Shown here one piece after another: positions 1 to 64,000 of a stretch of 64,000 nucleotides of DNA; within the stretch, counting starts at the first letter, position 1; each line of letters opens with the position of its first letter. This DNA is from Erythrobacter sp. HL-111 (GTDB lineage: Bacteria; Pseudomonadota; Alphaproteobacteria; Sphingomonadales; Sphingomonadaceae). The stretch covers positions 2,542,001 through 2,606,000 of the forward strand of contig NZ_LT629743.1 of the NCBI RefSeq assembly GCF_900105095.1, read 5' to 3'. A program made the translations under genes and the position numbers. A model generated the notes under the pieces. That model was given only the letters and a program-made list of their open reading frames with translations. It ran no database searches and had not been told where the DNA came from.

Positions 1-88
1 TGGCAAGTGCGCGGGCCCAAGCGGGCAGGGCGAGGGAAAGGGCGAGCGCGCGGGCGCTGGCCCCGGCAAGGGCGGTGCGGCGGATCAT
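1..88 (-). CDS. 5' end of a secreted protein (partial)
   Basis: Only the first 29 codons are inside the window; the gene runs off the left edge on the minus strand. The ATG is at 88-86. The visible residues form an export signal: a basic start (MIRRT), a run of Ala/Leu, and an AWA-type cleavage site around residue 25. The two arginines could allow Tat export, but the full Tat consensus is not visible. It follows the ABC exporter in the same direction with a 143-bp gap, so it may belong to that unit or have its own promoter. The function of the mature protein cannot be told from this fragment. Confidence 0.6.
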   Translation of the reverse strand, partial: MIRRTALAGASARALALSLALPAWARALA

Positions 89-231
89 GGTGCGAAGCCC
101 CGTTTTGCGTGCTGGCCCGCACCCTGGCCTGCCCGGCCTTGCGGTGCGATGTGCGGTCCCGATAGGCCGCCCGCAGGTGAAGCCGCGCCCGCTCGTCCGG
201 CCGCGACCGCCATTCGCCGGAAAGGACGCGT

Positions 232-2124
232 TCAGGCGGCTTCGATGTCGGCGAATTGCAGGCTGGCGAGCCTTGCGTAGAGCCCGCCCGCACTGGCGAG
301 CTGCACGTGGCTGCCCTGCTCGACCACCTCGCCCTTGTCGAGCACCACGATCCGGTCGGCGGCGCGGACCGTTGCCAGCCGGTGCGCGATCACGAGCGTC
401 GTGCGGTCCGCCATCAGCTTCTCGAGCGCGTCCTGGACCAGCCGCTCGCTCTCGGCATCGAGGGCGCTCGTCGCCTCGTCGAGCAGGAGGATCGGCGCAT
501 CGCGCAGCAGCGCGCGGGCGATGGCGACGCGCTGCTGCTGGCCGCCCGACAATTGCGTGCCGCCTTCGCCGAGATAGGTGTCGAGCCCGTGCGGCAGTTC
601 GCGCAGGAAGGTTTCGGCATTGGCCGCGCGGGCCGCTTCCCAGATTTCCTCGTCGCTCGCGTCCCACTTGCCGTAGCGCAGGTTGTCGCGCGCATCGGCG
701 CTGAACAGCACCCCGTCCTGCGGCACCAGCGCCAGCCGGTCGCGGATCGCCGCCGGATCGGCCCTGGTCAGGGCAACCCCGTCGATCCGGATCGTGCCGG
801 CCTGCGGATCGTAGAACCGTTCGACCAGCTGGAAGATCGTCGACTTGCCCGCCCCCGAAGGCCCGACGATCGCGACCGTTTCGCCCGGCTCGATCTCGAG
901 CGTGAAGTCCTTGAGCGCCGCGACCTCGGGCCGGGCGGGATAGCGGAAGGTGACGTTGCGGAACGAAAGACTGCCGCGCGGCGGTTCGGGCAGCTGCTCG
1001 GGCTTTTCGGGCGCGGCGATGGCGGGCTTCGCGTCGAGCAGTTCGGCCAGCCGGCTTGCCGCGCCGGCCCCGCGCAGGAGATCGCCATAGACCTCGGTCA
1101 AGGCCCCGAAGGCGCCCGCGACGATGGTCGCACCGACGATGAAGGAGAGGATCGTGCCGCCGGTGATGTCTCCCGCGGCGACGCCTTCCGCCCCGCGCCA
1201 CAGCAGCAGCACGATCGAGCCGAAGATCGCAAGGATGATGAGCGCCGTCATCGCCGCGCGCAGCACGATCCGCCGCCGCGCCGTGTCGAAGGTGCGCTCC
1301 GCCGCCGCGCCGAAGCGATCCGCCTCGCGCGCCTGCTGGTTGAAGCTCTGCACGATCTTCATCGCGCCGAGCACCTCGGTCACCATGGCGCCGACATCGG
1401 CCACCCGGTCCTGGCTGTCGCGCGAGATCGAGCGGATGCGCCGGGCGAACAGGACGATCGGCAGGATGATCGCCGGGATGCCGACCGCCAGCCAGATGGT
1501 GAGTTCGGGCAGCAGCCAGAACAGGTAGACCGTCCCGCCGATGCCGAGGAAGATGTTGCGCAGCGCGACCGACACCGTGGTGCCCACCACGGTTTCGATG
1601 ATCGCGGTGTCGGATGTCATCCGGCTCGAGATTTCCTTGGGGCTGTTCGCCTCGTAGAAGCTGGGCGACAGGCGCATCAGGTTCGCGTGGACCTTGCGGC
1701 GGATGTCGGCGACGACCCGTTCCCCGATCCAGCTCACGTAATAGAACCGCGCCGCCGTGCCGAGCGCGATGACGACGACGATGACCATGAGATAGCGGAA
1801 CCAGCGCCCGATATCGCCCGCGCCCTGCGTGCCCGCTCCTTCCAGACCGGCGCCGCCGAAGCCGCGATCGACGATCAGCTGCAGCGCCGCCGGTATCGCC
1901 AGCGTGCCCGCTGCGGTGATGGTGAGCGCGGCGAGGGCGAGCAGCACCTGGCGCGGATATTTCGCCGCCTCGCGATAGACCATCCGCAGCGGGGCGAGCG
2001 AGCGCGGCTTCTTCGCCGGGTCGAGTTCGGCCTCCTCGCCGATCTCGCGCGCTTCCTCGGCTTCCGCGTCGGACCCGGCGCTGTCTTCGCCGTGGAGCTG
2101 CGGGGGCGCGCTCCGTGCTGTCAT
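232..2124 (-). CDS. ABC exporter, fused permease and ATPase (MsbA-like)
   Basis: Half-transporter of the type I exporter fold, expected to work as a homodimer in the inner membrane and push a lipid, peptide or drug-like substrate outward. A polar, acidic leader of about 45 residues precedes six predicted membrane helices (roughly residues 60-350), followed by the ATPase domain: Walker A GPSGAGKST near residue 421, signature LSGGQQQR near 524, Walker B ILLLDEATSALD near 541, and the H-loop IAHRLATV. The start is uncertain: the ATG at 2124 was chosen because GGGG precedes it; an ATG at 2136 and a GTG at 2157 are in frame. Substrate cannot be assigned. It is divergent from the PHA depolymerase. 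Confidence 0.9.
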   Translation of the reverse strand: MTARSAPPQLHGEDSAGSDAEAEEAREIGEEAELDPAKKPRSLAPLRMVYREAAKYPRQVLLALAALTITAAGTLAIPAALQLIVDRGFGGAGLEGAGTQGAGDIGRWFRYLMVIVVVIALGTAARFYYVSWIGERVVADIRRKVHANLMRLSPSFYEANSPKEISSRMTSDTAIIETVVGTTVSVALRNIFLGIGGTVYLFWLLPELTIWLAVGIPAIILPIVLFARRIRSISRDSQDRVADVGAMVTEVLGAMKIVQSFNQQAREADRFGAAAERTFDTARRRIVLRAAMTALIILAIFGSIVLLLWRGAEGVAAGDITGGTILSFIVGATIVAGAFGALTEVYGDLLRGAGAASRLAELLDAKPAIAAPEKPEQLPEPPRGSLSFRNVTFRYPARPEVAALKDFTLEIEPGETVAIVGPSGAGKSTIFQLVERFYDPQAGTIRIDGVALTRADPAAIRDRLALVPQDGVLFSADARDNLRYGKWDASDEEIWEAARAANAETFLRELPHGLDTYLGEGGTQLSGGQQQRVAIARALLRDAPILLLDEATSALDAESERLVQDALEKLMADRTTLVIAHRLATVRAADRIVVLDKGEVVEQGSHVQLASAGGLYARLASLQFADIEAA

Positions 2125-2230
2125 GTCCCCGTGCATAATGGGGCGATCTAATGGCACAGCCGCGCGATTTCACGTGTAAAAAGTGCACGGGCGCGGGTGA
2201 TGCGGAGGTTTTCGGGACCATTTCGCGAGG

Positions 2231-2247
2231 ATTGTGCGTTGCACAAT
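2231..2247. promoter_or_regulatory. Palindrome ATTGTGC-N3-GCACAAT upstream of phaZ
   Basis: Perfect 7-bp inverted repeat with a 3-bp centre, 102 bp upstream of the depolymerase start codon and inside the divergent region shared with the ABC exporter. The inner TGC-N3-GCA resembles sites reported for the PHA regulator PhaR of alphaproteobacteria; that match is from memory and is not proof. No phaR gene is in the window. Confidence 0.4.
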
Positions 2248-2348
2248 GGTCGGGGAGGGGGCAATTAGCAGGCGCCGGGGTCCCGCCCCATTCGATTCAC
2301 GCGCCGCGCGAAGGGGAACCGCGCGGCATCTCAAGCGACGGGAACAAC

Positions 2349-3596
2349 ATGCTTTACCAGGCCTACGAACTCCAGCGCAGCTGGCTCAACGGCGCGAGCC
2401 TGTGGGCGACCATCAGCATGGAGGCGCTGACCAACCCCGCCAATCCGGTGGGCTACACGCCCTTTGCCGGGATCGCCGCCAATGCGCTCGACGTGTTCGC
2501 CCACGCGACCGCGACCTATGGCAAGCCCGCCTTCGGCATCACCGAGGTCGAAAGCGGCGGCAAGGCCTGGCCGGTGATCGAGGCCACGGTCATGAACAAG
2601 CCGTTCGGCGATCTCAAGCGGTTCCGCCTCGACGGGATCGAGGAAGCCGAGGGCAAGCCGCGCCAGAAGCTCCTCATCGTCGCGCCGATGAGCGGGCATT
2701 TCGCGACGCTGCTGCGCGGCACGGTCCGGCGGATGCTCGAAAGCTACGAGGTCTACATCACCGACTGGGCCGACGCGAAAATGGTCCCGCTGCACGAAGG
2801 CAGCTTCGATCTCGACGACTACATCGACTACCTGATCGAGTTCCTCGAATACATCGAGCAGGTCAATCCGGGCCAGCGCCCGCACATGATGGCGGTGTGC
2901 CAGCCATCGGTGCCCGCCTTCGCCGCGACCGCGCTGATGAACCTCCACAAGTCGCCCGCCACTCCGAAAACGCTGACCATGATGGGCGGGCCGATCGACA
3001 CGCGGGAAAGCCCGACTTCGGTCAATGACCACGCGATGAAGCGCCCGATCGAATGGTTCCGCCAGACCGTCATCGCCACGGTCCCGATGAACTATCGCGG
3101 CGCGGGCCGCCGGGTCTATCCCGGTTTCATGCAGCTTTCCGCGTTCATGAGCATGAACCTGCAGAGCCACATGATGAGCCATTACGAGATGTTCAAACAC
3201 CTGACCGCGGGCGACGAGGAAAGCGCGCAGGCGACCAAGGATTTCTACGACGAATATCGCAGCGTCTGCGACATGACGGCGGAATTCTACCTCCAGACGG
3301 TCGAGGAGGTGTTCCAGAAGCATTCGATCCCCAATCGCACCTTCGAACACAAGGGCGAGATTGTCGACATCGCCGAGATCACCGACACCGCGCTGCTGGC
3401 GATCGAGGGCGAGCGCGACGACATCTCGGGCCTCGGCCAGACCAGGGCGGCCCTGAAACTGACCCCGAAACTGCCCGACGACATGAAGCGCTACTACATG
3501 GCCGAGGGTGCCGGGCATTACGGCATCTTCAACGGCAGCAGGTGGCGCAGGAAGATCGCGCCGGTGGTCGAGGAATTCGTCGCGGCGCATTCCTGA
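2349..3596 (+). CDS. phaZ: Intracellular polyhydroxyalkanoate depolymerase
   Basis: Hydrolyses stored PHA/PHB granules in the cytoplasm to release hydroxyacyl monomers. The 415-residue product begins MLYQAYELQRSWLNG, the usual N-terminus of PhaZ1-type intracellular depolymerases, and has their usual length. The family uses a cysteine nucleophile; Cys184 in MAVCQPSVPAF is at the expected place. A C-terminal GHYGIFNGSRWR segment carries the likely catalytic His. The frame is open further upstream to 2151, but the ATG at 2349 gives the family N-terminus. No signal peptide, in keeping with a granule enzyme. The gene stands alone, with a hairpin after its stop. Confidence 0.93.
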   Translation: MLYQAYELQRSWLNGASLWATISMEALTNPANPVGYTPFAGIAANALDVFAHATATYGKPAFGITEVESGGKAWPVIEATVMNKPFGDLKRFRLDGIEEAEGKPRQKLLIVAPMSGHFATLLRGTVRRMLESYEVYITDWADAKMVPLHEGSFDLDDYIDYLIEFLEYIEQVNPGQRPHMMAVCQPSVPAFAATALMNLHKSPATPKTLTMMGGPIDTRESPTSVNDHAMKRPIEWFRQTVIATVPMNYRGAGRRVYPGFMQLSAFMSMNLQSHMMSHYEMFKHLTAGDEESAQATKDFYDEYRSVCDMTAEFYLQTVEEVFQKHSIPNRTFEHKGEIVDIAEITDTALLAIEGERDDISGLGQTRAALKLTPKLPDDMKRYYMAEGAGHYGIFNGSRWRRKIAPVVEEFVAAHS

Positions 3597-3601
3597 TTTG
3601 T

Positions 3602-3621
3602 GTGCGCCCGTCCGGGCGCAC
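3602..3621. terminator. Hairpin after phaZ
   Basis: Perfect 8-bp stem (GTGCGCCC / GGGCGCAC) around a 4-base loop, starting 6 bases after the phaZ stop. There is no U-run, so it is a weak or factor-assisted terminator. It lies between convergent genes and could serve both strands. Confidence 0.55.
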
Positions 3622-3707
3622 TCCTCGCTAGACGCGCAAGGCCCTTGTTGGCCTATCGCTCCGCTGCTTGAGGCCGGATGCTGCGCCCCTTGCGCGAACG
3701 GCGCCGG

Positions 3708-4166
3708 TCAGGCCCGGCTCGGCGGGGGCCGGAACAGCTGGCGGGCGAACAGGAACAGCCCGCGATAGAACAGGTAGGTGAGCGCCCCCGCGAGGACGGG
3801 CAGCCCCGGCGCATCGAAGGTCATGGCCTCGTCCCACAGCAGGCTCGCCCACAGCGGGCCGGTCAGCAGCAGGTGCGCCGCGATGGCGAGCGCGACGCCC
3901 GCCGTGTCGGCGGCGAGCTGCGGGATCGGGAGCCTGCCCAGCAGCCATGCAAGGCCCCATGCAAGCGCGCACAGCGTCGCCGTGCTCGCCAGCGTGTAAC
4001 CCAGCCATGCAAGCGGCGCCGCGGCAAACGCCGATCCCTCGCGGCTCACATCGCCCCAGTAATCGAACGCGGCCGACACCGCGACCAGCGCGAACAGCCA
4101 GAACCAGTGCGAGGCGAGAAGGGAGACCCTCGCGCGCGTCTCACCGGTTCCGGCTTCGCTGGTCAT
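3708..4166 (-). CDS. Small four-helix membrane protein, unknown function
   Basis: A 152-residue, strongly hydrophobic protein with about four predicted membrane helices (around residues 18-40, 48-72, 85-105 and 115-138) and a short basic tail. I recognise no family motif. It starts 13 bp after the thiolase stop in the same direction, so it is probably the last gene of the MaoC-thiolase unit. The ATG at 4166 was taken because earlier in-frame codons would run into the thiolase gene. Confidence 0.65.
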   Translation of the reverse strand: MTSEAGTGETRARVSLLASHWFWLFALVAVSAAFDYWGDVSREGSAFAAAPLAWLGYTLASTATLCALAWGLAWLLGRLPIPQLAADTAGVALAIAAHLLLTGPLWASLLWDEAMTFDAPGLPVLAGALTYLFYRGLFLFARQLFRPPPSRA

Positions 4167-4179
4167 CGCCGTGCGCGCC

Positions 4180-5361
4180 TCAGAAGACCTCGAACAGCCC
4201 GGCAGCGCCCATGCCGCCGCCCACGCACATGGTCACGACGACATACTTGGCGCCGCGACGCTTGCCTTCGATCAGCGCATGGCCGGTGCAGCGCGCGCCG
4301 GTCATGCCGTAGGGGTGGCCGATCGAGATCGAGCCGCCGTTGACGTTGAGGATGTCGTTGTCGATGCCGAGCTGGTCGCGGCAGTAGAGCACCTGCACCG
4401 CGAAGGCCTCGTTCAGTTCCCACAGCCCGATGTCGTCCATCTTGAGGCCGGTCGCCTTCAGGAGCTTGGGAATCGCGAAGACCGGGCCGATGCCCATCTC
4501 GTCGGGCTCCGTCCCGGCGACCGCCATGCCGACATAGCGGCCGAGCGGTTCGAGGCCCTTCTTCTCGGCGAGCTTGGCTTCCATCAGCACGGCAGCCGAG
4601 GACCCGTCCGAAAGCTGCGAGGCGTTGCCCGCGGTGATGAACTTGTCCGGGCCCATCACGGGGTTGAGCGACTGGAGGCCTTCGAGCGTGGTCGAGGGGC
4701 GGTTGCCCTCGTCCTTGGCGATGGTGACTTCCTGGCTGGAGACTTCGCCGGTTTCCTTGTCCTTGACCATCATCGTGGTGGTGACCGGAACGATCTCGTC
4801 GTCGAACCGGCCCGCTTCCTGTGCGGCGGCGGTGCGCATCTGCGACTGGAGCGCGTATTCGTCCTGCGCTTCGCGGCTGATGCCGTAGCGCGCGGCGACC
4901 GTTTCCGCCGTGCCGAGCATCGGCATGTAGATGTCCTTGTGCATCGCGATCAGCGAGGGATCGGGCGCGACGCGCATTTCCGGCGTCTGGACCATCGAGA
5001 TCGAATCCTGACCGCCGCCGACGACCACATCCATGTTGTCGACCGTGATCTGCTTCGCCGCGGTGGCGATCGCCATCAGGCCGGAAGAGCACTGGCGGTC
5101 GATCGTCTGGGCCGCGACCGTAACCGGCGCGCCGCCGCGCAGCGCGACCTGGCGGCCGATATTGCCCGACTGGGTGCCCTGGGTGAGCACGCATCCCCAC
5201 ACGACATCGTCGATTTCCGCCGGGTCGATGCCGGCGCGTTCGACCGCGGGCTTGAACGAATAGGCGCCGAGCGTGGCGCCGGGGGTGGCGTTGAAACCGC
5301 CCTTGTAGGCGCGGCCGATGGGAGTGCGGGCGGTGGAGACGATGACGGCTTCACGGGTCAT
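4180..5361 (-). CDS. Acetyl-CoA C-acyltransferase (thiolase)
   Basis: Cleaves 3-ketoacyl-CoA to acetyl-CoA and a shortened acyl-CoA (or the reverse) in fatty acid or PHA metabolism. At 393 residues it has the standard thiolase length. The acyl-accepting Cys91 is in [11 protein letters not shown], the base His349 in [12 protein letters not shown], and the second catalytic Cys379 in [12 protein letters not shown], so all active-site residues are present. An AAAGGA stretch lies about 9 bp before the ATG. It follows the MaoC gene after a 113-bp gap that contains two hairpins, so it may have its own promoter. Not in the island regulon. Confidence 0.95.
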
Positions 5362-5385
5362 GGGAGGGGTCCTTTGTTCAGGTGC

Positions 5386-5460
5386 GAGTCCCCGCGCAGG
5401 AGGGGACCTCGTGAGGTGGTGCGCTTCAGGGCCTGAGGTCCCTGCCTTCGCAGGGACTCA
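5386..5460. repeat. Pair of REP-like hairpins
   Basis: Two short inverted repeats of related sequence: GTCCCC (5388-5393) with GGGGAC (5402-5407), and GTCCCTGC (5438-5445) with GCAGGGAC (5450-5457) around CTTC. Both have GTCCC-type arms, like small repeated intergenic elements in sphingomonads. The one next to the MaoC stop could also act as a transcription stop on the minus strand. Confidence 0.4.
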
Positions 5461-5474
5461 TGCGTCACATCGCG

Positions 5475-5924
5475 TCAAACGAAATACTGCGTGATCCATT
5501 CGCAGATCAGCGCGGGCTTTTCCTCGCCCTCGATCTCGATCGTGATCTCGGCGGTCTGCTGCCACTGGCCGGGGCGCTTCTCGATCATTTCGAGCAGTTT
5601 CCAGTGGCCGCGAATGCGCTTGCCGACGCGCACGGGCGCGATGAAGCGCGTCTTGTTGCCGCCGTAGTTCACGCCCATTTTCACGTTGTCGATCCTGGGC
5701 ATGTCGCTGTTGGCGCCAAGATAGGGGATCATCGACAAGGTCATGAAGCCGTGCACGATCGTGCCGCCGAACGGCGTCAGTTTGGCCTTTTCCTCGTCGA
5801 CATGGATGAACTGGTGGTCGCCCGTCGCATCCGCGAACAGGTTGACCTTTTCCTGCGTCATTTCGACCCATTCGCTGGTGCCGATGTTCTCGCCGACCTT
5901 CGCGGCCAGTTCTGCGGGGTTCAT
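5475..5924 (-). CDS. MaoC-family hot-dog dehydratase
   Basis: Single hot-dog domain of 149 residues, likely an (R)-specific enoyl-CoA hydratase or related thioester dehydratase. The catalytic Asp/His part is DATGDHQFIHVDEEKA, followed by TPFGGTIVHGFMTLSM, the usual MaoC/NodN pattern. The ATG at 5924 is preceded by AGGAGAG at good spacing and gives the family start MNPAELAAKVG; the frame is open to 5999 without support. It precedes thiolase on the same strand, which suggests shared acyl-CoA chemistry. Confidence 0.88.
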   Translation of the reverse strand: MNPAELAAKVGENIGTSEWVEMTQEKVNLFADATGDHQFIHVDEEKAKLTPFGGTIVHGFMTLSMIPYLGANSDMPRIDNVKMGVNYGGNKTRFIAPVRVGKRIRGHWKLLEMIEKRPGQWQQTAEITIEIEGEEKPALICEWITQYFV

Positions 5925-6017
5925 GGGGCTCTCCTCGTCCTCTCGAAACGTCCTGGTGAATTGCGCGGGCTTCATGGCGCATGAGGCCGCCGGTTGCAAT
6001 CGCCCGAACGGGACGGA

Positions 6018-7412
6018 TCAGCCTGCCGCTACGGCGCCGCCGGAAGCCGCCGCGCGCCGTGCACGGCCCGCCCCGCCGCGCGCGCTGCGCTCCAGCCCGG
6101 CCCGCGCCGAATCGAGCCGCCTGCAATAGGTGTGGAGCCCGATCTGCAGGCCGATGATCATCAGCATGACCGGCTGGTAGCCGATTCCCTGGAACAGCGC
6201 GCCGACGACATAGACCAGGCTGGCGAGCTGCAGCGCCACCGCCATCGGCGCGATCCAGGCCTCGCGTTCGTCCCCGGCGCCCTTCCAGCGCCGGATGATG
6301 CGCTCCATCTGCCACACGCCGAGCCCCTGCAGGGCGAGCCAGATCGCAAGCCCGGGCCAGCCTTGCTCGCCCAGCAGTTCGAAGATCGCGGAATGGTAGG
6401 CGCGGCCCTCGTCGGTGACCTGCTTGTAGGTGACCGAGACGGTGTTCCCCTCGCCCTCGCGCACCGGCATGACGTAGGTGAAGGAGTTGCCGCGATAGGC
6501 GTCGAACCCGCCGCCGAAGGGGTTTTCCCCGGCGTAGTCGATGGTCCATTCCCACACCGCCACGCGGGTCGAGGCGCTCTCGTCCCCCGAAGGTGCGGTG
6601 ATCGTCGCCATGCGCTCGTAATAGCTCTGCGGGAGGAAGGGCAGCGCCATCAGCCCGGCGAGCCCCGCGGCGGCGACATACAGCACCCGCCGCTTGACAT
6701 AGCGCAGCAGCAGCACGCCGAGCACCGCGATGCAGACGAGCCCGGTGCGCGCCTCGGTCCCGATCGGCACCATGAGGCAGGCGAAGATCAGCAGCACCGC
6801 GAAGGTCGTCACCGTCCAGTGCGGGCGGAACACGGTGCCGAACCGGGTGAACCACCAGATCAGCGGGGTGAGCGCGATCGCGACCGTGGCCAGCGTCGAG
6901 CTTTCGTAGATCCCGCTGTTGTCGTTGACGAAGAAATTGAGGTTTTCATAACCCCCGCCGCCCAGCACGGTCTTCATCCCCGTCCCGATCACGATGGTCG
7001 CGACCGACAGGACGAGGGTCAGCGCCAGCCCCTCGATCCGGGCGCGCGTCGTCAGGGTGAAGGGCAGGAAGATCGCGAACAGCAATGCCTTCCACACCCA
7101 GTCCCATTTGGTCGCGGCTTCCTCGGGGAAATCGGCATTGCCGGTGGTCCACCAGCAATAGGCGAGCAGCATCACCAGCAGCGCCTGCCGCACGGTGAGG
7201 CGCGCGCCCTCCTTGCGATCGAGCACGATCCATCCGCCGAACGCCGCGGCGAAGGCGATCAGCGATACGGGCAGGCTCGTGATCAGCGAATAGCCGATCC
7301 GCTGCGGGGCGATGATGTCGATGTAGACGTAGAGCAGCACCCACACGAAAGGCCGCCTGATCCCGAGCAACAGGACATAGGCGATGAACGCGAGGAAGAC
7401 GAGGTCGATCAC
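6018..7412 (-). CDS. O-glycosylation ligase-like protein of the exosortase A system
   Basis: Integral membrane protein of 464 residues with about ten predicted helices and the O-antigen-ligase/Wzy pattern in its second half. It closely resembles the putative O-glycosylation ligases found next to exosortase A loci (start IDLVFLAFIAYVLLLG; VPIGTEARTGL; ENPFGGGFDAYRGNSF). It probably transfers or polymerises lipid-linked glycans in the periplasm. It starts with GTG at 7412, overlapping the stop of the upstream small gene (GTGA), so the two are coupled. The C-terminal 35 residues are low-complexity Ala/Arg/Gly. Confidence 0.82.
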   Translation of the reverse strand: MIDLVFLAFIAYVLLLGIRRPFVWVLLYVYIDIIAPQRIGYSLITSLPVSLIAFAAAFGGWIVLDRKEGARLTVRQALLVMLLAYCWWTTGNADFPEEAATKWDWVWKALLFAIFLPFTLTTRARIEGLALTLVLSVATIVIGTGMKTVLGGGGYENLNFFVNDNSGIYESSTLATVAIALTPLIWWFTRFGTVFRPHWTVTTFAVLLIFACLMVPIGTEARTGLVCIAVLGVLLLRYVKRRVLYVAAAGLAGLMALPFLPQSYYERMATITAPSGDESASTRVAVWEWTIDYAGENPFGGGFDAYRGNSFTYVMPVREGEGNTVSVTYKQVTDEGRAYHSAIFELLGEQGWPGLAIWLALQGLGVWQMERIIRRWKGAGDEREAWIAPMAVALQLASLVYVVGALFQGIGYQPVMLMIIGLQIGLHTYCRRLDSARAGLERSARGGAGRARRAAASGGAVAAG

Positions 7413-7600
7413 CGGCCTTCCCGCTCCGCCCGCCGCGCTGCCTTGCGGCCCGCGGGGCTCGCCGCCCGGCGCTTGTCCGCGGCCTCGTCCTTCAATTCCT
7501 CCACCAGCGGATCGGCATCGACATCGCCCCTCAGCGCGAGCCGCAGCAGCGCGAGAGCGAGGAGGCCGTGGCCTAGGGCAAGGGCGATCTGGTCGATCAT
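7409..7600 (-). CDS. Small membrane-anchored protein, unknown
   Basis: A 63-residue protein with one hydrophobic segment near its N-terminus (ALALGHGLLALALLRLAL) and a charged Lys/Arg/Ala tail. The ATG at 7600 starts the peptide at the hydrophobic part; the frame is open upstream to 7714 but that leader is Arg-rich shadow sequence. Its stop overlaps the GTG of the glycan ligase, so it is probably translated in the same transcript. No function can be named. Confidence 0.55.
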   Translation of the reverse strand: MIDQIALALGHGLLALALLRLALRGDVDADPLVEELKDEAADKRRAASPAGRKAARRAEREGR

Positions 7601-7712
7601 CAGCGTCGGGTCCGGTTGCGACAAGGCGTGGGCTCGCCTTCCCGCGTGTCGCACGGCCCTACAGGCGGGCAGTTGACGGCGCGTTAAGCACGCCTGCGCT
7701 AGGGACGGCGGC

Positions 7713-8990
7713 ATGACCCGCGTGCTCCACGTCCTCGACCACTCGCTGCCGCTGCACAGCGGCTACACCTTCCGCACCCGCGCGATCCTGAAGGCGCAGG
7801 AACGCCTCGGGCTCGAGGTGCGCGGCATCACCGGGCAGCGCCACAATATCGAGCCGGGCGCGGGCGGGGGCGAGGAAAGCCCCGAATTCGCGGACGGCCT
7901 CATCTTCCATCGCACCCCGGGCTTCCCCTCGAGCCGGCCCGGGATCGGCGTGGCGGGCGAGATCCGCGCTCTGGCGCACGCGATCCGCCGTCTCGCGCGG
8001 GACTGGCGGCCCGCCATCCTCCACGCCCATTCGCCCGCCCTCGGCGGTGCCGCGGCGCTGGTCGCGGGGCGCGCGCTCGGCATTCCGGTGGTCTACGAGA
8101 TCCGCGCCTTCTGGGAGGACGCGGCGGTCGGCAACCGCTCGGGCAGCGAAGGTTCGATCAAGTACCGCCTCACCCGCGCGCTCGAGACGCGGGTGGCGAA
8201 ACGGGCCGATGCGCTTTTCACCATCTGCGAGGGGCTGAGGGCCGACATGGCCGCACGCGGCATCCCCGAAAGCCGCATCGGCGTCATGCCGAACGGCGTG
8301 GACCTGTCGCTGTTCGGCGAACCGCCCGCGCGCGACGATGCGCTGGCCGCCGAACTCGGGATCGCCGCGGGCGCGCCGGTGATCGGCTATATCGGCAGCT
8401 TCTACCCCTATGAGGGGGTCGACGACCTCATCGCCGCCATGCCGCTGCTGCGGTCGAGGCATCCCGGCGCACGCCTGCTGCTGGTCGGCGGGGGCGAGAT
8501 GGACCGCGAATGGCGCGCGGCCGCCGCCCGCCTGCCCGAACCGGGCGCGGTGATCTTCACCGGGCGCGTGCCGCATGGCGAGGTGGAACGCTATTATTCG
8601 CTCATCGACGTGCTCGCCTATCCGCGCAGGAAGCAGCGCCTGACCGATCTCGTCACGCCGCTCAAACCGCTCGAGGCGATGGCCCAGCGCCGCCTCGTCG
8701 CCGCGAGCGATGTCGGCGGCCACCGCGAGCTCATCCGCGACGGCGAGACCGGCACGCTCTTCGCGCCCGGCGATCCCGCCGCCTGCGCCGCCGCGCTCGC
8801 CGGGCTGCTGGACACGCGCGAGGAGTGGGAGACGATGCGCCGCCGCGCCGCCGAGCACGTCCGCACCCGGCACGACTGGCAGGCCAATGCGCGTCGTTAT
8901 CTCGCCGTTTACCAAGCGCTGCTAGCCCGGGATTCGCGCCCGGCCGGTGCACGCGGCGGGCACGGGTCCGGGGCGGGGCTGCGGGCCTGA
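7713..8990 (+). CDS. Glycosyltransferase, exosortase A-associated type
   Basis: GT-B fold glycosyltransferase (family 4 type) of 425 residues, expected to move a sugar from a nucleotide sugar to a lipid-linked glycan in the cytoplasm. The start MTRVLHVLDHSLPLHSGYTF is characteristic of the glycosyltransferases that accompany exosortase A. The C-terminal half has IGYIGSFYPYEGVDDL and the donor-site region PLKPLEAMAQRRLVAAS. It is divergent from the ligase and small membrane gene, so this is probably the edge of an exopolysaccharide/exosortase locus. The last 20 residues are Gly/Ala/Arg-rich. Confidence 0.87.
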   Translation: MTRVLHVLDHSLPLHSGYTFRTRAILKAQERLGLEVRGITGQRHNIEPGAGGGEESPEFADGLIFHRTPGFPSSRPGIGVAGEIRALAHAIRRLARDWRPAILHAHSPALGGAAALVAGRALGIPVVYEIRAFWEDAAVGNRSGSEGSIKYRLTRALETRVAKRADALFTICEGLRADMAARGIPESRIGVMPNGVDLSLFGEPPARDDALAAELGIAAGAPVIGYIGSFYPYEGVDDLIAAMPLLRSRHPGARLLLVGGGEMDREWRAAAARLPEPGAVIFTGRVPHGEVERYYSLIDVLAYPRRKQRLTDLVTPLKPLEAMAQRRLVAASDVGGHRELIRDGETGTLFAPGDPAACAAALAGLLDTREEWETMRRRAAEHVRTRHDWQANARRYLAVYQALLARDSRPAGARGGHGSGAGLRA

Positions 8991-9030
8991 TCCGGGTCGT
9001 CGCCGGGCGGAGCGTGAGGATATCGGCGCC

Positions 9031-10224
9031 ATGAGGTTTCGCAGGACAGGGACGCAAACGCAGGCCGAAGCGGAGCGGGAGACCGCGCCGCCGCCGCGTC
9101 CGCGCGGCACGCCGCGGCGCAAGGGCGGACGCAGCGGCGCCCGCGGCCTTGCCGCGCACCCCGCCTTCGTCCCGCTGGTGGGAGCGTGGGGCGCCGCGCT
9201 TGCCGGGCTGGCGGTGTTCGTCCTGCCCTTTGCGGCGACCGCGCGCATCGCCATGCTGACCGGCCTGAGCACCTTCGAACACGCCGCGCATTTCATCCTC
9301 GCCGCGCTTGCCGCGCTGGTCGGCGGCGCGCTCGCTGTCGGCATCGCGCGCGCCCTGTCGCACACGGCGCGCCGCTCGCGCGAGATCCCGATCGCCGCCG
9401 AGGTCGGGATACGCCCACTCCACCCGGTGCGCGATCTCGGCAGCGAGAGCTTCGACGCGCCGATCGAGACGATGCCGCTGGGCATGGCGGCGGGAGACTG
9501 GGTGGACGGGCCGGCCGATGGGCTGGCCGGTGATGGCGCAGCGGGCAAGGCGGACGCGGCGGAGCAGCCGGACGCGCCCGGTTCCGCGATCCGGCGCCGT
9601 CTCTCGCGCGCGCTGGACGAGGCCGAGGCCGCACGCCGCCCGAGCGGGACCCAAGCGGAGCCTGCGCCCGAACCCGAACCCCGGCCGGAACCCGAAGAGG
9701 AGCCGGTGCCCGCCGAGCCCGACGGCATCGCCGCAGATTCCCCCGCAGCCGAACCGCTCGCGCTCGACCTTGCCCAGTTCGGCGCGCTTCCCGGCCGCAA
9801 CGCGGTCTGGGTCGAGGGGGCGCTGCCGGAGGAACTCGCGCGGCCCGCCCCCGCCCCCGCCGCCCCCGACCCGCGGCCCGCCCCGATCCGGCACCAACCC
9901 GCCGCGACCCTCCGCCTGCGCGAGATGCCGGCGGAGGAGCTCAGCCTGATCCAGATGGTCGAACGCCTCGCCGCGGCGCTGCACGAACGCCAGGCGGCCG
10001 ATCATGGCGCCGATCCGTTCCCGGATGCCCCCACGGCCCGCCCGGGCGATCGCGACGCCGCGCTGGCCGAGGCGCTGAAGGCGCTCGGGATGCTTGCGGG
10101 CGACACCGCAAGCGCCGGTGCCGACGGCGCCGGGGACGATTCGGACCGGCTGGCCGAGCGGGGCGGAACCGGCGAACTGCGCGCCGCCCTGGCCAAGTTG
10201 CACGACATGCGAGGCGCTGCCTGA
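9031..10224 (+). CDS. Two-helix membrane protein with long Pro/Glu-rich tail
   Basis: A 397-residue protein with a basic N-terminus (about 40 residues), two predicted membrane helices around 45-65 and 75-105, and a long acidic and proline-rich region ending in a predicted helical segment. No catalytic motif or family was recognised. The ATG at 9031 was chosen over the upstream open frame from 8947 because that part overlaps the glycosyltransferase end and is low-complexity; a GAGGAT stretch lies upstream. It may be co-transcribed with the glycosyltransferase, 40 bp away. Confidence 0.7.
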   Translation: MRFRRTGTQTQAEAERETAPPPRPRGTPRRKGGRSGARGLAAHPAFVPLVGAWGAALAGLAVFVLPFAATARIAMLTGLSTFEHAAHFILAALAALVGGALAVGIARALSHTARRSREIPIAAEVGIRPLHPVRDLGSESFDAPIETMPLGMAAGDWVDGPADGLAGDGAAGKADAAEQPDAPGSAIRRRLSRALDEAEAARRPSGTQAEPAPEPEPRPEPEEEPVPAEPDGIAADSPAAEPLALDLAQFGALPGRNAVWVEGALPEELARPAPAPAAPDPRPAPIRHQPAATLRLREMPAEELSLIQMVERLAAALHERQAADHGADPFPDAPTARPGDRDAALAEALKALGMLAGDTASAGADGAGDDSDRLAERGGTGELRAALAKLHDMRGAA

Positions 10225-10489
10225 AATCGCGCATGGCGCGCAACGAAGCGCGGTTACGAACAGGCGCGGGAAACGAACGGATAGCCGATCTTGGGGCGGG
10301 CGAAATATTGCTTCGCCTTTCGCGGTTGCAAAATCGCTTTTGCATCGCCATTAGGTTGCTGACCTGCACGGGGCGGGCCATGTCGCCTGCCTCCGTGCCG
10401 AAACGCCTGCCGGCAGACCCCTCGCGTCCGGCCCCGACCGACACGGAAAAGGGCCTGCGAGCCGGCATCTGACAGAGTGGACCTGAGCC
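10225..10489. other. Intergenic region upstream of gltB
   Basis: 265 bp without a supported gene. It should hold the gltB promoter. The only clear structure is the palindrome at 10327-10344, described separately. A short open frame here has no ribosome site or codon signal and is not called. Confidence 0.5.
10327..10344. promoter_or_regulatory. Palindrome TGCAAAA-TCGC-TTTTGCA upstream of gltB
   Basis: Perfect 7-bp inverted repeat with a 4-bp centre, 146 bp before the gltB start. Its left 11 bases (TGCAAAATCGC) recur at 20400-20410, upstream of putA on the other strand. Both genes make or use glutamate, so a shared nitrogen regulator is possible but unproven. Confidence 0.4.
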
Positions 10490-15130
<4,641 letters not shown>

Positions 15131-15149
15131 GGCTCAAAAGGGCAGGAAC

Positions 15150-16586
15150 ATGGGCAAGGAAACCGGATTTCTCGAACTGGATCGGCGCGACCGCGACTAT
15201 CTCGATCCCGCCGAGCGGGTGAAGAACTACCGCGAATTCGTGGTCCCGCCGGACGATGCGACGCTCGCGGCGCAGGCTTCGCGCTGCATGGATTGCGGGA
15301 TTCCCTATTGTCACAACGGCTGTCCGGTGAACAACCTGATCCCGGACTGGAACCACCTCGTCTACGAATCCGACTGGAAGAACGCGCTCGACCTGCTGCA
15401 CAGCACGAACAACTTTCCCGAATTCACCGGCCGCATCTGCCCCGCCCCGTGCGAGGCGAGCTGCACACTCAACCTCGTCGACCAGCCGGTCACCATCAAG
15501 TCGATCGAATGCGCCATCATCGACCGCGGCTGGAAGGAAGGCTGGGTCACGCCGCAGCTGCCCGAGCGCAAGACCGGCAAGTCGGTCGCCGTCGTCGGTT
15601 CCGGCCCCGCCGGGCTCGCCTGCGCGCAGCAGCTTGCGCGCGCGGGGCACTCCGTCACGGTGTTCGAGAAGTCGGACCGGGTCGGTGGGCTGCTGCGCTA
15701 CGGCATTCCCGACTTCAAGATGGAAAAGCACCTCATCAATCGCCGCTGCGTGCAGATGGAGGCGGAAGGGGTGACGTTCCGGACCAACAAGGAGGTCGGC
15801 GTCGACATTTCCTTCAAGACCCTGTCCGAGAACTTCGACGCCATCGTGCTCGCCGGCGGGGCCGAGGATGCGCGCGCGCTTGCGATACCGGGCGCGGAAA
15901 TGCCGGGCGTGCGGCTCGCGATGGAATTCCTCACCCAGCAGAACAAGCGCGTGGCGGGCGACGACGAGGTCCGCGCCGCACCGCGCGGGAGCCTGCTCGC
16001 CACGGGCAAGGACGTGGTCGTGATCGGCGGCGGCGACACCGGATCGGATTGCGTCGGCACCTCCAACCGGCAGGGCGCCAAGAGCGTCACGCAGCTCGAA
16101 ATCATGCCGAGGCCGCCGGAAAAGGAGGACAAGGCGCTGACCTGGCCCGACTGGCCGCTGAAGCTGCGGACCTCCTCCAGCCACGAGGAAGGCGCCAACC
16201 GCGACTGGGCCGTGCTGACCAAGCGCGTGATCGGCGACGGGGAGAAGGTCACCGGGCTCGAATGCGCGCGGGTCGAATGGGTGAACGGCGAGATGCGCGA
16301 GATCGTCGGCAGCGAATTCACCATACCCGCCGATCTCATCCTGCTCGCCATGGGCTTCACGGGGCCGAAGAAGGCCGGCCTGCTCGAACAGGCGGCGGTC
16401 GAGCTGACCGATCGCGGCAGCGTCAAGGCCGACACCGAAACCTACGCCACCAGCGTGCCGGGCGTGTGGGCCTGCGGCGACATGCGGCGCGGGCAGAGCC
16501 TCGTCGTCTGGGCGATCCGCGAAGGCCGCCAGGCCGCGCGCGCGGTGGACGAGGCGCTGATGGGCGCGTCGCAGCTGCCGCGCTGA
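15150..16586 (+). CDS. gltD: Glutamate synthase, small subunit
   Basis: Takes electrons from NADPH through FAD and 4Fe-4S clusters to GltB. The 478-residue product has the N-terminal cysteine set [14 protein letters not shown] (Cys46, 49, 54, 58) and CPAPCEASC, the FAD fold [13 protein letters not shown], the NADPH fold GGGDTGSDC, and the late FAD contact [14 protein letters not shown]. The ATG at 15150 follows AGGA closely; the frame is open into gltB but that part is not gltD-like. Second gene of the gltBD operon. Confidence 0.97.
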
Positions 16587-16602
16587 ACGGCGCGGGGTCC
16601 CT

Positions 16603-17157
16603 TCAGTCGAGCGGCTCCGCCTGAAGCTGCGGGTTCATCGCCATGACGTGGTTGAGCCATTTCTTCGGCCGCCGCAGCATGTCCGCGGGGTAATCGACCT
16701 TCAGGCCGAGGATCTCCGCCATGCGCCCGACGAAATGGATGCAGTTGCGCTTTTCAAGGTCGTAATACTTGCCCGGCGCGTTCTGCCACGCGTTCACCTC
16801 GGCGATGATCCGGCGATATTGGCGATCGGTCAGGACCAGGGTGAAGTGGCGGTTGGTGTTCTTCACGTTCTTCTCGCTTTCGGCCAGCACCATGTGCTCG
16901 ACCGGACCGGAGAGGATCGCGGGCGTCACCTTGCGCGCGGAAAAGCCGTAATTCTCGTTCACCGGCTCGCCCGTCCGGTCGAGCGTGCCTTCGAGCACGA
17001 TGAAGGTGTGCGGATAGCGGCCCCACAGCACCGATCCGTCGAAGCTGTGGAAGTGGATCCGCACCTCGGCCAGCGCCGCGCTGCTCCACGCGAACAGGAC
17101 GAGCGCGAGGAGCCGGGCGAGGAAGCGGGGCAGGCGAACGGCGGCGATGCGCGGCAT
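16603..17157 (-). CDS. Secreted protein with NC-HF motif, unknown
   Basis: A 184-residue protein with a clear signal peptide: PRFLARLLALVLFAWSS then ALA-EVR, cleaved near residue 27. The mature part has KRNCIHFVGRMAEILGL, in which a conserved-looking Cys follows Asn, as in some NlpC/P60-like papain-fold enzymes; this is a resemblance only. The ATG at 17157 starts the signal peptide; ATGs at 17169 and 17223 are also in frame. It lies 43 bp after the putA stop on the same strand and is convergent with gltD. Confidence 0.7.
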   Translation of the reverse strand: MPRIAAVRLPRFLARLLALVLFAWSSAALAEVRIHFHSFDGSVLWGRYPHTFIVLEGTLDRTGEPVNENYGFSARKVTPAILSGPVEHMVLAESEKNVKNTNRHFTLVLTDRQYRRIIAEVNAWQNAPGKYYDLEKRNCIHFVGRMAEILGLKVDYPADMLRRPKKWLNHVMAMNPQLQAEPLD

Positions 17158-17200
17158 GGTGCCGGGCATACCGCCCCCCGCGCACCGAAGGCAAGCCGCC

Positions 17201-20200
17201 TCAGGCCTGGAGCAGGCTCGCATTGCCGCCCGCCGCCGTGGTGTCGATGCAGACCGCGCGCTCGACCGCGAACCGGGCGAGGTAATGCGGGCCGCCCGCC
17301 TTGGGTCCGGTGCCGGACAGTCCCTCGCCGCCGAAGGGCTGGCTTTCCACGACCGCGCCGATCTGGTTGCGGTTGACGTAGAAATTGCCGACCCGCGCGC
17401 GTGCCTCGACGAACCGCCGGGTCGCCGCGATCCGGCTGTGGAGGCCGAGGGTGAGGCCGTATCCCGTCGCGTTGATGTCGGCGATCACCTGCCCGAGGTC
17501 CTGCGCCCTGAAGCGCGCGACGTGGAGCACGGGTCCGAAATTCTCGCGGGTGAGGTCGAGGATCGAATCGACCTCGATGATGGTCGGCGCGACGAAGCAG
17601 CCCTTCGCGGTTTCCTGCGGCATGGCGCAGCGCATGACGCGGCGCCCGCTCGCCTCGCTGCGCGCGACATGGCGTTCGAGCGCGGCCTTGGCGTCGGGAT
17701 CGATGACCGGCCCGACATCGGTCGAAAGCCGCGCGGGATCGCCCACGTTCAATGCCTCGAACCCGCCGCGGATCATTTCGAGCATGGAATCCGCCACGTC
17801 TTCCTGCAGGTAGAGCACGCGCAGGGCCGAACAGCGCTGGCCCGCGCTCTGGAAGGCGGACGCGACGACATCGCGCACGACCTGTTCGGGAAGCGCGCTG
17901 GAATCGACGATCATCGCGTTCTGCCCGCCGGTTTCGGCGATGAAGCTTGCGATCGGGCCTTCGCGCCCCGCCAGAGTGCGGTTGATCGCGCGCGCGGTTT
18001 CGGTCGAGCCGGTGAAGGCGACCCCTGCGAGCCGCGGGTCGGCGGTGATGAGCTGGCCGACCTCGCCCGCGCCGGGGAGGAGCTGGAACGCCTCGGGCGG
18101 AATGCCCGCCTCGTGGCACAGCTTCACCGCGAGGGCGGCGATCAGCGGGGTCTGTTCGGCCGGCTTGGCGATCACCGCATTGCCCGCGGCAAGCGCGGCG
18201 GAGGCCATGCCGGTGAAGATCGCGAGCGGGAAGTTCCACGGCGAGATCGTCGCGAAGACGCCCCGCCCGTGGAGCGAAAGCCGGTTCTCCTCGCCGGTCG
18301 GACCGGGCAGGCGGACAGGCTCGGCGAACTGGCGGCGCGCCTCGGACGCGTAGTAGCGCAGGAAATCGACCGCCTCACGCACCTCCAGCACGCCGTCGAG
18401 CAGGGTCTTGCCCGCCTCGCGCGTGGCGAGGCTGAGGAATTCGGCCGTGTGCGCCTCGAACAGGTCGGCGGCCTCTTCCAGCAGGAGCGCGCGCTTTTCG
18501 CCGCCGAGCGCGTCCCAGCCGGGCTGGATCGCGCTGGCGCGGGCGAAGGCGTCCTCGATCTCCTGCGCGGTCGCGTCGCGGCGCTTGCCGACCACGCTGG
18601 CGAGGTCGTGCGGCATGGTGATCGGGGCGATCTCGCCCGGCTCGGCACCGGGGAAGGTCGGCCCGGCATACCATTGCCGGTCCGCCAGCCGGTCGAGCTC
18701 GGCCTGCAACGGGCCGAGCACGAGCGGGTCGGAAAGATCGACGCCCGCACTGTTGAGCCTGCCGCCGCGATCGGCGCCGAAAATGTCCCTCGGCAGCGGG
18801 ATCGCCGGGTTGCGGCGCAGCGAGAGCGCGGCGAGTTCGGCGACCGGATCGCTCACCAGTTCCTCGGCCGGGATCTGGGCATCGCCCATGCGGTTGACGA
18901 AGCTGGTATTGGCCCCGTTCTCGAGCAGGCGGCGCACGAGATAGGCCAGCAGTTCCTTGTGCCCGCCGACCGGCGCGTAGATACGGACCGGCGTCCTGTC
19001 ATTGCCTTCGAGTTCGTGAAGCGCCTCGAACACCTCCTCGCCCATGCCATGGAGGCGCTGGAACTCGAAATTGCGTCCCGCAGCCAGCTCCTTCACCACC
19101 GCGACCGTGTAGGCGTTGTGGGTGGCGAAGGCGGGGTAGATCACGTCGTCATGCTCGAACAGGCGCGCGGCGCAGGCGAGATAGGACACGTCGGTCGCGA
19201 TCTTGCGGGTGAAGACGGGATAATCGGTGTAGCCGCCGACCTGGCTGATCTTGATCTCGCTGTCCCAATAGGCGCCCTTGACCAGCCTCACGAACAGCTT
19301 GCGGCCATGGCGCCGGGCGAGCTTGGCGATCCAGTCGCACAGCGGCACGCCGCGCTTCTGGTAGGCCTGGATGGCGAGGCCGAAGCCTTCCCAGCGGCTC
19401 CCGTCCGCACGGGCGAAAATATCGTCGTCGCCGACCAGCGCCTCGATGATGTCGAGCGAGACTTCGAGCCGCTCGGCTTCCTCGGCGTCGACGGTGAAAT
19501 GGATGTTCGCATCGCGTGCCTGGATCGCGAGCTGCTTGACGATCGGCGTGATCTCGGTGCGAGCCTGCTCCTTGTGGAAATGCGTGTATTTGGGGCTGAG
19601 AGCGGAGAGCTTCACCGAAATGCCGGGGGAAGTGCCGACCCGGCCCGATGCCTCCCGAGCGAGGCGCTGGATCGCCTTCTCGTAGGCAACGCGGTATCTT
19701 TCGGCATCGGCATAGGTCATCGCCGCTTCGCCGAGCATGTCGAAGCTGTGGGTGATCCCCTTCGCGCGGTCGGGTGCGGCGCGCTTCAGCGCTTCCTCGA
19801 TCGTGCGGCCGAAGACGAATTGCCCGCCGAGTATCCGCATCGCCTGCAAGGTCGCGCGGCGGATGACGGGTTCGCCCAGGCGGTTCAGCGCGCTCTTGAG
19901 CTTGCGGCCCATGCCCTTCTGGTGTTCCTCGGGCCGCTCGAGCACCTCGCCCGTCAGCATCAGCGAGAAGGTCGCCGCGTTGACGAAGGTGGACGAGCTT
20001 TCGCCGAGATGATCGCCCCATTCGATCTCGGCGATCTTGTCGCGGATCAGTGCATCGGCGGTGCGGCTGTCGGGCACGCGCAGCAGCGCCTCGGCAAGGC
20101 ACATCAGCGCGATGCCCTCCTCCGTGTCGAGCCCGTATTGCTGGAGGAAGGCGTCGATCCCGCTCGCCGACTTGGCGCGCGCGCCCTCGATCAGCCGGGT

Positions 20201-20320
20201 CGCCAGCGCCGCCGCCTCGCCCGAGACCCGCCGCGCCGGCGCGGCCTGTTCGAGCCGCTCGGCAATGCAGGCCTCTTCCTCGGCGCGGTAGGCGCGGCGC
20301 AGGTCGGAACGGTCGAGCAT
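17201..20320 (-). CDS. putA: Bifunctional proline dehydrogenase / P5C dehydrogenase
   Basis: Oxidises proline to glutamate: an FAD proline dehydrogenase passes P5C to an NAD aldehyde dehydrogenase. The 1039-residue product has the PRODH barrel (FVRLVKGAYWDSEI, PAFATHNAYTV, FEFQRLHGMGE) and then the dehydrogenase with ETGGQNAMIVDSS and the catalytic Cys near residue 829 in SAGQRCSALR. No ribbon-helix-helix DNA-binding domain is seen at the N-terminus, so it is not the autoregulating trifunctional form. ATG 20320 was chosen; a TTG at 20356 and an upstream codon at 20404 are possible, but the latter falls inside the TGCAAAATCGC element. This gene marks the left border of the island. Confidence 0.95.
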   Translation of the reverse strand: MLDRSDLRRAYRAEEEACIAERLEQAAPARRVSGEAAALATRLIEGARAKSASGIDAFLQQYGLDTEEGIALMCLAEALLRVPDSRTADALIRDKIAEIEWGDHLGESSSTFVNAATFSLMLTGEVLERPEEHQKGMGRKLKSALNRLGEPVIRRATLQAMRILGGQFVFGRTIEEALKRAAPDRAKGITHSFDMLGEAAMTYADAERYRVAYEKAIQRLAREASGRVGTSPGISVKLSALSPKYTHFHKEQARTEITPIVKQLAIQARDANIHFTVDAEEAERLEVSLDIIEALVGDDDIFARADGSRWEGFGLAIQAYQKRGVPLCDWIAKLARRHGRKLFVRLVKGAYWDSEIKISQVGGYTDYPVFTRKIATDVSYLACAARLFEHDDVIYPAFATHNAYTVAVVKELAAGRNFEFQRLHGMGEEVFEALHELEGNDRTPVRIYAPVGGHKELLAYLVRRLLENGANTSFVNRMGDAQIPAEELVSDPVAELAALSLRRNPAIPLPRDIFGADRGGRLNSAGVDLSDPLVLGPLQAELDRLADRQWYAGPTFPGAEPGEIAPITMPHDLASVVGKRRDATAQEIEDAFARASAIQPGWDALGGEKRALLLEEAADLFEAHTAEFLSLATREAGKTLLDGVLEVREAVDFLRYYASEARRQFAEPVRLPGPTGEENRLSLHGRGVFATISPWNFPLAIFTGMASAALAAGNAVIAKPAEQTPLIAALAVKLCHEAGIPPEAFQLLPGAGEVGQLITADPRLAGVAFTGSTETARAINRTLAGREGPIASFIAETGGQNAMIVDSSALPEQVVRDVVASAFQSAGQRCSALRVLYLQEDVADSMLEMIRGGFEALNVGDPARLSTDVGPVIDPDAKAALERHVARSEASGRRVMRCAMPQETAKGCFVAPTIIEVDSILDLTRENFGPVLHVARFRAQDLGQVIADINATGYGLTLGLHSRIAATRRFVEARARVGNFYVNRNQIGAVVESQPFGGEGLSGTGPKAGGPHYLARFAVERAVCIDTTAAGGNASLLQA

Positions 20321-20518
20321 GTGGGTCGCGGGGTGCGGGATGTCGGGGGTGGTCAAGCTGTCTGGCTTTCGTGGTTGGCGCGGAGTCGCGCGGGGCCGGT
20401 GCAAAATCGCACAGCGCCCGGGGCGCGATCAAGCCTTGTGGATGGGAAGCGTTTGAGCCGGATCAAGGTTTCCGGCGCCGGAACGGGCGATCCTGATGCG
20501 GCATTGAACAGCGGGACA

Positions 20519-20547
20519 TTGACAAAGACGTCGCTTCGGGCGAAATT
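20519..20547 (+). promoter_or_regulatory. Candidate promoter of the 20,575 operon
   Basis: TTGACA (20519-20524), 17-bp spacer, then a weak -10 GAAATT (20542-20547). The TTGTCCGGACAA operator begins at the last -10 base, so a bound repressor would block the start site. Confidence 0.4.
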
Positions 20548-20558
20548 TGTCCGGACAA
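20547..20558. promoter_or_regulatory. Island operator, copy 1 (TTGTCCGGACAA)
   Basis: Perfect 12-bp palindrome, 16 bp before the ATG of the methyltransferase gene. It is the leftmost of seven copies in the window and lies between putA and the first island operon. Confidence 0.75.
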
Positions 20559-20574
20559 CTTCACAGGTGACACC

Positions 20575-21789
20575 ATGGCCAGCGATCTTCCTCCTCCCTA
20601 CACTGCGCTCACCCGGCACGAGATGATGCCGCGCACGACTCACGACGAGGCGGCCCGGTTCAACTTCCTGACCCATTTCAACCGCTACCTGTCGGGGACC
20701 GTCGGGGCCGGGAACAAGCTCGCCTATGAAAGGCGCGTCCTTCCCGCCTTCCGCGCCGAACACGGGCGCGATCCCGAACATCGCTACGAGATCCGCGACG
20801 CGATGAACAAGGACCAGTGGCACCGCATGTGGTCCGCGCTCAAGCGCAATTCGATGGAGATGCGCCAGCATTTCGGGCGGCAGGTGGTGCTGCGCCAGAT
20901 CGACGAACTGGACGCGATGGCGCGGCAGTACAACGAACATTCGGGGATGCTCGAACTCGATCCGGCGGTGGAGCAGCCCGAATACCAGACCGCCGTCGAC
21001 ATCCATTGCCAGCCCGGCGGCTATCACGGCGGGGAACGCGCGGACGATGTCACCGTGGGGGCCAATTACGATGTCGGCCTGTTCGCCACGACCGGCGGCG
21101 CGCTGGGCGGGTTGAACGATGGCGGCGGGCAGGCCGTGGTCGAGTGGATCAGGGCCGAACGGCCCGACTGGAAGCCGCGCCGCATCCTCGATATCGGCTG
21201 CACGATCGGCCACAACGCGGTGCCGATCGCGCAGGCCTTCCCGGATGCCGAAGTGATCGCGATCGACACCGCGGCGGCTTCGCTGCGCTACGGTGCGGCG
21301 CGCGCGGCGGCGCTGGGGGTGAGGAACATCCGTTTCGTGCAGGCCTCGGGCGAGGACCTGTCGCGCTGGGCGGACGGGCATTTCGACTGGGTGCAGACGA
21401 CCATGTTCCTGCACGAGCTTTCGGCGCAGGCCATGCCGCGCATCCTGTCGGAAGCCAACCGCGTGCTCGCGCCGGGCGGGCTGATCCTGCATGTCGAGCA
21501 GCCGCAATATTCGGACGAAATGCCGCTGTTCGAACAGTTCATGCGCGACTGGGACGCGTTCAACAACAACGAGCCGTTCTGGTCGGCGATGCACGGGCTC
21601 GACCTGAAACAGGTCATGGCCGATGCCGGCTTCCCCCGCGACGCGCAGTTCACCGCCGGGGTGCGCGCGGTGGTCGACCCGGAGATATTCCCGCCCGCGC
21701 CCGATGACGGGGAGGAGGATTTCGGCCGCGCCGCGATCTGGAACGCCTATGGCGCCTGGAAGCCGCTCGCACGGGAAGCGGCCGCGTGA
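20575..21789 (+). CDS. SAM-dependent methyltransferase, copy A
   Basis: Class I methyltransferase of 404 residues. An N-terminal helical region of about 190 residues precedes the SAM fold: motif I is RILDIGCTIGHN (about 203-214), followed by the acidic strand-2 end EVIAIDTAAA and post-I VQTTMFLHELS. The substrate is unknown. A paralogue with the same layout is at 34818-36002 (shared DIH/DVH...PG.Y and D.GCT.GHN blocks). AGGTGA precedes the ATG. It overlaps the next small gene by 4 bp (GTGA), and the same gene pair recurs downstream, so the pair probably acts together. Confidence 0.85.
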   Translation: MASDLPPPYTALTRHEMMPRTTHDEAARFNFLTHFNRYLSGTVGAGNKLAYERRVLPAFRAEHGRDPEHRYEIRDAMNKDQWHRMWSALKRNSMEMRQHFGRQVVLRQIDELDAMARQYNEHSGMLELDPAVEQPEYQTAVDIHCQPGGYHGGERADDVTVGANYDVGLFATTGGALGGLNDGGGQAVVEWIRAERPDWKPRRILDIGCTIGHNAVPIAQAFPDAEVIAIDTAAASLRYGAARAAALGVRNIRFVQASGEDLSRWADGHFDWVQTTMFLHELSAQAMPRILSEANRVLAPGGLILHVEQPQYSDEMPLFEQFMRDWDAFNNNEPFWSAMHGLDLKQVMADAGFPRDAQFTAGVRAVVDPEIFPPAPDDGEEDFGRAAIWNAYGAWKPLAREAAA

Positions 21790-22157
21790 GCGGTTCGGGC
21801 GGGGAGCCGTTCGACTGGGTCGCGGCCTCGGGGCGCAAGGCCAGGGGCAGGCGGCCGGAATATTTCGACGATCCGGCGCTCGACCGGCTCTATTCGACCG
21901 TCTTCGCGCTCGCCGCCGAGGTTTCCGCCCTGCGCGAGCGGCAGGACACCGTCGAACGCCTGCTCGACGAGAAGGGCACGCTGAGCCGCGCGGACATCGA
22001 AAACTATGCGCCCGACCGCGCCGCGGGCGAGGAGCGCGGGCTCGCCACGCGCGCCTATGTCGCGCGGATCATGCGCGGCTTCCAGCAGGAGGTCGAGGCG
22101 ATGGAGGCATCCGATCCTCCGATCATGGACATCGTGGAGAAGCTCTCACGCGAATAG
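21786..22157 (+). CDS. Small helical partner of methyltransferase A
   Basis: A 123-residue soluble protein, mainly predicted helix, without signal or membrane segment. The core DDPALDRLYSTVFALAAEVSAL matches the core ADPAMDRFVAVVMNLAQEV of the 82-residue protein at 35999-36247, which also directly follows a methyltransferase. It starts with GTG at 21786, overlapping the upstream stop, so it is translationally coupled. It could be a subunit or chaperone of the methyltransferase (inference). No known family was recognised. Confidence 0.75.
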   Translation: MSGSGGEPFDWVAASGRKARGRRPEYFDDPALDRLYSTVFALAAEVSALRERQDTVERLLDEKGTLSRADIENYAPDRAAGEERGLATRAYVARIMRGFQQEVEAMEASDPPIMDIVEKLSRE

Positions 22158-22205
22158 GCGCCCCCGCGCCTGCCGCACCTTCATCGTTCGCCTGGGGAGG
22201 GGGAC

Positions 22206-22898
22206 ATGGAATTCCTGTATCTGAACGAATTGTCCATCCTCCGGTGGATCCACATCCTCGCAATGGTCTACTGGCTCGGCGGGGAATGGGGCGTCTTCCA
22301 GACGAGCTACCATGTGACCAATCCCGCGCTTTCGCTGGAGGAGCGGCGGCGGCACATGGAAACCGCCTATCGCATCGACATTCTCGCGCGCACGGGGATT
22401 GTCCTGCTGCTTCCGCTGGGGCTGCACATGGGCAAGATCTACGGCTTCGTGCCGCTGCTCGAGGGGGCGGGCGTGTGGGTGATGTGGCTGTTCTTCGCGA
22501 TGTGGCTGGCGATGACCTGGACCGCCTTCCTCAAGCGCGAGACCGATCTCGGCATCAAGGTCACCCGGGCCGAGGAATTGCTGCGCTATCCGCTGATCGC
22601 CGGGCTCTTCGTGCTCGCCGCCATGGCCTTTGCCGGGACCGGGCCGATCCGGTCGGGCGAGGGCAATGACTGGTATCCCGCGAAGATGGCGCTCTATGCC
22701 TTCGCGCTCGTCATCGGCCTTTTCCTGCGGCTCGTCATGCGCCGATGGACCGAACGGTTCCGCGTCCTCGCGCACGGACCGGACGCCGCGCAGGAGGCGG
22801 CGCTCGCGAAGGAAATCGGCCTCGCGCGGTGGTCGGCCTATGTCTACTGGATCACGATCGCATCGGTGTGCTTCCTCGGTGCGGTGAAGCCCTTTTGA
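22206..22898 (+). CDS. Multi-helix membrane protein, copy A
   Basis: A 230-residue inner-membrane protein with about five to six helices. Near the N-terminus it has RWIHILAMVYWLGGEWGVF, and it ends VCFLGAVKPF. The gene at 47045-47722 encodes a paralogue with HLLLFVLWLGADVGVF and FLGNVKPLQ at the same places. A His facing the first helix recalls haem- or copper-handling membrane proteins of the CopD type, but there is no proof. GGGGAGGGGG stands before the ATG. It follows the methyltransferase pair and precedes a DUF1330 gene. Confidence 0.8.
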   Translation: MEFLYLNELSILRWIHILAMVYWLGGEWGVFQTSYHVTNPALSLEERRRHMETAYRIDILARTGIVLLLPLGLHMGKIYGFVPLLEGAGVWVMWLFFAMWLAMTWTAFLKRETDLGIKVTRAEELLRYPLIAGLFVLAAMAFAGTGPIRSGEGNDWYPAKMALYAFALVIGLFLRLVMRRWTERFRVLAHGPDAAQEAALAKEIGLARWSAYVYWITIASVCFLGAVKPF

Positions 22899-22911
22899 GA
22901 AGGAGCCTGTC

Positions 22912-23226
22912 ATGCCCGCCTACATGATCGTCATCGCCTCGATCCGCGACCGCGAGGCCTTCGTTTCGGGCTACGGCGCGCGCGCGGCGGAGCTGATCGG
23001 GCAGTTCGGCGGAGAATACCTGCTGCGCGGGCCCGGCGCCGAATGCCTCGAGGGCGATTTCGGGGACGGCGCGAGCATGGTGATTTCCAGGTGGCCCGAC
23101 CGGGAAGCCGCCCGGCGGTTCTGGAACAGCCCCGAATATGCCGAGGCGAAGAAACTGCGCGAAGGCCTTGCCGAGGTGCAGGTGCTGCTGATCGACGGGC
23201 CCGATCTCAGTCCAGGATCTGGTTGA
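22912..23226 (+). CDS. DUF1330-type dimeric alpha/beta-barrel protein
   Basis: A 104-residue cytoplasmic protein that fits DUF1330: MPAYMIVIASIRDREAF at the start, then the RFWNSPEYAEAKKLRE block typical of the family. Members form ferredoxin-like dimers; their reaction is generally unknown. GAGAAGGAG precedes the ATG by 7 bp. It lies 13 bp after the membrane gene and is the last gene of this operon, with its end overlapping the end of the convergent VOC gene by 20 bp. A secreted relative is at 34306-34821. Confidence 0.85.
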   Translation: MPAYMIVIASIRDREAFVSGYGARAAELIGQFGGEYLLRGPGAECLEGDFGDGASMVISRWPDREAARRFWNSPEYAEAKKLREGLAEVQVLLIDGPDLSPGSG

Positions 23227-23794
23227 GCTCGATCAGGATCCCGTCGGGGTCGAAGAAATTGCACCCCTTCACCCGAATGTCCGCACCCCCGTCGCGGCCG
23301 GGATAGACCTGCAGGCGCGGCTCGGCGGTGAAGGTGACGCCGGGGATTTCCTTCGCCCTGGCGCAGCGGCCCTCGACATCGTCGGTGTTGAGCACCAGCA
23401 CGACATCGCCCGGCCCCATGCGCCGGGGATAGTCGCCAGCCGGGATCGCCGGATCGATCCATTCCATCAGCCCGATCCAGCCCACCCACGGATCGTTCGC
23501 GTTGAGCAGGACCAGCCGCGCGGTCGCCCCCGGCTCGCCCGCGGGCAGGGCCACGCCGCTCGTCTCGACGGTGGTGTCGTAGTTCACGGCAAGCCCGATC
23601 ACGTCGCGATACAGGCGAAGCGAGTTCTCGATGTCGCGCACGATGATCGTCGCGCGGCGCACATCGGTCGGCAGGCGTTCGGCGGGAGCATCGACTCCGG
23701 CCGCTTTGGGCCCGGAGGCGGCGTGCGGGGTCTCCTGCGCCATCGTCCCGCTGCATCCGGCCAGCAGCGCGGCCAGCAGTGCCGTCACCCTCAC
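23207..23794 (-). CDS. VOC-domain lipoprotein
   Basis: A 195-residue protein of the vicinal-oxygen-chelate (glyoxalase/dioxygenase) superfamily with a lipoprotein signal: LLAALLAGC places the lipid-bearing Cys at about residue 14. The VOC part follows (RRATIIVRDIENSLRLYRDV at the start, CNFFDPDGILIELNQIL at the end). An envelope-attached VOC protein is unusual; binding of the substrate or an intermediate is one possible role. It starts with GTG at 23794, overlapping the CoA-transferase stop (GTGA), and is the last gene of the seven-gene minus operon starting at 29766. Confidence 0.85.
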   Translation of the reverse strand: MRVTALLAALLAGCSGTMAQETPHAASGPKAAGVDAPAERLPTDVRRATIIVRDIENSLRLYRDVIGLAVNYDTTVETSGVALPAGEPGATARLVLLNANDPWVGWIGLMEWIDPAIPAGDYPRRMGPGDVVLVLNTDDVEGRCARAKEIPGVTFTAEPRLQVYPGRDGGADIRVKGCNFFDPDGILIELNQILD

Positions 23795-24972
23795 GCGCTC
23801 TCTCCCACCGCGCCGCCCGCGATCAGCGCGGCGATCCTCTCCTCGTCATAACCCAGGCCCGCCAGCACTGCGCGGGCATCGCGGCCCGGTTTCGGCAGGT
23901 GCTGGAGGCCGCCGATCCGCTTGCCGCCCATCTCGAGCGGGATGGTCGGCAGTCGCACTTCGGTGCCGTTGTCGAGCGTCACGTCCTCCAGCCCGCCCTG
24001 CTGCAGATGCGGATCGTCGAACATGTCTTCCGGCCTGCCGATCGGCGCGAAGGGCAGGCCGGATCCGTCGAGCTTCGCGATCACCTCCGCGCGCGTCATG
24101 GTGGCGACGAGTTCGCGGATGACGGGCAGGATGCGGTCCCTCGCCTCCACGCGCGCGTTGTTTTCGCGCAGGGATTCGTCGGCCCACAATTCGTCCAGGC
24201 CGAACAGCTTGCAGAACTTCTCCCACAGCGCATCGGTGACGACGCCGATGAAGACGGGTTCGTCCTTCGTTTCGAACACGTCGTAGATCGCCCAGGCGGA
24301 TACCCGCGCGGGCATGGGCGCCGCAGGGGTGCCGGTGACGGCATATTGCGCCATGTGCTGCCCGACGAGGTAGATCGTGGTCTCGAACAGGCTCGCCGTC
24401 ACCTTCTGCCCGCGCCCGGTGCGGTGGCGTTCCTCGAGCGCGGCAAGGATGCCGATCACCCCGAACATTCCGCCCGTCACGTCGATCACGCTTGCCCCTG
24501 CGCGCAGCGGTTTTCCCGGAGGGCCGGTCATGTAGGCGAGCCCGCCCATCATCTGCGCGACCTCGTCCAATGCCGTGCGCTGTTCGTAGGGGCCGGGAAG
24601 GAAGCCCTTTTCGCTGCAATAGATCAGCCGCTCGTTCGCCCGGGCGCAGCTTTCGTAATCGAGCCCGAGCCGGTCGAGCGCGCCGGGCCGGAAATTCTCG
24701 ACCAGCACGTCCGCGCCCGCGACCAGGTCCCTCGCGACCGCCATTCCGTCGGCGCTTTTCAGATCGAGGCAGATCGAGGCCTTGCCGCGATTGTACATCG
24801 GGAAATAGCCCGCGCCCGACCCCTTGAGCCGGCGCGTGCGGTCGCCGCCGATCGGCTCGACCCGCACGACTTCCGCGCCGAGCCCGGCAAGGATATGGCC
24901 CACGGTCGGCCCCATCACCATGTGGGTGAATTCGACGACCTTTATCCCGGCGAGCGGAGCGGGCGCGCTCAT
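23791..24972 (-). CDS. Family III CoA-transferase (CaiB/BaiF type), copy 1
   Basis: Moves CoA between carboxylic acids. At 393 residues it is family-typical; the catalytic aspartate is Asp164 in SVIDVTGGMFG, and the N-terminal block LAGIKVVEFTHMVMGPTVG is characteristic. It follows the LeuC, LeuD and HMG-CoA-lyase-type genes with a 4-bp overlap. In that setting it most simply activates a hydroxy-dicarboxylic acid made by the LeuCD-type enzyme so that the lyase can cleave it, as in citramalate pathways (inference). Two other family III genes are at 54092 and 55346. Confidence 0.92.
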   Translation of the reverse strand: MSAPAPLAGIKVVEFTHMVMGPTVGHILAGLGAEVVRVEPIGGDRTRRLKGSGAGYFPMYNRGKASICLDLKSADGMAVARDLVAGADVLVENFRPGALDRLGLDYESCARANERLIYCSEKGFLPGPYEQRTALDEVAQMMGGLAYMTGPPGKPLRAGASVIDVTGGMFGVIGILAALEERHRTGRGQKVTASLFETTIYLVGQHMAQYAVTGTPAAPMPARVSAWAIYDVFETKDEPVFIGVVTDALWEKFCKLFGLDELWADESLRENNARVEARDRILPVIRELVATMTRAEVIAKLDGSGLPFAPIGRPEDMFDDPHLQQGGLEDVTLDNGTEVRLPTIPLEMGGKRIGGLQHLPKPGRDARAVLAGLGYDEERIAALIAGGAVGESA

Positions 24973-25889
24973 CCGGCGACCCTCTGCCTGTAATCCAGCA
25001 TCGGCCCCGCATCGGGGGTGAAACCATAAAGCGGCTCGCCCGGCAGTGCCTCGGCCAGGATGGCGCGCACCTCGAGCAGTTTTTCGAGGTCGATCCCGGT
25101 CTTCAGCCCCATCGCATTGAGCATCAGCACGAGGTCCTCGGTCACGAGGTTCCCGCTCGCGCCGGGTGCGAAGGGGCAGCCGCCCAGCCCGCCTAGCGAG
25201 GCATCGAAGGTCTTGATCCCCTCCTCCAGCCCCGCGACGACATTGGCAAGGCCGAGCCCGCGCGTGTTGTGGAGGTGGAGCGTCGTCAGCTTGTCCGCGC
25301 CCACCGCCGCCCGGACCTTGCGGGTGAGCCTGCGGACCTGCGCCGGGTCGGCATAGCCGGTCGTGTCGGACAGCGAGAGTTCCCCGGCCCCCGCCTCGAC
25401 CGCCTTTTCGGCAAGGCGCACGACCTGATCTTCGGGCACCGCGCCTTCCATCGTGCAGCCGAAGGCGGTGGACAGGCCGACCGCGAAATGGATGCCGTGT
25501 TCGCGCGCGATGGCGGAGGCCGCCGCGATTTCCGCGATCATGGCGGGATGGTCCTTGCGCACGTTCTTGATCGAATGGGTCTCGCTCATCGAGAAGGGGA
25601 TGGACATGGCGTGCACGCCCGCCTCGGCGGCACGCTCCGCGCCTTTCGCATTGGGCACGAGCGCGACCACGGTCAGCCCCTCGATCCCGCGCGCGAAGGC
25701 GACCAGTTCGGCCGTGTCGGCCATCTGGGGCAGGAGTTTCGGCGGCACGAAGCTGCCGACCTCGATCTCCTTCACGCCGGCGGCCGCTTCGGCCGCGATC
25801 CAGCGCTTCTTCGCGTCGAGAGGCATCACCCGGTCGATCGATTGCAGCCCGTCGCGCGGGCCGACTTCGGATACGAGGATGTCGGTCAT
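24969..25889 (-). CDS. HMG-CoA lyase-type C-C lyase
   Basis: TIM-barrel lyase of the HMGL/DRE family, 306 residues. The metal and base residues are visible: VGPRDGLQ (Arg12, Asp13), LHLHN (His205, His207) and the flexible-loop Cys238 in GLGGCPFAPGASGN. It may cleave 3-hydroxy-3-methylglutaryl-CoA, but no leucine-catabolic partners are adjacent. The neighbours (LeuCD-type hydro-lyase, CoA-transferase) fit citramalyl-CoA or a branched homologue better; HMGL-fold citramalyl-CoA lyases are known. It overlaps both neighbours by 4 bp. Confidence 0.9.
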   Translation of the reverse strand: MTDILVSEVGPRDGLQSIDRVMPLDAKKRWIAAEAAAGVKEIEVGSFVPPKLLPQMADTAELVAFARGIEGLTVVALVPNAKGAERAAEAGVHAMSIPFSMSETHSIKNVRKDHPAMIAEIAAASAIAREHGIHFAVGLSTAFGCTMEGAVPEDQVVRLAEKAVEAGAGELSLSDTTGYADPAQVRRLTRKVRAAVGADKLTTLHLHNTRGLGLANVVAGLEEGIKTFDASLGGLGGCPFAPGASGNLVTEDLVLMLNAMGLKTGIDLEKLLEVRAILAEALPGEPLYGFTPDAGPMLDYRQRVAG

Positions 25890-26506
25890 GCGTGTGTCTC
25901 CAGATAGACCCAGGGCCGCGTCCTGCGATCGGCTTCGGTCCATTTCTCGATCGCCGCAGCCTGCGTCAACGTGAGGTCGATCGCGTCCAGCCCCTCGGCC
26001 AGCATTCGCTTCGCCTCGGGATCGATCTCGAAAGCGTGGACCTCGCCCCGGCAGCGGACCTCCTGCGCGGCAAGGTCGATCTCGACCGCTTCGCCCGCGA
26101 TCCGTTCCAGCACCGCGCGCGGAAGGGCGACGGGGAGTAGAAAATTGCGGATGCAATTGCCGCGGAAGATCGGCGCGAAGCTTTCGGCCAGCACCGCCCG
26201 GAACCCGTATTCGGCAAGCGCCCAGACCGCGTGTTCGCGGCTCGACCCGCAGCCGAAATTGGACCCTGCGACAAGGATCGCGGCGTTGCAGTATTCGGGG
26301 CGGTTGAGGACGAAATCGGGATCGGGCGTGCGCGCATCGGCATCGCTGTAGCGCCACGGCGCGAACAGGCCCTCGGCCAGTCCCGTGCGTCCGGTCGAGC
26401 GCATTTCGCGGCTCGGGATGATCGCGTCGGTATCGACATTGTCGGCGAGCCCGCTGACATGGAGCGGCGCGGCGATCCCGGCGAGCGGTTGGGGAAAGGA
26501 GTTCAT
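25886..26506 (-). CDS. LeuD-type hydro-lyase small subunit
   Basis: Swivelling small subunit of an aconitase-superfamily hydro-lyase, 206 residues, with NVDTDAIIPSREMRS at the start and GSNFGCGSSREHA in the substrate-binding loop. It pairs with the large subunit encoded just upstream (4-bp overlap). The pair looks like isopropylmalate isomerase, but the context has no leucine biosynthesis genes. A dedicated hydratase for citraconate-, maleate- or dimethylmaleate-type acids is more likely (inference). It overlaps the HMGL-type gene by 4 bp. Confidence 0.9.
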   Translation of the reverse strand: MNSFPQPLAGIAAPLHVSGLADNVDTDAIIPSREMRSTGRTGLAEGLFAPWRYSDADARTPDPDFVLNRPEYCNAAILVAGSNFGCGSSREHAVWALAEYGFRAVLAESFAPIFRGNCIRNFLLPVALPRAVLERIAGEAVEIDLAAQEVRCRGEVHAFEIDPEAKRMLAEGLDAIDLTLTQAAAIEKWTEADRRTRPWVYLETHA

Positions 26507-27882
26507 GCCGGCTCCTCCAGCCTCGCATATTCGCGCGGGTCGGCGATTCGGCCCGCGATCGCGCTCGCCGCGACGGTTTCGGGTGAGGCGATGTGGGTGC
26601 GGATGCCGGGGCCTTGCCTTCCTTCGAAATTGCGGTTCGTGCTGGATATGACGCGCGAGCCTTCGGGAAAGCCCTCGCCGCCCGCGTAGAAGCACAGCGA
26701 GCAGCCGCTCATGCGCCATTCGAACCCGGCGGCGGCGAACACCGCGTCGAGCCCCTCGGCCTCGGCCGCGCGCTTGACCGAGAGCGAGCCGGGGACGACC
26801 AGCGCCTTGCGGATCGACGGCGCGATGCGGCGACCTTTCAGGATCGCGGCGGCGCGGCGCAGGTCGGACAGGCGCGCATTGGTGCAGCTGCCGATGAAGG
26901 CGGCATCGACGGGCGTTCCCGCAAGCGGCGTGCCAGGATCGAGCCCGATATAGTCATGCGCGCGCGCCGGACCCTGCGGCACCACCGCGGTGACGGGAAC
27001 GGCGTGTTCGGGGCTCGTCCCCCAGCTCACCATCGGGGCGATTTCCGCGGCGTCGATGACGATCTCGCGGTCGAACCTGGCGTCCTCGTCCGAACGGAGG
27101 CTGTTCCAGTAGGGGTCATCGAAGCTCGCGGGCGCATAGGGCCGACCTGCGAGATAGTCGAACACCGTCTCGTCGGGCGCGATCAGGCCGGTCATCGCGC
27201 TGAATTCGGTTGCCATGTTGCACAGGGTCATGCGCGCTTCCATGTCGAGCGCGCGCACCGCCTCGCCCGCGAATTCGACCACGTGCCCCGCGCCCCCGCC
27301 CGCGCCGTGGCGGGCGATGAGGGTGAGGATCATGTCCTTCGCCGTCACGCCGGGCGAAAGCGCGCCCTTGAACGTGACGCGCATCGTCTTCGGCCGGTCG
27401 AGCCGCAGCGTTCCCGTCACCATCGCGTGTTCGGCCTCGGACGAACCGATCCCCCAGGCGAGCGCGCCGAAGGCCCCTTGCGTGCAGGTGTGGCTGTCGG
27501 GCGCGACGAGGGTTAGTCCGGGCAGGACGATGCCCTGTTCGGGGGAAATGACGTGGACGATCCCCTGCGCGCTGTCATTGACGTCGAACAGGGTGATCCC
27601 GGCCTTGCGGCAGGCGGCGCGGGTTTCGGTGATGAAGCCCTCTCCGCCCGGCATCAGGGTCCCGTCGCCCCGGCCCGGCCGCGTGTCGACGATGTGGTCC
27701 ATCACGGCGAAGACCCGCGCGGGATCGCGCAGGCGGCGGCCCATCTCGGCCATCCGCGCGAGGGCGGCGGCGCCGGTGCGTTCGTGCAGGAACACCCGGT
27801 CGATCGCGACCAGGGCCGCGCCGCCCGCCGTTTCGGCGACCATGTGCGCGTCCCAGATACGCTCGAACAGCGTGCGTCCCAT
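26503..27882 (-). CDS. LeuC-type 4Fe-4S hydro-lyase large subunit
   Basis: Aconitase-family large subunit of 459 residues. The cluster ligands Cys333 (FIGSCTNAR), Cys394 and Cys397 (MSGCSLC) are all present, and SSTNRNFEGRQG is intact. The stretch after the last ligand reads FYAGGEGFPEGSR, where ordinary LeuC proteins have a LAMNPD-like sequence, which suggests a changed substrate. The enzyme should add water to, or remove it from, a dicarboxylic acid. GGAG precedes the ATG. It lies 7 bp after the calycin-like gene and leads the LeuC-LeuD-HMGL-CoA-transferase group. Confidence 0.9.
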   Translation of the reverse strand: MGRTLFERIWDAHMVAETAGGAALVAIDRVFLHERTGAAALARMAEMGRRLRDPARVFAVMDHIVDTRPGRGDGTLMPGGEGFITETRAACRKAGITLFDVNDSAQGIVHVISPEQGIVLPGLTLVAPDSHTCTQGAFGALAWGIGSSEAEHAMVTGTLRLDRPKTMRVTFKGALSPGVTAKDMILTLIARHGAGGGAGHVVEFAGEAVRALDMEARMTLCNMATEFSAMTGLIAPDETVFDYLAGRPYAPASFDDPYWNSLRSDEDARFDREIVIDAAEIAPMVSWGTSPEHAVPVTAVVPQGPARAHDYIGLDPGTPLAGTPVDAAFIGSCTNARLSDLRRAAAILKGRRIAPSIRKALVVPGSLSVKRAAEAEGLDAVFAAAGFEWRMSGCSLCFYAGGEGFPEGSRVISSTNRNFEGRQGPGIRTHIASPETVAASAIAGRIADPREYARLEEPA

Positions 27883-27889
27883 GTGCTCC

Positions 27890-28396
27890 TCAGGCGCCGT
27901 GCCGGGCCTTCATTTCCGCGTCGACCTTGCGCCAGTCCTTCGTCACGAAGACCTCCTGGATCGCGGTGCGCGTTTCCAGCTTGCCGTCGCGGATCCAGTG
28001 CCAGGTGCGGCAGCGGTTCTTGCCGTCGTCCGAAATCTGGATCTGTTCGTAGAGATAGAGCGTGGGATCGCCCGTGCGCTGCCAGTAGAGCATCATCGTG
28101 CGGTTCCTGTCGTCGAGCGGGACTTCGGCCGCCCAGCCCTGGATCAGTTCGTTGTCCCACCAGATGCGCCCGTCGCGAAAGGTCGCGGGAAAGTCGCGCA
28201 CTTCGGTCCTGCCGTCGGGCCAGGTGTAGTGATTCGTCTGATGGTAGGGAATCTCGTCGTCGCCCGTGATCCGGCAGAGCAGGCGGCTGGCGTGTTCGTC
28301 GACCTTTTCGTTGTCGGCGTTGAAATAGGTGTAGGTCCCGTCCCACACCCCTTCGTGACGGGCGAGCAGCGGCATTTCCTTGGCCATGTCGATCAT
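27890..28396 (-). CDS. Calycin-like small protein, copy A
   Basis: A 168-residue soluble protein made mostly of predicted beta strands and rich in Trp/Tyr. It begins MIDMAKEMPLLARHEGVWDG and has the pattern HEG.WDG.Y..Y, later W.DGR..., and TWHWIRDGK. The 154-residue product of 33845-34309 has the same marks (HEGWWDGWYRHY, TWEDGRSA, TWQWFRDGR), so they are paralogues, one in each divergent operon. The shape recalls lipocalin/DUF3598-like barrels that bind small hydrophobic molecules; this is a guess. GGAGAG precedes the ATG, which overlaps the upstream stop. Confidence 0.75.
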   Translation of the reverse strand: MIDMAKEMPLLARHEGVWDGTYTYFNADNEKVDEHASRLLCRITGDDEIPYHQTNHYTWPDGRTEVRDFPATFRDGRIWWDNELIQGWAAEVPLDDRNRTMMLYWQRTGDPTLYLYEQIQISDDGKNRCRTWHWIRDGKLETRTAIQEVFVTKDWRKVDAEMKARHGA

Positions 28397-29766
28397 TCGG
28401 TCTCTCCTTCGATTTCGGCGAGCGTGTCGTGCCACCGGCGCGCGGCGGCTCCGGCGCGGATCCGGGCGAGGGCGCGGGCGTGGACCGCTTCGGTCGCGAT
28501 TCGCCCGGGCGCGAGCGGGATCGCGTGCGCCGCGTCGGCCTCGTACCACGGTGCGAAATAGGCCTCGGCGCGGGCCACCTGCCAGGCGCGGTGGAGGTAG
28601 AGGCCGAAACGGTCGGGCGCCATGTCGGGATACAGGCGGTCGGCATCGCCCGCGGGAAGGGCGGGCAGTTTCATTTCGGCAAGGTCGAAATGGGCCATGA
28701 CCTGTCGCAGCGTCCCGCGAATGTCGCCCGGATCGTCCGACTGGCCGTGGCCGGGCAGGTCGATCGCCAGTTCGCCTTCGCCCGGTTCCCCGAGTTCGCC
28801 GGCAGGAGCGTGGAGGACGAGATGCCGCGCCCCGCGCGTCCCCCGCCAGTGGACGAGGCCGCCTTCGAGCTGCAACCAGCCTTCCTGCCCGTCCTCGGGC
28901 AGGTCGCCGCAGGGGTCGGCGCCGGCGTGCTCCATGAGGAAGGCGAGGCTTGCGGCCTGATGTTCCCCGGGCGTCGCGACCTTCCGCGCGCTCCAGTTGG
29001 CGGGCATTTCGCCCAGCCGGTCGATATGCGCCTGCAGCGGGTCGCCGTCATAGGCGCTGATGAGGCAGGGCGGGACTTCGGCATCCGCGGGCGGAATGTC
29101 GCGCGGCGCGCGCAGCACCGCGCCATAGCCCGCGCGGTAGGCATCGCCCGCATCGAGCATTTCGGAAACGGTCTGCGCCACGTGCGCGACATCGGCATGG
29201 GCAATGGGCAGGCGCGCTTCCTCGCGCGTGTCGAACCACGGGAAGACCCAGCTCTGTTCGAGAATGCGGTTCCAGATCCAGGCGAAATGCTCACCATAGG
29301 GTTGCGGGCGGAATTCCGGCAGGTAGCTCTCGCCGAAGATGCGCCGCTCCTCCTCGGTCCAGATCGCATAGCCGCCGACCGCGAGGCAGCGGAACGCATC
29401 CGGCCGCCGCTTCATCGCCGTGACGAGGATGATGCCGCCAGAATGAAAGCCGTAGGCAGCGCAAGGGGTGATGCCGAGCGCGTCGGCGAATGCGAGGATC
29501 GCGTCGGCGAAGTCGTCGATCTCGGGTTCGCCGGGAAGCGGATCGGACTGGCCGAAACCGGGCGTGTCGGGCGCGATGCAGGTGAACTGCGCGCCCCATT
29601 CGCGCATCAGCGCGGCGTATTCGGCAGAGGAGCGCGGGCTCTGGTGGACCATCAGCAGCGCCGGGCCGGTCCCGCAGCGGCGGTAATGCACCTTGCGCGC
29701 CGGTTTGCCTTCCATCGCGGGAATGGTGAGGACGTGGCGGGTGATGACGTCGGGCTGGCTCGGCAA
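28393..29766 (-). CDS. Alpha/beta hydrolase with a degenerate second copy
   Basis: A 457-residue protein with an N-terminal alpha/beta-hydrolase domain (about residues 24-230): oxyanion region LLMVHQSP, PDTPGFGQSD, and a nucleophile elbow reading YGFHSGG, so His108 stands where Ser is expected. Residues 285-450 repeat parts of it: LVHWRG...LVLHAP, DLPGHGQSDD, and a W...F.PWY cap block, but without an elbow, suggesting an internal duplication with a dead second half. The start is TTG at 29766 with AAAGGGA six bases before it. It is the first gene of the minus operon, facing operator copy 2. Confidence 0.82.
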   Translation of the reverse strand: MPSQPDVITRHVLTIPAMEGKPARKVHYRRCGTGPALLMVHQSPRSSAEYAALMREWGAQFTCIAPDTPGFGQSDPLPGEPEIDDFADAILAFADALGITPCAAYGFHSGGIILVTAMKRRPDAFRCLAVGGYAIWTEEERRIFGESYLPEFRPQPYGEHFAWIWNRILEQSWVFPWFDTREEARLPIAHADVAHVAQTVSEMLDAGDAYRAGYGAVLRAPRDIPPADAEVPPCLISAYDGDPLQAHIDRLGEMPANWSARKVATPGEHQAASLAFLMEHAGADPCGDLPEDGQEGWLQLEGGLVHWRGTRGARHLVLHAPAGELGEPGEGELAIDLPGHGQSDDPGDIRGTLRQVMAHFDLAEMKLPALPAGDADRLYPDMAPDRFGLYLHRAWQVARAEAYFAPWYEADAAHAIPLAPGRIATEAVHARALARIRAGAAARRWHDTLAEIEGETE

Positions 29767-29798
29767 GACTGATCCCTTTCGCGGCTCGCGGGCTCAAG

Positions 29799-29810
29799 TT
29801 GTCCGGACAA
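29799..29810. promoter_or_regulatory. Island operator, copy 2 (TTGTCCGGACAA)
   Basis: Perfect copy in the 191-bp region between the divergent operons starting at 29766 (-) and 29958 (+). One site could control both. It is 32 bp from the minus start codon, so it probably overlaps the minus promoter. Confidence 0.75.
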
Positions 29811-29957
29811 ATTTCACTCGACATGGCCTTACGCGGCTTTATTGTGCGCTGTCAAAGCGTAAAAACCGCCAGTCGGACACGCACGGGGCGTGCCTCGTCC
29901 GCGGGCCGGGCACGCGCCTGTCGCGCCGCCCGGACACTGGCCGGAAAGGGGAACCAG

Positions 29958-30641
29958 ATGACGGATCTCGTGGGCACGAAAATGGTCGAGGACGGGCGCA
30001 CGGCGCGGGCGATCTTCGAGGAGGTGATGGCCAATCCGGCGCGCAGGAAATTCGGCTTCGGAGAGAAGCTCGCGGTCGTGAATGTCGACGTGCAGCAGGC
30101 CTATACCCGCACCGACCTGTTCAGGACCGCCTATGAGACCGATCCGAGGCAGATCGAATACATCAACACCATCAGCAAGCTGGCGCGCGAAAAGGGGATG
30201 CCGGTGATCTGGAGCCGCGTCGCCTACAAGGACGATGCGGGCGATGCGGGCGTGTGGGGCACGCGCACGGACACCGAGGATTCCCTCCAGAACATCAAGT
30301 ACGAAAGCGAGCGCCACGCCTTCGACCCGCGCTGCGAGATCGACGAGAACGACCTGCAATATACGAAACGTATGCCGAGCGCCTTCTTCGAAACGCCGCT
30401 GGCGAGCTATCTCGTCTGGCACAAGGTCGACACCGTCGTCGTGACGGGCGGCTCCACCTCGGGCTGCGTGCGGGCGACGGCGGTGGATGCGCTTTCCCAC
30501 GGATACCGCACGATCGTTCCGATCGAGACCTGCGCGGACAAGCACGAAAGCTACCACTTCGCCAATCTCACCGACCTGCAACTGAAATACGCCGATGTCG
30601 AGCCGGTCAAGGCGGTGATCGACTGGCTGGAGGCGCGCTGA
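29958..30641 (+). CDS. Isochorismatase-fold amidase
   Basis: Cysteine hydrolase of 227 residues in the isochorismatase/nicotinamidase/N-carbamoylsarcosine amidase family. The catalytic triad is visible: Asp44 (VVNVDVQQAY), Lys137 (QYTKRMPSAFF), Cys170 (GGSTSGCVRATA). Relatives hydrolyse maleamate, carbamoyl-sarcosine and similar half-amides. The ATG at 29958 follows GGAAAGGGG; the open frame back to 29799 is Arg-rich and starts on the operator. It leads a nine-gene plus operon and touches the next gene (TGATG), a candidate imidase, which would supply exactly a half-amide (inference). Confidence 0.9.
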   Translation: MTDLVGTKMVEDGRTARAIFEEVMANPARRKFGFGEKLAVVNVDVQQAYTRTDLFRTAYETDPRQIEYINTISKLAREKGMPVIWSRVAYKDDAGDAGVWGTRTDTEDSLQNIKYESERHAFDPRCEIDENDLQYTKRMPSAFFETPLASYLVWHKVDTVVVTGGSTSGCVRATAVDALSHGYRTIVPIETCADKHESYHFANLTDLQLKYADVEPVKAVIDWLEAR

Positions 30642-31522
30642 TGCAGGAGGGCGCGCCCGATCCGGGCCTCTACGATTACCACCCCTACAAGGGTCGCCCG
30701 AAGATCGCGTGGCCCGGCGGAAAGACCTGCGCGGTCTGGGTCGCCCCCAATCTCGAATATTACGAGATCGACCCGCCGATCCACCCCAAGCGCAATCCCT
30801 GGCCGCATCCGGCGCCGAGCGTCGTGGGCTATTCCCACCGCGACCATTCGAACCGGGTGAGCCACTGGCGCATGGCCGAGGTGATGACCCGCCACGGCTT
30901 TCCCGGATCGGTCAGCCTGTCGGTCGCGCTGTGCCAGCACCACCCCGAAGTGGTGGCGGACGCGGCCGCGCGGGGCTGGGAGTTCTTCAGCCACGGCATC
31001 TACAACACGCGCTATTCCTACGACATGAGCGAGGAACAGGAACGCGCGATCATCGAGGACTCGATCGTCACGGTCGAGGAGGCCACCCGCCAGCGCATCC
31101 GCGGCTGGCTCGCGCCCGCGCTGACGCACACGCCGCGCACCTTGGACCTGCTCGCCGAATACGGCTTCGACTACACCTGCGACCTCTATCACGACGACCA
31201 GGTGCAGGAGGTGAAGGTGGCCAGGGGCCGCCTGGCCTCGATCCCCTACAGCCTCGAGGTGAACGACCATTACGGCTTCTTCGTCTACAACATGAGCGGG
31301 CGCGAATATGCCGAAACGCTGGTGAAGCAGTACGAACGGCTGGCGGAGGAAGGCGAGGCGTCGGGCACGGTGATGTGCATACCCCTGCACGCCTACCTGA
31401 TCGGCCAGCCGCACCGGATCGGCCCGTTCGAGGAGGCGCTCGAACACATTGCTAAGGACGGCCGCGCATGGCTGGCGACGGCGGGTGCGATCGTCGATGC
31501 GTGGCGGGAGCAGGTATCATGA
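30641..31522 (+). CDS. Polysaccharide-deacetylase-fold hydrolase (imidase/PuuE type), 1
   Basis: A 293-residue metal hydrolase of the NodB-like fold, without signal peptide, so it is not a cell-wall deacetylase. The early block WVAPNLEYYEIDPP and the later FFSHGIYNTRYSYD (His near the metal) match the branch containing allantoinase PuuE and the cyclic imide hydrolases, which have about this length. Likely reaction: opening of a cyclic imide or lactam. Its ATG overlaps the stop of the isochorismatase gene, and the second copy overlaps its end, so all three are coupled. Confidence 0.85.
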   Translation: MQEGAPDPGLYDYHPYKGRPKIAWPGGKTCAVWVAPNLEYYEIDPPIHPKRNPWPHPAPSVVGYSHRDHSNRVSHWRMAEVMTRHGFPGSVSLSVALCQHHPEVVADAAARGWEFFSHGIYNTRYSYDMSEEQERAIIEDSIVTVEEATRQRIRGWLAPALTHTPRTLDLLAEYGFDYTCDLYHDDQVQEVKVARGRLASIPYSLEVNDHYGFFVYNMSGREYAETLVKQYERLAEEGEASGTVMCIPLHAYLIGQPHRIGPFEEALEHIAKDGRAWLATAGAIVDAWREQVS

Positions 31523-32433
31523 ACACGCTTCCCGACAGCTACACGCAATATCCCCGCCGCCGGAAAGGCTATGATCACGACCTCTACCAGTGGTCGAACC
31601 TCCACCAACGCGCGCCGGTTCGCTGGCCGGAAGGATCGGTCGCGGTGTGGCTTTGCGTCAGTCTCGAATGGTTTCCGATCGTCCCGGGCGGCCCGTTCAA
31701 GGCGCCCGGCCACATGGTCACGCCCTATCCCGATTATCGCCACTACACCGCGCGCGACTATGGCAACCGCGTGGGCGCGTGGCGGATGCTCGAGGCGTTC
31801 GGGAAGGCCGGGGTCAGGGCGAGTTTCGCGACCAATGCCGCGATCGCGGAGCGCTATCCCGAACTGGTCGAGGCGATCGAGGCCGACGGGCACGAGATCA
31901 TCGCCCATTCGACCGACATGAACGGTACCATCGATGCGAGCCTCGGCGAAGCGGCGGAGCGCGCGCTGATCGGCGATGCGATGACGCGGCTGGAACAGGC
32001 GACCGGCAAACGGCCGAAGGGCTGGCTTTCCATCGCGCGCCAGCAGAGCTTTGCGACGCTCGACATCCTGAAGGACGAGGGGCTCGCCTATTGCTGCGAC
32101 TGGGTGAACGACGAACTGCCCTATCGTTTCTCGAATGGCCTGATCGACCTGCCCTTGAACCACGAATTGTCCGACCGCCAGATCGTCACCGTCCAGCAGA
32201 AAAGCGCCGACAGCTGGGCCGAAAGCATGACCGATGCCTTCGACTGGCTGGCGCGGGAGGCCAAGGGTAAGGGCGGCGGGCGGATGCTGCCGATCCACCT
32301 TACCCCCTACATCATGGGCCTGCCCTATCGCATCCACGCGCTCGAGGCGCTGCTCGCCGGGCTCGGTCGGCGCGAGGAAGCCTGGTTCGCCCGCGGGGAG
32401 GATATCGTGTCCGTCTGGGAGCAGCAGCAATGA
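31519..32433 (+). CDS. Polysaccharide-deacetylase-fold hydrolase (imidase/PuuE type), 2
   Basis: 304 residues, related to the gene before it but clearly diverged: VWLCVSLEWFPIVPG replaces the NLEYYE block and IIAHSTDMNGT replaces FSHGIYN. TGKRPKGWLS matches the GWL.. substrate-side block of the group. No signal peptide. Two unlike copies side by side may open two different rings or form a heteromer. It overlaps the preceding gene (ATGA) and the following aldehyde dehydrogenase (ATGA). Confidence 0.85.
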   Translation: MNTLPDSYTQYPRRRKGYDHDLYQWSNLHQRAPVRWPEGSVAVWLCVSLEWFPIVPGGPFKAPGHMVTPYPDYRHYTARDYGNRVGAWRMLEAFGKAGVRASFATNAAIAERYPELVEAIEADGHEIIAHSTDMNGTIDASLGEAAERALIGDAMTRLEQATGKRPKGWLSIARQQSFATLDILKDEGLAYCCDWVNDELPYRFSNGLIDLPLNHELSDRQIVTVQQKSADSWAESMTDAFDWLAREAKGKGGGRMLPIHLTPYIMGLPYRIHALEALLAGLGRREEAWFARGEDIVSVWEQQQ

Positions 32434-33848
32434 AGGCCCGCAACCCCCGCACCGGCGAGGAGGATTACGACTTCCTCGAAAGCTCGCGCGAGGAGGTGGC
32501 CGCGACCGCCGCGACCCTGCGCGCGGCGCAGGCGAGCTGGGAGGATATCGGCCCCGCCGGACGCGCGGTGGTCCTCCATCGCTTCGCGGACGCGATCGAC
32601 GCCCACGCGCCGATGATCGTCGAGGCGCTGTCGGTCGACACCGGACGCGGAACGGTTTCCATGATCGAGGTGCAGGGCTGCGCGGCGAACATCCGCCGCT
32701 GGGCGCAGCGCGGGCGCGAATTGTTCGACCGGCTCGATGTCGGGGCGCATCCTTCCGCGACACCCGGGGTCGAGATCGTCACGACCTATTCAGCCTTCCC
32801 GCTGTTCGGCGCGATCGCCCCGTGGAACTTTCCCGTCATCCTGTCCCATATCGACGCCGTTCCTGCCCTGATGGCGGGCTGCGCGGCGATGGTGAAGCCG
32901 TCCGAGGTCACGCCGCGCTTCGTCGAGCCGATGCGCACCGTGCTCGCGGACATTCCCGAACTGCCGCTCGCCTATGTCATGGGCGGGCCGGAGGTCGGGC
33001 AGGCCTTGATCGAGGAGGTGGACTATGTCTGCTTCACCGGCTCGACCGCGACGGGCCGCAAGGTGGCCGAGGCCGCCGCGCGCGCGCTCATACCGGCGAA
33101 CCTCGAACTGGGCGGCAAGGACCCGATGATCGTCACCGCCAATGCCGAGCCCGACTGGGCGGCGGGCGTGGCCCTGCGCGCGAGCGTGGTGGCGACCGGG
33201 CAGGCGTGCCAGTCGATCGAGCGGATCTATGTCGCGCGCGAAATCGCCGAGGCTTTCCTGACAGCGCTCGTCGCCGCCGCCGAGCGGGTCGAACTGACCT
33301 GGCCGGACCCGGCCAAGGGCCATCTCGGCCCGTTCATCTTCCCCGCGCAGGCCGACAAGGTGCAGGCCCATATCGACGATGCCCGCAGCCACGGCGCGCG
33401 CGTCCTGACCGGCGGCGAGGTCGAGACGCTGGGCGGCGGGAAATACCTCCGCCCGACCTTGCTTGCCGACGTCACGCCTGAAATGAAGGTCATGCGCGAG
33501 GAAACCTTCGGCCCGGTCATCCCGGTCACGGTCTTCGACGACCTGGAGGACGCGATCGCGCAGGCGAACGACACCGAATACGGGCTGTCGGCGGCGGTGC
33601 TGGCAGGCTCGCTCGACGAGGCGACGGCGATCGGCGTGCGGCTCGATGCCGGGGCGATCTCGCTTCAGGACGGGGCGATGACGAGCTTTGTCGGCGATGC
33701 CACCAACCAGTCGCGCGGCTGTTCCGGCCTCGGCCCTTCGCGCATGGGCGATTCGGGGATGCTGCGCTTCCTCCGGGAGAAGGCGCTGATCCGCCAGACG
33801 GGCGATCCGCTGCCGATCGACGCCTATGCCGAACGGGGCGCGCCGTGA
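32430..33848 (+). CDS. Aldehyde dehydrogenase, NAD(P)-dependent
   Basis: 472-residue ALDH-superfamily enzyme that oxidises an aldehyde to an acid (or acyl-CoA). It has the NAD-fold block FTGSTATGRKVAEAA, Glu226 in LELGGKDPMIV, and the nucleophile Cys260 in GQACQSIERIYV. The N-terminal ends are slightly short for the family but complete. The substrate is probably an intermediate released by the preceding ring-opening enzymes (inference). The ATG at 32430 overlaps the upstream stop, and its own stop overlaps the next gene (GTGA). Confidence 0.93.
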   Translation: MKARNPRTGEEDYDFLESSREEVAATAATLRAAQASWEDIGPAGRAVVLHRFADAIDAHAPMIVEALSVDTGRGTVSMIEVQGCAANIRRWAQRGRELFDRLDVGAHPSATPGVEIVTTYSAFPLFGAIAPWNFPVILSHIDAVPALMAGCAAMVKPSEVTPRFVEPMRTVLADIPELPLAYVMGGPEVGQALIEEVDYVCFTGSTATGRKVAEAAARALIPANLELGGKDPMIVTANAEPDWAAGVALRASVVATGQACQSIERIYVAREIAEAFLTALVAAAERVELTWPDPAKGHLGPFIFPAQADKVQAHIDDARSHGARVLTGGEVETLGGGKYLRPTLLADVTPEMKVMREETFGPVIPVTVFDDLEDAIAQANDTEYGLSAAVLAGSLDEATAIGVRLDAGAISLQDGAMTSFVGDATNQSRGCSGLGPSRMGDSGMLRFLREKALIRQTGDPLPIDAYAERGAP

Positions 33849-34309
33849 CCGGCAACCGCGCCGAACTTCATGCGGCGATGCCCGCCATGCTCCTCCACGA
33901 AGGCTGGTGGGACGGTTGGTATCGGCATTACGATGCGGCCGGCACGCTGGTCGACGCGCACCGGGTGAGGACCCATTGCGAATTCCCCGATGCGGGCGAA
34001 TGGCATTACGTGCAGCACAACTGGCTGACATGGGAGGATGGCCGCAGCGCGGCTTACGAATTCGGCGGCACGCTCAGGGGCGACCGGCTGTTCTGGCAAA
34101 CCGATCGCTTTTCCGGCCATGGCTGGCAGACGGCGGAGGACACGCTGTTGCTGAAACTCGACCGGCTCGACGTGCCCGGCGCCTATTACGTCGAGATGAT
34201 CAACATCGCGCCCGATGCGAACAGCCGCGCGCGGACCTGGCAATGGTTCCGGGACGGGCGGCCATGGAAACGCACCTTGTGCGACGAGGAAAGGATCCCC
34301 GCCCCATGA
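33845..34309 (+). CDS. Calycin-like small protein, copy B
   Basis: 154 residues, beta-rich, without signal peptide; paralogue of the 168-residue protein at 27890-28396 (shared HEG.WDG, W.DGR, W.W.RDGR marks). It starts with GTG at 33845, overlapping the aldehyde dehydrogenase stop by 4 bp, and its stop overlaps the next gene by 4 bp. The retained pair suggests carriers or accessory proteins for related intermediates in the two divergent operons. No family was firmly recognised. Confidence 0.75.
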   Translation: MTGNRAELHAAMPAMLLHEGWWDGWYRHYDAAGTLVDAHRVRTHCEFPDAGEWHYVQHNWLTWEDGRSAAYEFGGTLRGDRLFWQTDRFSGHGWQTAEDTLLLKLDRLDVPGAYYVEMINIAPDANSRARTWQWFRDGRPWKRTLCDEERIPAP

Positions 34310-34821
34310 TCGCCGCCGCCGCCCTTGTTTTCCTGCAATCGGCAGGCGTCGAGGCAGGCGCCGCCCCGCCTCCGCCGCAGTCGACCTGCGACGCGCCGGT
34401 CTACATGGTGGTCGAGGGTCGCACCTTCGACCGCGAGCGGATGATCGCCTATGGCCGCGCGATCGCGGAAAGCAGGCTCTACGAGGAACTGGGCGGCTAT
34501 TACGTCACCGTGCCGCGCCCGCTCGAAGTGTTCGAGGGCGAGGTCCCGGCGGACTACGTCAACCTCACCGTGCGTTTCCCCTGCATCGCAAACGCGCGCG
34601 CCTTCTGGAACAGCCGCACCTATCGCGAGGAGATCCTCCCGCTGCGCCGGGATCCTCCGGCGGGCGATTACACCGTTACCATTTATGCCGAGGCGCCCTT
34701 GCGCGAGGATATGGTAGGAAAGGTGGGCGACAACCGTTTCACCGCCGATTTCGCGGACCCGCAGGTCGAGCAGGTGGATGAGCCGGCGGCCGGGCCGGAC
34801 AGGAAAGGAGACAGCGAATGA
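34306..34821 (+). CDS. Secreted DUF1330-like protein
   Basis: A 171-residue protein with a short signal peptide (MIAAAALVFLQSAGVEAGA) and a mature domain like the 104-residue DUF1330 protein at 22912-23226: APVYMVVEGRTFDRERM at the start and ARAFWNSRTYREEILPLR in the family block. An exported form of this usually cytoplasmic fold is uncommon. The C-terminal 25 residues are acidic and look disordered. Its ATG overlaps the calycin-like stop and its stop overlaps the methyltransferase start, so it is made from the same message. Confidence 0.78.
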   Translation: MIAAAALVFLQSAGVEAGAAPPPPQSTCDAPVYMVVEGRTFDRERMIAYGRAIAESRLYEELGGYYVTVPRPLEVFEGEVPADYVNLTVRFPCIANARAFWNSRTYREEILPLRRDPPAGDYTVTIYAEAPLREDMVGKVGDNRFTADFADPQVEQVDEPAAGPDRKGDSE

Positions 34822-36002
34822 CCGTCGAACTCCAGCACCCCATGAAGCCGCAATCGACCCCTGACGAAAGCGCGCGCGGGCGCTTCGTCTCGGGGATACG
34901 CAGCCTCATTCTCAACGACCTCGCCGCCGATCTGGGCGAAGCCTATCGGAACCGCGCCGCCCCCGCCTTCCGCAAGGCGCACGGGCGCGACCCCGAAACC
35001 AGCCGCGAGGCGCACGAGGCGCTGCGCGGGGACCCCGCCTTCAACATCTATTCCGCCATGCGCGTGCAGGCGCAGAAGATGGTCTGGGCGAGTGTTTCCG
35101 ACAGCGTCGAGCGCGAGGCGGAGCGGCTTGCGCAGGAGGCTGCGAAGGCCGACGGGCCGGGCTCGCTGACGCTCGATCCCGCGCTCGACGTGCCGAGGAA
35201 CGTCCACGCAATCGACGTCCACCTGATGCCGGGCAGCTATGTGCGCGGTGCCGACAGCCTCGAGGCGGGCGCGGTCTACGACCGGGGCCTTGCCGTGTTC
35301 TCGATGGGGCTGATGGGGGCCAATCTCGACGATATCGGCCTTTCGATGAGCCAATATGTAAAGCAGCGCTTCCCCGATTTCGCGCCGCGGCGCATCCTCG
35401 ATACCGGTTGCACGGTTGGCCACAACACGCTGCCGTGGAAACAGGCCTACCCCGATGCCGAGGTCATCGCGATCGACGCCGCGCCGGGACCGCTCGCCTA
35501 TGCTTCGGCGCGGGCGAAGATGCAGGGCCAGGAAGTCCATTTCAGGCAGATGTGCGCCGACGATCTCGCCTTCGAGGATGAAAGCTTCGACGTCGTGTGG
35601 TCGAGCATGTTCCTCCACGAACTCTCGAAGAAGCAGCGCGCGAAATGCTTTGAGGAGGCCTATCGCGTGCTTCGCCCCGGCGGGCTGATGGTCCACATGG
35701 AACTGCCGCCGAACGAGCAGATGGGCGCGTTCGAGGGGTTCTATCTCGACTGGGACAGCTATTACAACAACGAGCCCTACTACAAGGGCTTCCGCGACGA
35801 GATCCCGCGCGACCTGTGCGCCCGGGCCGGGTTCGGCGAAGAGGACTTCTTCGAATTCGTCGTGCCCTCCATCGGCATCTATGGCGAGCAGGCGGTGAGA
35901 GACGCAGCGAAGGGCGACCGCGCCGAAGGCGTCGGCCAGCAGACCACCGGGCGGCTTGCCGAAGGCGTGATGTGGTACGGTTTCGGGGCGTTCAGGAAAT
36001 GA
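34818..36002 (+). CDS. SAM-dependent methyltransferase, copy B
   Basis: 394 residues; paralogue of the protein at 20575-21789. Helical N-terminal region, then SAM motif I RILDTGCTVGHN (about 192-203), EVIAIDAAPG, and VVWSSMFLHELS. Both copies carry DVH/DIH..PG.Y about 50-60 residues before motif I, not a standard methyltransferase feature and perhaps part of the substrate site. GGAGACAGCGA precedes the ATG. It overlaps the DUF1330-like gene upstream and the small helical gene downstream by 4 bp each. Confidence 0.85.
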   Translation: MTVELQHPMKPQSTPDESARGRFVSGIRSLILNDLAADLGEAYRNRAAPAFRKAHGRDPETSREAHEALRGDPAFNIYSAMRVQAQKMVWASVSDSVEREAERLAQEAAKADGPGSLTLDPALDVPRNVHAIDVHLMPGSYVRGADSLEAGAVYDRGLAVFSMGLMGANLDDIGLSMSQYVKQRFPDFAPRRILDTGCTVGHNTLPWKQAYPDAEVIAIDAAPGPLAYASARAKMQGQEVHFRQMCADDLAFEDESFDVVWSSMFLHELSKKQRAKCFEEAYRVLRPGGLMVHMELPPNEQMGAFEGFYLDWDSYYNNEPYYKGFRDEIPRDLCARAGFGEEDFFEFVVPSIGIYGEQAVRDAAKGDRAEGVGQQTTGRLAEGVMWYGFGAFRK

Positions 36003-36247
36003 GCGGGCCACTCCGCCCCGAGGATGCGCCGCCCAGCCTCTACGACGAGCACGGCAATCCGCGCTTCTTCGCCGATCCCGCGATGGACCGCTTCGTCGCG
36101 GTGGTGATGAACCTCGCGCAGGAGGTCTGGGTGCAGGAGGAACGCCTGCTCGCGCTGGAAGAGGCGAAATCGGGCGAGGCGATCGACCGGGACGCGAAGG
36201 CGAAGGAATTCATCGACCGCGTCTTCGCGCCCATTCGCGGGGCGTAG
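35999..36247 (+). CDS. Small helical partner of methyltransferase B
   Basis: 82 residues, predicted helical and charged; core ADPAMDRFVAVVMNLAQEV matches DDPALDRLYSTVFALAAEV of the protein following methyltransferase A. The ATG at 35999 overlaps the methyltransferase stop. Finding the same fused gene order twice supports a real protein and a partnership with the methyltransferase. It is shorter than copy A, lacking part of the N- and C-terminal extensions. Confidence 0.75.
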   Translation: MSGPLRPEDAPPSLYDEHGNPRFFADPAMDRFVAVVMNLAQEVWVQEERLLALEEAKSGEAIDRDAKAKEFIDRVFAPIRGA

Positions 36248-36251
36248 GTCC

Positions 36252-37289
36252 ATGAAGGCCTGGGAAATCGGCCCGAGAGGCGGCATCGACAGCCTGCGCC
36301 TGGCGGAACGCGACGATCCGGTCGCGGGGCCGGGCGAGGTGCTGTTGCGCGTGACCGGGGCGGGGCTCAACTACCGCGACCTGATGATCCTGCGCGGGCA
36401 CTATGGCTCCGACCTTCCCGAGACGCGCATTCCCCTGACCGACGGGGTCGGCGTGGTCGAGGCGCTGGGCGAGGGCGTCGAGCATCTTGCCCCGGGCGAC
36501 CGCGTGGTGGCGGCCCATTTCGTCGACTGGGACCCGCAAGGCCCCTTCGGCTTCCACGTCTTCGGACGCGATATCGGCGTGACGATGGACGGCTGGCTCG
36601 CCGAGAAGATCGTCCTGCCCGCCAAGGCGGCGATCCCGCTGCCCGATGCCGTGTCCGACCGCACGGCCGCGACGCTCGCCGTGGTCGCGGCGACGGTGTG
36701 GCACGCCATGATCGCCTTCGGGAACGGCGGGTCCGCCGATCTTTCGGGCAGGCTCGTGCTCGCGCAGGGCACGGGCGGGGTCGCGGTCCATGCGTTGCAG
36801 CTGGCCAAGGCGCTGGGGGCCGAATTCGCGATCACTTCGTCGAGCGACGACAAGCTCGCCCGCGCGCGCGCAATGGGCGCTGATTACACCGTCAATTACC
36901 GCACCCGGCCCGACTGGGGCACCGCGCTGCTCGAGCAGAGCGGCGGGCGGGGGGCGGATATCGTGGTCGACACGCTCGGTTTCGGCGAATTCGCGCAGAC
37001 GCTGGAAGCGACGGGGATCGAAGGCCGGATCGGGACCGTCGGCGCGCTGGCGGGTTCGCCGCAGGACAGGGCCGATTTCGCGCAAGGCCCCGTGCTCGGC
37101 AAGAACATCACGATCAAGGGCATCACCAGCGGCCATCGCGCGATGTTCGAGGCCGCGCTTGCCGCGATGGCGGAGCGTGGGGTCGAAACCCTCGTCGATG
37201 CGGACTTCGCCTTCGCCGATGCGCCCTCGGCCTATCGCCACCTCGAAGCGGGCGCGCACATGGGCAAGATCATGGTGCGCGTCGCTTGA
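36252..37289 (+). CDS. Zn-independent quinone oxidoreductase / alcohol dehydrogenase-fold enzyme
   Basis: 345-residue MDR-superfamily reductase. It has the catalytic-domain start TGAGLNYRDLMILRG and a nucleotide-binding motif that reads GTGGVAVHALQLAKALGA, in line with NADPH quinone oxidoreductases. The structural zinc Cys set of alcohol dehydrogenases is absent. It is the last gene of the plus operon beginning at 29958, 4 bp after the small helical gene, and it meets the convergent operon with no spacer (stop 37289, next stop 37290). It may reduce an enone or quinone intermediate. Confidence 0.9.
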   Translation: MKAWEIGPRGGIDSLRLAERDDPVAGPGEVLLRVTGAGLNYRDLMILRGHYGSDLPETRIPLTDGVGVVEALGEGVEHLAPGDRVVAAHFVDWDPQGPFGFHVFGRDIGVTMDGWLAEKIVLPAKAAIPLPDAVSDRTAATLAVVAATVWHAMIAFGNGGSADLSGRLVLAQGTGGVAVHALQLAKALGAEFAITSSSDDKLARARAMGADYTVNYRTRPDWGTALLEQSGGRGADIVVDTLGFGEFAQTLEATGIEGRIGTVGALAGSPQDRADFAQGPVLGKNITIKGITSGHRAMFEAALAAMAERGVETLVDADFAFADAPSAYRHLEAGAHMGKIMVRVA

Positions 37290-38015
37290 CTAACGCTCCA
37301 GCTCGACCAGTTCGTAGCGGTTCATCATGTAGCCGTCGATCGATCCGTAGACGAGCACGTTGTCCTCGTCCGCCGTCACCCACATGTCGTAATCGGGGTG
37401 GGTCGTGCCGCCCATGCCTTCGGGCGCGTCGTCGACGAAGCGGAAATGGCGGCATTGGAAGGTCCCGGCGGCGACGGTCTTCTCCTCCTCGCCGACATAT
37501 TCGAGGGTGATGAACACTTCCGAGATCTGCGGCGGGGTCGCCCCGCGATGGTCGGGAGAGGGCAGGAAGACGCGCAGGCGGCGCTTGTGCGGACCCTTGG
37601 CGACATCCATGATCCTGGTCAGGAACCCGTCGCCCACCACCGGATGCGTGCCGAAACCGTCGAATTCGCCCACGTCCTCGCGCAGCTGCGAATTGCGCCC
37701 GATCGAGGGGCCGTAGCTTTCGCAGGAGATCGTGCCGGCCTCGGCATCATGCCGCATCCAGCCCGAGCCGAGGAACTCGTCCCCCAGCGTCAGGTGCACC
37801 AGCAGGTTCTGCGGCACCATGCCGGGGCCGATGTGATAGGTGATGTTGCGCAGGACCGTGGGGTCGGGTTCCTCGATTTCGCACTGCGCGCTCATGATGA
37901 TGGACCCGTCCGCGTGGTGCGAGAAGTTGAACCATTCGCGCCCGCGCTCCTTGCCCTGCCATTCGGGCTTGGTCGAGGTGTAGTTGATCTTCCCCCGGAC
38001 GTTCCTGTGCTTCAT
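37290..38015 (-). CDS. Conserved-looking protein of unknown family
   Basis: A 241-residue soluble protein without signal peptide. It is beta-rich, with WFNFSHHADGSIIMSAQCEI, PGMVPQNLLVHLTLGDEFL and, near the end, GGTTHPDYDMWVTADEDNV. The layout (a polar domain binding small molecules?) resembles DUF-type lipocalin relatives, but I cannot name a family. Last gene of the seven-gene minus operon starting with the TonB receptor at 46853; its ATG overlaps the nitrilase-like stop. Confidence 0.7.
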   Translation of the reverse strand: MKHRNVRGKINYTSTKPEWQGKERGREWFNFSHHADGSIIMSAQCEIEEPDPTVLRNITYHIGPGMVPQNLLVHLTLGDEFLGSGWMRHDAEAGTISCESYGPSIGRNSQLREDVGEFDGFGTHPVVGDGFLTRIMDVAKGPHKRRLRVFLPSPDHRGATPPQISEVFITLEYVGEEEKTVAAGTFQCRHFRFVDDAPEGMGGTTHPDYDMWVTADEDNVLVYGSIDGYMMNRYELVELER

Positions 38016-39169
38016 CCGATCACTCCTGCCTTCATCAGCCGCTCGATCACCCGTTCCTGCGCCCGGGCGAAATGGTCGCGCTGCGGGATCGCCGCCTTGC
38101 CCTCGTTCATCATCCCGTCCGGCCCCTGGAAGGGCTCGGCCGCCGCGGCATAGGCCTCGGCGAAAAGCGCGGGCCGCTGGCGGGCGAGATAGTTCGTCAT
38201 CGCGGGCGTGCGCCGGGCATCGCGCAGGCCGCCAAGGTCGAGCGGGGCGAAGGCGGTGAAGGTTTCCCCGTCGCCCGACTGCGCGATGACGCGGCCCTTC
38301 CAGTCGACCACCTGGCTGTTCCCCTCCGCGCTCGACAGCGGCATCGCCGTGCCCGAGATTCCGGCCGTGTTCGCGCTGACGACATAGGCAAGGTTCTCGA
38401 AGGCGCGGGCCTGTTTGGCGATGTCCTTGTTGGTCGCCAGCGGGGAGCCGATCTCGCTCGACGAGTGGCAGAAAACCTCCGCCCCGCGCAAGGCGAGGGC
38501 GCGGGCGATCTCGGGATAGAGGATTTCTTCCGAGGCGATCGCGGCGAGATTGCCGATCTCGGTCCGGGCGACGGGGAAGACCCCTTCGAGGCCGTAAGCG
38601 TCGAGATAGGCTTCCCACACGTCATGCGGCGAAGGCGCGAACATCGACAGCAGCCGGCGATAGCGCAGCACCACGTCGCCGCTGGGCGCGACGATGAAGC
38701 AGGTCTGGAAATAGAAATCGGGAAACGCCGCGTCGGTCTCGTAGGTGTTGCCGGCGAGGAAGATGCCGAGCCGCTCTGCGACGCCTCCCAGCGCCTCGTA
38801 TTCCGGGCCGTCCGCCGCGAAGCCGACCCTGGCCGCGAAATCGGGAATGGAGATGCGCCCGGGATAGGAGGTGAAGAGGTATTCGGGCAGCACGACCAGC
38901 TTCACCGGCTTTCCGGCATAGCCCGCGACGAAGATCGCGCTGGTCCTGATCTGCCCCTCGACCTCGGCGATGTGATCGAGGATCGCCGCGCGTGCCTCGT
39001 CCGCGCCGAGCCGTTCGAGCGAGCGCGCGGTCAATTGCATCGCCATGGCCGAATAGGTGCCGGTCTGCGTCACTTCGCCTCCTTCTGCTGCCCCGAGCGG
39101 CGCGTGCGCCGCGATCGCCGCGCACAGGCCGGCGGCCATCGCCCGCCTGCGATCGAGACCCGTTGCCAT
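38012..39169 (-). CDS. Exported nitrilase-fold protein lacking the catalytic Cys
   Basis: 385 residues with a Tat-like signal (LDRRRAMAAGLCAAIAAHAPL...) and the carbon-nitrogen hydrolase fold. The first catalytic Glu96 is present in VVLPEYLF. The expected Lys position reads LRYRRLL (Arg), and the ICxD nucleophile motif reads IASEEILYPE, so Cys is replaced by Ala212 or Ser213. Ordinary nitrilase/amidase chemistry is therefore unlikely; it may bind a nitrile/amide, be a pseudoenzyme, or use another nucleophile. It sits between a broken FAD oxidase gene and the unknown gene at 37290. Confidence 0.82.
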   Translation of the reverse strand: MATGLDRRRAMAAGLCAAIAAHAPLGAAEGGEVTQTGTYSAMAMQLTARSLERLGADEARAAILDHIAEVEGQIRTSAIFVAGYAGKPVKLVVLPEYLFTSYPGRISIPDFAARVGFAADGPEYEALGGVAERLGIFLAGNTYETDAAFPDFYFQTCFIVAPSGDVVLRYRRLLSMFAPSPHDVWEAYLDAYGLEGVFPVARTEIGNLAAIASEEILYPEIARALALRGAEVFCHSSSEIGSPLATNKDIAKQARAFENLAYVVSANTAGISGTAMPLSSAEGNSQVVDWKGRVIAQSGDGETFTAFAPLDLGGLRDARRTPAMTNYLARQRPALFAEAYAAAAEPFQGPDGMMNEGKAAIPQRDHFARAQERVIERLMKAGVIG

Positions 39170-40732
39170 CTACAATCCGAGCGAGCCGGGATTCATCAGC
39201 CCCTTGGGGTCCACCTGCCGCTTGAGAGCCTCGAGCATCGCCCAGCCCTGCGGATCGTGGCTTTGCCTGAGCGGATAGGTGCGCGCGACCTGCAGGTGGA
39301 TCGCGCCCAGTTCGCGGAAGATCGCGATGACCTCGCCCTTGAGCCTGTCCACCAGCGCGTTCGCATCCGGGCTGTCGGGGCGCGAGGTGAGCTTGGCGAG
39401 GTGGTCCGCCTCGACCGCGTGGCGATGCAGCGGATTGTGTTCGCCCGGCCAGAAGAACACCGGCTCGATCAGGCAGGAGGTCCGCCCCGTCGCGGCGATC
39501 AGCGCGCCGGTCTCGACCTTCAGGCGCTCCATCTCGCCTGCGTTCGCGGCCCAGAGCGCCTCCAGCCGCTCCCACGCCGGCACCAGCTTCGAATGGGGCA
39601 GGAAGCCGTGGACCGGGACCCAGCGCTCGCCCTCGGGACCGAGCATCGAATTGGGCGGGGGGAAGGGATTGGCGCGCAGGATCTTGGGGATCGAGTTCTC
39701 GATCGACTCGCCCCCCTGTTCGCGGACGATTTCGGCGATGCGCTTCATGTCGGCATCGACCGCACCCTGGTGGCGGCCTTCGGCGATGCAGTGCAGGCTG
39801 AAGGGCACGCCGTCGAGGAAGGAGCGCCCTGCCATCGCGACCTTCGCGCCTTCCTTCAGCGCCTTGAACACCCCGCCCGACTTCGCCTGCGACTTCAGCA
39901 TGTTGCCGAGCTGTTTCGCATCCTTCACCAGCGTGTCGCGCTTCATTCGTTGCGCCTGAAGGAAGGGATCGAAGGCGAAGCTCTCGCTCGCGAGTTCCGC
40001 CCGCGCGATCTAGCTCATCGCGCCCAGAAGCGCGGCGTGGCTGCCGAAGCTGAACGAGCCGTAGGCGAACGCGCTCGCCTCGCGCACCAGCCTCAGGGTC
40101 ACCCGCGCCTTGACCCCGAAGGCCCCGCAATCGGCGGCGAACAGGCCGGTGAGGTCTGGGCCGTAGGGGCGGAAGAAATCGGACCCGGTGGACATCACCG
40201 TGCCATCGGCCAGCACCACGTCGAAACTGATCGCGCTGTCCGCCGCGGTGCCTCTTGCCGCGCCCCAGAACACGCCGTTCTGGCTCATCCCCCCGCCCAC
40301 GCTGGCGCGGATGCCCGAAAGCGTGCCCCATGCCATGACGCGCAGGCCTTTCGGCGCGAGCGCGCGGCGCAGCGCATCCCAGCTGATCCCGGCCTCGACC
40401 GTCACGGTCATGTCGGTCTCGTTCACCTCGATCACGCGGTCGAGCGCGGCGGTGTCGACCAGCAGGAACGGCCCGCCGGAATAGAGATAGCCGCCGGTAT
40501 AGCTCATGCCGCCCCCGCGCGGGACGATCGCCATTCCTGCGCCGGTCGCCGCGCCGATGCCCGCCGCCAGCGCCTCGACGCTGTCCGGGCGGAACACGGC
40601 GAGCGGCTCGGCGCCTTTCGCGAGCACGTCATGGCTGTAGAGCGCGAGGCTGTCGGCATCGGTCAGCAGCGGCGCGTCGCCGACCGCCTGGCGGACCGGG
40701 GCGAGGGGATGGTCTGATGCGAGCGTTGCCAT
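39170..40732 (-). pseudogene. FAD-linked oxidase interrupted by one in-frame TAG
   Basis: The frame from 40732 to 39170 is a full-length (about 520-codon) FAD-binding oxidoreductase of the vanillyl-alcohol-oxidase type, broken only by TAG at 40012-40010. Before it: N-terminal FAD_binding_4 domain (VPRGGGMSYTGGYLYSG, SVGGGMSQNGVFWG). After it, in the same frame, 21 codons lead to Met at 39946 and the C-terminal substrate domain with HNPLHRHAVE and DPKGLMNPGSLGL. No frameshift is needed. A GAG-to-TAG change would explain it. It may be a real pseudogene, a sequencing error, or a readthrough codon. It is fourth from the end of a tightly coupled operon whose other genes are intact. Confidence 0.88.
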
Positions 40733-42030
40733 CAGGCGGGCTCCATTTCTGCCTTGGGGGTGTCTTCTTCGGCTTCGGGGAAGCTTTCCGGGTACCGCCC
40801 GAGCAGCAGCAGCAGCGCGCCGCCCATGATGAAGGCGAAGATCGAGAGTTCGAGGATCGGATCATAGCTTCCCGTGCGGTCATAGACCTGCGCGTAGATC
40901 ACCGGCGAGGCGGCGCTGAACAGGCCGAAGGGCATGTAGAGCATCCCGTAGATCTTGCCGTAATTCGCCATCCCGAAATAGCGCCCCGTCAGGTAGGCGA
41001 TGAGATCGCTTTCCGCCCCCGCCGCGAAACCGAGCAGGAAACCCGCCAGCGCGGCGGCCGGGAAGGCGAGGCTGTCGCCCAGCAGCAGCCATGCCGAAAT
41101 CGCGGGCAGGCACAGCAGCGGAAAGGCGACGAAGCCCTGCCAGAACCGGTCGAGCAGCGCGCCCGTCGCCAGCCTGCCGACGAAGATGCCGATGCCGAGA
41201 ATGCCCATGACGGTCGCGGCGGCCTGCGCCTCGACTCCGCGCAGGCGCAGCATGGTCGGCATGTTGATGAAGGCCCCGCCGAAAGCGCCCGCGATCAGCG
41301 CGATCGACAGCCAGATCACCCAGAAGCGGTAATTGGCGAGCGCCGATCCGAGCGTGACCCCGGTCAGCCGCCCCCGCGCGCTCTCGATCGCCCTTGGCCG
41401 TTCCTCGGGCCGCGGTTCGCGGAACAGGAAGAAGGCGACCACCAGGGCCGCCGCCGGAAACAGCGCGACCGCCGCGAACATCGATCTCCAGCCGTAATTC
41501 TCGATCGCGAAGACCGCGAACTTGGGCACGACCATCGCTGCGATGCTGGTCCCCATCAACAGGATGCCGAGAGCAAGGCCGCGATGCTTGAAGAACCACA
41601 GGTTGATCGCACGGCTCCACGTCACCGGGGTCGATCCGATCCCGACAAGCCCGACCACGACCCAGAAGCCGTAATAGATGTAGAGTGTTTCGGGCTCGTT
41701 CGCGCTTGGCGTGAGCGAGATCGCGGCGAAGGCGAGGCCGAAGGCCGCCAACGACCACAGCGCGACGGGCCGCACCCCGAACCGGTCGGCCATCCAGCCG
41801 AACACCGGCGCGAGCAGGGCCGCGATCACGCCGAACAGGGTGATCGGCACGAGGACCTGGGTCTGGCTCCACCCGAATTCGGCCTGCAGCGGCTCCGCGG
41901 TAAAGCCGATCACGTTGTAGGGAATGGGCGATGCCCCGCACATCACGCCGACCACGCCGGCCAGCAGCACTTTCCAGCCTTTCGCGAATTCGCCGCTTGT
42001 CGCGGGCTCGGTCACGGGGCTGGACGTCAC
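40732..42030 (-). CDS. MFS transporter
   Basis: 432-residue inner-membrane carrier with twelve predicted helices. The loop 2-3 motif reads GWMADRFGVRPVALWS, close to the MFS consensus. The overall style (short N-term, EFGWSQTQV in loop 1) is like oxalate/formate- or monocarboxylate-type carriers; the cargo is unknown but should be the island's substrate or product after it crosses the outer membrane. It starts with GTG at 42030, overlapping the serine hydrolase stop, and its stop overlaps the FAD oxidase start. Confidence 0.9.
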   Translation of the reverse strand: MTSSPVTEPATSGEFAKGWKVLLAGVVGVMCGASPIPYNVIGFTAEPLQAEFGWSQTQVLVPITLFGVIAALLAPVFGWMADRFGVRPVALWSLAAFGLAFAAISLTPSANEPETLYIYYGFWVVVGLVGIGSTPVTWSRAINLWFFKHRGLALGILLMGTSIAAMVVPKFAVFAIENYGWRSMFAAVALFPAAALVVAFFLFREPRPEERPRAIESARGRLTGVTLGSALANYRFWVIWLSIALIAGAFGGAFINMPTMLRLRGVEAQAAATVMGILGIGIFVGRLATGALLDRFWQGFVAFPLLCLPAISAWLLLGDSLAFPAAALAGFLLGFAAGAESDLIAYLTGRYFGMANYGKIYGMLYMPFGLFSAASPVIYAQVYDRTGSYDPILELSIFAFIMGGALLLLLGRYPESFPEAEEDTPKAEMEPA

Positions 42031-43244
42031 TTGGGCTTCTCCTCGGCGCTCGTGCCCCGCCATATCACATTGGGCAGCACCGCGTCGTCCCATGCCGCGG
42101 GCCATTCCCGCCCGAACCGCACGACGACCAGGCGCCTGTCGGGCATGACATAGACGCGCTGGTTGCCGTGGCCGTTCAGGATCACGACCTGCGGCGCGGC
42201 GAATGCTTCGCTCTGCCACGGCACCAGCGGCACCAGCCGGGGGCGTTCGCCGCCGATCTGCTGGTTGCCGATCCACACCTGGTAACCATAGCCGCGATAG
42301 GCCGGCGAGGGTGCGAGCATCTGCGCGATCCACGCCTCGGGCACGATCTGTTGCCCCCGGTAGCGTCCGCCGTTCACGAACAGCCCGCCGATCCGCAGCC
42401 AGTCGACCGGGCGCGAAAGGATGCAGCAGCTGCTGATCGCCATCCCCCCTTCACGGTCCAGCGGGATCGCGGCGTCGGCAAGACCGAGCGGTTTCCACAG
42501 GCGCCGGGACAGCAGCGTTTCGTAGTCCTCGCCGCTCGCCCGTTCGAGCGCGATGGAGAGCAGCTGGTTGACCTGGTTGTTGTAATCGAACGTTTCGCCC
42601 GGCGCGCCGACCGGTTCGAGCGAAAGGAGCAGCCGGGTGTAATCGCTGCCCAGGCTGTGCCGCACCACCGGGTTGTCGCGCGTCACTTCGTAGCCGTAGC
42701 CATCGTCGCCCTGTTCGAGGCCCGCTGCCATCCACAGCATCTGCCGGAGCGTGATTTCGCCGCGCTCCTCGCCCTGCCATTCGGTGACATAGCGCCCGAT
42801 CGGATCATCCGCCGAGCCGATTTCCCCGCGCTCGATCGCAATGCCGACCAGCAGCGCGAGCACCGTTTTCGACATGCTTTGCGGGTTGAAGCGCGTGTCG
42901 CGCCCGCTGCCCTGCCAGTACCGTTCGAACACGAGCTTGCCGTCGCGCGCAACCAGCAGCGCGGCCGAATTCTGCGATTCGGCCCAGCTTGCCGCGGCGG
43001 CGAGTGCGGTCGGGGCAACGTGATCCTCCGGCCTCTCGGCGCGTTCTACCGGCGTCGGCGCGCCGGCCACCGGGGCGACGGGATCGTACCATTCCGGGGG
43101 AATGGAGAGCGGGTCGCCATATCCCCCGTCGAGCAGGCTTTGCCAGCGCCGTTCGAACTCCGGGTCGTTCTCCCGGGCCGCGAGAGGCGCCGCGACCGCG
43201 GCGGCAAGGGTCGCAAGCGCGGCGGCAAGAAGGTCAGTCCGCAT
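42027..43244 (-). CDS. Exported serine hydrolase, class C beta-lactamase fold
   Basis: 405 residues with a signal peptide (MRTDLLAAALATLAAAVAAPLAA) and the penicillin-binding/esterase fold. The nucleophile motif SxxK is Ser123-Lys126 in PQSMSKTVL; YNN is in ETFDYNNQVN; the third motif is NGHGNQ in place of KTG, as in esterases (EstB type) rather than beta-lactamases. It probably hydrolyses an ester or amide in the periplasm before MFS uptake (inference). It overlaps the VOC gene by 11 bp and the MFS gene by 4 bp. Confidence 0.88.
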   Translation of the reverse strand: MRTDLLAAALATLAAAVAAPLAARENDPEFERRWQSLLDGGYGDPLSIPPEWYDPVAPVAGAPTPVERAERPEDHVAPTALAAAASWAESQNSAALLVARDGKLVFERYWQGSGRDTRFNPQSMSKTVLALLVGIAIERGEIGSADDPIGRYVTEWQGEERGEITLRQMLWMAAGLEQGDDGYGYEVTRDNPVVRHSLGSDYTRLLLSLEPVGAPGETFDYNNQVNQLLSIALERASGEDYETLLSRRLWKPLGLADAAIPLDREGGMAISSCCILSRPVDWLRIGGLFVNGGRYRGQQIVPEAWIAQMLAPSPAYRGYGYQVWIGNQQIGGERPRLVPLVPWQSEAFAAPQVVILNGHGNQRVYVMPDRRLVVVRFGREWPAAWDDAVLPNVIWRGTSAEEKPK

Positions 43245-44277
43245 CGTAGAATTCCGTCAGGTTGCCGTCGGGATCGCGGAATGCGGCGATGGCGACCGTC
43301 CCGAGCCCGGGGATCGCGACATCGTCCGCGCCATATTCAGGTTCGAGCCCGCGCGCGGCGAGCGTGCCGAGATAGGCACCGAGATCCTCGACCGGGTAGC
43401 GCACCGACAGGATGCCGAGATTGGGCGGCGATGCGTGGGCGGAGAAATCGCGGCCCTCGAATCCCTCGAACGCCATCACCTCGATCCGGCCCGTCTCGCC
43501 CGGAAGGACCGGCTGAGCCACCGCGGCCCGGCGCACGAGGGTGGTGGCGAGATTGGCGGGGACCGAGAAATTGTTCACCCGCGGCTCGGGATCGGTGAAG
43601 GGCGCATCGAACAGCACGCCGAAGCCGAGAAGGTCGCGGTAGAAGGCGAGGCTGGCGGGCTGGTCCTTCACCATCCGCATGGCGTTGAAGGCGCGGCTGA
43701 GCTTGCCGACCGGGAAGGAATCGAACGGCGGCGACTTCCTTTCGTAGAGCGCGTAATTGACCCCGTGCGGGCCTCGCACCACGACATTGACGAGGTCGGA
43801 GCCACCGAATTCGAAGGCGTAGGGCTGGCTTTCGGCCCACCACCCGCGCGCGATCGCGGCGTCGAAGGCGGCGCCGGCATCCTCGCTCCGCAGCATGATC
43901 GAGAAGATGCCGCCCGTGTCCCACGGCCTTGCCGCAAGCCTGATCGGGCGCTGGGCTTGCGCGCCGTCGAAGCGGACATAGCGGATGCAGCCTTCCGCGG
44001 CTTCGGGCGCGCAAATCTTCAGGAACGCGCCGGTAACGTCGCGGGGCAGCTTCCAGTAGGCGATTTCCGAAGCGTCGAGCGTGCCCCTTGCCACTTCGCG
44101 CCAGTCGCCGTGATCGACCAGCCAGCCGGCGCTCTCTTCAAGGTCGGTGACGCTGACGACCGCTTCGGTCCACGGCGCCACGCCGTCATCGGCAGCGGGC
44201 TGGGCGGCGAGCGGCGGGGAAAGAGGAAATGCGGCGGCGACGGCCACAACCGCCGCCGCCACCGTTTGTCGAACCAT
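43234..44277 (-). CDS. Exported two-domain VOC protein
   Basis: 347 residues, a signal peptide (VRQTVAAAVVAVAAAFPLSPPLAA) and two VOC (glyoxalase/extradiol-type) modules, the first from about 35 to 175 and the second from about 195 to 345, ending FRDPDGNLTEFYDAD. Metal ligands cannot be assigned with certainty. Together with the VOC lipoprotein at 23207-23794 it shows a taste for envelope-located VOC proteins in this island. The ATG overlaps the TonB receptor stop (TGATG) and its end overlaps the serine hydrolase start. Confidence 0.82.
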   Translation of the reverse strand: MVRQTVAAAVVAVAAAFPLSPPLAAQPAADDGVAPWTEAVVSVTDLEESAGWLVDHGDWREVARGTLDASEIAYWKLPRDVTGAFLKICAPEAAEGCIRYVRFDGAQAQRPIRLAARPWDTGGIFSIMLRSEDAGAAFDAAIARGWWAESQPYAFEFGGSDLVNVVVRGPHGVNYALYERKSPPFDSFPVGKLSRAFNAMRMVKDQPASLAFYRDLLGFGVLFDAPFTDPEPRVNNFSVPANLATTLVRRAAVAQPVLPGETGRIEVMAFEGFEGRDFSAHASPPNLGILSVRYPVEDLGAYLGTLAARGLEPEYGADDVAIPGLGTVAIAAFRDPDGNLTEFYDAD

Positions 44278-46853
44278 CAGAAATCGTACCTGGCCCTGAC
44301 CATCCAGGTGCGCGGCGGGTTGAGATAGGCGAAATCGGCGAGCGAGCTTTCGACCGCTTCCTCGTCGAAGCAGTTGCGGCATTCCGCCGTCAGCGCCCAC
44401 CCGCTCACGTTGCGAAGGGTGAGCGTGCCGTTGACGATCCAGCGCGCCGGGCTGAACGAACCGGTCGCCGGGTCGATCGGATCGCCGAGGCCAAGCGTGT
44501 TGGTCGGATAGACCGTGCCCGAATTGCCCGTCACCGACTGGTCGAAGAAGGTCACCTGGCTGGTGCCGACATCGCTGTCGCTGCGCCAGTTGGCGTTGAC
44601 CGCCGGGGTCAGCGTGAAATCGCTGCCGAGGCCGATATCGTAGCTGCCGCCGAGCGAGACCGTCCAGTCGGGCGTGCGCACCGGGGTCGAGATCGACCCG
44701 TCGGGCGAAACGATGCCGACCCCGCAGGCGCCCGCTTCGTCCGGCCCGCCGCCGATATTGGGCAGCAGTCCGGCGGCGAGCTGGGCAAGGCAGTCCTGCT
44801 GCTGCGCGGCGACCGACTGCACGCCGAATTCGTCGAGCGCGGGGGCATTGGGATCGATGTCGTACCGATCGTCCTGGTAACCGATCGCGGCGAACAGGTT
44901 GAGCCCTTCGATCGGGACCGTGGTGATCTCGACCTCGACGCCCTTGTTCTCGTAGTCGGCGAAATTGCGCGTGATGAAGGTGAGCGCGCCATCGGCCGCG
45001 ACGAAAGCCGACGGGGTCTGGAGATCCGCCACGTCGAGCCAGAAACCGGTGACGTTGAACCGGATCAGGCGATCGAACAGCTCGGTCTTGGCGCCGACTT
45101 CGTAGCTCCACGCGGTTTCCGGGCCGAACGGAAGCAGCAGGTTGGCCGTGGTGCCGCGCGCGTTCCAGCCGCCCGACTTGAAGCCGCGCGTCGCGCTGGC
45201 GAAGAGCAGGATGTCGTCGTTCGGCGAGTAGTTGATGGCGAAGCGCGGGGTCCACAGGTCGACCGATTGTTCGGTCGGGATCGCCGCGCCGTTGCTCGCG
45301 ACGAGATTGGCGTCCTCGATGCAGGGCGACGGGCCGAACTGGTTGGGCGCGCTGCACAGGTTCGTGCCGTCCACCCGCGCGCGGTTGTCGCGGATCGAGA
45401 AGGTCTTGGTCTCGTCGGTGTAGCGGATGCCCGCCGTCAGGGTCAGCTCATCGGTGATGTTGAGATCGGCCTGGAAATAGCCCGCCCAGGCTTCGGCCGT
45501 GTTGGTGAGCGTGCGGTCGGCGAGAAGCAGCGGAAAGCCGTCCGGGGCCGGCGCGATGGGAAGGGTGAAGATGTCGGCGAAATCGGTCGTGTTGTCCTCG
45601 TAGAAGTAGAACACGCCGCCAACGACATCGAGCAGGCCGTCCGCGATCGAGCCGGTGAACTTCACTTCCTGCGTGAACTGGGTGTGATCGCCGTCATTGA
45701 TGATGTCGAAGCCGCCATAGGTCCACCCGACCACCGGCGGAACCGGGTTGGAGGCGTCCGGCAGGGATCGGCCATCGGCGAAATCGAGCGCGAACTGCTG
45801 CCCGATATCGACGAAGCCGGTGATGAAATTCACGGTCCAGTCGTCATTGATGTCGATTTCGAGATTGGACGAGATGAAATCCATCGTCGCTTCGTTGCCG
45901 AGGCCGAAATTGGCCTTTTCGCCGCTGACCAGCGGGCCGAAGGCAGGGCTGATGAAATTGCCGTCCTTCGTCAGGCCGGTCGCGGTGAAGCGTCCGTCGC
46001 AATTGGTCGGATTGGTCGGGTCGCAATCGAAATTGAGCAGGTTGACCGCTTCCGACACGGTGTGGATGTACGAGCCCGTCCAGCGCACGCTGTCCGACAA
46101 TTCGCCGCGCATCCCCAGCCGCACGCCCCAGCCGTCGTTCTCGTTGGCGCGTTCGCCGGTAACATTGTTGATCGCCCAGCCGTCGTCGTCCTGCCAGTAG
46201 CCCGAGATCTTGACCGCGAAGCTGTCCGCCAGCGGGATGTCGACCGAGGCACGGGCGAGATATTGTTCGTAGGAGCCATAGCCCGCTTCGACATAGCCGG
46301 CGAATTCGTCGCCCGGTTCGGACAGGAAGACATTGATCGCGCCGCCGGTCGTGTTGCGTCCGAACAGGGTGCCCTGCGGTCCGCGCAGGACCTCGATGCG
46401 GTTGACGTCGAACAGCGACAGGTTGTTCGCGTTTTGGCGCGAGAGATAGATGTCGTCGACGTAGGTGCCGATCGGCGGATCGAAGGTCGCGATGCTTTCC
46501 GTGTTGCCGATCCCGCGCAGGTAATAGGCATTCGCCGTGCCGAGGCCCGTGTTGTTGAGCCCGACGAGGTTGGGCACGAACTGCGCCACGTCGAGCGCGG
46601 TGAACGCGCCGCGGGCCTGCAATTCCTGCTGGTCGAAGGCCGAGATCGGGATCGGCACGTCCTGCACGCTTTCCTCGCGCCGCTGGGCGGTCACGATGAT
46701 TGAGGTCACCCCGCGCTCGGGTTCTTCCTCGACGACCTCCCGGTCGGGGTCCTGGTCGAGGTCCTGCGCGTGGGCGGTCGCGGGGAACGCGGCAATGGCG
46801 AGACTCGATGTCATGCCGAGCAGCGCGAGCTGCTTCGAAGTGCGAGAAGTCAT
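44277..46853 (-). CDS. TonB-dependent outer-membrane receptor 1
   Basis: 858-residue receptor with a signal peptide (about 33 residues, ending AHA), a TonB-box-like TSIIVTAQRREESVQ segment, a plug domain (NAYYLRGIGNTES, VLRGPQGTLFGRNTTGG), and a 22-strand barrel ending in RARYDF with terminal Phe. It should import a scarce or bulky substrate using TonB energy. GGAGGAAAT gives a good ribosome site for ATG 46853; an ATG at 46874 is less well supported. First gene of the minus operon to 37290, read from the region with operator copies 3 and 4. Confidence 0.95.
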   Translation of the reverse strand: MTSRTSKQLALLGMTSSLAIAAFPATAHAQDLDQDPDREVVEEEPERGVTSIIVTAQRREESVQDVPIPISAFDQQELQARGAFTALDVAQFVPNLVGLNNTGLGTANAYYLRGIGNTESIATFDPPIGTYVDDIYLSRQNANNLSLFDVNRIEVLRGPQGTLFGRNTTGGAINVFLSEPGDEFAGYVEAGYGSYEQYLARASVDIPLADSFAVKISGYWQDDDGWAINNVTGERANENDGWGVRLGMRGELSDSVRWTGSYIHTVSEAVNLLNFDCDPTNPTNCDGRFTATGLTKDGNFISPAFGPLVSGEKANFGLGNEATMDFISSNLEIDINDDWTVNFITGFVDIGQQFALDFADGRSLPDASNPVPPVVGWTYGGFDIINDGDHTQFTQEVKFTGSIADGLLDVVGGVFYFYEDNTTDFADIFTLPIAPAPDGFPLLLADRTLTNTAEAWAGYFQADLNITDELTLTAGIRYTDETKTFSIRDNRARVDGTNLCSAPNQFGPSPCIEDANLVASNGAAIPTEQSVDLWTPRFAINYSPNDDILLFASATRGFKSGGWNARGTTANLLLPFGPETAWSYEVGAKTELFDRLIRFNVTGFWLDVADLQTPSAFVAADGALTFITRNFADYENKGVEVEITTVPIEGLNLFAAIGYQDDRYDIDPNAPALDEFGVQSVAAQQQDCLAQLAAGLLPNIGGGPDEAGACGVGIVSPDGSISTPVRTPDWTVSLGGSYDIGLGSDFTLTPAVNANWRSDSDVGTSQVTFFDQSVTGNSGTVYPTNTLGLGDPIDPATGSFSPARWIVNGTLTLRNVSGWALTAECRNCFDEEAVESSLADFAYLNPPRTWMVRARYDF

Positions 46854-46927
46854 GCGGATTTCCTCCGTGGGCAAAGGATGATGCCGGCCCCCTGCCGGTC
46901 TGTCGTTGCCTACCTGCGAGGCGAAAG

Positions 46928-46939
46928 TTGTCCGGACAA
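46928..46939. promoter_or_regulatory. Island operator, copy 3 (TTGTCCGGACAA)
   Basis: Perfect copy between TonB receptor 1 (-) and the membrane gene at 47045 (+). On the minus strand it lies in the spacer/-10 zone behind a TTGACA at 46954-46949, as expected of a repressor site. Its centre is 42 bp (four helical turns) from copy 4. Confidence 0.75.
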
Positions 46940-46943
46940 CCTA

Positions 46944-46958
46944 TTGCTTGTCAAGCAA
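46944..46958. promoter_or_regulatory. Palindrome TTGCTTG-T-CAAGCAA between operators 3 and 4
   Basis: Perfect 7-bp inverted repeat with a 1-bp centre, placed between two island operators and unlike them in sequence. It contains the minus-strand TTGACA -35-like hexamer. It could bind a second regulator or be chance. Confidence 0.4.
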
Positions 46959-46969
46959 GGAAATGCGAA

Positions 46970-46981
46970 TTGTCCGGACAA
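46970..46981. promoter_or_regulatory. Island operator, copy 4 with extra half-site
   Basis: Perfect TTGTCCGGACAA followed one base later by a half-site TTGTCCGA (46983-46990). It is nearer the plus gene at 47045, so copies 3 and 4 may serve the two directions separately or together through looping. Confidence 0.75.
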
Positions 46982-47044
46982 ATTGTCCGATTCCATCAAT
47001 ATGCGTGCCGTTTCGGCAACAGTTCCGCTTGCAAGGGGGTGTCC

Positions 47045-47722
47045 GTGTCCGATTTCGCCTATCCGGTCCTGGTCTATGTCCACCTGCTGCTGTTCGTGCT
47101 GTGGCTCGGCGCGGACGTGGGCGTGTTCGTGCTCGGCCAGCATTTCAGGAAGCGGGAGAAGTGGTCGCTCGACCAGCGCATCGCCCTCCTCACCCTCCTC
47201 GTCGAAATCGACATGGTCCCGCGCAGCGCCTGGGCGCTGATGGTGCCGCTGTCGCTCAGCGTGGTCGATGCGGGCGGCTGGTGGGACGTGCCGGCCTGGC
47301 TGCTGCTGGCGGCCTGGGCGGTGGGGCTGTTCTGGCTCGCGCTGGTGTGGGATTCGCACTGGCACGACCAGACCCCGCGCGCGGCGCGCAACCGCCGGAT
47401 CGAAGGCGTCCTGCGGTGGGTGATCGGGGGATTCTATCTCTGGCTCGGCGGGCAGAGCCTGCTGCTGGACGCCCCGCTCGCGCCCGATTGGCTGGCGTGG
47501 AAGGGACTGCTGTTCGGCCTGATATTCGTCGCCGCGATCATGATCGACGTGACCTTCAAGCCGGTCGGCGCGCAGCTCGCCGCGGTGCTGCAGGAAGGAT
47601 CGAGCGACGCGACCGAGATCCCTCTGCGCCGGACGATGGACCGCACCCGGATCTGGGTTTGGGCGGTCTATGTCCTGCTGGCCGTCACCGCCTTCCTCGG
47701 CAACGTCAAACCGTTGCAATGA
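47045..47722 (+). CDS. Multi-helix membrane protein, copy B
   Basis: 225 residues with about six predicted helices; paralogue of the protein at 22206-22898 (HLLLFVLWLGADVGVF near the start, SLDQR....EIDMVPRS in the middle, FLGNVKPLQ at the end). A His of helix 1 is kept in both. Start chosen as GTG at 47045 because AAGGGGG lies six bases before it; GTG 47039 is also in frame. It may be a redox or metal/haem membrane partner; no function is proven. It is followed by TonB receptor 2 with a separate operator copy. Confidence 0.78.
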   Translation: MSDFAYPVLVYVHLLLFVLWLGADVGVFVLGQHFRKREKWSLDQRIALLTLLVEIDMVPRSAWALMVPLSLSVVDAGGWWDVPAWLLLAAWAVGLFWLALVWDSHWHDQTPRAARNRRIEGVLRWVIGGFYLWLGGQSLLLDAPLAPDWLAWKGLLFGLIFVAAIMIDVTFKPVGAQLAAVLQEGSSDATEIPLRRTMDRTRIWVWAVYVLLAVTAFLGNVKPLQ

Positions 47723-47760
47723 TCCCTCACCCGGACCCCGTTCGGAGGCGGCGAAAAAAT

Positions 47761-47772
47761 TTGTCTGGACAA
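47761..47772. promoter_or_regulatory. Island operator, copy 5 (one mismatch, TTGTCTGGACAA)
   Basis: Differs from the consensus at one central base. It lies 38 bp after the membrane gene and 82 bp before the start of TonB receptor 2, so this receptor probably has its own regulated promoter. Confidence 0.65.
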
Positions 47773-47854
47773 ATTGCGGACATCGGGCAGGAATAAAGCG
47801 GGGTCATATTGTTACGCGGGCGCCATGAGCGACGCAATTAACGGGAGGGGATTC

Positions 47855-50347
47855 ATGGGGAAACTTGCCTGTTCGGCCCTGCTGGCAGCGACCATGCTGA
47901 CGCCGAGCGCGCTTCTGGCGCAGGAGGCGGACGAGGAAGAGGTCAGCATCGCGGAGCGCGACGCGCCGATCATCGTCACCGCGCGCAAGCGTGAAGAGAC
48001 GTTGCAATCGGTCCCGTCGACCGTTGCCGTCGTCACCTCCGAGACGATCACCGAACTCGCGCTCGACAATCTCGAGGAGATCGCCAACACCACGCCCGGC
48101 CTGTTCTACGACGAGAGCCTCGGGCGCGGCGGCGGCGCCGCATTCCGCCCGGTGATCCGCGGCCAGGCCAACATCCTCGGCGAATCCGGCGTCGCCTTCT
48201 TCATCGACGGGATCTACTACACCGGCAGTCTTGCCGATTACGACGTCGACACGATCGAGCGGATCGAGGTCGTGAAGGGTCCGCAGAGCGCGCTCTACGG
48301 CCGCAACACCTATTCGGGCGCGATCAACATCATCTCGAAGAAGCCGGGCGACACGTGGGAAGGGCGCCTTGCCCTCGATGCCTCGACACAGGATCGCTAC
48401 GAGATCACGGCGGGCATCCGCGGGCCGATCACCGACGGGCTCTCGCTCGGCCTCAACGGACGCTATTACGATTTCGGCGGCGAGTTCACCAACCAGTTCG
48501 ACGGGACCAAGATCGGGAAGCAATCCTCCTGGTCGGCTTCCGGCGTGCTCGACTGGGACGATGGCGGGCCCTTCACCGCGACTTTCCGGGCCTATTACAA
48601 CCGCACCGACGACGGCCAGCCGGCGCTGTTCCAGCAGGACGCGAACCAGAACAACTGCTTCTTCGACAATGGCTCGCTCTACGGCGGGCGGGGGCGCTAT
48701 TTCTGCGGGCGGATCGACGCGCAGCCGATCAGCACCGACTACACCCGCCAGTTCATCAATCCCGCGGACGTCGGGATCGAGGCGGACACCTACAACGTCT
48801 CGCTGCGCATGGCATATGAATTCAGCGACAGGCTCAGCCTCGTCTCGCTGACCGGCTTCAACGACCGGACCGAATCGCAGCTTACCGACGGGGACTACAG
48901 TCCCGAAAGCTTCCAGACGGCCGTCTTCGCGCGGTTCCCGATCGGCGCGCCGGTCGGCTTCGGCCCGGCGGGTCCGGTCTTTCCCTTCGGCTTCGTCGGC
49001 AGCACGGTCGACTTCTCCTTCGCCGGGCGGAGCGAGCTGACCGACTGGTCGCAGGAATTGCGGCTCAACTACGACGGCGACGGGTTCGACCTCGTGCTCG
49101 GCGGCTACTTCTTCGACCAGAGCGACGACAATTTCTCGATCCGCGAGGTCCCGGCCGACGCGCTGGCGCGCGCGGGGGCGAGCTTCGGCGCGCGGTTCGC
49201 GGAGGAACAGGCGGGCTGCGCGGCCAATCCGGCCTGCGCCTCGATCGTGCCGCTGTTCGGTCCCTCCCTGCCCGAGATGCGCGACGAGACGCGGCGCAAC
49301 ATCGAGAACATCGCGGTGTTCGGCGCGGTCAACGTCGAACTGACGCCGACGCTCAACCTCTCGCTCGAAGGGCGCTATGCCGAGGAGACGATCGAGCAGG
49401 TCCTGTTCGATTTCGACGAGGGGCAGCAGCGCCCGGCAGGCGAGGTGTTCGAACCGCAGAAGTTCACCTCGTTCACGCCGCGCGTCACGCTCGACTGGCA
49501 GGCGACGCCCGACAACCTGATCTACGCGGTCTATGCCGAGGGCATCAAGCCGGGCGGCTTCAACAACGTGCTGGCCCGCAATGCCGGCCTCGCGGCATTC
49601 GAAGAGGAAGAGAACAAGGCCTACGAAATCGGCTTCAAGAATGCCTTCTTCGACGGGGCGATGATCTTCAACCTCGCGGCGTTCTTCACCGATATCGAGG
49701 GTTACCAGCTCTCGCAGAATGTCGAGGGCGGCGGCCAGACCTTCAGCGCCACCGTCAACGCGGGCGCGGCGGAAATCTGGGGCATCGAGGCCGAAATGGT
49801 CGGGCGGCTGGGCGATTTCACCCTGACCGCGAATTACGCGCTGGCCGACACCGAGTTCGTCGAAGGCTTCGACGAACAGCAGGGCATTCTCAACGATGTC
49901 GCCGACGACGGTCTCGTCAACTGTTCGACCGGGGACCAATTCCCCGACATCCCGGATTGCCAGAGCCTGTTCGGCTCGATCGCGGGCAAGGACATCCCGC
50001 GTGCGCCCGAACACCGCGTGTTCGCGGACCTCGCCTACCAGACGCCGCTCGGCGGTGGCATGGAGGAATGGAGCTTCTTCGCCGGGGCGAACATGACCTA
50101 CACCTCGAGCTCCTTCGCGCAGGTCCACAACGAGGCCTTCAGCGGCGATGCGACCGAGGTCGATGCGCGCATCGGGGTCGAGAACGACCGCCTGCGCATC
50201 CAGTTCTATGCCGAGAACCTGTTCGAAGAGGACGCCGTGCGCCAGATCCTGCGCTTTGCCGACGGCAACAACGATTTCCGCCGAAGCTTCGTCGCGGCGC
50301 CGCGGCCGGGCCGGCGGGTCGGGCTGCTGGTCGTCTCGACCTTCTGA
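47855..50347 (+). CDS. TonB-dependent outer-membrane receptor 2
   Basis: 830-residue receptor. ATG 47855 follows GGGAGGGG and starts the signal peptide GKLACSALLAATMLTPSALL-AQ; an ATG at 47825 in frame is not supported by a ribosome site. The plug has PIIVTARKREETLQSVP and VVKGPQSALYGRNTYSGAIN; the barrel runs to the end with terminal VVSTF. It is only distantly like receptor 1, so the two may take up different forms of the substrate. Operator copy 5 precedes it, and a strong hairpin follows. Confidence 0.95.
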   Translation: MGKLACSALLAATMLTPSALLAQEADEEEVSIAERDAPIIVTARKREETLQSVPSTVAVVTSETITELALDNLEEIANTTPGLFYDESLGRGGGAAFRPVIRGQANILGESGVAFFIDGIYYTGSLADYDVDTIERIEVVKGPQSALYGRNTYSGAINIISKKPGDTWEGRLALDASTQDRYEITAGIRGPITDGLSLGLNGRYYDFGGEFTNQFDGTKIGKQSSWSASGVLDWDDGGPFTATFRAYYNRTDDGQPALFQQDANQNNCFFDNGSLYGGRGRYFCGRIDAQPISTDYTRQFINPADVGIEADTYNVSLRMAYEFSDRLSLVSLTGFNDRTESQLTDGDYSPESFQTAVFARFPIGAPVGFGPAGPVFPFGFVGSTVDFSFAGRSELTDWSQELRLNYDGDGFDLVLGGYFFDQSDDNFSIREVPADALARAGASFGARFAEEQAGCAANPACASIVPLFGPSLPEMRDETRRNIENIAVFGAVNVELTPTLNLSLEGRYAEETIEQVLFDFDEGQQRPAGEVFEPQKFTSFTPRVTLDWQATPDNLIYAVYAEGIKPGGFNNVLARNAGLAAFEEEENKAYEIGFKNAFFDGAMIFNLAAFFTDIEGYQLSQNVEGGGQTFSATVNAGAAEIWGIEAEMVGRLGDFTLTANYALADTEFVEGFDEQQGILNDVADDGLVNCSTGDQFPDIPDCQSLFGSIAGKDIPRAPEHRVFADLAYQTPLGGGMEEWSFFAGANMTYTSSSFAQVHNEAFSGDATEVDARIGVENDRLRIQFYAENLFEEDAVRQILRFADGNNDFRRSFVAAPRPGRRVGLLVVSTF

Positions 50348-50369
50348 CAGGGCCGGTCGGCCGACCGGA

Positions 50370-50404
50370 AAAGGGGCGGGAAGCCCGTCGCTTCCCGCCC
50401 CTTT
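50370..50404. terminator. Strong hairpin between TonB receptor 2 and the DUF1838 gene
   Basis: Perfect 14-bp stem (50370-50383 with 50391-50404) of AAAGGGGCGGGAAG type, 7-base loop, with T-run ends on either strand. It lies between convergent genes, so it can stop transcription from both sides. A 16-bp palindrome (50353-50368) stands just before it. Confidence 0.85.
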
Positions 50405-50425
50405 CGCGTGGCCGATGCCGAAGGG

Positions 50426-51364
50426 TCAGTGCCCTTCGTGGCCTCCGGCGGCCTTGTCGGCCTTGCCTTCGGCGCGCGCCCGGTCGGTCAGCAGCTTGAA
50501 CTTGGTCCAGGTCGTCTCGTTGGGGCGCATGTCGTCCTTGGGCGGGGCGTCCTCGTAGATCGGGAAGTTCGCGCGGATCTCGCTTTTCAGCACGTCGGGC
50601 AGTTCCTCGAACCCGCCCGGCAGCTTGCGCCCCATGGCGTTGAAGACCATCTGGCCCGGCCGGCCGCCCATCTTCATCCAAGGGGCCCAGGGCGAGATGC
50701 GGACCCAGCTTATCAGCGGATAGGCGGTGGGCAGCGAGGCATCGAACAATTCGTCCCTGTCGGCGGCGAAGTCGAAGATCTCCATCGCGTGATACCTGTT
50801 GCCGACATATTCCTGGTATTCCCCCGCGAGCGGGTTGGGATAGAACAGCGGCGCCTCGAACGGCATGAAGACGTAATCGCCCTCGATCCTGAGGCTGGAC
50901 AGTGCGAAGGGCGAGCCGTCGGGCCGCACCGGGAAACTGGGCGGCTGGTTCACGGGGTCATTGTGGATATGCATCACGTCGACCGTCTCGCCGGTATAGG
51001 GGTTCTCCCAGCGGTTCACGACCTCGCCGGTCCGGGGGTCGAGCATGAGCATGAGTTCGCGGCTGATGAGCCGCCAGCCCTTGCCGCGTTCCGGGTCCTC
51101 CACCTCGACGCAGCGGCGGATGTTCATGCCTTCGCCCTTGAACAGCAGCTTGTCGCGGATTCCCGGCGCACGGCCGTAGATGTTGCCCGACCAGTGGAAC
51201 ACCGCCGGCTCGTCGGCGGAGACCCCGCACTGCATCCGCTTCGCGATCTCGACGGCGTCCTCCGGGTCGGAAGGGTCGAGCATCTGCGCCGCGGCAGGCG
51301 CCGCAAGCCCCGCGGTGCCTGCCAGCATGGTCGCTGCAACCAAAACGGCCTTGATCGATTTCAT
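50426..51364 (-). CDS. Exported DUF1838-type protein
   Basis: 312 residues with a signal peptide (KSIKAVLVAATMLAGTAGLAAPAAA-QM). The mature part resembles DUF1838: FHWSGNIYGRAPGIRDKLLF, followed by MLDPRTGEVVNRWENPYTGE and a His-rich tail (GGHEGH). The reaction is unknown; such genes often stand beside TonB receptors and degradative genes in sphingomonads. ATG 51364 follows GGGGAGGCGAG. It is alone on the minus strand, divergent from the CitE operon, with operator copies 6 and 7 between them. Confidence 0.75.
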   Translation of the reverse strand: MKSIKAVLVAATMLAGTAGLAAPAAAQMLDPSDPEDAVEIAKRMQCGVSADEPAVFHWSGNIYGRAPGIRDKLLFKGEGMNIRRCVEVEDPERGKGWRLISRELMLMLDPRTGEVVNRWENPYTGETVDVMHIHNDPVNQPPSFPVRPDGSPFALSSLRIEGDYVFMPFEAPLFYPNPLAGEYQEYVGNRYHAMEIFDFAADRDELFDASLPTAYPLISWVRISPWAPWMKMGGRPGQMVFNAMGRKLPGGFEELPDVLKSEIRANFPIYEDAPPKDDMRPNETTWTKFKLLTDRARAEGKADKAAGGHEGH

Positions 51365-51412
51365 GGTTCTCGCCTCCCCTGCGGGCATCCATCCGTCGGA
51401 TGGCCGACCCGT

Positions 51413-51424
51413 TTGTCCGGACAA
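51413..51424. promoter_or_regulatory. Island operator, copy 6 (TTGTCCGGACAA)
   Basis: Perfect copy, 49 bp before the DUF1838 start on the minus strand and 39 bp (centre to centre) from copy 7. It fits control of the minus gene. Confidence 0.75.
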
Positions 51425-51439
51425 ATCAGCAATTCCTCC

Positions 51440-51468
51440 TTGACTTTAGATTTGTCCGGACAAATTGT
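51440..51468 (+). promoter_or_regulatory. Candidate promoter of the CitE operon
   Basis: TTGACT (51440-51445), 17-bp spacer and a weak -10 AATTGT (51463-51468). Operator copy 7 fills the spacer, a classic repressor position. Confidence 0.45.
51452..51463. promoter_or_regulatory. Island operator, copy 7 (TTGTCCGGACAA)
   Basis: Perfect copy inside the candidate promoter of the CitE/MaoC/ACAD operon, followed by a partial half-site ATTGTGA. Confidence 0.75.
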
Positions 51469-51521
51469 GAACCCTGAAATTGCCCGATCGCCGGGCCGCA
51501 GCCGGGATAGCCTCCTTCAGC

Positions 51522-52361
51522 ATGTTCGTCGCCGCCAGCCTCCTTTTCGTGCCCGGTTCGCGGCCCGACCGTTTCGCCAAGGCGAAGGCGGGCGGCGCCG
51601 GCCTGACGGTGATCGATCTGGAGGATGCGGTCGCGGCGGGGGACAAGGCGAGCGCGCGCGGCGCCGCCCTGGCGCAGGTCGCGCAGGCGCCCGCCGGTTG
51701 GGCGGTCCGGATCAACGGCGTCGCGACGGCCTTCGGCGTGCGCGACCTTGCCGCGCTCACCGAATGCGCCACGCTTCCCGAAACGCTGCTCGTCCCCATG
51801 GTCGAAAGCGCGGCCGAGCTTGACGTGGTCGCGGGCGCGCTGGGGGAGAGCTGTCCCGCCCTCGTTCCCCTGATCGAGACCCCGCGCGGGCTGCGCCACG
51901 CGCTCGAAATCGCCGCGCACGCCCGGGTCGCGGCGGTGATGTTCGGCGGGGGCGATTTCTCGGGCGAACTGGGCGTCGATCTCGCCTGGGAGCCCTTGCT
52001 CGCCGCGCGCCACCACGTGATCCTGGCCTGCGCCGAAGCGCGCAAGCCCGCGATCGACGTGCCGTTCATCGCGCTCGAGGACGAGGCGGGCCTTGCCGAC
52101 GAATGCGCCAGAGCGCGTCGGCTCGGATTCTCCGCAAAGGCCGCGATCCATCCGCGCCAGGTCCCCGCGATCAACCGGGCCTTCGCTCCCAGCGCGGCCG
52201 AGGTGGCCGAGGCGCGCGAGGCGCTGGACGCTTACGAAGCGGGTGGCGGGCGCGCGATAAGGTTCAAGGGGCGGATGCTCGAGGCCCCCTTCATCAAGAA
52301 ATACCGCGCCGTGATCGCGCGGCACGAACAGGGTTCCAGTGGGGAGCAGATGAATGCGTGA
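51522..52361 (+). CDS. HpcH/HpaI aldolase-CitE-type lyase
   Basis: 279-residue TIM-barrel C-C lyase of the CitE/citramalyl-CoA/malyl-CoA lyase group. Visible marks: LLFVPGSRPDRFAKA, VIDLEDAV (metal-site Glu/Asp), RINGV, PLIETPRGL (metal Glu) and GGGDFSGELG. It should split a hydroxyacyl-CoA to an oxo acid and acetyl- or propionyl-CoA. The ATG at 51522 has no strong ribosome site; the open frame begins at 51480. It overlaps the MaoC gene by 8 bp, the same pair as in itaconyl- and mesaconyl-CoA breakdown. Confidence 0.88.
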   Translation: MFVAASLLFVPGSRPDRFAKAKAGGAGLTVIDLEDAVAAGDKASARGAALAQVAQAPAGWAVRINGVATAFGVRDLAALTECATLPETLLVPMVESAAELDVVAGALGESCPALVPLIETPRGLRHALEIAAHARVAAVMFGGGDFSGELGVDLAWEPLLAARHHVILACAEARKPAIDVPFIALEDEAGLADECARARRLGFSAKAAIHPRQVPAINRAFAPSAAEVAEAREALDAYEAGGGRAIRFKGRMLEAPFIKKYRAVIARHEQGSSGEQMNA

Positions 52362-52863
52362 CAGTTACATCGAGGTATCGCCGGGCCGCTTCCGCGAGGT
52401 CCAGGGGCGCTATTTCGAGGATTTCGAAGTCGGCCATGTCTATGAACACCGCCCCGGGCGGACGATTACCGATGCCGACAATGTCTGGTTCACCCTGCTG
52501 ACGATGAACACCCACCCGGCGCATTTCGACTACGAATTGTCGAAGGACACCGAATTCGGAAAGCCGCTGGTGGTGAGCCCGCTCACCATTGCGCTGATGA
52601 CCGGCATGAGCGTGTCCGACACAAGCGGCAAGGCGATCGCCAATCTCGGCTGGGACGAGGTGCGGATGACCAAGCCGCTGTTCGTCGGCGACACGCTCTA
52701 TTGCGAAAGCGAAGTGCTTGAAAAGCGCGAGAGCAAGAGCCGCCCCGAACAGGGCATCGTCACGTTCAAGACCACCGCGAAGAACCAGCACGGCGACGTG
52801 GTCGCGCATTACAAGCGCACCGTGCTCGTCTGGAAGCGCGGGCACGGCAATCTCGACGACTGA
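52354..52863 (+). CDS. MaoC-family hydratase (mesaconyl/itaconyl-CoA hydratase-like)
   Basis: 169-residue hot-dog protein of the MaoC class with EVQGRYFEDFEVGHVYEHRPG at the start, a form common in mesaconyl-CoA and beta-methylmalyl-CoA (de)hydratases, and WFTLLTMNTHPAHFDYELSK around the active site. It probably hydrates a methyl-branched enoyl-dicarboxyl-CoA to supply the lyase just before it. It lies 26 bp before the acyl-CoA dehydrogenase, same strand. Confidence 0.88.
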   Translation: MRDSYIEVSPGRFREVQGRYFEDFEVGHVYEHRPGRTITDADNVWFTLLTMNTHPAHFDYELSKDTEFGKPLVVSPLTIALMTGMSVSDTSGKAIANLGWDEVRMTKPLFVGDTLYCESEVLEKRESKSRPEQGIVTFKTTAKNQHGDVVAHYKRTVLVWKRGHGNLDD

Positions 52864-52889
52864 ACCCCCAAACTCCCGAGGAAATTCCC

Positions 52890-54077
52890 ATGGCAACCGC
52901 CGCGAAGCTCGAAGGCCAGGTCCGCACGATCGATCCCGAGGAAGAACGCGCCTTCATGGACGCGATCGACCGCTGGATGGAACGCGAGGTCATCCCCGTC
53001 ATCAAGCACCACGATCACAACGATCTGTGGCCGAAGGAACTGGTCGACCAGATGGCCGAGATGGGCCTGTTCGGCGCGACGATCGGCCAAGAATACGGCG
53101 GGCTCGGCCTGCCTGCGACGACCTATGCCAAGATCGTGATGAAAATCTCGAGCCACTGGATGGCGATCACGGGAATCTTCAATTCGCACCTCATCATGGC
53201 CGCTGCGGTCGAACGGTTCGGCACGGCGCAGCAGAAGGCGAAATGGCTGCCCAAGTTCGCGACCGGCGAAATCCGCGGCGGCCTTGCTCTTACCGAACCC
53301 AATGCCGGGACCGACCTTCAGGCGATCCGCACGGTCGCGCGCAAGGACGAGAACGGGGACTACATCCTCAACGGGACCAAGACCTGGATCTCGAACGCCC
53401 TCAACGGACAATGCTTTGCGCTGCTCGCCAAGACCGATCCCAAGGCCGAGCCGCGCTACAAGGGCATGAGCCTGTTCATTGCCGACAAGCGGGACGGCCT
53501 TTCGACCGGCAAGAAGTTCGACAAGCTCGGATACAAGGCGATCGACAGCGCCGAACTGGTGATGGAGGACTACCGCATCCCCGCCGACCAGCTGATCGGC
53601 GGGGTCGAGGGCCAGGGCTTCTTCCAGGCCACCGGCGGCCTTGAACTGGGGCGCATCAATGTCGCGGCGCGCGGCGTCGGCCTTGCCGAAGGCAGCCTGC
53701 GTCTCGCCACCGAATACGCCCAGCAGCGCGAGACCATGGGCAAGCCCATCGCCCAGCACCAGGCGATCCAGCTGAAACTGGGCGAAATGGTTACCCGCGC
53801 ACGGGCCGCGCGCCTCCTGACGCTCGATGCCTCGGAAGCCTATGACCAGGGCGAACGCTGCGACAAGGAAGCGGGCATCGCCAAGTATTTCGCCTCCGAA
53901 GCCGCGGTCGAGAACAGCCAGGAGGCGATGCGGATCTTCGGCGGCTATTCCTATTCCAAGGAATACGACATCGAGCGGTTCTATCGCGATTCCATGCTGA
54001 TGTGCATCGGTGAGGGCACGAACGAGATGCAGCGCATCATCATCGCCAAGCAGCATCTCAAGGAAAACCAGATCTGA
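52890..54077 (+). CDS. Acyl-CoA dehydrogenase
   Basis: 395-residue FAD enzyme making an enoyl-CoA. It has the signatures LTEPNAGTDLQAI and RIFGGYSYSKEYDIERFYRD, and the catalytic glutamate in GEGTNEMQRI. It may oxidise a (methyl)succinyl-CoA-like acid whose product is hydrated by the MaoC enzyme before it (inference). CGAGGAAATTCCC precedes the ATG. It is third of five genes, all on the plus strand with gaps under 30 bp. Confidence 0.93.
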   Translation: MATAAKLEGQVRTIDPEEERAFMDAIDRWMEREVIPVIKHHDHNDLWPKELVDQMAEMGLFGATIGQEYGGLGLPATTYAKIVMKISSHWMAITGIFNSHLIMAAAVERFGTAQQKAKWLPKFATGEIRGGLALTEPNAGTDLQAIRTVARKDENGDYILNGTKTWISNALNGQCFALLAKTDPKAEPRYKGMSLFIADKRDGLSTGKKFDKLGYKAIDSAELVMEDYRIPADQLIGGVEGQGFFQATGGLELGRINVAARGVGLAEGSLRLATEYAQQRETMGKPIAQHQAIQLKLGEMVTRARAARLLTLDASEAYDQGERCDKEAGIAKYFASEAAVENSQEAMRIFGGYSYSKEYDIERFYRDSMLMCIGEGTNEMQRIIIAKQHLKENQI

Positions 54078-54091
54078 GCGGGGGCGGCGCG

Positions 54092-55324
54092 GTGCATTGC
54101 CCCCCGGATCGCCTGCCCCTGAGAGGCTTTCGCGTCATCAGCGCCGAGCAATATGGCGCGGGTCCCTACGGCACGATGTTCCTTGCCCAGATGGGCGCCG
54201 AGGTCATCAAGATCGAACCCCCCGGCACGCCCGGACCCGACGGCAGGCGCCGCGGGGGCGGGGACACTGCGCGCGCGGTCGGCCCGCATTTCCTGCGCCC
54301 GGGGGAAAGCACCTATTTCCAGAGCTTCAATCTCAACAAGCGCTCGCTCACGCTCGACATGAGGACGGACGAGGGGCAGGCGATCCTGAGAAAACTTGCC
54401 GCCGAAAGCCACGTCGTCGCCAACAACATGCGCGGCGACCTGCCCGCGCGGCTGGGGCTCGACTATGCTTCGCTCAGGGAGGTGAACCCGGCGATCGTGT
54501 GCGCCCACCTGTCCGCCTATGGCCGCGACAACGAGCGTGCGAAGTGGCCCGGCTACGACTACCTCATGCAGGCCGAGGCGGGCTATTGCCGGATCACCGG
54601 GGAGCCCGGCGGCGATCCCCAGCGCATGGGCCTTTCCATGGTCGATTTCATCACCGGCACGATCTTCTGCATCGGCCTGCTCGGCGCGCTGATCGACGCG
54701 CAGCGCACCGGCGAGGGGCGCGATGTCGACACCGACCTGCTTTCCGCGGCGATCCACCAGACGAGCTATCCCGCGCTCTGGTTCATGAACCATGGCGACG
54801 AAACCCAGCGCACGCCGCGCAGCGCGCACCCGACCGCGACGCCGAGCCAGATGTTCAAGGCGGCCGACGGCTGGATGTTCGTGATGTGCCAATTGCCCAA
54901 GTTCTGGGACATCCTCGTCACCCGCATGGGGCGCGAGGATCTGAAGGACGATCCGCGCTTTGCCGACAACGCCGACCGGCTGGCGAACCGCGAGGCGCTG
55001 ACCCGCATTCTCGACGAGGAATTCGCGCAGCGGCCGATGGCGCACTGGCAGGAACTGCTCGCCGGGCACGTGCCGGTCGCGCCGGTCTACACGCTCGGCG
55101 CGGCGCTCGACAATCCGTGGCTGCGGACCGTCGGGATGCGCGAGGAAATCGCGCATCCCGACAAGCCCGATCTCCAGATCCTCGCCAGTCCGCTCAAGTT
55201 CGACGGCAAGCGCCCGCCCAACCGCGCCGCACCGCTGCTGGGCGCGGACAGCGATTCCATCCTCGCCGATCTCGGCTATGACCCGGACGCCATTGCGCGG
55301 CTGCGCGAAAGCGGCGTGGTCTGA
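54092..55324 (+). CDS. Family III CoA-transferase, copy 2
   Basis: 410-residue CaiB/BaiF-type CoA-transferase with GFRVISAEQYGAGPYGTMFLAQ at the start and the aspartate motif MGLSMVDFITGTIF. It starts with GTG at 54092 after a G-rich stretch, 14 bp after the dehydrogenase. It should load CoA on the acid that enters this operon's pathway. It differs clearly from copy 3 immediately downstream, so they may be two subunits (as in some heterodimeric enzymes) or separate enzymes. Confidence 0.92.
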   Translation: MHCPPDRLPLRGFRVISAEQYGAGPYGTMFLAQMGAEVIKIEPPGTPGPDGRRRGGGDTARAVGPHFLRPGESTYFQSFNLNKRSLTLDMRTDEGQAILRKLAAESHVVANNMRGDLPARLGLDYASLREVNPAIVCAHLSAYGRDNERAKWPGYDYLMQAEAGYCRITGEPGGDPQRMGLSMVDFITGTIFCIGLLGALIDAQRTGEGRDVDTDLLSAAIHQTSYPALWFMNHGDETQRTPRSAHPTATPSQMFKAADGWMFVMCQLPKFWDILVTRMGREDLKDDPRFADNADRLANREALTRILDEEFAQRPMAHWQELLAGHVPVAPVYTLGAALDNPWLRTVGMREEIAHPDKPDLQILASPLKFDGKRPPNRAAPLLGADSDSILADLGYDPDAIARLRESGVV

Positions 55325-55345
55325 ACGCGGGCGAGAGGGGAGAGG

Positions 55346-56446
55346 ATGGGCAAGCTTTCAGGGATAAGGATCGTCGATCTCACGCAGTTCCTGCCGGGTC
55401 CGATGATGACGGTGATGATGGCCGATCACGGGGCCGAGGTGATCAAGGTCGAACCCGCCGCGGGCGATCCCGCGCGGGCACAGGCCCCGTTCGACACCTA
55501 TGGCGACGAGCAGCATTCGGTCTGGTTCGCCAATCTCAATCGCGGCAAGCGCAGCGTCGTGCTCGACCTCAAGAGCGAGGAGGGCAAGGCCGCCTTGCGC
55601 GACTTGATCGCGGGGGCGGACGTCTTCGTCGAGGGTTTCCGGCCCGGCGTGATGAAGCGGCTCGGCTTCGATTACGCGGCGGTGCGGGCGATCAGGGCGG
55701 ACATCATCTACTGCTCGATCTCCGCCTTCGGGCAGGACGGCGCACTCGCGCATCATCCCGCGCACGACATGGCGGTGCAGGCGCTCGCAGGGTTTCTCAG
55801 CGTGAACGACGGGCCGGACGGAACCCCGGTCGTCCCCGGTGCGCCCAGCGCCGATCTCGCTGCCGGGCTGACGGCGCTGTCGGGCGTGCTGATGGCGCTG
55901 GTCGCGCGCGAACGGACGGGCGAGGGTGCCTATCTCGACTGCGCGATGTTCGACAGCCTGCTGCCGTGGTGCGTGCACACCGCGGGGAGCGCGATCGCGG
56001 GCGGAGAAAGCCCCACGTCGGCCACGCAGCGCAGCCTCGGCGGGGCGGGCTTCTACCAGGTGTACCGGACCTCGGACGGGCGTCACGTCGTGCTCGGCGG
56101 GCGCGAGATCAAGTTCGCGAGGAACCTCCTGACCGCGCTCGGACGCGAGGACCTGCTCCCGCTCGCCGAGGCACCGGCGGGCGAACAGGGCGAACTGATC
56201 GCCTTCCTGCGCGAAACCTTCGCCACGAAGACCCGCGCCGAATGGGTGGAATGGTTCGCCGACAGGGACGTCGCCTTCTCCCCGGTGCTCGATTTCCGCG
56301 AGGCCTTCGACGAACCGCATGTCGCCGAACGCGGCCTCATCGTCGAGGCCGAGGGCGGCGGGCGGCACATCGCGCCGCCGATCCGCTTCGCCGGAGAGGA
56401 GTGGAAGCCCGCGCCCGTGCCCGCGAAAGGCGGCCGTCCGGAATGA
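55346..56446 (+). CDS. Family III CoA-transferase, copy 3
   Basis: 366-residue CaiB/BaiF-type CoA-transferase, shorter than copy 2, with GIRIVDLTQFLPGPMMTVMM at the start and VPGAPSADLAAGLTALSGVL, where Asp of the motif is the likely catalytic residue. GGGGAGAGG stands right before the ATG at 55346. It is the last gene of the operon and is convergent with the GntR regulator, 8 bp apart. It may work with copy 2 as a pair. Confidence 0.9.
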   Translation: MGKLSGIRIVDLTQFLPGPMMTVMMADHGAEVIKVEPAAGDPARAQAPFDTYGDEQHSVWFANLNRGKRSVVLDLKSEEGKAALRDLIAGADVFVEGFRPGVMKRLGFDYAAVRAIRADIIYCSISAFGQDGALAHHPAHDMAVQALAGFLSVNDGPDGTPVVPGAPSADLAAGLTALSGVLMALVARERTGEGAYLDCAMFDSLLPWCVHTAGSAIAGGESPTSATQRSLGGAGFYQVYRTSDGRHVVLGGREIKFARNLLTALGREDLLPLAEAPAGEQGELIAFLRETFATKTRAEWVEWFADRDVAFSPVLDFREAFDEPHVAERGLIVEAEGGGRHIAPPIRFAGEEWKPAPVPAKGGRPE

Positions 56447-56454
56447 CGGCCCAG

Positions 56455-57228
56455 CTACCCCTCGACGTCGATGTGCATGGCGTAGGCGAAGCGGTCGCCG
56501 GGGTGGTGGCTGACCGAGATTTCGAACAGGCGCCCGTCGGGATCGAAATAGCAGCGCAGGATGCGCAGGACCGGGCTCGCCTCGTCGATGCCGAGCGCGC
56601 TCGCCGTGGCCGCGTCGGCGGGAATCGCCTGGATGTCCTGCGTGACCTTGCCGATCCGCACGCCCGCCAACCGTTCGATCTGGCTGAACAGCGTGCCCGC
56701 CGAAAGATCGAGCTCGCGCGGGGCTTCCCCGAGATATTCGTGGAAATAGGCGTCGGTCACCGCGATCGGCAGGGCGTCCTCGGAATGGCGCCGGGTGCCG
56801 CGAAAGCACATCCATTCGCCCGTCACCGGCACGCCGATCTGTTCCGCCACCCTGTCCGGCAGCGCGCCGCTGGCGACCTCTTCGTAGCGCACTTCGCTGT
56901 CGCGGGCATATTGCAGCAGTTCGCCCACGTTCGAAAGCGGCTGGTGCAGCGCCCCGCCGCGCGCGGCCGCCGGCTGGACCGTGGTGCCCGACCCGCGGCG
57001 GCGCTGGATCAGGCCTTCCGCCTCGAGCCTTCGCAGCGCCTCGCGCACGGTGAAGCGGCTGACGTCGTAGCGCGCGCACAGGGCGGTTTCGGTGGGGAAT
57101 TGCTTGCCGCCCGAAAACTCGCCCTGGAGGATCGCCTCGCGCAGTTCGCCCGCCAGTTGCAGGTAGCGCGGGGTGCGCTGTCTTTTCTTGTCCGTCGTGC
57201 TGGCAGTGCTTGCCAAGTCTTGCTCCAT
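56455..57228 (-). CDS. GntR-family regulator, HutC/UTRA type
   Basis: 257-residue transcription factor: winged helix (about 20-85: RYLQLAGELREAILQGEF, ETALCARYDVSRFTVREAL, RRRGSGTTV) followed by a UTRA ligand-binding domain (about 105-250). UTRA proteins bind small acids or sugars and regulate nearby catabolic genes. HutC-type operators often have GT-N4-AC, which TTGTCCGGACAA shows. It is the only regulator in the visible island and is divergent from the PrpD operon with just 29 bp between. No full operator lies there; a half-site TTGTCCG is at 57188-57194, inside the gene. Its link to the palindrome is inference. Confidence 0.9.
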   Translation of the reverse strand: MEQDLASTASTTDKKRQRTPRYLQLAGELREAILQGEFSGGKQFPTETALCARYDVSRFTVREALRRLEAEGLIQRRRGSGTTVQPAAARGGALHQPLSNVGELLQYARDSEVRYEEVASGALPDRVAEQIGVPVTGEWMCFRGTRRHSEDALPIAVTDAYFHEYLGEAPRELDLSAGTLFSQIERLAGVRIGKVTQDIQAIPADAATASALGIDEASPVLRILRCYFDPDGRLFEISVSHHPGDRFAYAMHIDVEG

Positions 57229-57257
57229 CGACCCTTCGCCAGGCCCGGAGCGGCGCG

Positions 57258-58496
57258 ATGAGCGAACCGCTATTGGCCTTGCTTGCCGCGACCCTAGCGC
57301 GGCCTCCTTCCGAAAGCGAGCGGCGACGCGCGCGGTTCCACCTGCTCGACTGGTTCGCCTGCGTGGCGGGAGCCCGGACGAGCGAGGCGGGCGCGCTGGG
57401 GGCCTCGATCTCCTCGCGCGGGTGGGAGCGGGCGACCTATCTCGGCAACGTGCTCGAGATGGACGACGTGCACCGCACCAGCCTGCTCCATCCCGGGCCG
57501 GTGGTGTGGCCCGCCGCATTGAGCCTTTCGACCGCCGACATGGCGCAGCGGCTCGATGCGGCGGTGCGCGGCTACGAGGCGATGATCGCGATCGGAGCGG
57601 CGTTCGATTCGCATCACTATGCCCACTGGCACCCGACCGCGACGATGGGCGTGTTCGGGGCCTCGGCGGCGTTCGGCTCGCTGCTCGGCTTCGCCCCGAT
57701 CGAATACGCCAATGCGCTGGGCAATGCGGGATCGGTCGCGGGCGGGCTGTGGCACATGCGGCACGACGACGTGCTGACCAAGCAGTGGCACGTCTTCCAC
57801 GCCGTTCGCACGGGCCGCGATGCGGCGCTCCACGTCCATTACGGGGCGACGGGGCCGCAGGGCCTGCTCGAAGGGCCGCAGGGGCTGTTCGCTGCGATGA
57901 CGAAGGAGCCGGGCGAGCTTGCATCGAACGGGCCAAGGGAGGAAAACGCCTGGCTGATCGACACGGTGAGCTTCAAGCCCTTCGCCGCCTGCCGCCATGC
58001 CCATCCGGCGATCGACGCGGCGCTGGAACTGCGGCGCTCCGGACAGCTCGAGCCGCCCTTCACGGTCGAAACCTTCCGCGATGCGCTGACCTTCTGCGAC
58101 CGGCCCGATCCGGCGAACGAGCTGGAGGCCAAGTTCTCGCTCCAGCACGCCGTGGCCGTGATCGCGGACGGGCGCGATGCGGAGCCGGAGGACTTCACCA
58201 GGGAAGCCATCGCGGCGCTCGCCGACCTGCGCGCGCAGGTGAGCGTCGCGGAAGGCGCGGACTTCACCGCCCGCTATCCCGCGCATTTCGGGGCACGCGT
58301 CAACGGGTTCGAACTGGTCGACACGCTGGGCGATCCCGAACGCCCGGTGAGCGAGGAGCGGATCGTTGCCAAGATGCACAGCCTCGCGCGCTGGGGCGGG
58401 TTGCCGGAAAGCGAAGCGCAGCGCGCGGTGCGCCTCGCGCTCGAAGGCGACGATGCGGCCGAGATCGACGCCATGCTCGAGGACTGGATCCGGTGA
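57258..58496 (+). CDS. MmgE/PrpD-family protein 1
   Basis: 412-residue member of the MmgE/PrpD superfamily (2-methylcitrate dehydratase, cis-aconitate decarboxylase, iminodisuccinate epimerase). It has HPGPVVWPAALSLS near the N-terminus and SFKPFAACRHAHPAIDA in the C-terminal domain. The catalytic step cannot be fixed; its dicarboxylic-acid chemistry fits the island. The ATG at 57258 follows GGAGCGGCGCG; the frame is open from 57210 but without support. It overlaps the second PrpD gene (GTGA). Confidence 0.88.
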   Translation: MSEPLLALLAATLARPPSESERRRARFHLLDWFACVAGARTSEAGALGASISSRGWERATYLGNVLEMDDVHRTSLLHPGPVVWPAALSLSTADMAQRLDAAVRGYEAMIAIGAAFDSHHYAHWHPTATMGVFGASAAFGSLLGFAPIEYANALGNAGSVAGGLWHMRHDDVLTKQWHVFHAVRTGRDAALHVHYGATGPQGLLEGPQGLFAAMTKEPGELASNGPREENAWLIDTVSFKPFAACRHAHPAIDAALELRRSGQLEPPFTVETFRDALTFCDRPDPANELEAKFSLQHAVAVIADGRDAEPEDFTREAIAALADLRAQVSVAEGADFTARYPAHFGARVNGFELVDTLGDPERPVSEERIVAKMHSLARWGGLPESEAQRAVRLALEGDDAAEIDAMLEDWIR

Positions 58497-59791
58497 GCGC
58501 CCCCGCAAGCCCCACCGCCGCCCTTCTCGCCTTCGCCGGTGCGGACCATGTCCTGCCCGATGCCGCCCGTGCCGATGCCGCGCGGCTGCTGGCGGACACG
58601 CTCGCGGTCGGCGCGGCAGGGGCGATGGCGCCCGGCGCTGAGGCGATCCGCACCACGGCCGAGGCAATGGGGGCGGGCGGCGATGCACGGCTGATCGGCT
58701 CGCCCGGCCGCCTGCCCGCGCCCGCCGCCGCCTTCGTCAACGGCTACCGCGTGCATTGCCTCGAATGGGACGCGGTGCACGAACCGGCCGTGGTTCATGC
58801 GCTCAGCACGGTCGTTGCCGCACTGGGCGCGGCGATCGACCGGCGCGGCGGGTGCGAGCCGGACGAGGCGCTGGTCGCGCTCGCGGTCGGGGTGGACATC
58901 GCCGCCGGGCTCGGCCTTGCGGCGACGAGCGGGCTGACCTTCTTCCGCCCCGCCACGGCCGGGGTGATCGGCGCGGCGCTGGCCGCGGCGCGGATCGACG
59001 GGGCGCCGTTGGACGACACGCTGGGGCTGGCCTATTCGAGCGCGGCGGGCACGATGCAGCCCCATGTCGAGGGCCTTGCGACGCTTCCCTTCCAGATCGC
59101 CAATGCCGCGCGCGCGGCGATCACGGCGAGCGATCTTGCCAGGGCTGGCTTTCCCGGCCCCAGGGACCCGCTCGAGGGCGAATTCGGTTACTTCCGCCTG
59201 TTCGATTCCGGCGATCTGGCCAGCTACACGCGGGGTCTCGGCAAGGTCTGGCGCATCGGCGAGGTGAGCGTGAAGCCCTTCCCGTCGGGCCGGGCGAGCC
59301 ACGCGGCGCTCGGCAAGCTGCAGGAGCTGGCACTGGCTCCGGACGCGGTGGACCGGATCGAGCTCGCCTGCCCGCCGCTTGTCCGCCGGCTCGTCGCGCG
59401 GCCTTACAGGCCAGGCATGACGCCCGCCTACGCCCGGCTCTGCCTGCAATGGCTCGGCGCGCTGATGCTGGTCGACGGGGTGGTGGACCCGCGCCGCTTC
59501 ACGCCCGCGCACATGGCGGACGAACGGCTCGCCGGGCTTGCGCGCCGCATCGCGCTTGTCCCGGACGGCAACGAGGACCCCAACGCGCTCTTTCCGCAGC
59601 GCCTCACCGTGACCTTCGCCGACGGGCGCCGGGAAAGCCACGATATCGCGCACACGCTCGGCAGTCCGGGCAATCCCCTCACCCGGGCGCAGGCGCAGGC
59701 GAAGCATGATCTCGCCCGCGATCTCGCGCCCGCCGATGCCGATCCGCGCATCTTCGACGATCCTCTCGCCTACTTCACGGGACAGCCATGA
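58493..59791 (+). CDS. MmgE/PrpD-family protein 2
   Basis: 432-residue MmgE/PrpD protein only weakly similar to the one before it, with FVNGYRVHCLEWDAVHEPAV in the helical domain (the usual place of the active-site His) and VSVKPFPSGRASHAAL in the second. It starts with GTG at 58493, overlapping the first copy's stop. Two different PrpD proteins in a row may form a heterodimer or treat two stereoisomers. The stop overlaps the CoA ligase ATG. Confidence 0.88.
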   Translation: MSAPASPTAALLAFAGADHVLPDAARADAARLLADTLAVGAAGAMAPGAEAIRTTAEAMGAGGDARLIGSPGRLPAPAAAFVNGYRVHCLEWDAVHEPAVVHALSTVVAALGAAIDRRGGCEPDEALVALAVGVDIAAGLGLAATSGLTFFRPATAGVIGAALAAARIDGAPLDDTLGLAYSSAAGTMQPHVEGLATLPFQIANAARAAITASDLARAGFPGPRDPLEGEFGYFRLFDSGDLASYTRGLGKVWRIGEVSVKPFPSGRASHAALGKLQELALAPDAVDRIELACPPLVRRLVARPYRPGMTPAYARLCLQWLGALMLVDGVVDPRRFTPAHMADERLAGLARRIALVPDGNEDPNALFPQRLTVTFADGRRESHDIAHTLGSPGNPLTRAQAQAKHDLARDLAPADADPRIFDDPLAYFTGQP

Positions 59792-61155
59792 CCTATCCGA
59801 CCTATTTCGAAGCGCTCGACCATGAGCAGCTGCTGAAGGACTACCCCGTCGGGGACGCCTTCACCGCGCGCTATGCCGCGATGAGCCGCGACGAGCTGTT
59901 CGCCCTGCAGGACGCGCAGTTCCGCCGCCTGATGGAGCGCGGCTGGCAGGTGCCGTTCTACCGGCGGCTATGGGGCGAAAAGGGCATCGAGCCGGGCGAT
60001 ATCCGCGGGCTCGAGGACATCACCAAGCTGCCGGTCTACGACAAGAGCGACCTCATGGCCTCGATCGCGCAGTACCCGCCCTATGGCGATTTTCACGGCA
60101 TGGGCGATCCCGCCAGCCGCCCGCCGACGATCTTCCACACGACTTCCGGCACGACCGGCAAGCCGCAGACGCTGATGTTCGGGCCGAAGGGGCGCGAGGT
60201 CGGCAACCTGCTGGTCGGGCGGATGTATCGCTGGATGGGGCTGGAGCCGGGTGACGTGGTCCATTCGGTCTATGGCCACGGCATGATCAATGGCGGGCAT
60301 TACATCCGCGAGGCGGTGACGCATTTCACCAACAGCGTGTTCCTGTCGGCGGGCACCGGGATCGAGACGCGCAGCGTCAACCAGGTCCGCCTGATGGCCG
60401 ATTTCGGCGTCACCACCATCGTCGGCTTCGTCGACTACATCCGCAAGCTCGCCGCCACCGCCGAGGAGGAAGGCCTGTTCGACAAGATCGCCATCCGCAT
60501 GATCATCGGCCATCTCGGGACCGAGGACCGCGCCTCGACCGAGGCGGCGTGGCATGGTGCGAAAGCCTATGACTGGTACGGCGTCGGCGACACCGGCACG
60601 ATCGCGGGCGAAGGGCCGGAGCGTGACGGGATGTATGTCTGGGAGGACGCGCAATATCTCGAACTGCTCGATGTCGACACGGGCGAACCCGTGGCACCGG
60701 GCGGCACCGGGGACATGGTCGTCACCTGCCTCTACAAGGACGATATCGCGCCCTGCATCCGCTTCAACACGCATGACGTGACGCATGAACTCGACGGCCG
60801 CGGCGAGATCGTGTTCAAGCGGATCGCGGGCTTCAAGGGGCGCAGCGACAACATGGTCAAGCTGCGCGGGATCAACGTCTTTCCCCACGCGATCGGCGCG
60901 ATCATCGAGAACCGGGCGGACCTAACCGGCGAATATGTCTGCCACCTGCGCCGCGATGCGAGCCAGAGGGATGCGATGACCGTGACGCTCGAAAGCCGGG
61001 GCGGGAGCGACAGGGCGGAGCTCGCCGAGACGCTGCGGCGCGGGCTGGGGGTCGAAGTCGAAGTCGAACTGGTCCCGCCCGGCGGCACGGCCGGGGCGAC
61101 CGAGATCGACACCCGCCAGAAGCCGCTGCGCCTGATCGACGAGCGGGGGCTTTAG
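59788..61155 (+). CDS. PaaK-like AMP-forming CoA ligase
   Basis: 455-residue adenylate-forming enzyme of the phenylacetate-CoA ligase type. P-loop HTTSGTTGKPQTLMFGPKG (about 117-135), and the A8-type hinge GRSDNMVKLRGINVFP near 350. It activates a carboxylic acid with ATP and CoA. The substrate may be aromatic or branched-chain; neighbours suggest an acid released by the amidase or PrpD step. It overlaps the PrpD gene and is 4 bp before the amidase. Confidence 0.92.
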   Translation: MTYPTYFEALDHEQLLKDYPVGDAFTARYAAMSRDELFALQDAQFRRLMERGWQVPFYRRLWGEKGIEPGDIRGLEDITKLPVYDKSDLMASIAQYPPYGDFHGMGDPASRPPTIFHTTSGTTGKPQTLMFGPKGREVGNLLVGRMYRWMGLEPGDVVHSVYGHGMINGGHYIREAVTHFTNSVFLSAGTGIETRSVNQVRLMADFGVTTIVGFVDYIRKLAATAEEEGLFDKIAIRMIIGHLGTEDRASTEAAWHGAKAYDWYGVGDTGTIAGEGPERDGMYVWEDAQYLELLDVDTGEPVAPGGTGDMVVTCLYKDDIAPCIRFNTHDVTHELDGRGEIVFKRIAGFKGRSDNMVKLRGINVFPHAIGAIIENRADLTGEYVCHLRRDASQRDAMTVTLESRGGSDRAELAETLRRGLGVEVEVELVPPGGTAGATEIDTRQKPLRLIDERGL

Positions 61156-61159
61156 GGCC

Positions 61160-62305
61160 GTGCTCGACCGCTTCAACGCCTTCCTCTTCCGCGACGAGAC
61201 CGCGACCGGCGGCGAAGGCGCGCTTGCGGGCATGACCATCGGGGTCAAGGCGAACATTGCGGTGAAGGGGATGCCCTTCCACGCCGGGATCGGGGCGTTG
61301 AAGGACCGCGCGGCCGACGGGGACGCGGCCGCGGTCAAGGCCCTGCGCGCTGCGGGCGCCATCATCACCGGCATTCTCAACATGGAGGAGGGCGCGCTCG
61401 GCGCGAAGAGCGACAATCCGCATTTCGGCCCCGTCCACAACCCGCACCGCCACGGATACTCCCCCGGCGGTTCTTCCGGCGGGAGCGGCGCGGCGGTCGC
61501 GGCGGGACTTTGCGACGCGGCGCTCGGCACGGACACGATGGGCTCGGTCCGCATCCCGGCCGCGCATTGCGGGGTCTACGGGTTCAAGCCCGCGACGGGC
61601 CGCGTGAGCCAGGACGGGCTCGAACCCGCCGACCTCTCGCTCGACGCGATCGGGCCGCTGGCGCGCGATCTCGACACGCTCGAGCGGGTCGCGCGGGCGA
61701 TGAGCGATTTCGGCGAGGACCGGATCGAAGGCGCGGGCGCGACGCTTGCCGGGCATGGCGTGGAGATCCACCGCGAGGTGCTGCGGGTCTTCGCCAAGGT
61801 CGTGCACGACATGGACGCCGAGCCCGAGGTGGCGAGCCTCTCCCATCCGTGCAGCCGCATCCGCTTTGCAGGCTTCATCGGAGTGTCGCAGGCGATGGCC
61901 GCGCATCTCGAAGGGGTCGCCGTATCGGACCATCTTGCGAAGCTGCTGACCTACGGGCCGAAGCGCAGCGCCGAGGATCGGGAGGAGGACCGCGCGATCC
62001 TCCAGACGACCCGCGACGAGGTGCGCGCCGTGGTCGAGCGCCACGGCTTCCTGGTCCTCCCGACCGTGCCCAACCCGCCTTTCCCCCACGCCGCGCAGGA
62101 ACCCGCCGCGCAGGCCGATTTCACCTGTCTCGCCAATATCGCGGGGCTCCCGGCCTTGAGCCTGCCCGCCGGATGGACCGGGGACGGTCTGCCGATCGGC
62201 GTGCAGATCGTCGGGCCGGAGGGCGCCGAGGCGGGGCTGTTCGCGCTTGCCCGCACACTTGACCAGCAAATGGGCGCATACCGCCCGCCCCAGGAAGGAG
62301 CCTGA
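61160..62305 (+). CDS. Amidase-signature hydrolase
   Basis: 381-residue amidase of the Ser-cisSer-Lys class. Catalytic Lys30 (IGVKANIAVKG), cis-Ser about 105 (GGSSGGSGAAV) and nucleophile Ser129 (GTDTMGSVRIPA) are all present. It is short for the family, losing much of the C-terminal cap. It cleaves a linear amide to an acid and ammonia or amine, in keeping with the other amide-opening enzymes of the island. The start is GTG at 61160, 4 bp after the CoA ligase stop. Confidence 0.92.
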   Translation: MLDRFNAFLFRDETATGGEGALAGMTIGVKANIAVKGMPFHAGIGALKDRAADGDAAAVKALRAAGAIITGILNMEEGALGAKSDNPHFGPVHNPHRHGYSPGGSSGGSGAAVAAGLCDAALGTDTMGSVRIPAAHCGVYGFKPATGRVSQDGLEPADLSLDAIGPLARDLDTLERVARAMSDFGEDRIEGAGATLAGHGVEIHREVLRVFAKVVHDMDAEPEVASLSHPCSRIRFAGFIGVSQAMAAHLEGVAVSDHLAKLLTYGPKRSAEDREEDRAILQTTRDEVRAVVERHGFLVLPTVPNPPFPHAAQEPAAQADFTCLANIAGLPALSLPAGWTGDGLPIGVQIVGPEGAEAGLFALARTLDQQMGAYRPPQEGA

Positions 62306-62308
62306 TCC

Positions 62309-62617
62309 ATGCGCATCATCTGTCTTTTCAACCTCAAGCCCGGCACCAGCGTCGCCGAATACGAGGAATGGGCCAAGACCCGCGACATCCCGGCGGTGAA
62401 CGCCCTCGGCTCGGTCACGAGCTTCACCGTCCACAGATCGGTCGGCGTGTTCGGCGACGAGAACGCGAAACCGCATTTCGATTACATCGAGGTCATCGAC
62501 GTGACCGGCATGGACGAATTCGTCGCCGACATCTCGACGGAGGATTTCCAGGCCGCCGCCGCACCGTTCCAGGGCTTTGCCGACGCGCCGCAGTTCATCC
62601 TCACCGAGGACCTTTGA
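62309..62617 (+). CDS. HapK/EthD-like small barrel protein
   Basis: 102-residue protein of the dimeric alpha/beta-barrel fold, like REDY-type HapK or EthD proteins: MRIICLFNLKPGTSVAEYEEW and a late DEFVADISTEDFQAAA. HapK was named in a prodigiosin-type cluster, but its chemistry is not established. It may assist in tautomer or ring chemistry on the same intermediate as the flanking amidase and reductase. AAGGAGCC gives the ribosome site. Confidence 0.8.
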   Translation: MRIICLFNLKPGTSVAEYEEWAKTRDIPAVNALGSVTSFTVHRSVGVFGDENAKPHFDYIEVIDVTGMDEFVADISTEDFQAAAAPFQGFADAPQFILTEDL

Positions 62618-62618
62618 C

Positions 62619-63419
62619 ATGGCGCGCTTCGAGGGCAAGACCGTGGTCGTCACCGGCTCGGGCAAGCACCGGGGGCTGGGGCAGGGCATCCTCCAGGCCT
62701 TCGCCGACGAGGGCGCGAACTGCGTCGTCTCGGACGTGACCATCGACGCCGAGGCCGGGGAGGTCGCCGAGGAATTGCGAGCGCGCGGGGCCAGGGTGCT
62801 GACGGTCGCCTGCGACGTGTCCGACGTGGAGCAATGCCGCGCCCTGGTCGCAGCGGCGGTCGGGGAATTCGGCGGGGTCGATGTCTTCGTCAACAATGCC
62901 GGGATCGGCTTCAGGATGAAGCCGCTGCTCGAAGTCGACACGGCGGAGGAGTGGGACAAGGTGATCGCCGTCAACCTGTCGGGCGCGTTCTACGGCACGC
63001 AGGCCGCCGCGCGCGCGATGGTCGAGCGCGGGCAGGGGGGGCGGATCATCAACATCGCCTCGCAGGCGGCGAAATCGGGTTTCCCGCACCTTCCCGCCTA
63101 TGTCTCCTCCAAGCACGGCATGGTCGGTCTCACCCGCGCGGCGGCGATCGAACTCGGCGCGCACGGGATCACGGTGAACGCGGTGTGCCCCAACCACGTG
63201 ACGACCGGGCTGGGCGCGAAGCAGAACGAATATTTCTCCAGGCTGCTCGGCTTCGACAGCGTCGAGGCCTATCTCGCCAACATGAGCGCGAAGAACCCGA
63301 TGGGACGCCCGGGCCTGCCTTCGGACACCGCGGCCGCCTGCCTGTGGCTGGCGAGCGAGGATGCCTTCTACGTGACGGGCGAGGCCTTGAACGTCTCCGG
63401 CGGCGAGGAGATGCACTGA
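62619..63419 (+). CDS. Short-chain dehydrogenase/reductase
   Basis: 266-residue SDR. The NAD(P) motif is TGSGKHRGLGQG, the NAG block VNNAGIGF, the catalytic Tyr-Lys pair YVSSKHG, and ...GRPGLPSDTAAACLWLAS near the end is typical of 3-oxoacyl-ACP reductase-like SDRs. It oxidises or reduces a hydroxyl/keto group in the pathway. It lies 1 bp after the HapK-like stop and its stop overlaps the next gene (TGATG). Confidence 0.93.
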   Translation: MARFEGKTVVVTGSGKHRGLGQGILQAFADEGANCVVSDVTIDAEAGEVAEELRARGARVLTVACDVSDVEQCRALVAAAVGEFGGVDVFVNNAGIGFRMKPLLEVDTAEEWDKVIAVNLSGAFYGTQAAARAMVERGQGGRIINIASQAAKSGFPHLPAYVSSKHGMVGLTRAAAIELGAHGITVNAVCPNHVTTGLGAKQNEYFSRLLGFDSVEAYLANMSAKNPMGRPGLPSDTAAACLWLASEDAFYVTGEALNVSGGEEMH

Positions 63420-64000
63420 TGCCTCTGGAGGAGGAACGGATCGACTGGCCCGGGGGCGCGAAGGTGGCGCTTTCGGTCGTCGTCAATGTCGAGGAAGGCA
63501 GCGAGATGACCATCGCCCGCGGGGATCGCGGGATGGAGCCGGTCGACGAACTGGGCGTCTTCGTGAAATCGAAGATGCGTAATTATTCGAATGAATCCAA
63601 TTATCTCTACGGGATCAAGGCGGGTGCGCCGCGGATCGTCAAGCTGCTGAAACGCTACGACATCATGGCGAGCTGGACGGTCGCCGCGCTCTCCCTCGAA
63701 AACCATCCGGAGATCGCCGAGGCCATCGTCGAGCTGGGTCACGAACCGGTCAGCCACGGCTGGCGCTGGGTCCACCAGTTCAAGATGGACGAGGAGGCCG
63801 AGCGCGACTTCATCCGCAAGGCCGTGACCAGCATCGAACGGACCTGCGGCCAGCGGCCCCACGGCTGGCTTTCGCGCTACCTCCTCACCGACAACACGCG
63901 GCGGCTCTTGTCGGAAGAGGGGTTCACCTATCACATGGACGATTATTCGGGCGACGTGCCCTTCTGGGACCGCGACACGGTGCCGGGCAAACCGATGTGC
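63419..64000 (+). CDS. PuuE-type deacetylase-fold hydrolase, partial, 3
   Basis: The first 194 residues are visible; the gene runs off the right edge. It has VVVNVEEGSEMTIARGD and GHEPVSHGWRWVHQF, the allantoinase PuuE-type pattern, closer to true PuuE than the copies at 30641 and 31519. No signal peptide. It probably opens a cyclic amide such as an allantoin- or imide-like ring. It overlaps the SDR stop, so the operon continues past the window. Confidence 0.88.
   Translation, partial: MPLEEERIDWPGGAKVALSVVVNVEEGSEMTIARGDRGMEPVDELGVFVKSKMRNYSNESNYLYGIKAGAPRIVKLLKRYDIMASWTVAALSLENHPEIAEAIVELGHEPVSHGWRWVHQFKMDEEAERDFIRKAVTSIERTCGQRPHGWLSRYLLTDNTRRLLSEEGFTYHMDDYSGDVPFWDRDTVPGKPMC

Follow-up and report, generated by a model that had tools for sequence, protein, structure and literature searches.

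Within the 64,000-nucleotide window analysed here (the whole stretch taken from Erythrobacter sp. HL-111), a short palindrome recurs between genes, and its exact copies front genes of a single catabolic cluster that spans about 46 kb. This raises the question of what the palindrome is, which protein reads it and what that protein controls. Our reading, held at a probability of roughly 85% and drawn from sequence comparison, is that the palindrome serves as the operator of a GntR/HutC-type repressor encoded at 56455-57228(-), which would exert ligand-released control of the cluster.

Palindrome copies in the window and in the genome

Scanning of the window revealed seven copies, six exact and one with a single mismatch, reproducing the positions and mismatch count of the first-pass annotation as well as its observation that the left 20 kb is free of copies. 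All seven lie outside inferred genes, in five places that are each a gene head or a divergent junction, in agreement with the intergenic placement claimed there. Copy 1 (exact, 20547..20558, profile score 33.5) lies in the PutA(-)/MT1(+) gap and ends 16 bases 5' of the MT1 ATG. It heads MT1, a UbiE-like methyltransferase, and hyp3, which has no family (20575..22157, + strand); 3' of MT1 are mem4, a membrane protein by inspection with no family, and a DUF1330 protein (22206..23226, +). Copy 2 (exact, 29799..29810, score 34.7) occupies the ABH(-)/ISO(+) gap at the head of two inferred operons. The first (23207..29766, -) contains the alpha/beta hydrolase ABH, NBlike1, LeuC, LeuD (aconitase C domain), HMGL1 (HMG-CoA-lyase-like), CaiB1 and VOC1, and the second (29958..36002, +) contains ISO (isochorismatase domain), PuuE1 and PuuE2 (polysaccharide-deacetylase/PuuE-like), ALDH, NBlike2, DUF1330b and MT2, where NBlike1 and NBlike2 are our own labels.

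Copies 3 (exact, 46928..46939, score 26.2) and 4 (exact, 46970..46981, score 30.4) lie 42 bp apart in the divergent TonB1(-)/mem23(+) junction. On one side they head an inferred operon (37290..46874, -) for TonB1, VOC2, a serine hydrolase with a beta-lactamase fold, MFS, an FAD oxidase, a C-N hydrolase and hyp18, and on the other mem23 (47039..47722, +), a membrane protein by inspection whose gene order is retained in relatives. The FAD oxidase gene is interrupted by an in-frame TAG. Copy 5, the one with the mismatch (TTGTCTGGACAA, 47761..47772, score 34.5), is found 5' of the TonB2 receptor gene (47825..50347, +). Copies 6 (exact, 51413..51424, close to the DUF1838 start, score 24.3) and 7 (exact, 51452..51463, DUF1838/CitE junction, score 34.9) are 39 bp apart and head both the DUF1838 gene (50426..51364, -) and an inferred operon (51522..56446, +) encoding a CitE/RipC-like lyase, a MaoC/RipB-like hydratase, an acyl-CoA dehydrogenase, CaiB2 and CaiB3. 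The matches to the RipC and RipB models are below their cut-offs. For the DUF1838 protein (alignment A2, 27 of 36 available sequences), the predicted fold gave no convincing structure match (best E 2.3e-3, TM about 0.2). Pfam scans upheld the labels PrpD2, C-N hydrolase, LeuD, VOC2, ECH, transposase, CaiB4 and ISO, together with three PuuE-like proteins and an FCD-type GntR protein, and returned no match for mem23, mem4, NBlike1 and NBlike2.

Operon heads without a copy also exist. The inferred operon divergent from the GntR gene (57258..63419, +), which runs beyond the window and encodes two MmgE/PrpD proteins, a PaaK-like ligase, an amidase, a HapK-like protein and an SDR, has no operator copy at its head, and the GntR/PrpD1 junction (~57229-57257) contains no weak site either, the best nearby profile score being -15.6.

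The extended consensus is AAATTTGTCCGGACAAATTT, and six of the seven sites are perfectly symmetric. With up to two mismatches allowed, matches averaged 1.28 over 100 dinucleotide shuffles, none of which reached seven. On a profile built from relatives, the seven sites score 24.3-34.9, against 4.8 for the runner-up in the window. A scan of the whole genome (3.19 Mb), as proposed by the first-pass annotation, found the six exact copies of the cluster only, with none at unrelated genes (reversed control, 0), while one mismatch added 47761 and a single further place, 2477907. At up to two mismatches on the forward strand the reversed control (72) exceeds the pattern (37), so that this level is background. 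The sequence TTGTNNNNACAA occurs eight times in the genome, seven times at the cluster sites (reversed control, 4). A chance origin of the copies is rejected by the shuffles, the genome scan and the profile scores; the sites are confined to the heads of linked operons, as in a local regulon.

Conservation of the sites and co-occurrence with the regulator

Ortholog loci were compared using the best 80 of 536 relatives found; these were chosen by regulator and form a related set overlapping the genus set, so the counts are not independent. The 80 loci, all from Sphingomonadales, contain 124 exact copies, compared to none in a first-order Markov-randomised set (one round). The palindrome is present upstream of CitE in 62 of 62 regions, which covers the 62 of 80 loci where CitE was matched, and upstream of DUF1838 (37/39), mem23 (34/45) and TonB1 (19/25). 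No palindrome was found upstream of ACAD, CaiB3, PrpD1, SDR, PuuE3, PaaK and ECH (64-71 regions each). When sites were assigned to genes, counting a site up to 30 bp inside the end of a gene match as outside and skipping genes without a window homologue, a gene head could be given to all but 5 of 190 sites. The first genes beside the sites in relatives are mostly the window's own, with 13 of 204 lacking a match, and indicate no clear substrate. The paired-site spacings of 39 and 42 bp are retained in several relatives. Other genomes thus keep the sites at the orthologous promoters. In 16 of the 80 loci a copy (4 exact, 12 with one mismatch) lies no more than 400 bp ahead of the regulator gene itself, and the other 64 have none in that stretch; a few loci end early. 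G012, too, has an exact copy in front of the regulator gene.

In the genus, all 20 genomes carrying a regulator ortholog contain the palindrome (1-8 copies), compared to 4 of 53 genomes without the ortholog, with one copy each (Fisher p 2.5e-14, not corrected for relatedness). The weak regulator match of G061 (25% identity) was scored as no ortholog. In three of the four regulator-less genus genomes with a copy (G007, G042 and G067, the fourth being G029), the longest open frame over the single copy has 166-323 codons, and the 3-kb locus round it gave no cluster gene matches. Five genomes with the MaoC gene and without a regulator match have 0, 0, 1, 0 and 0 copies, and the single copy falls within an open frame of 415 codons that has no cluster gene near it. 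Outside the genus, 28 genomes show a weaker match to the regulator; 20 of them have no copy, six have one, G074 has six and G084 four. G118 carries the MaoC gene and a regulator of 33% identity but no copy. Since most weak-match genomes and G118 lack copies, the link is limited to close relatives of the regulator. In G074, from another family, the regulator is 36% identical, five of the six exact copies adjoin matched cluster genes (ISO; hyp18; HMGL1/CaiB1; TonB1/mem23; LeuC), and a one-mismatch copy precedes the regulator gene. In G084, two of the four copies have TonB-like neighbours only (28-30% identity) and two have no matched neighbour. The regulon claim of the first-pass annotation thus gains support from same-gene conservation across Sphingomonadales and from the tracking of one GntR/HutC regulator, which that annotation had left unnamed.

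The candidate reader and its alternatives

The protein most likely to read the palindrome, judged from its sequence, is the 257-residue product of 56455..57228(-). It combines an N-terminal GntR winged helix (PF00392, 76.2 bits, cut-off 27) with a C-terminal UTRA effector domain (PF07702, 76.3 bits, cut-off 23.8). No other UTRA protein was found in the genome, and the gene for this one lies inside the cluster. Its predicted model (pTM 0.55, with uncertain domain placement) matches NagR/YvoA, DasR, PhnF and a HutC C-terminal domain. A profile search found no operator copy before the regulator gene in this genome, and the mark of autoregulation is accordingly absent here.

NagR/YvoA of Bacillus subtilis, which acts at dre sites, has the same two-domain architecture and is the top PDB match in both sequence and fold, although it shares only about 24-25% identity with the regulator. 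The NagR operator and the proposed one here are both palindromic, with G-4, T-3 and C-2 in the half-site. In NagR, the recognition arginine reads G-4 and another arginine reads G-5 (PMC4333415). By residue equivalences hand-counted from the sequence alignment, the first appears to correspond to Arg58, which all 21 aligned proteins share and which is accompanied by G-4 in the site, and the NagR wing glycine is retained as G79. In contrast, the G-5-reading arginine is replaced by Thr (18 of 21 proteins), and position -5 of the site is a T. The alignment (A1) comprised 21 proteins and left out L018, L021, L032 (stop inside matched stretch), L034 and L036-L040. The base-reading residues known from NagR thus appear to fit the palindrome half-site, but NagR itself, despite its second arginine, frequently shows a T at -5 in one half of its site (PMC4333415), so the Thr/T correspondence is only suggestive. 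Native NagR sites are imperfect palindromes (PMC4333415), in contrast to the six perfect sites of seven here, and the regulated genes here form a degradation cluster in which no amino-sugar gene was noticed. DasR of Streptomyces, another GntR/HutC protein matching in sequence and fold, is termed a global regulator (PMC4918961), whereas the regulator here would have a local regulon of seven sites.

The first-pass annotation had placed several copies over -35/-10-like hexamers, the position of a repressor. A strict sigma-70 consensus scan of the five site regions found a match around the site in one region, beside it in one and none in three; a reverse-strand promoter-like match (51471-51443), directed toward DUF1838, spans copy 7. 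Comparison of relatives places the operator at the CitE promoter between conserved -35-like and -10-like elements, and the -10-like elements AATTGT and TAAAGT agree with TATAAT at three and four of six positions, respectively. The scan thus bears out the claimed overlap only in part, and the comparison of relatives gives it better support at the one junction. The CitE position fits a repressor, although the repressor mode itself is what we infer. We further infer binding, repression and ligand release, with one regulator dimer bound to one palindrome. Since the proposed operator occupies the gap from the -35-like to the -10-like element at the CitE/DUF1838 junction, bound protein would exclude RNA polymerase there. 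A pathway substrate or intermediate would then bind the UTRA domain and release the protein, after which the uptake genes (two TonB receptors, MFS) and the breakdown genes would be expressed together.

There is a small chance that the HutC-type protein acts mainly as an activator or via looping between paired sites, as the retained spacings of 39 and 42 bp might favour cooperative binding. Activators, however, rarely sit between -35 and -10 elements, where the CitE operator is found. Furthermore, NagR and DasR, the solved relatives, are both called repressors.

It is very improbable that the palindrome TTGTCCGGACAA is read by the neighbouring FadR-type protein (GntR + FCD; extended window 75839-76510, G000 2617839-2618510), even though this is among just three GntR-type proteins detected in the genome, lies ~19 kb from the HutC-type gene, and half-sites of the form GT..AC are common to both subfamilies. 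A different palindrome, TTGTATACAA, lies about 98 bp before the gene for this FCD-domain protein and, in its second copy, between the divergent HMGL2 (HMG-CoA-lyase-like) and CaiB4 genes. In the genome TTGTATACAA occurs twice and its reversed control also twice, so the argument against this reader is one of position, not number, and on position it is rejected; the 80 loci extend 10 kb past the regulator and are uninformative on whether the FadR-type gene travels with the sites.

Slimmer still is the prospect of an unlinked regulator reading the palindrome elsewhere, with the HutC-type gene a bystander. It would explain why the regulator gene of this genome has no preceding copy, but is opposed by the copies that precede the regulator gene of 16 among 80 relatives, by the lack of copies in four of the five genomes with the MaoC gene and no regulator match, and by the base-reading residues, which fit the site. 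Finally, a perfect palindrome in several copies might resemble a general repeat, mobile element or hairpin/terminator signal, but this idea has practically no chance given that the genome scan contradicts a repeat, that the window has no Rfam match (which also rules out a known RNA element), and that the sites are conserved at same-gene promoters in many genera.

The pathway and its meaning

The predicted amide/imide hydrolases, hydratases and lyases of the cluster suggest nitrogen-heterocycle breakdown. A more specific proposal, which we regard as improbable, is that the regulon controls an undescribed aerobic Sphingomonadales route for the breakdown of pyrrole-derived cyclic imides and lactams, such as the maleimide remnants of heme, bilins or chlorophyll. 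The ring would be opened by imidase-like PuuE proteins and caprolactamase-like HyuAB, nitrogen would be removed by amidases, and the alkylmaleate would be hydrated by LeuCD/PrpD. CaiB proteins would then activate the product and CitE/HMG-CoA-lyase-like enzymes split it, with the HutC-type repressor sensing an intermediate.

In full-text literature (mostly without subscription papers), the sole match to the palindrome was a Drosophila stem-cell paper. None of the titles on sphingomonad GntR/UTRA regulons or DUF1838 describes the cluster, nor do those on Erythrobacter GntR palindromes or on imide, pyrrole or tetrapyrrole degradation among the matches listed.

A candidate regulator, its exact operator and the genes that would be co-controlled together offer a way into a large degradation cluster that has a patchy distribution and occurs in many Sphingomonadales. 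A reporter built on the operator could reveal the inducer and, through it, the substrate, and copies of the operator may flag further genes belonging to the pathway.

Palindrome copies and the genes beside them

A pattern scan of the window located the 12-base palindrome at seven places, six exact (20547, 29799, 46928, 46970, 51413 and 51452) and one with a single mismatch (47761), in agreement with the first-pass annotation. Of 100 dinucleotide shuffles, none gave as many as seven matches with two or fewer mismatches. The genome carrying the window is a single contig of 3,191,868 bases, of which the window covers G000:C1:2542001-2606000, and the whole-genome scan proposed in that annotation found the six exact copies in the window and nowhere else, with a count of zero for the reversed palindrome used as background control. 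At up to one mismatch, the additional places are 47761 and one more (genome position 2477907), and at up to two mismatches the reversed control outnumbers the palindrome pattern. A 20-base profile derived from relatives scored the seven sites at 24.3-34.9, against 4.8 for the next-best place in the window and best scores of 3.6-15.9 in ten randomised windows. Based on this separation and on the shuffle and genome counts, the seven sites are therefore real and distinct.

Genes were predicted from coding bias, protein families and conservation, and operons from strand and spacing. Copy 20547 lies at the head of a methyltransferase operon with PutA divergent on the other side, and 29799 is flanked by two operons, one encoding alpha/beta-hydrolase, LeuCD, HMG-CoA-lyase-like and CaiB proteins and the other isochorismatase-like, PuuE, PuuE, ALDH and methyltransferase proteins. 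Copies 46928 and 46970 are located between a membrane protein gene and a TonB-receptor operon, and 47761 heads a second TonB receptor gene. The pair at 51413 and 51452 separates the DUF1838 gene from an operon of CitE/RipC-like lyase, MaoC/RipB-like hydratase, acyl-CoA dehydrogenase and two CaiB genes. Within the paired junctions the copies are 39 and 42 bp apart, and the same spacings occur in several relatives. Next after the CitE operon is the gene of the proposed reader of the palindrome, a GntR/HutC-type regulator (56455-57228, minus strand); the divergent PrpD - PrpD - PaaK-like - amidase - HapK-like - SDR operon has no site. The DUF1838 protein (50426-51364, minus strand) is conserved next to the operator; its predicted fold is beta-rich, and comparison with PDB folds gave no convincing match. 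The FAD-linked oxidase gene at 39170-40732 (minus strand) is interrupted by an in-frame TAG, and its counterparts in three other genomes (G063, G004 and G012) are free of an inner stop.

Conservation of the sites and of the regulator

Scanning a species-genome collection with the regulator alignment found 536 relatives, from which the best 80 loci were retained; these overlap the genus set used below and, by title, belong to Sphingomonadales or carry a broader label. The 80 loci (1.495 Mb) contain 124 exact and 66 one-mismatch copies, with at least one exact copy in 67 of them, compared to no exact and one one-mismatch copy in one randomised set. Only eight of the 190 sites fall within matched genes, seven of them in PrpD1 at its 5' end, next to where the divergent regulator gene starts, and the eighth inside CaiB3 (L149); the remaining 182 are outside. 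When every 12-mer was counted in the upstream regions of each gene, the palindrome ranked first for CitE, where it occurred in all 62 regions and shared the rank with its own one-base shifts. For DUF1838 (37/39), mem23 (34/45) and TonB1 (19/25) it was one of the four leading words, equalled or outranked by its shifts. It was present upstream of the regulator in 4 of 80 regions and of MaoC in 2 of 64, and in none of the 64-71 regions each for ACAD, CaiB3, PrpD1, SDR, PuuE3, PaaK and ECH. In 16 of the 80 loci, a site (4 exact, 12 one-mismatch) precedes the regulator gene by no more than 400 bp.

Presence of the regulator was compared with palindrome counts in 120 genomes, comprising 73 of the genus (window genome included) and 47 from outside it. 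All 20 genus genomes with a regulator ortholog (65-100% identity) hold 1-8 exact copies, whereas 4 of the 53 without it hold one each (Fisher p 2.5e-14, uncorrected for relatedness). Outside the genus, the regulator is matched more weakly in 28 of 47 genomes. The best two of these matches (36-38% identity) belong to G074 and G084, which have six and four copies; among the rest six genomes have one copy and 20 have none. One copy each was also found in 2 of the 19 non-genus genomes without a match. In G074, whose regulator is just 36% identical, five of the six exact copies adjoin matched cluster genes, and the genes beside the copies in G084 are mostly unmatched to the cluster. A close MaoC match, used to test the regulator against the cluster, is present in 28 of the 120 genomes; G077, G083, G094, G098 and G102 have it but lack a regulator match, with 0, 0, 1, 0 and 0 copies. 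G118 is a counter-example, with a 33% identical regulator, a MaoC gene and no copies. L045 (G087) and L046 (G081) each have a single copy, which lies in AT-rich sequence with an SDR-like gene nearby and is about 31 kb away from a regulator of 35-36% identity.

The nearest rival regulator is a FadR-type GntR encoded past the window. The sequence TTGTATACAA has two exact copies in the genome, as does its reversed control: one (G000:C1:2614873, L177, about 72873 in the window extended past its right end) is between HMGL2 and CaiB4, and the other (G000:C1:2618608, L178, about 76608) lies approximately 98 bp before the FadR-type gene. Judged by position, TTGTATACAA is probably this protein's own operator, and its sites probably form a second, small regulon.

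Putative promoter position and predicted DNA recognition

In 62 site-aligned CitE promoters, TTgaCT begins 12 bases ahead of the site and ATTgtg follows it (capitals, at least 85%; small letters, at least 60%), which reads as TTGACT-17-AATTGT with the operator within the spacer. The DUF1838 consensus from 37 upstream regions is TTCACA-17-TAAAGT surrounding the same kind of site, and window copy 51452 has a match to it. These promoter calls are tentative, because the -10-like words agree with TATAAT in just 3 (AATTGT) and 4 (TAAAGT) of 6 places. With this qualification, the repressor placement suggested in the first-pass annotation is supported at the CitE/DUF1838 junction, and an operator between such putative elements would be where a blocking repressor sits. 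As judged from the protein family, release would most likely follow binding of a pathway compound to UTRA.

A family search identified GntR winged helix and UTRA domains in the regulator, which is the one UTRA protein found in the genome, among three GntR-type proteins altogether. NagR/YvoA are its closest solved relatives, and its predicted model matches NagR, DasR and PhnF, with an uncertain domain arrangement (pTM 0.55). The NagR-DNA study (PMC4333415) describes G-4 read by Arg48, G-5 read by Arg38, wing Gly69 inserted into the minor groove, and frequent T at -5 in one half of native sites. Counted by hand along the alignment to NagR, the equivalents of Arg48 and Gly69 are Arg58 and Gly79, invariant in 21 aligned proteins, whereas Arg38 is replaced by Thr48 (Thr in 18, Ser in 1 and Asn in 2). 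G-4 and T-5 of the palindrome would suit Arg58 and Thr48; the Thr48/T-5 match is suggestive only, because NagR's own sites often carry that T in one half.

The proposed regulon and its predicted pathway

The proposal that the copies define a regulon is well supported, since exact copies in this genome are confined to the cluster, and the palindrome is conserved at the same gene heads and tracks the regulator in close relatives; the regulon is an already known kind of system. Past the window are genes for a third PuuE-like protein, enoyl-CoA hydratase, caprolactamase-like HyuAB, a second HMG-CoA-lyase-like protein, CaiB, a DDE transposase and the FadR-type GntR. The transposase gene (L150, extended window 74341-75711, PF13701) is at the cluster edge, with CaiB4 on one side and the FadR-type gene on the other. 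The 20-64 kb part of the window together with L150 is unusually rich in hydrolases of amides, imides and lactams, alongside hydratases and CoA-lyases, and forms a large catabolic cluster. Matches to the RipB, RipC, PuuE and caprolactamase models score under curated cut-offs, so these names denote the kind of enzyme and not the reaction. The isochorismatase-domain protein is close to N-carbamoylsarcosine amidohydrolase. This protein, the three PuuE-like proteins, a C-N hydrolase, the amidase and caprolactamase-like HyuAB are predicted hydrolases that point to opening of a nitrogen ring and removal of amide nitrogen. The predicted LeuCD, PrpD, CaiB, CitE-like and HMG-CoA-lyase-like proteins point to hydration, CoA activation and cleavage of a branched dicarboxylate as the next steps. 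Maleimides from tetrapyrrole breakdown would fit as a candidate substrate.
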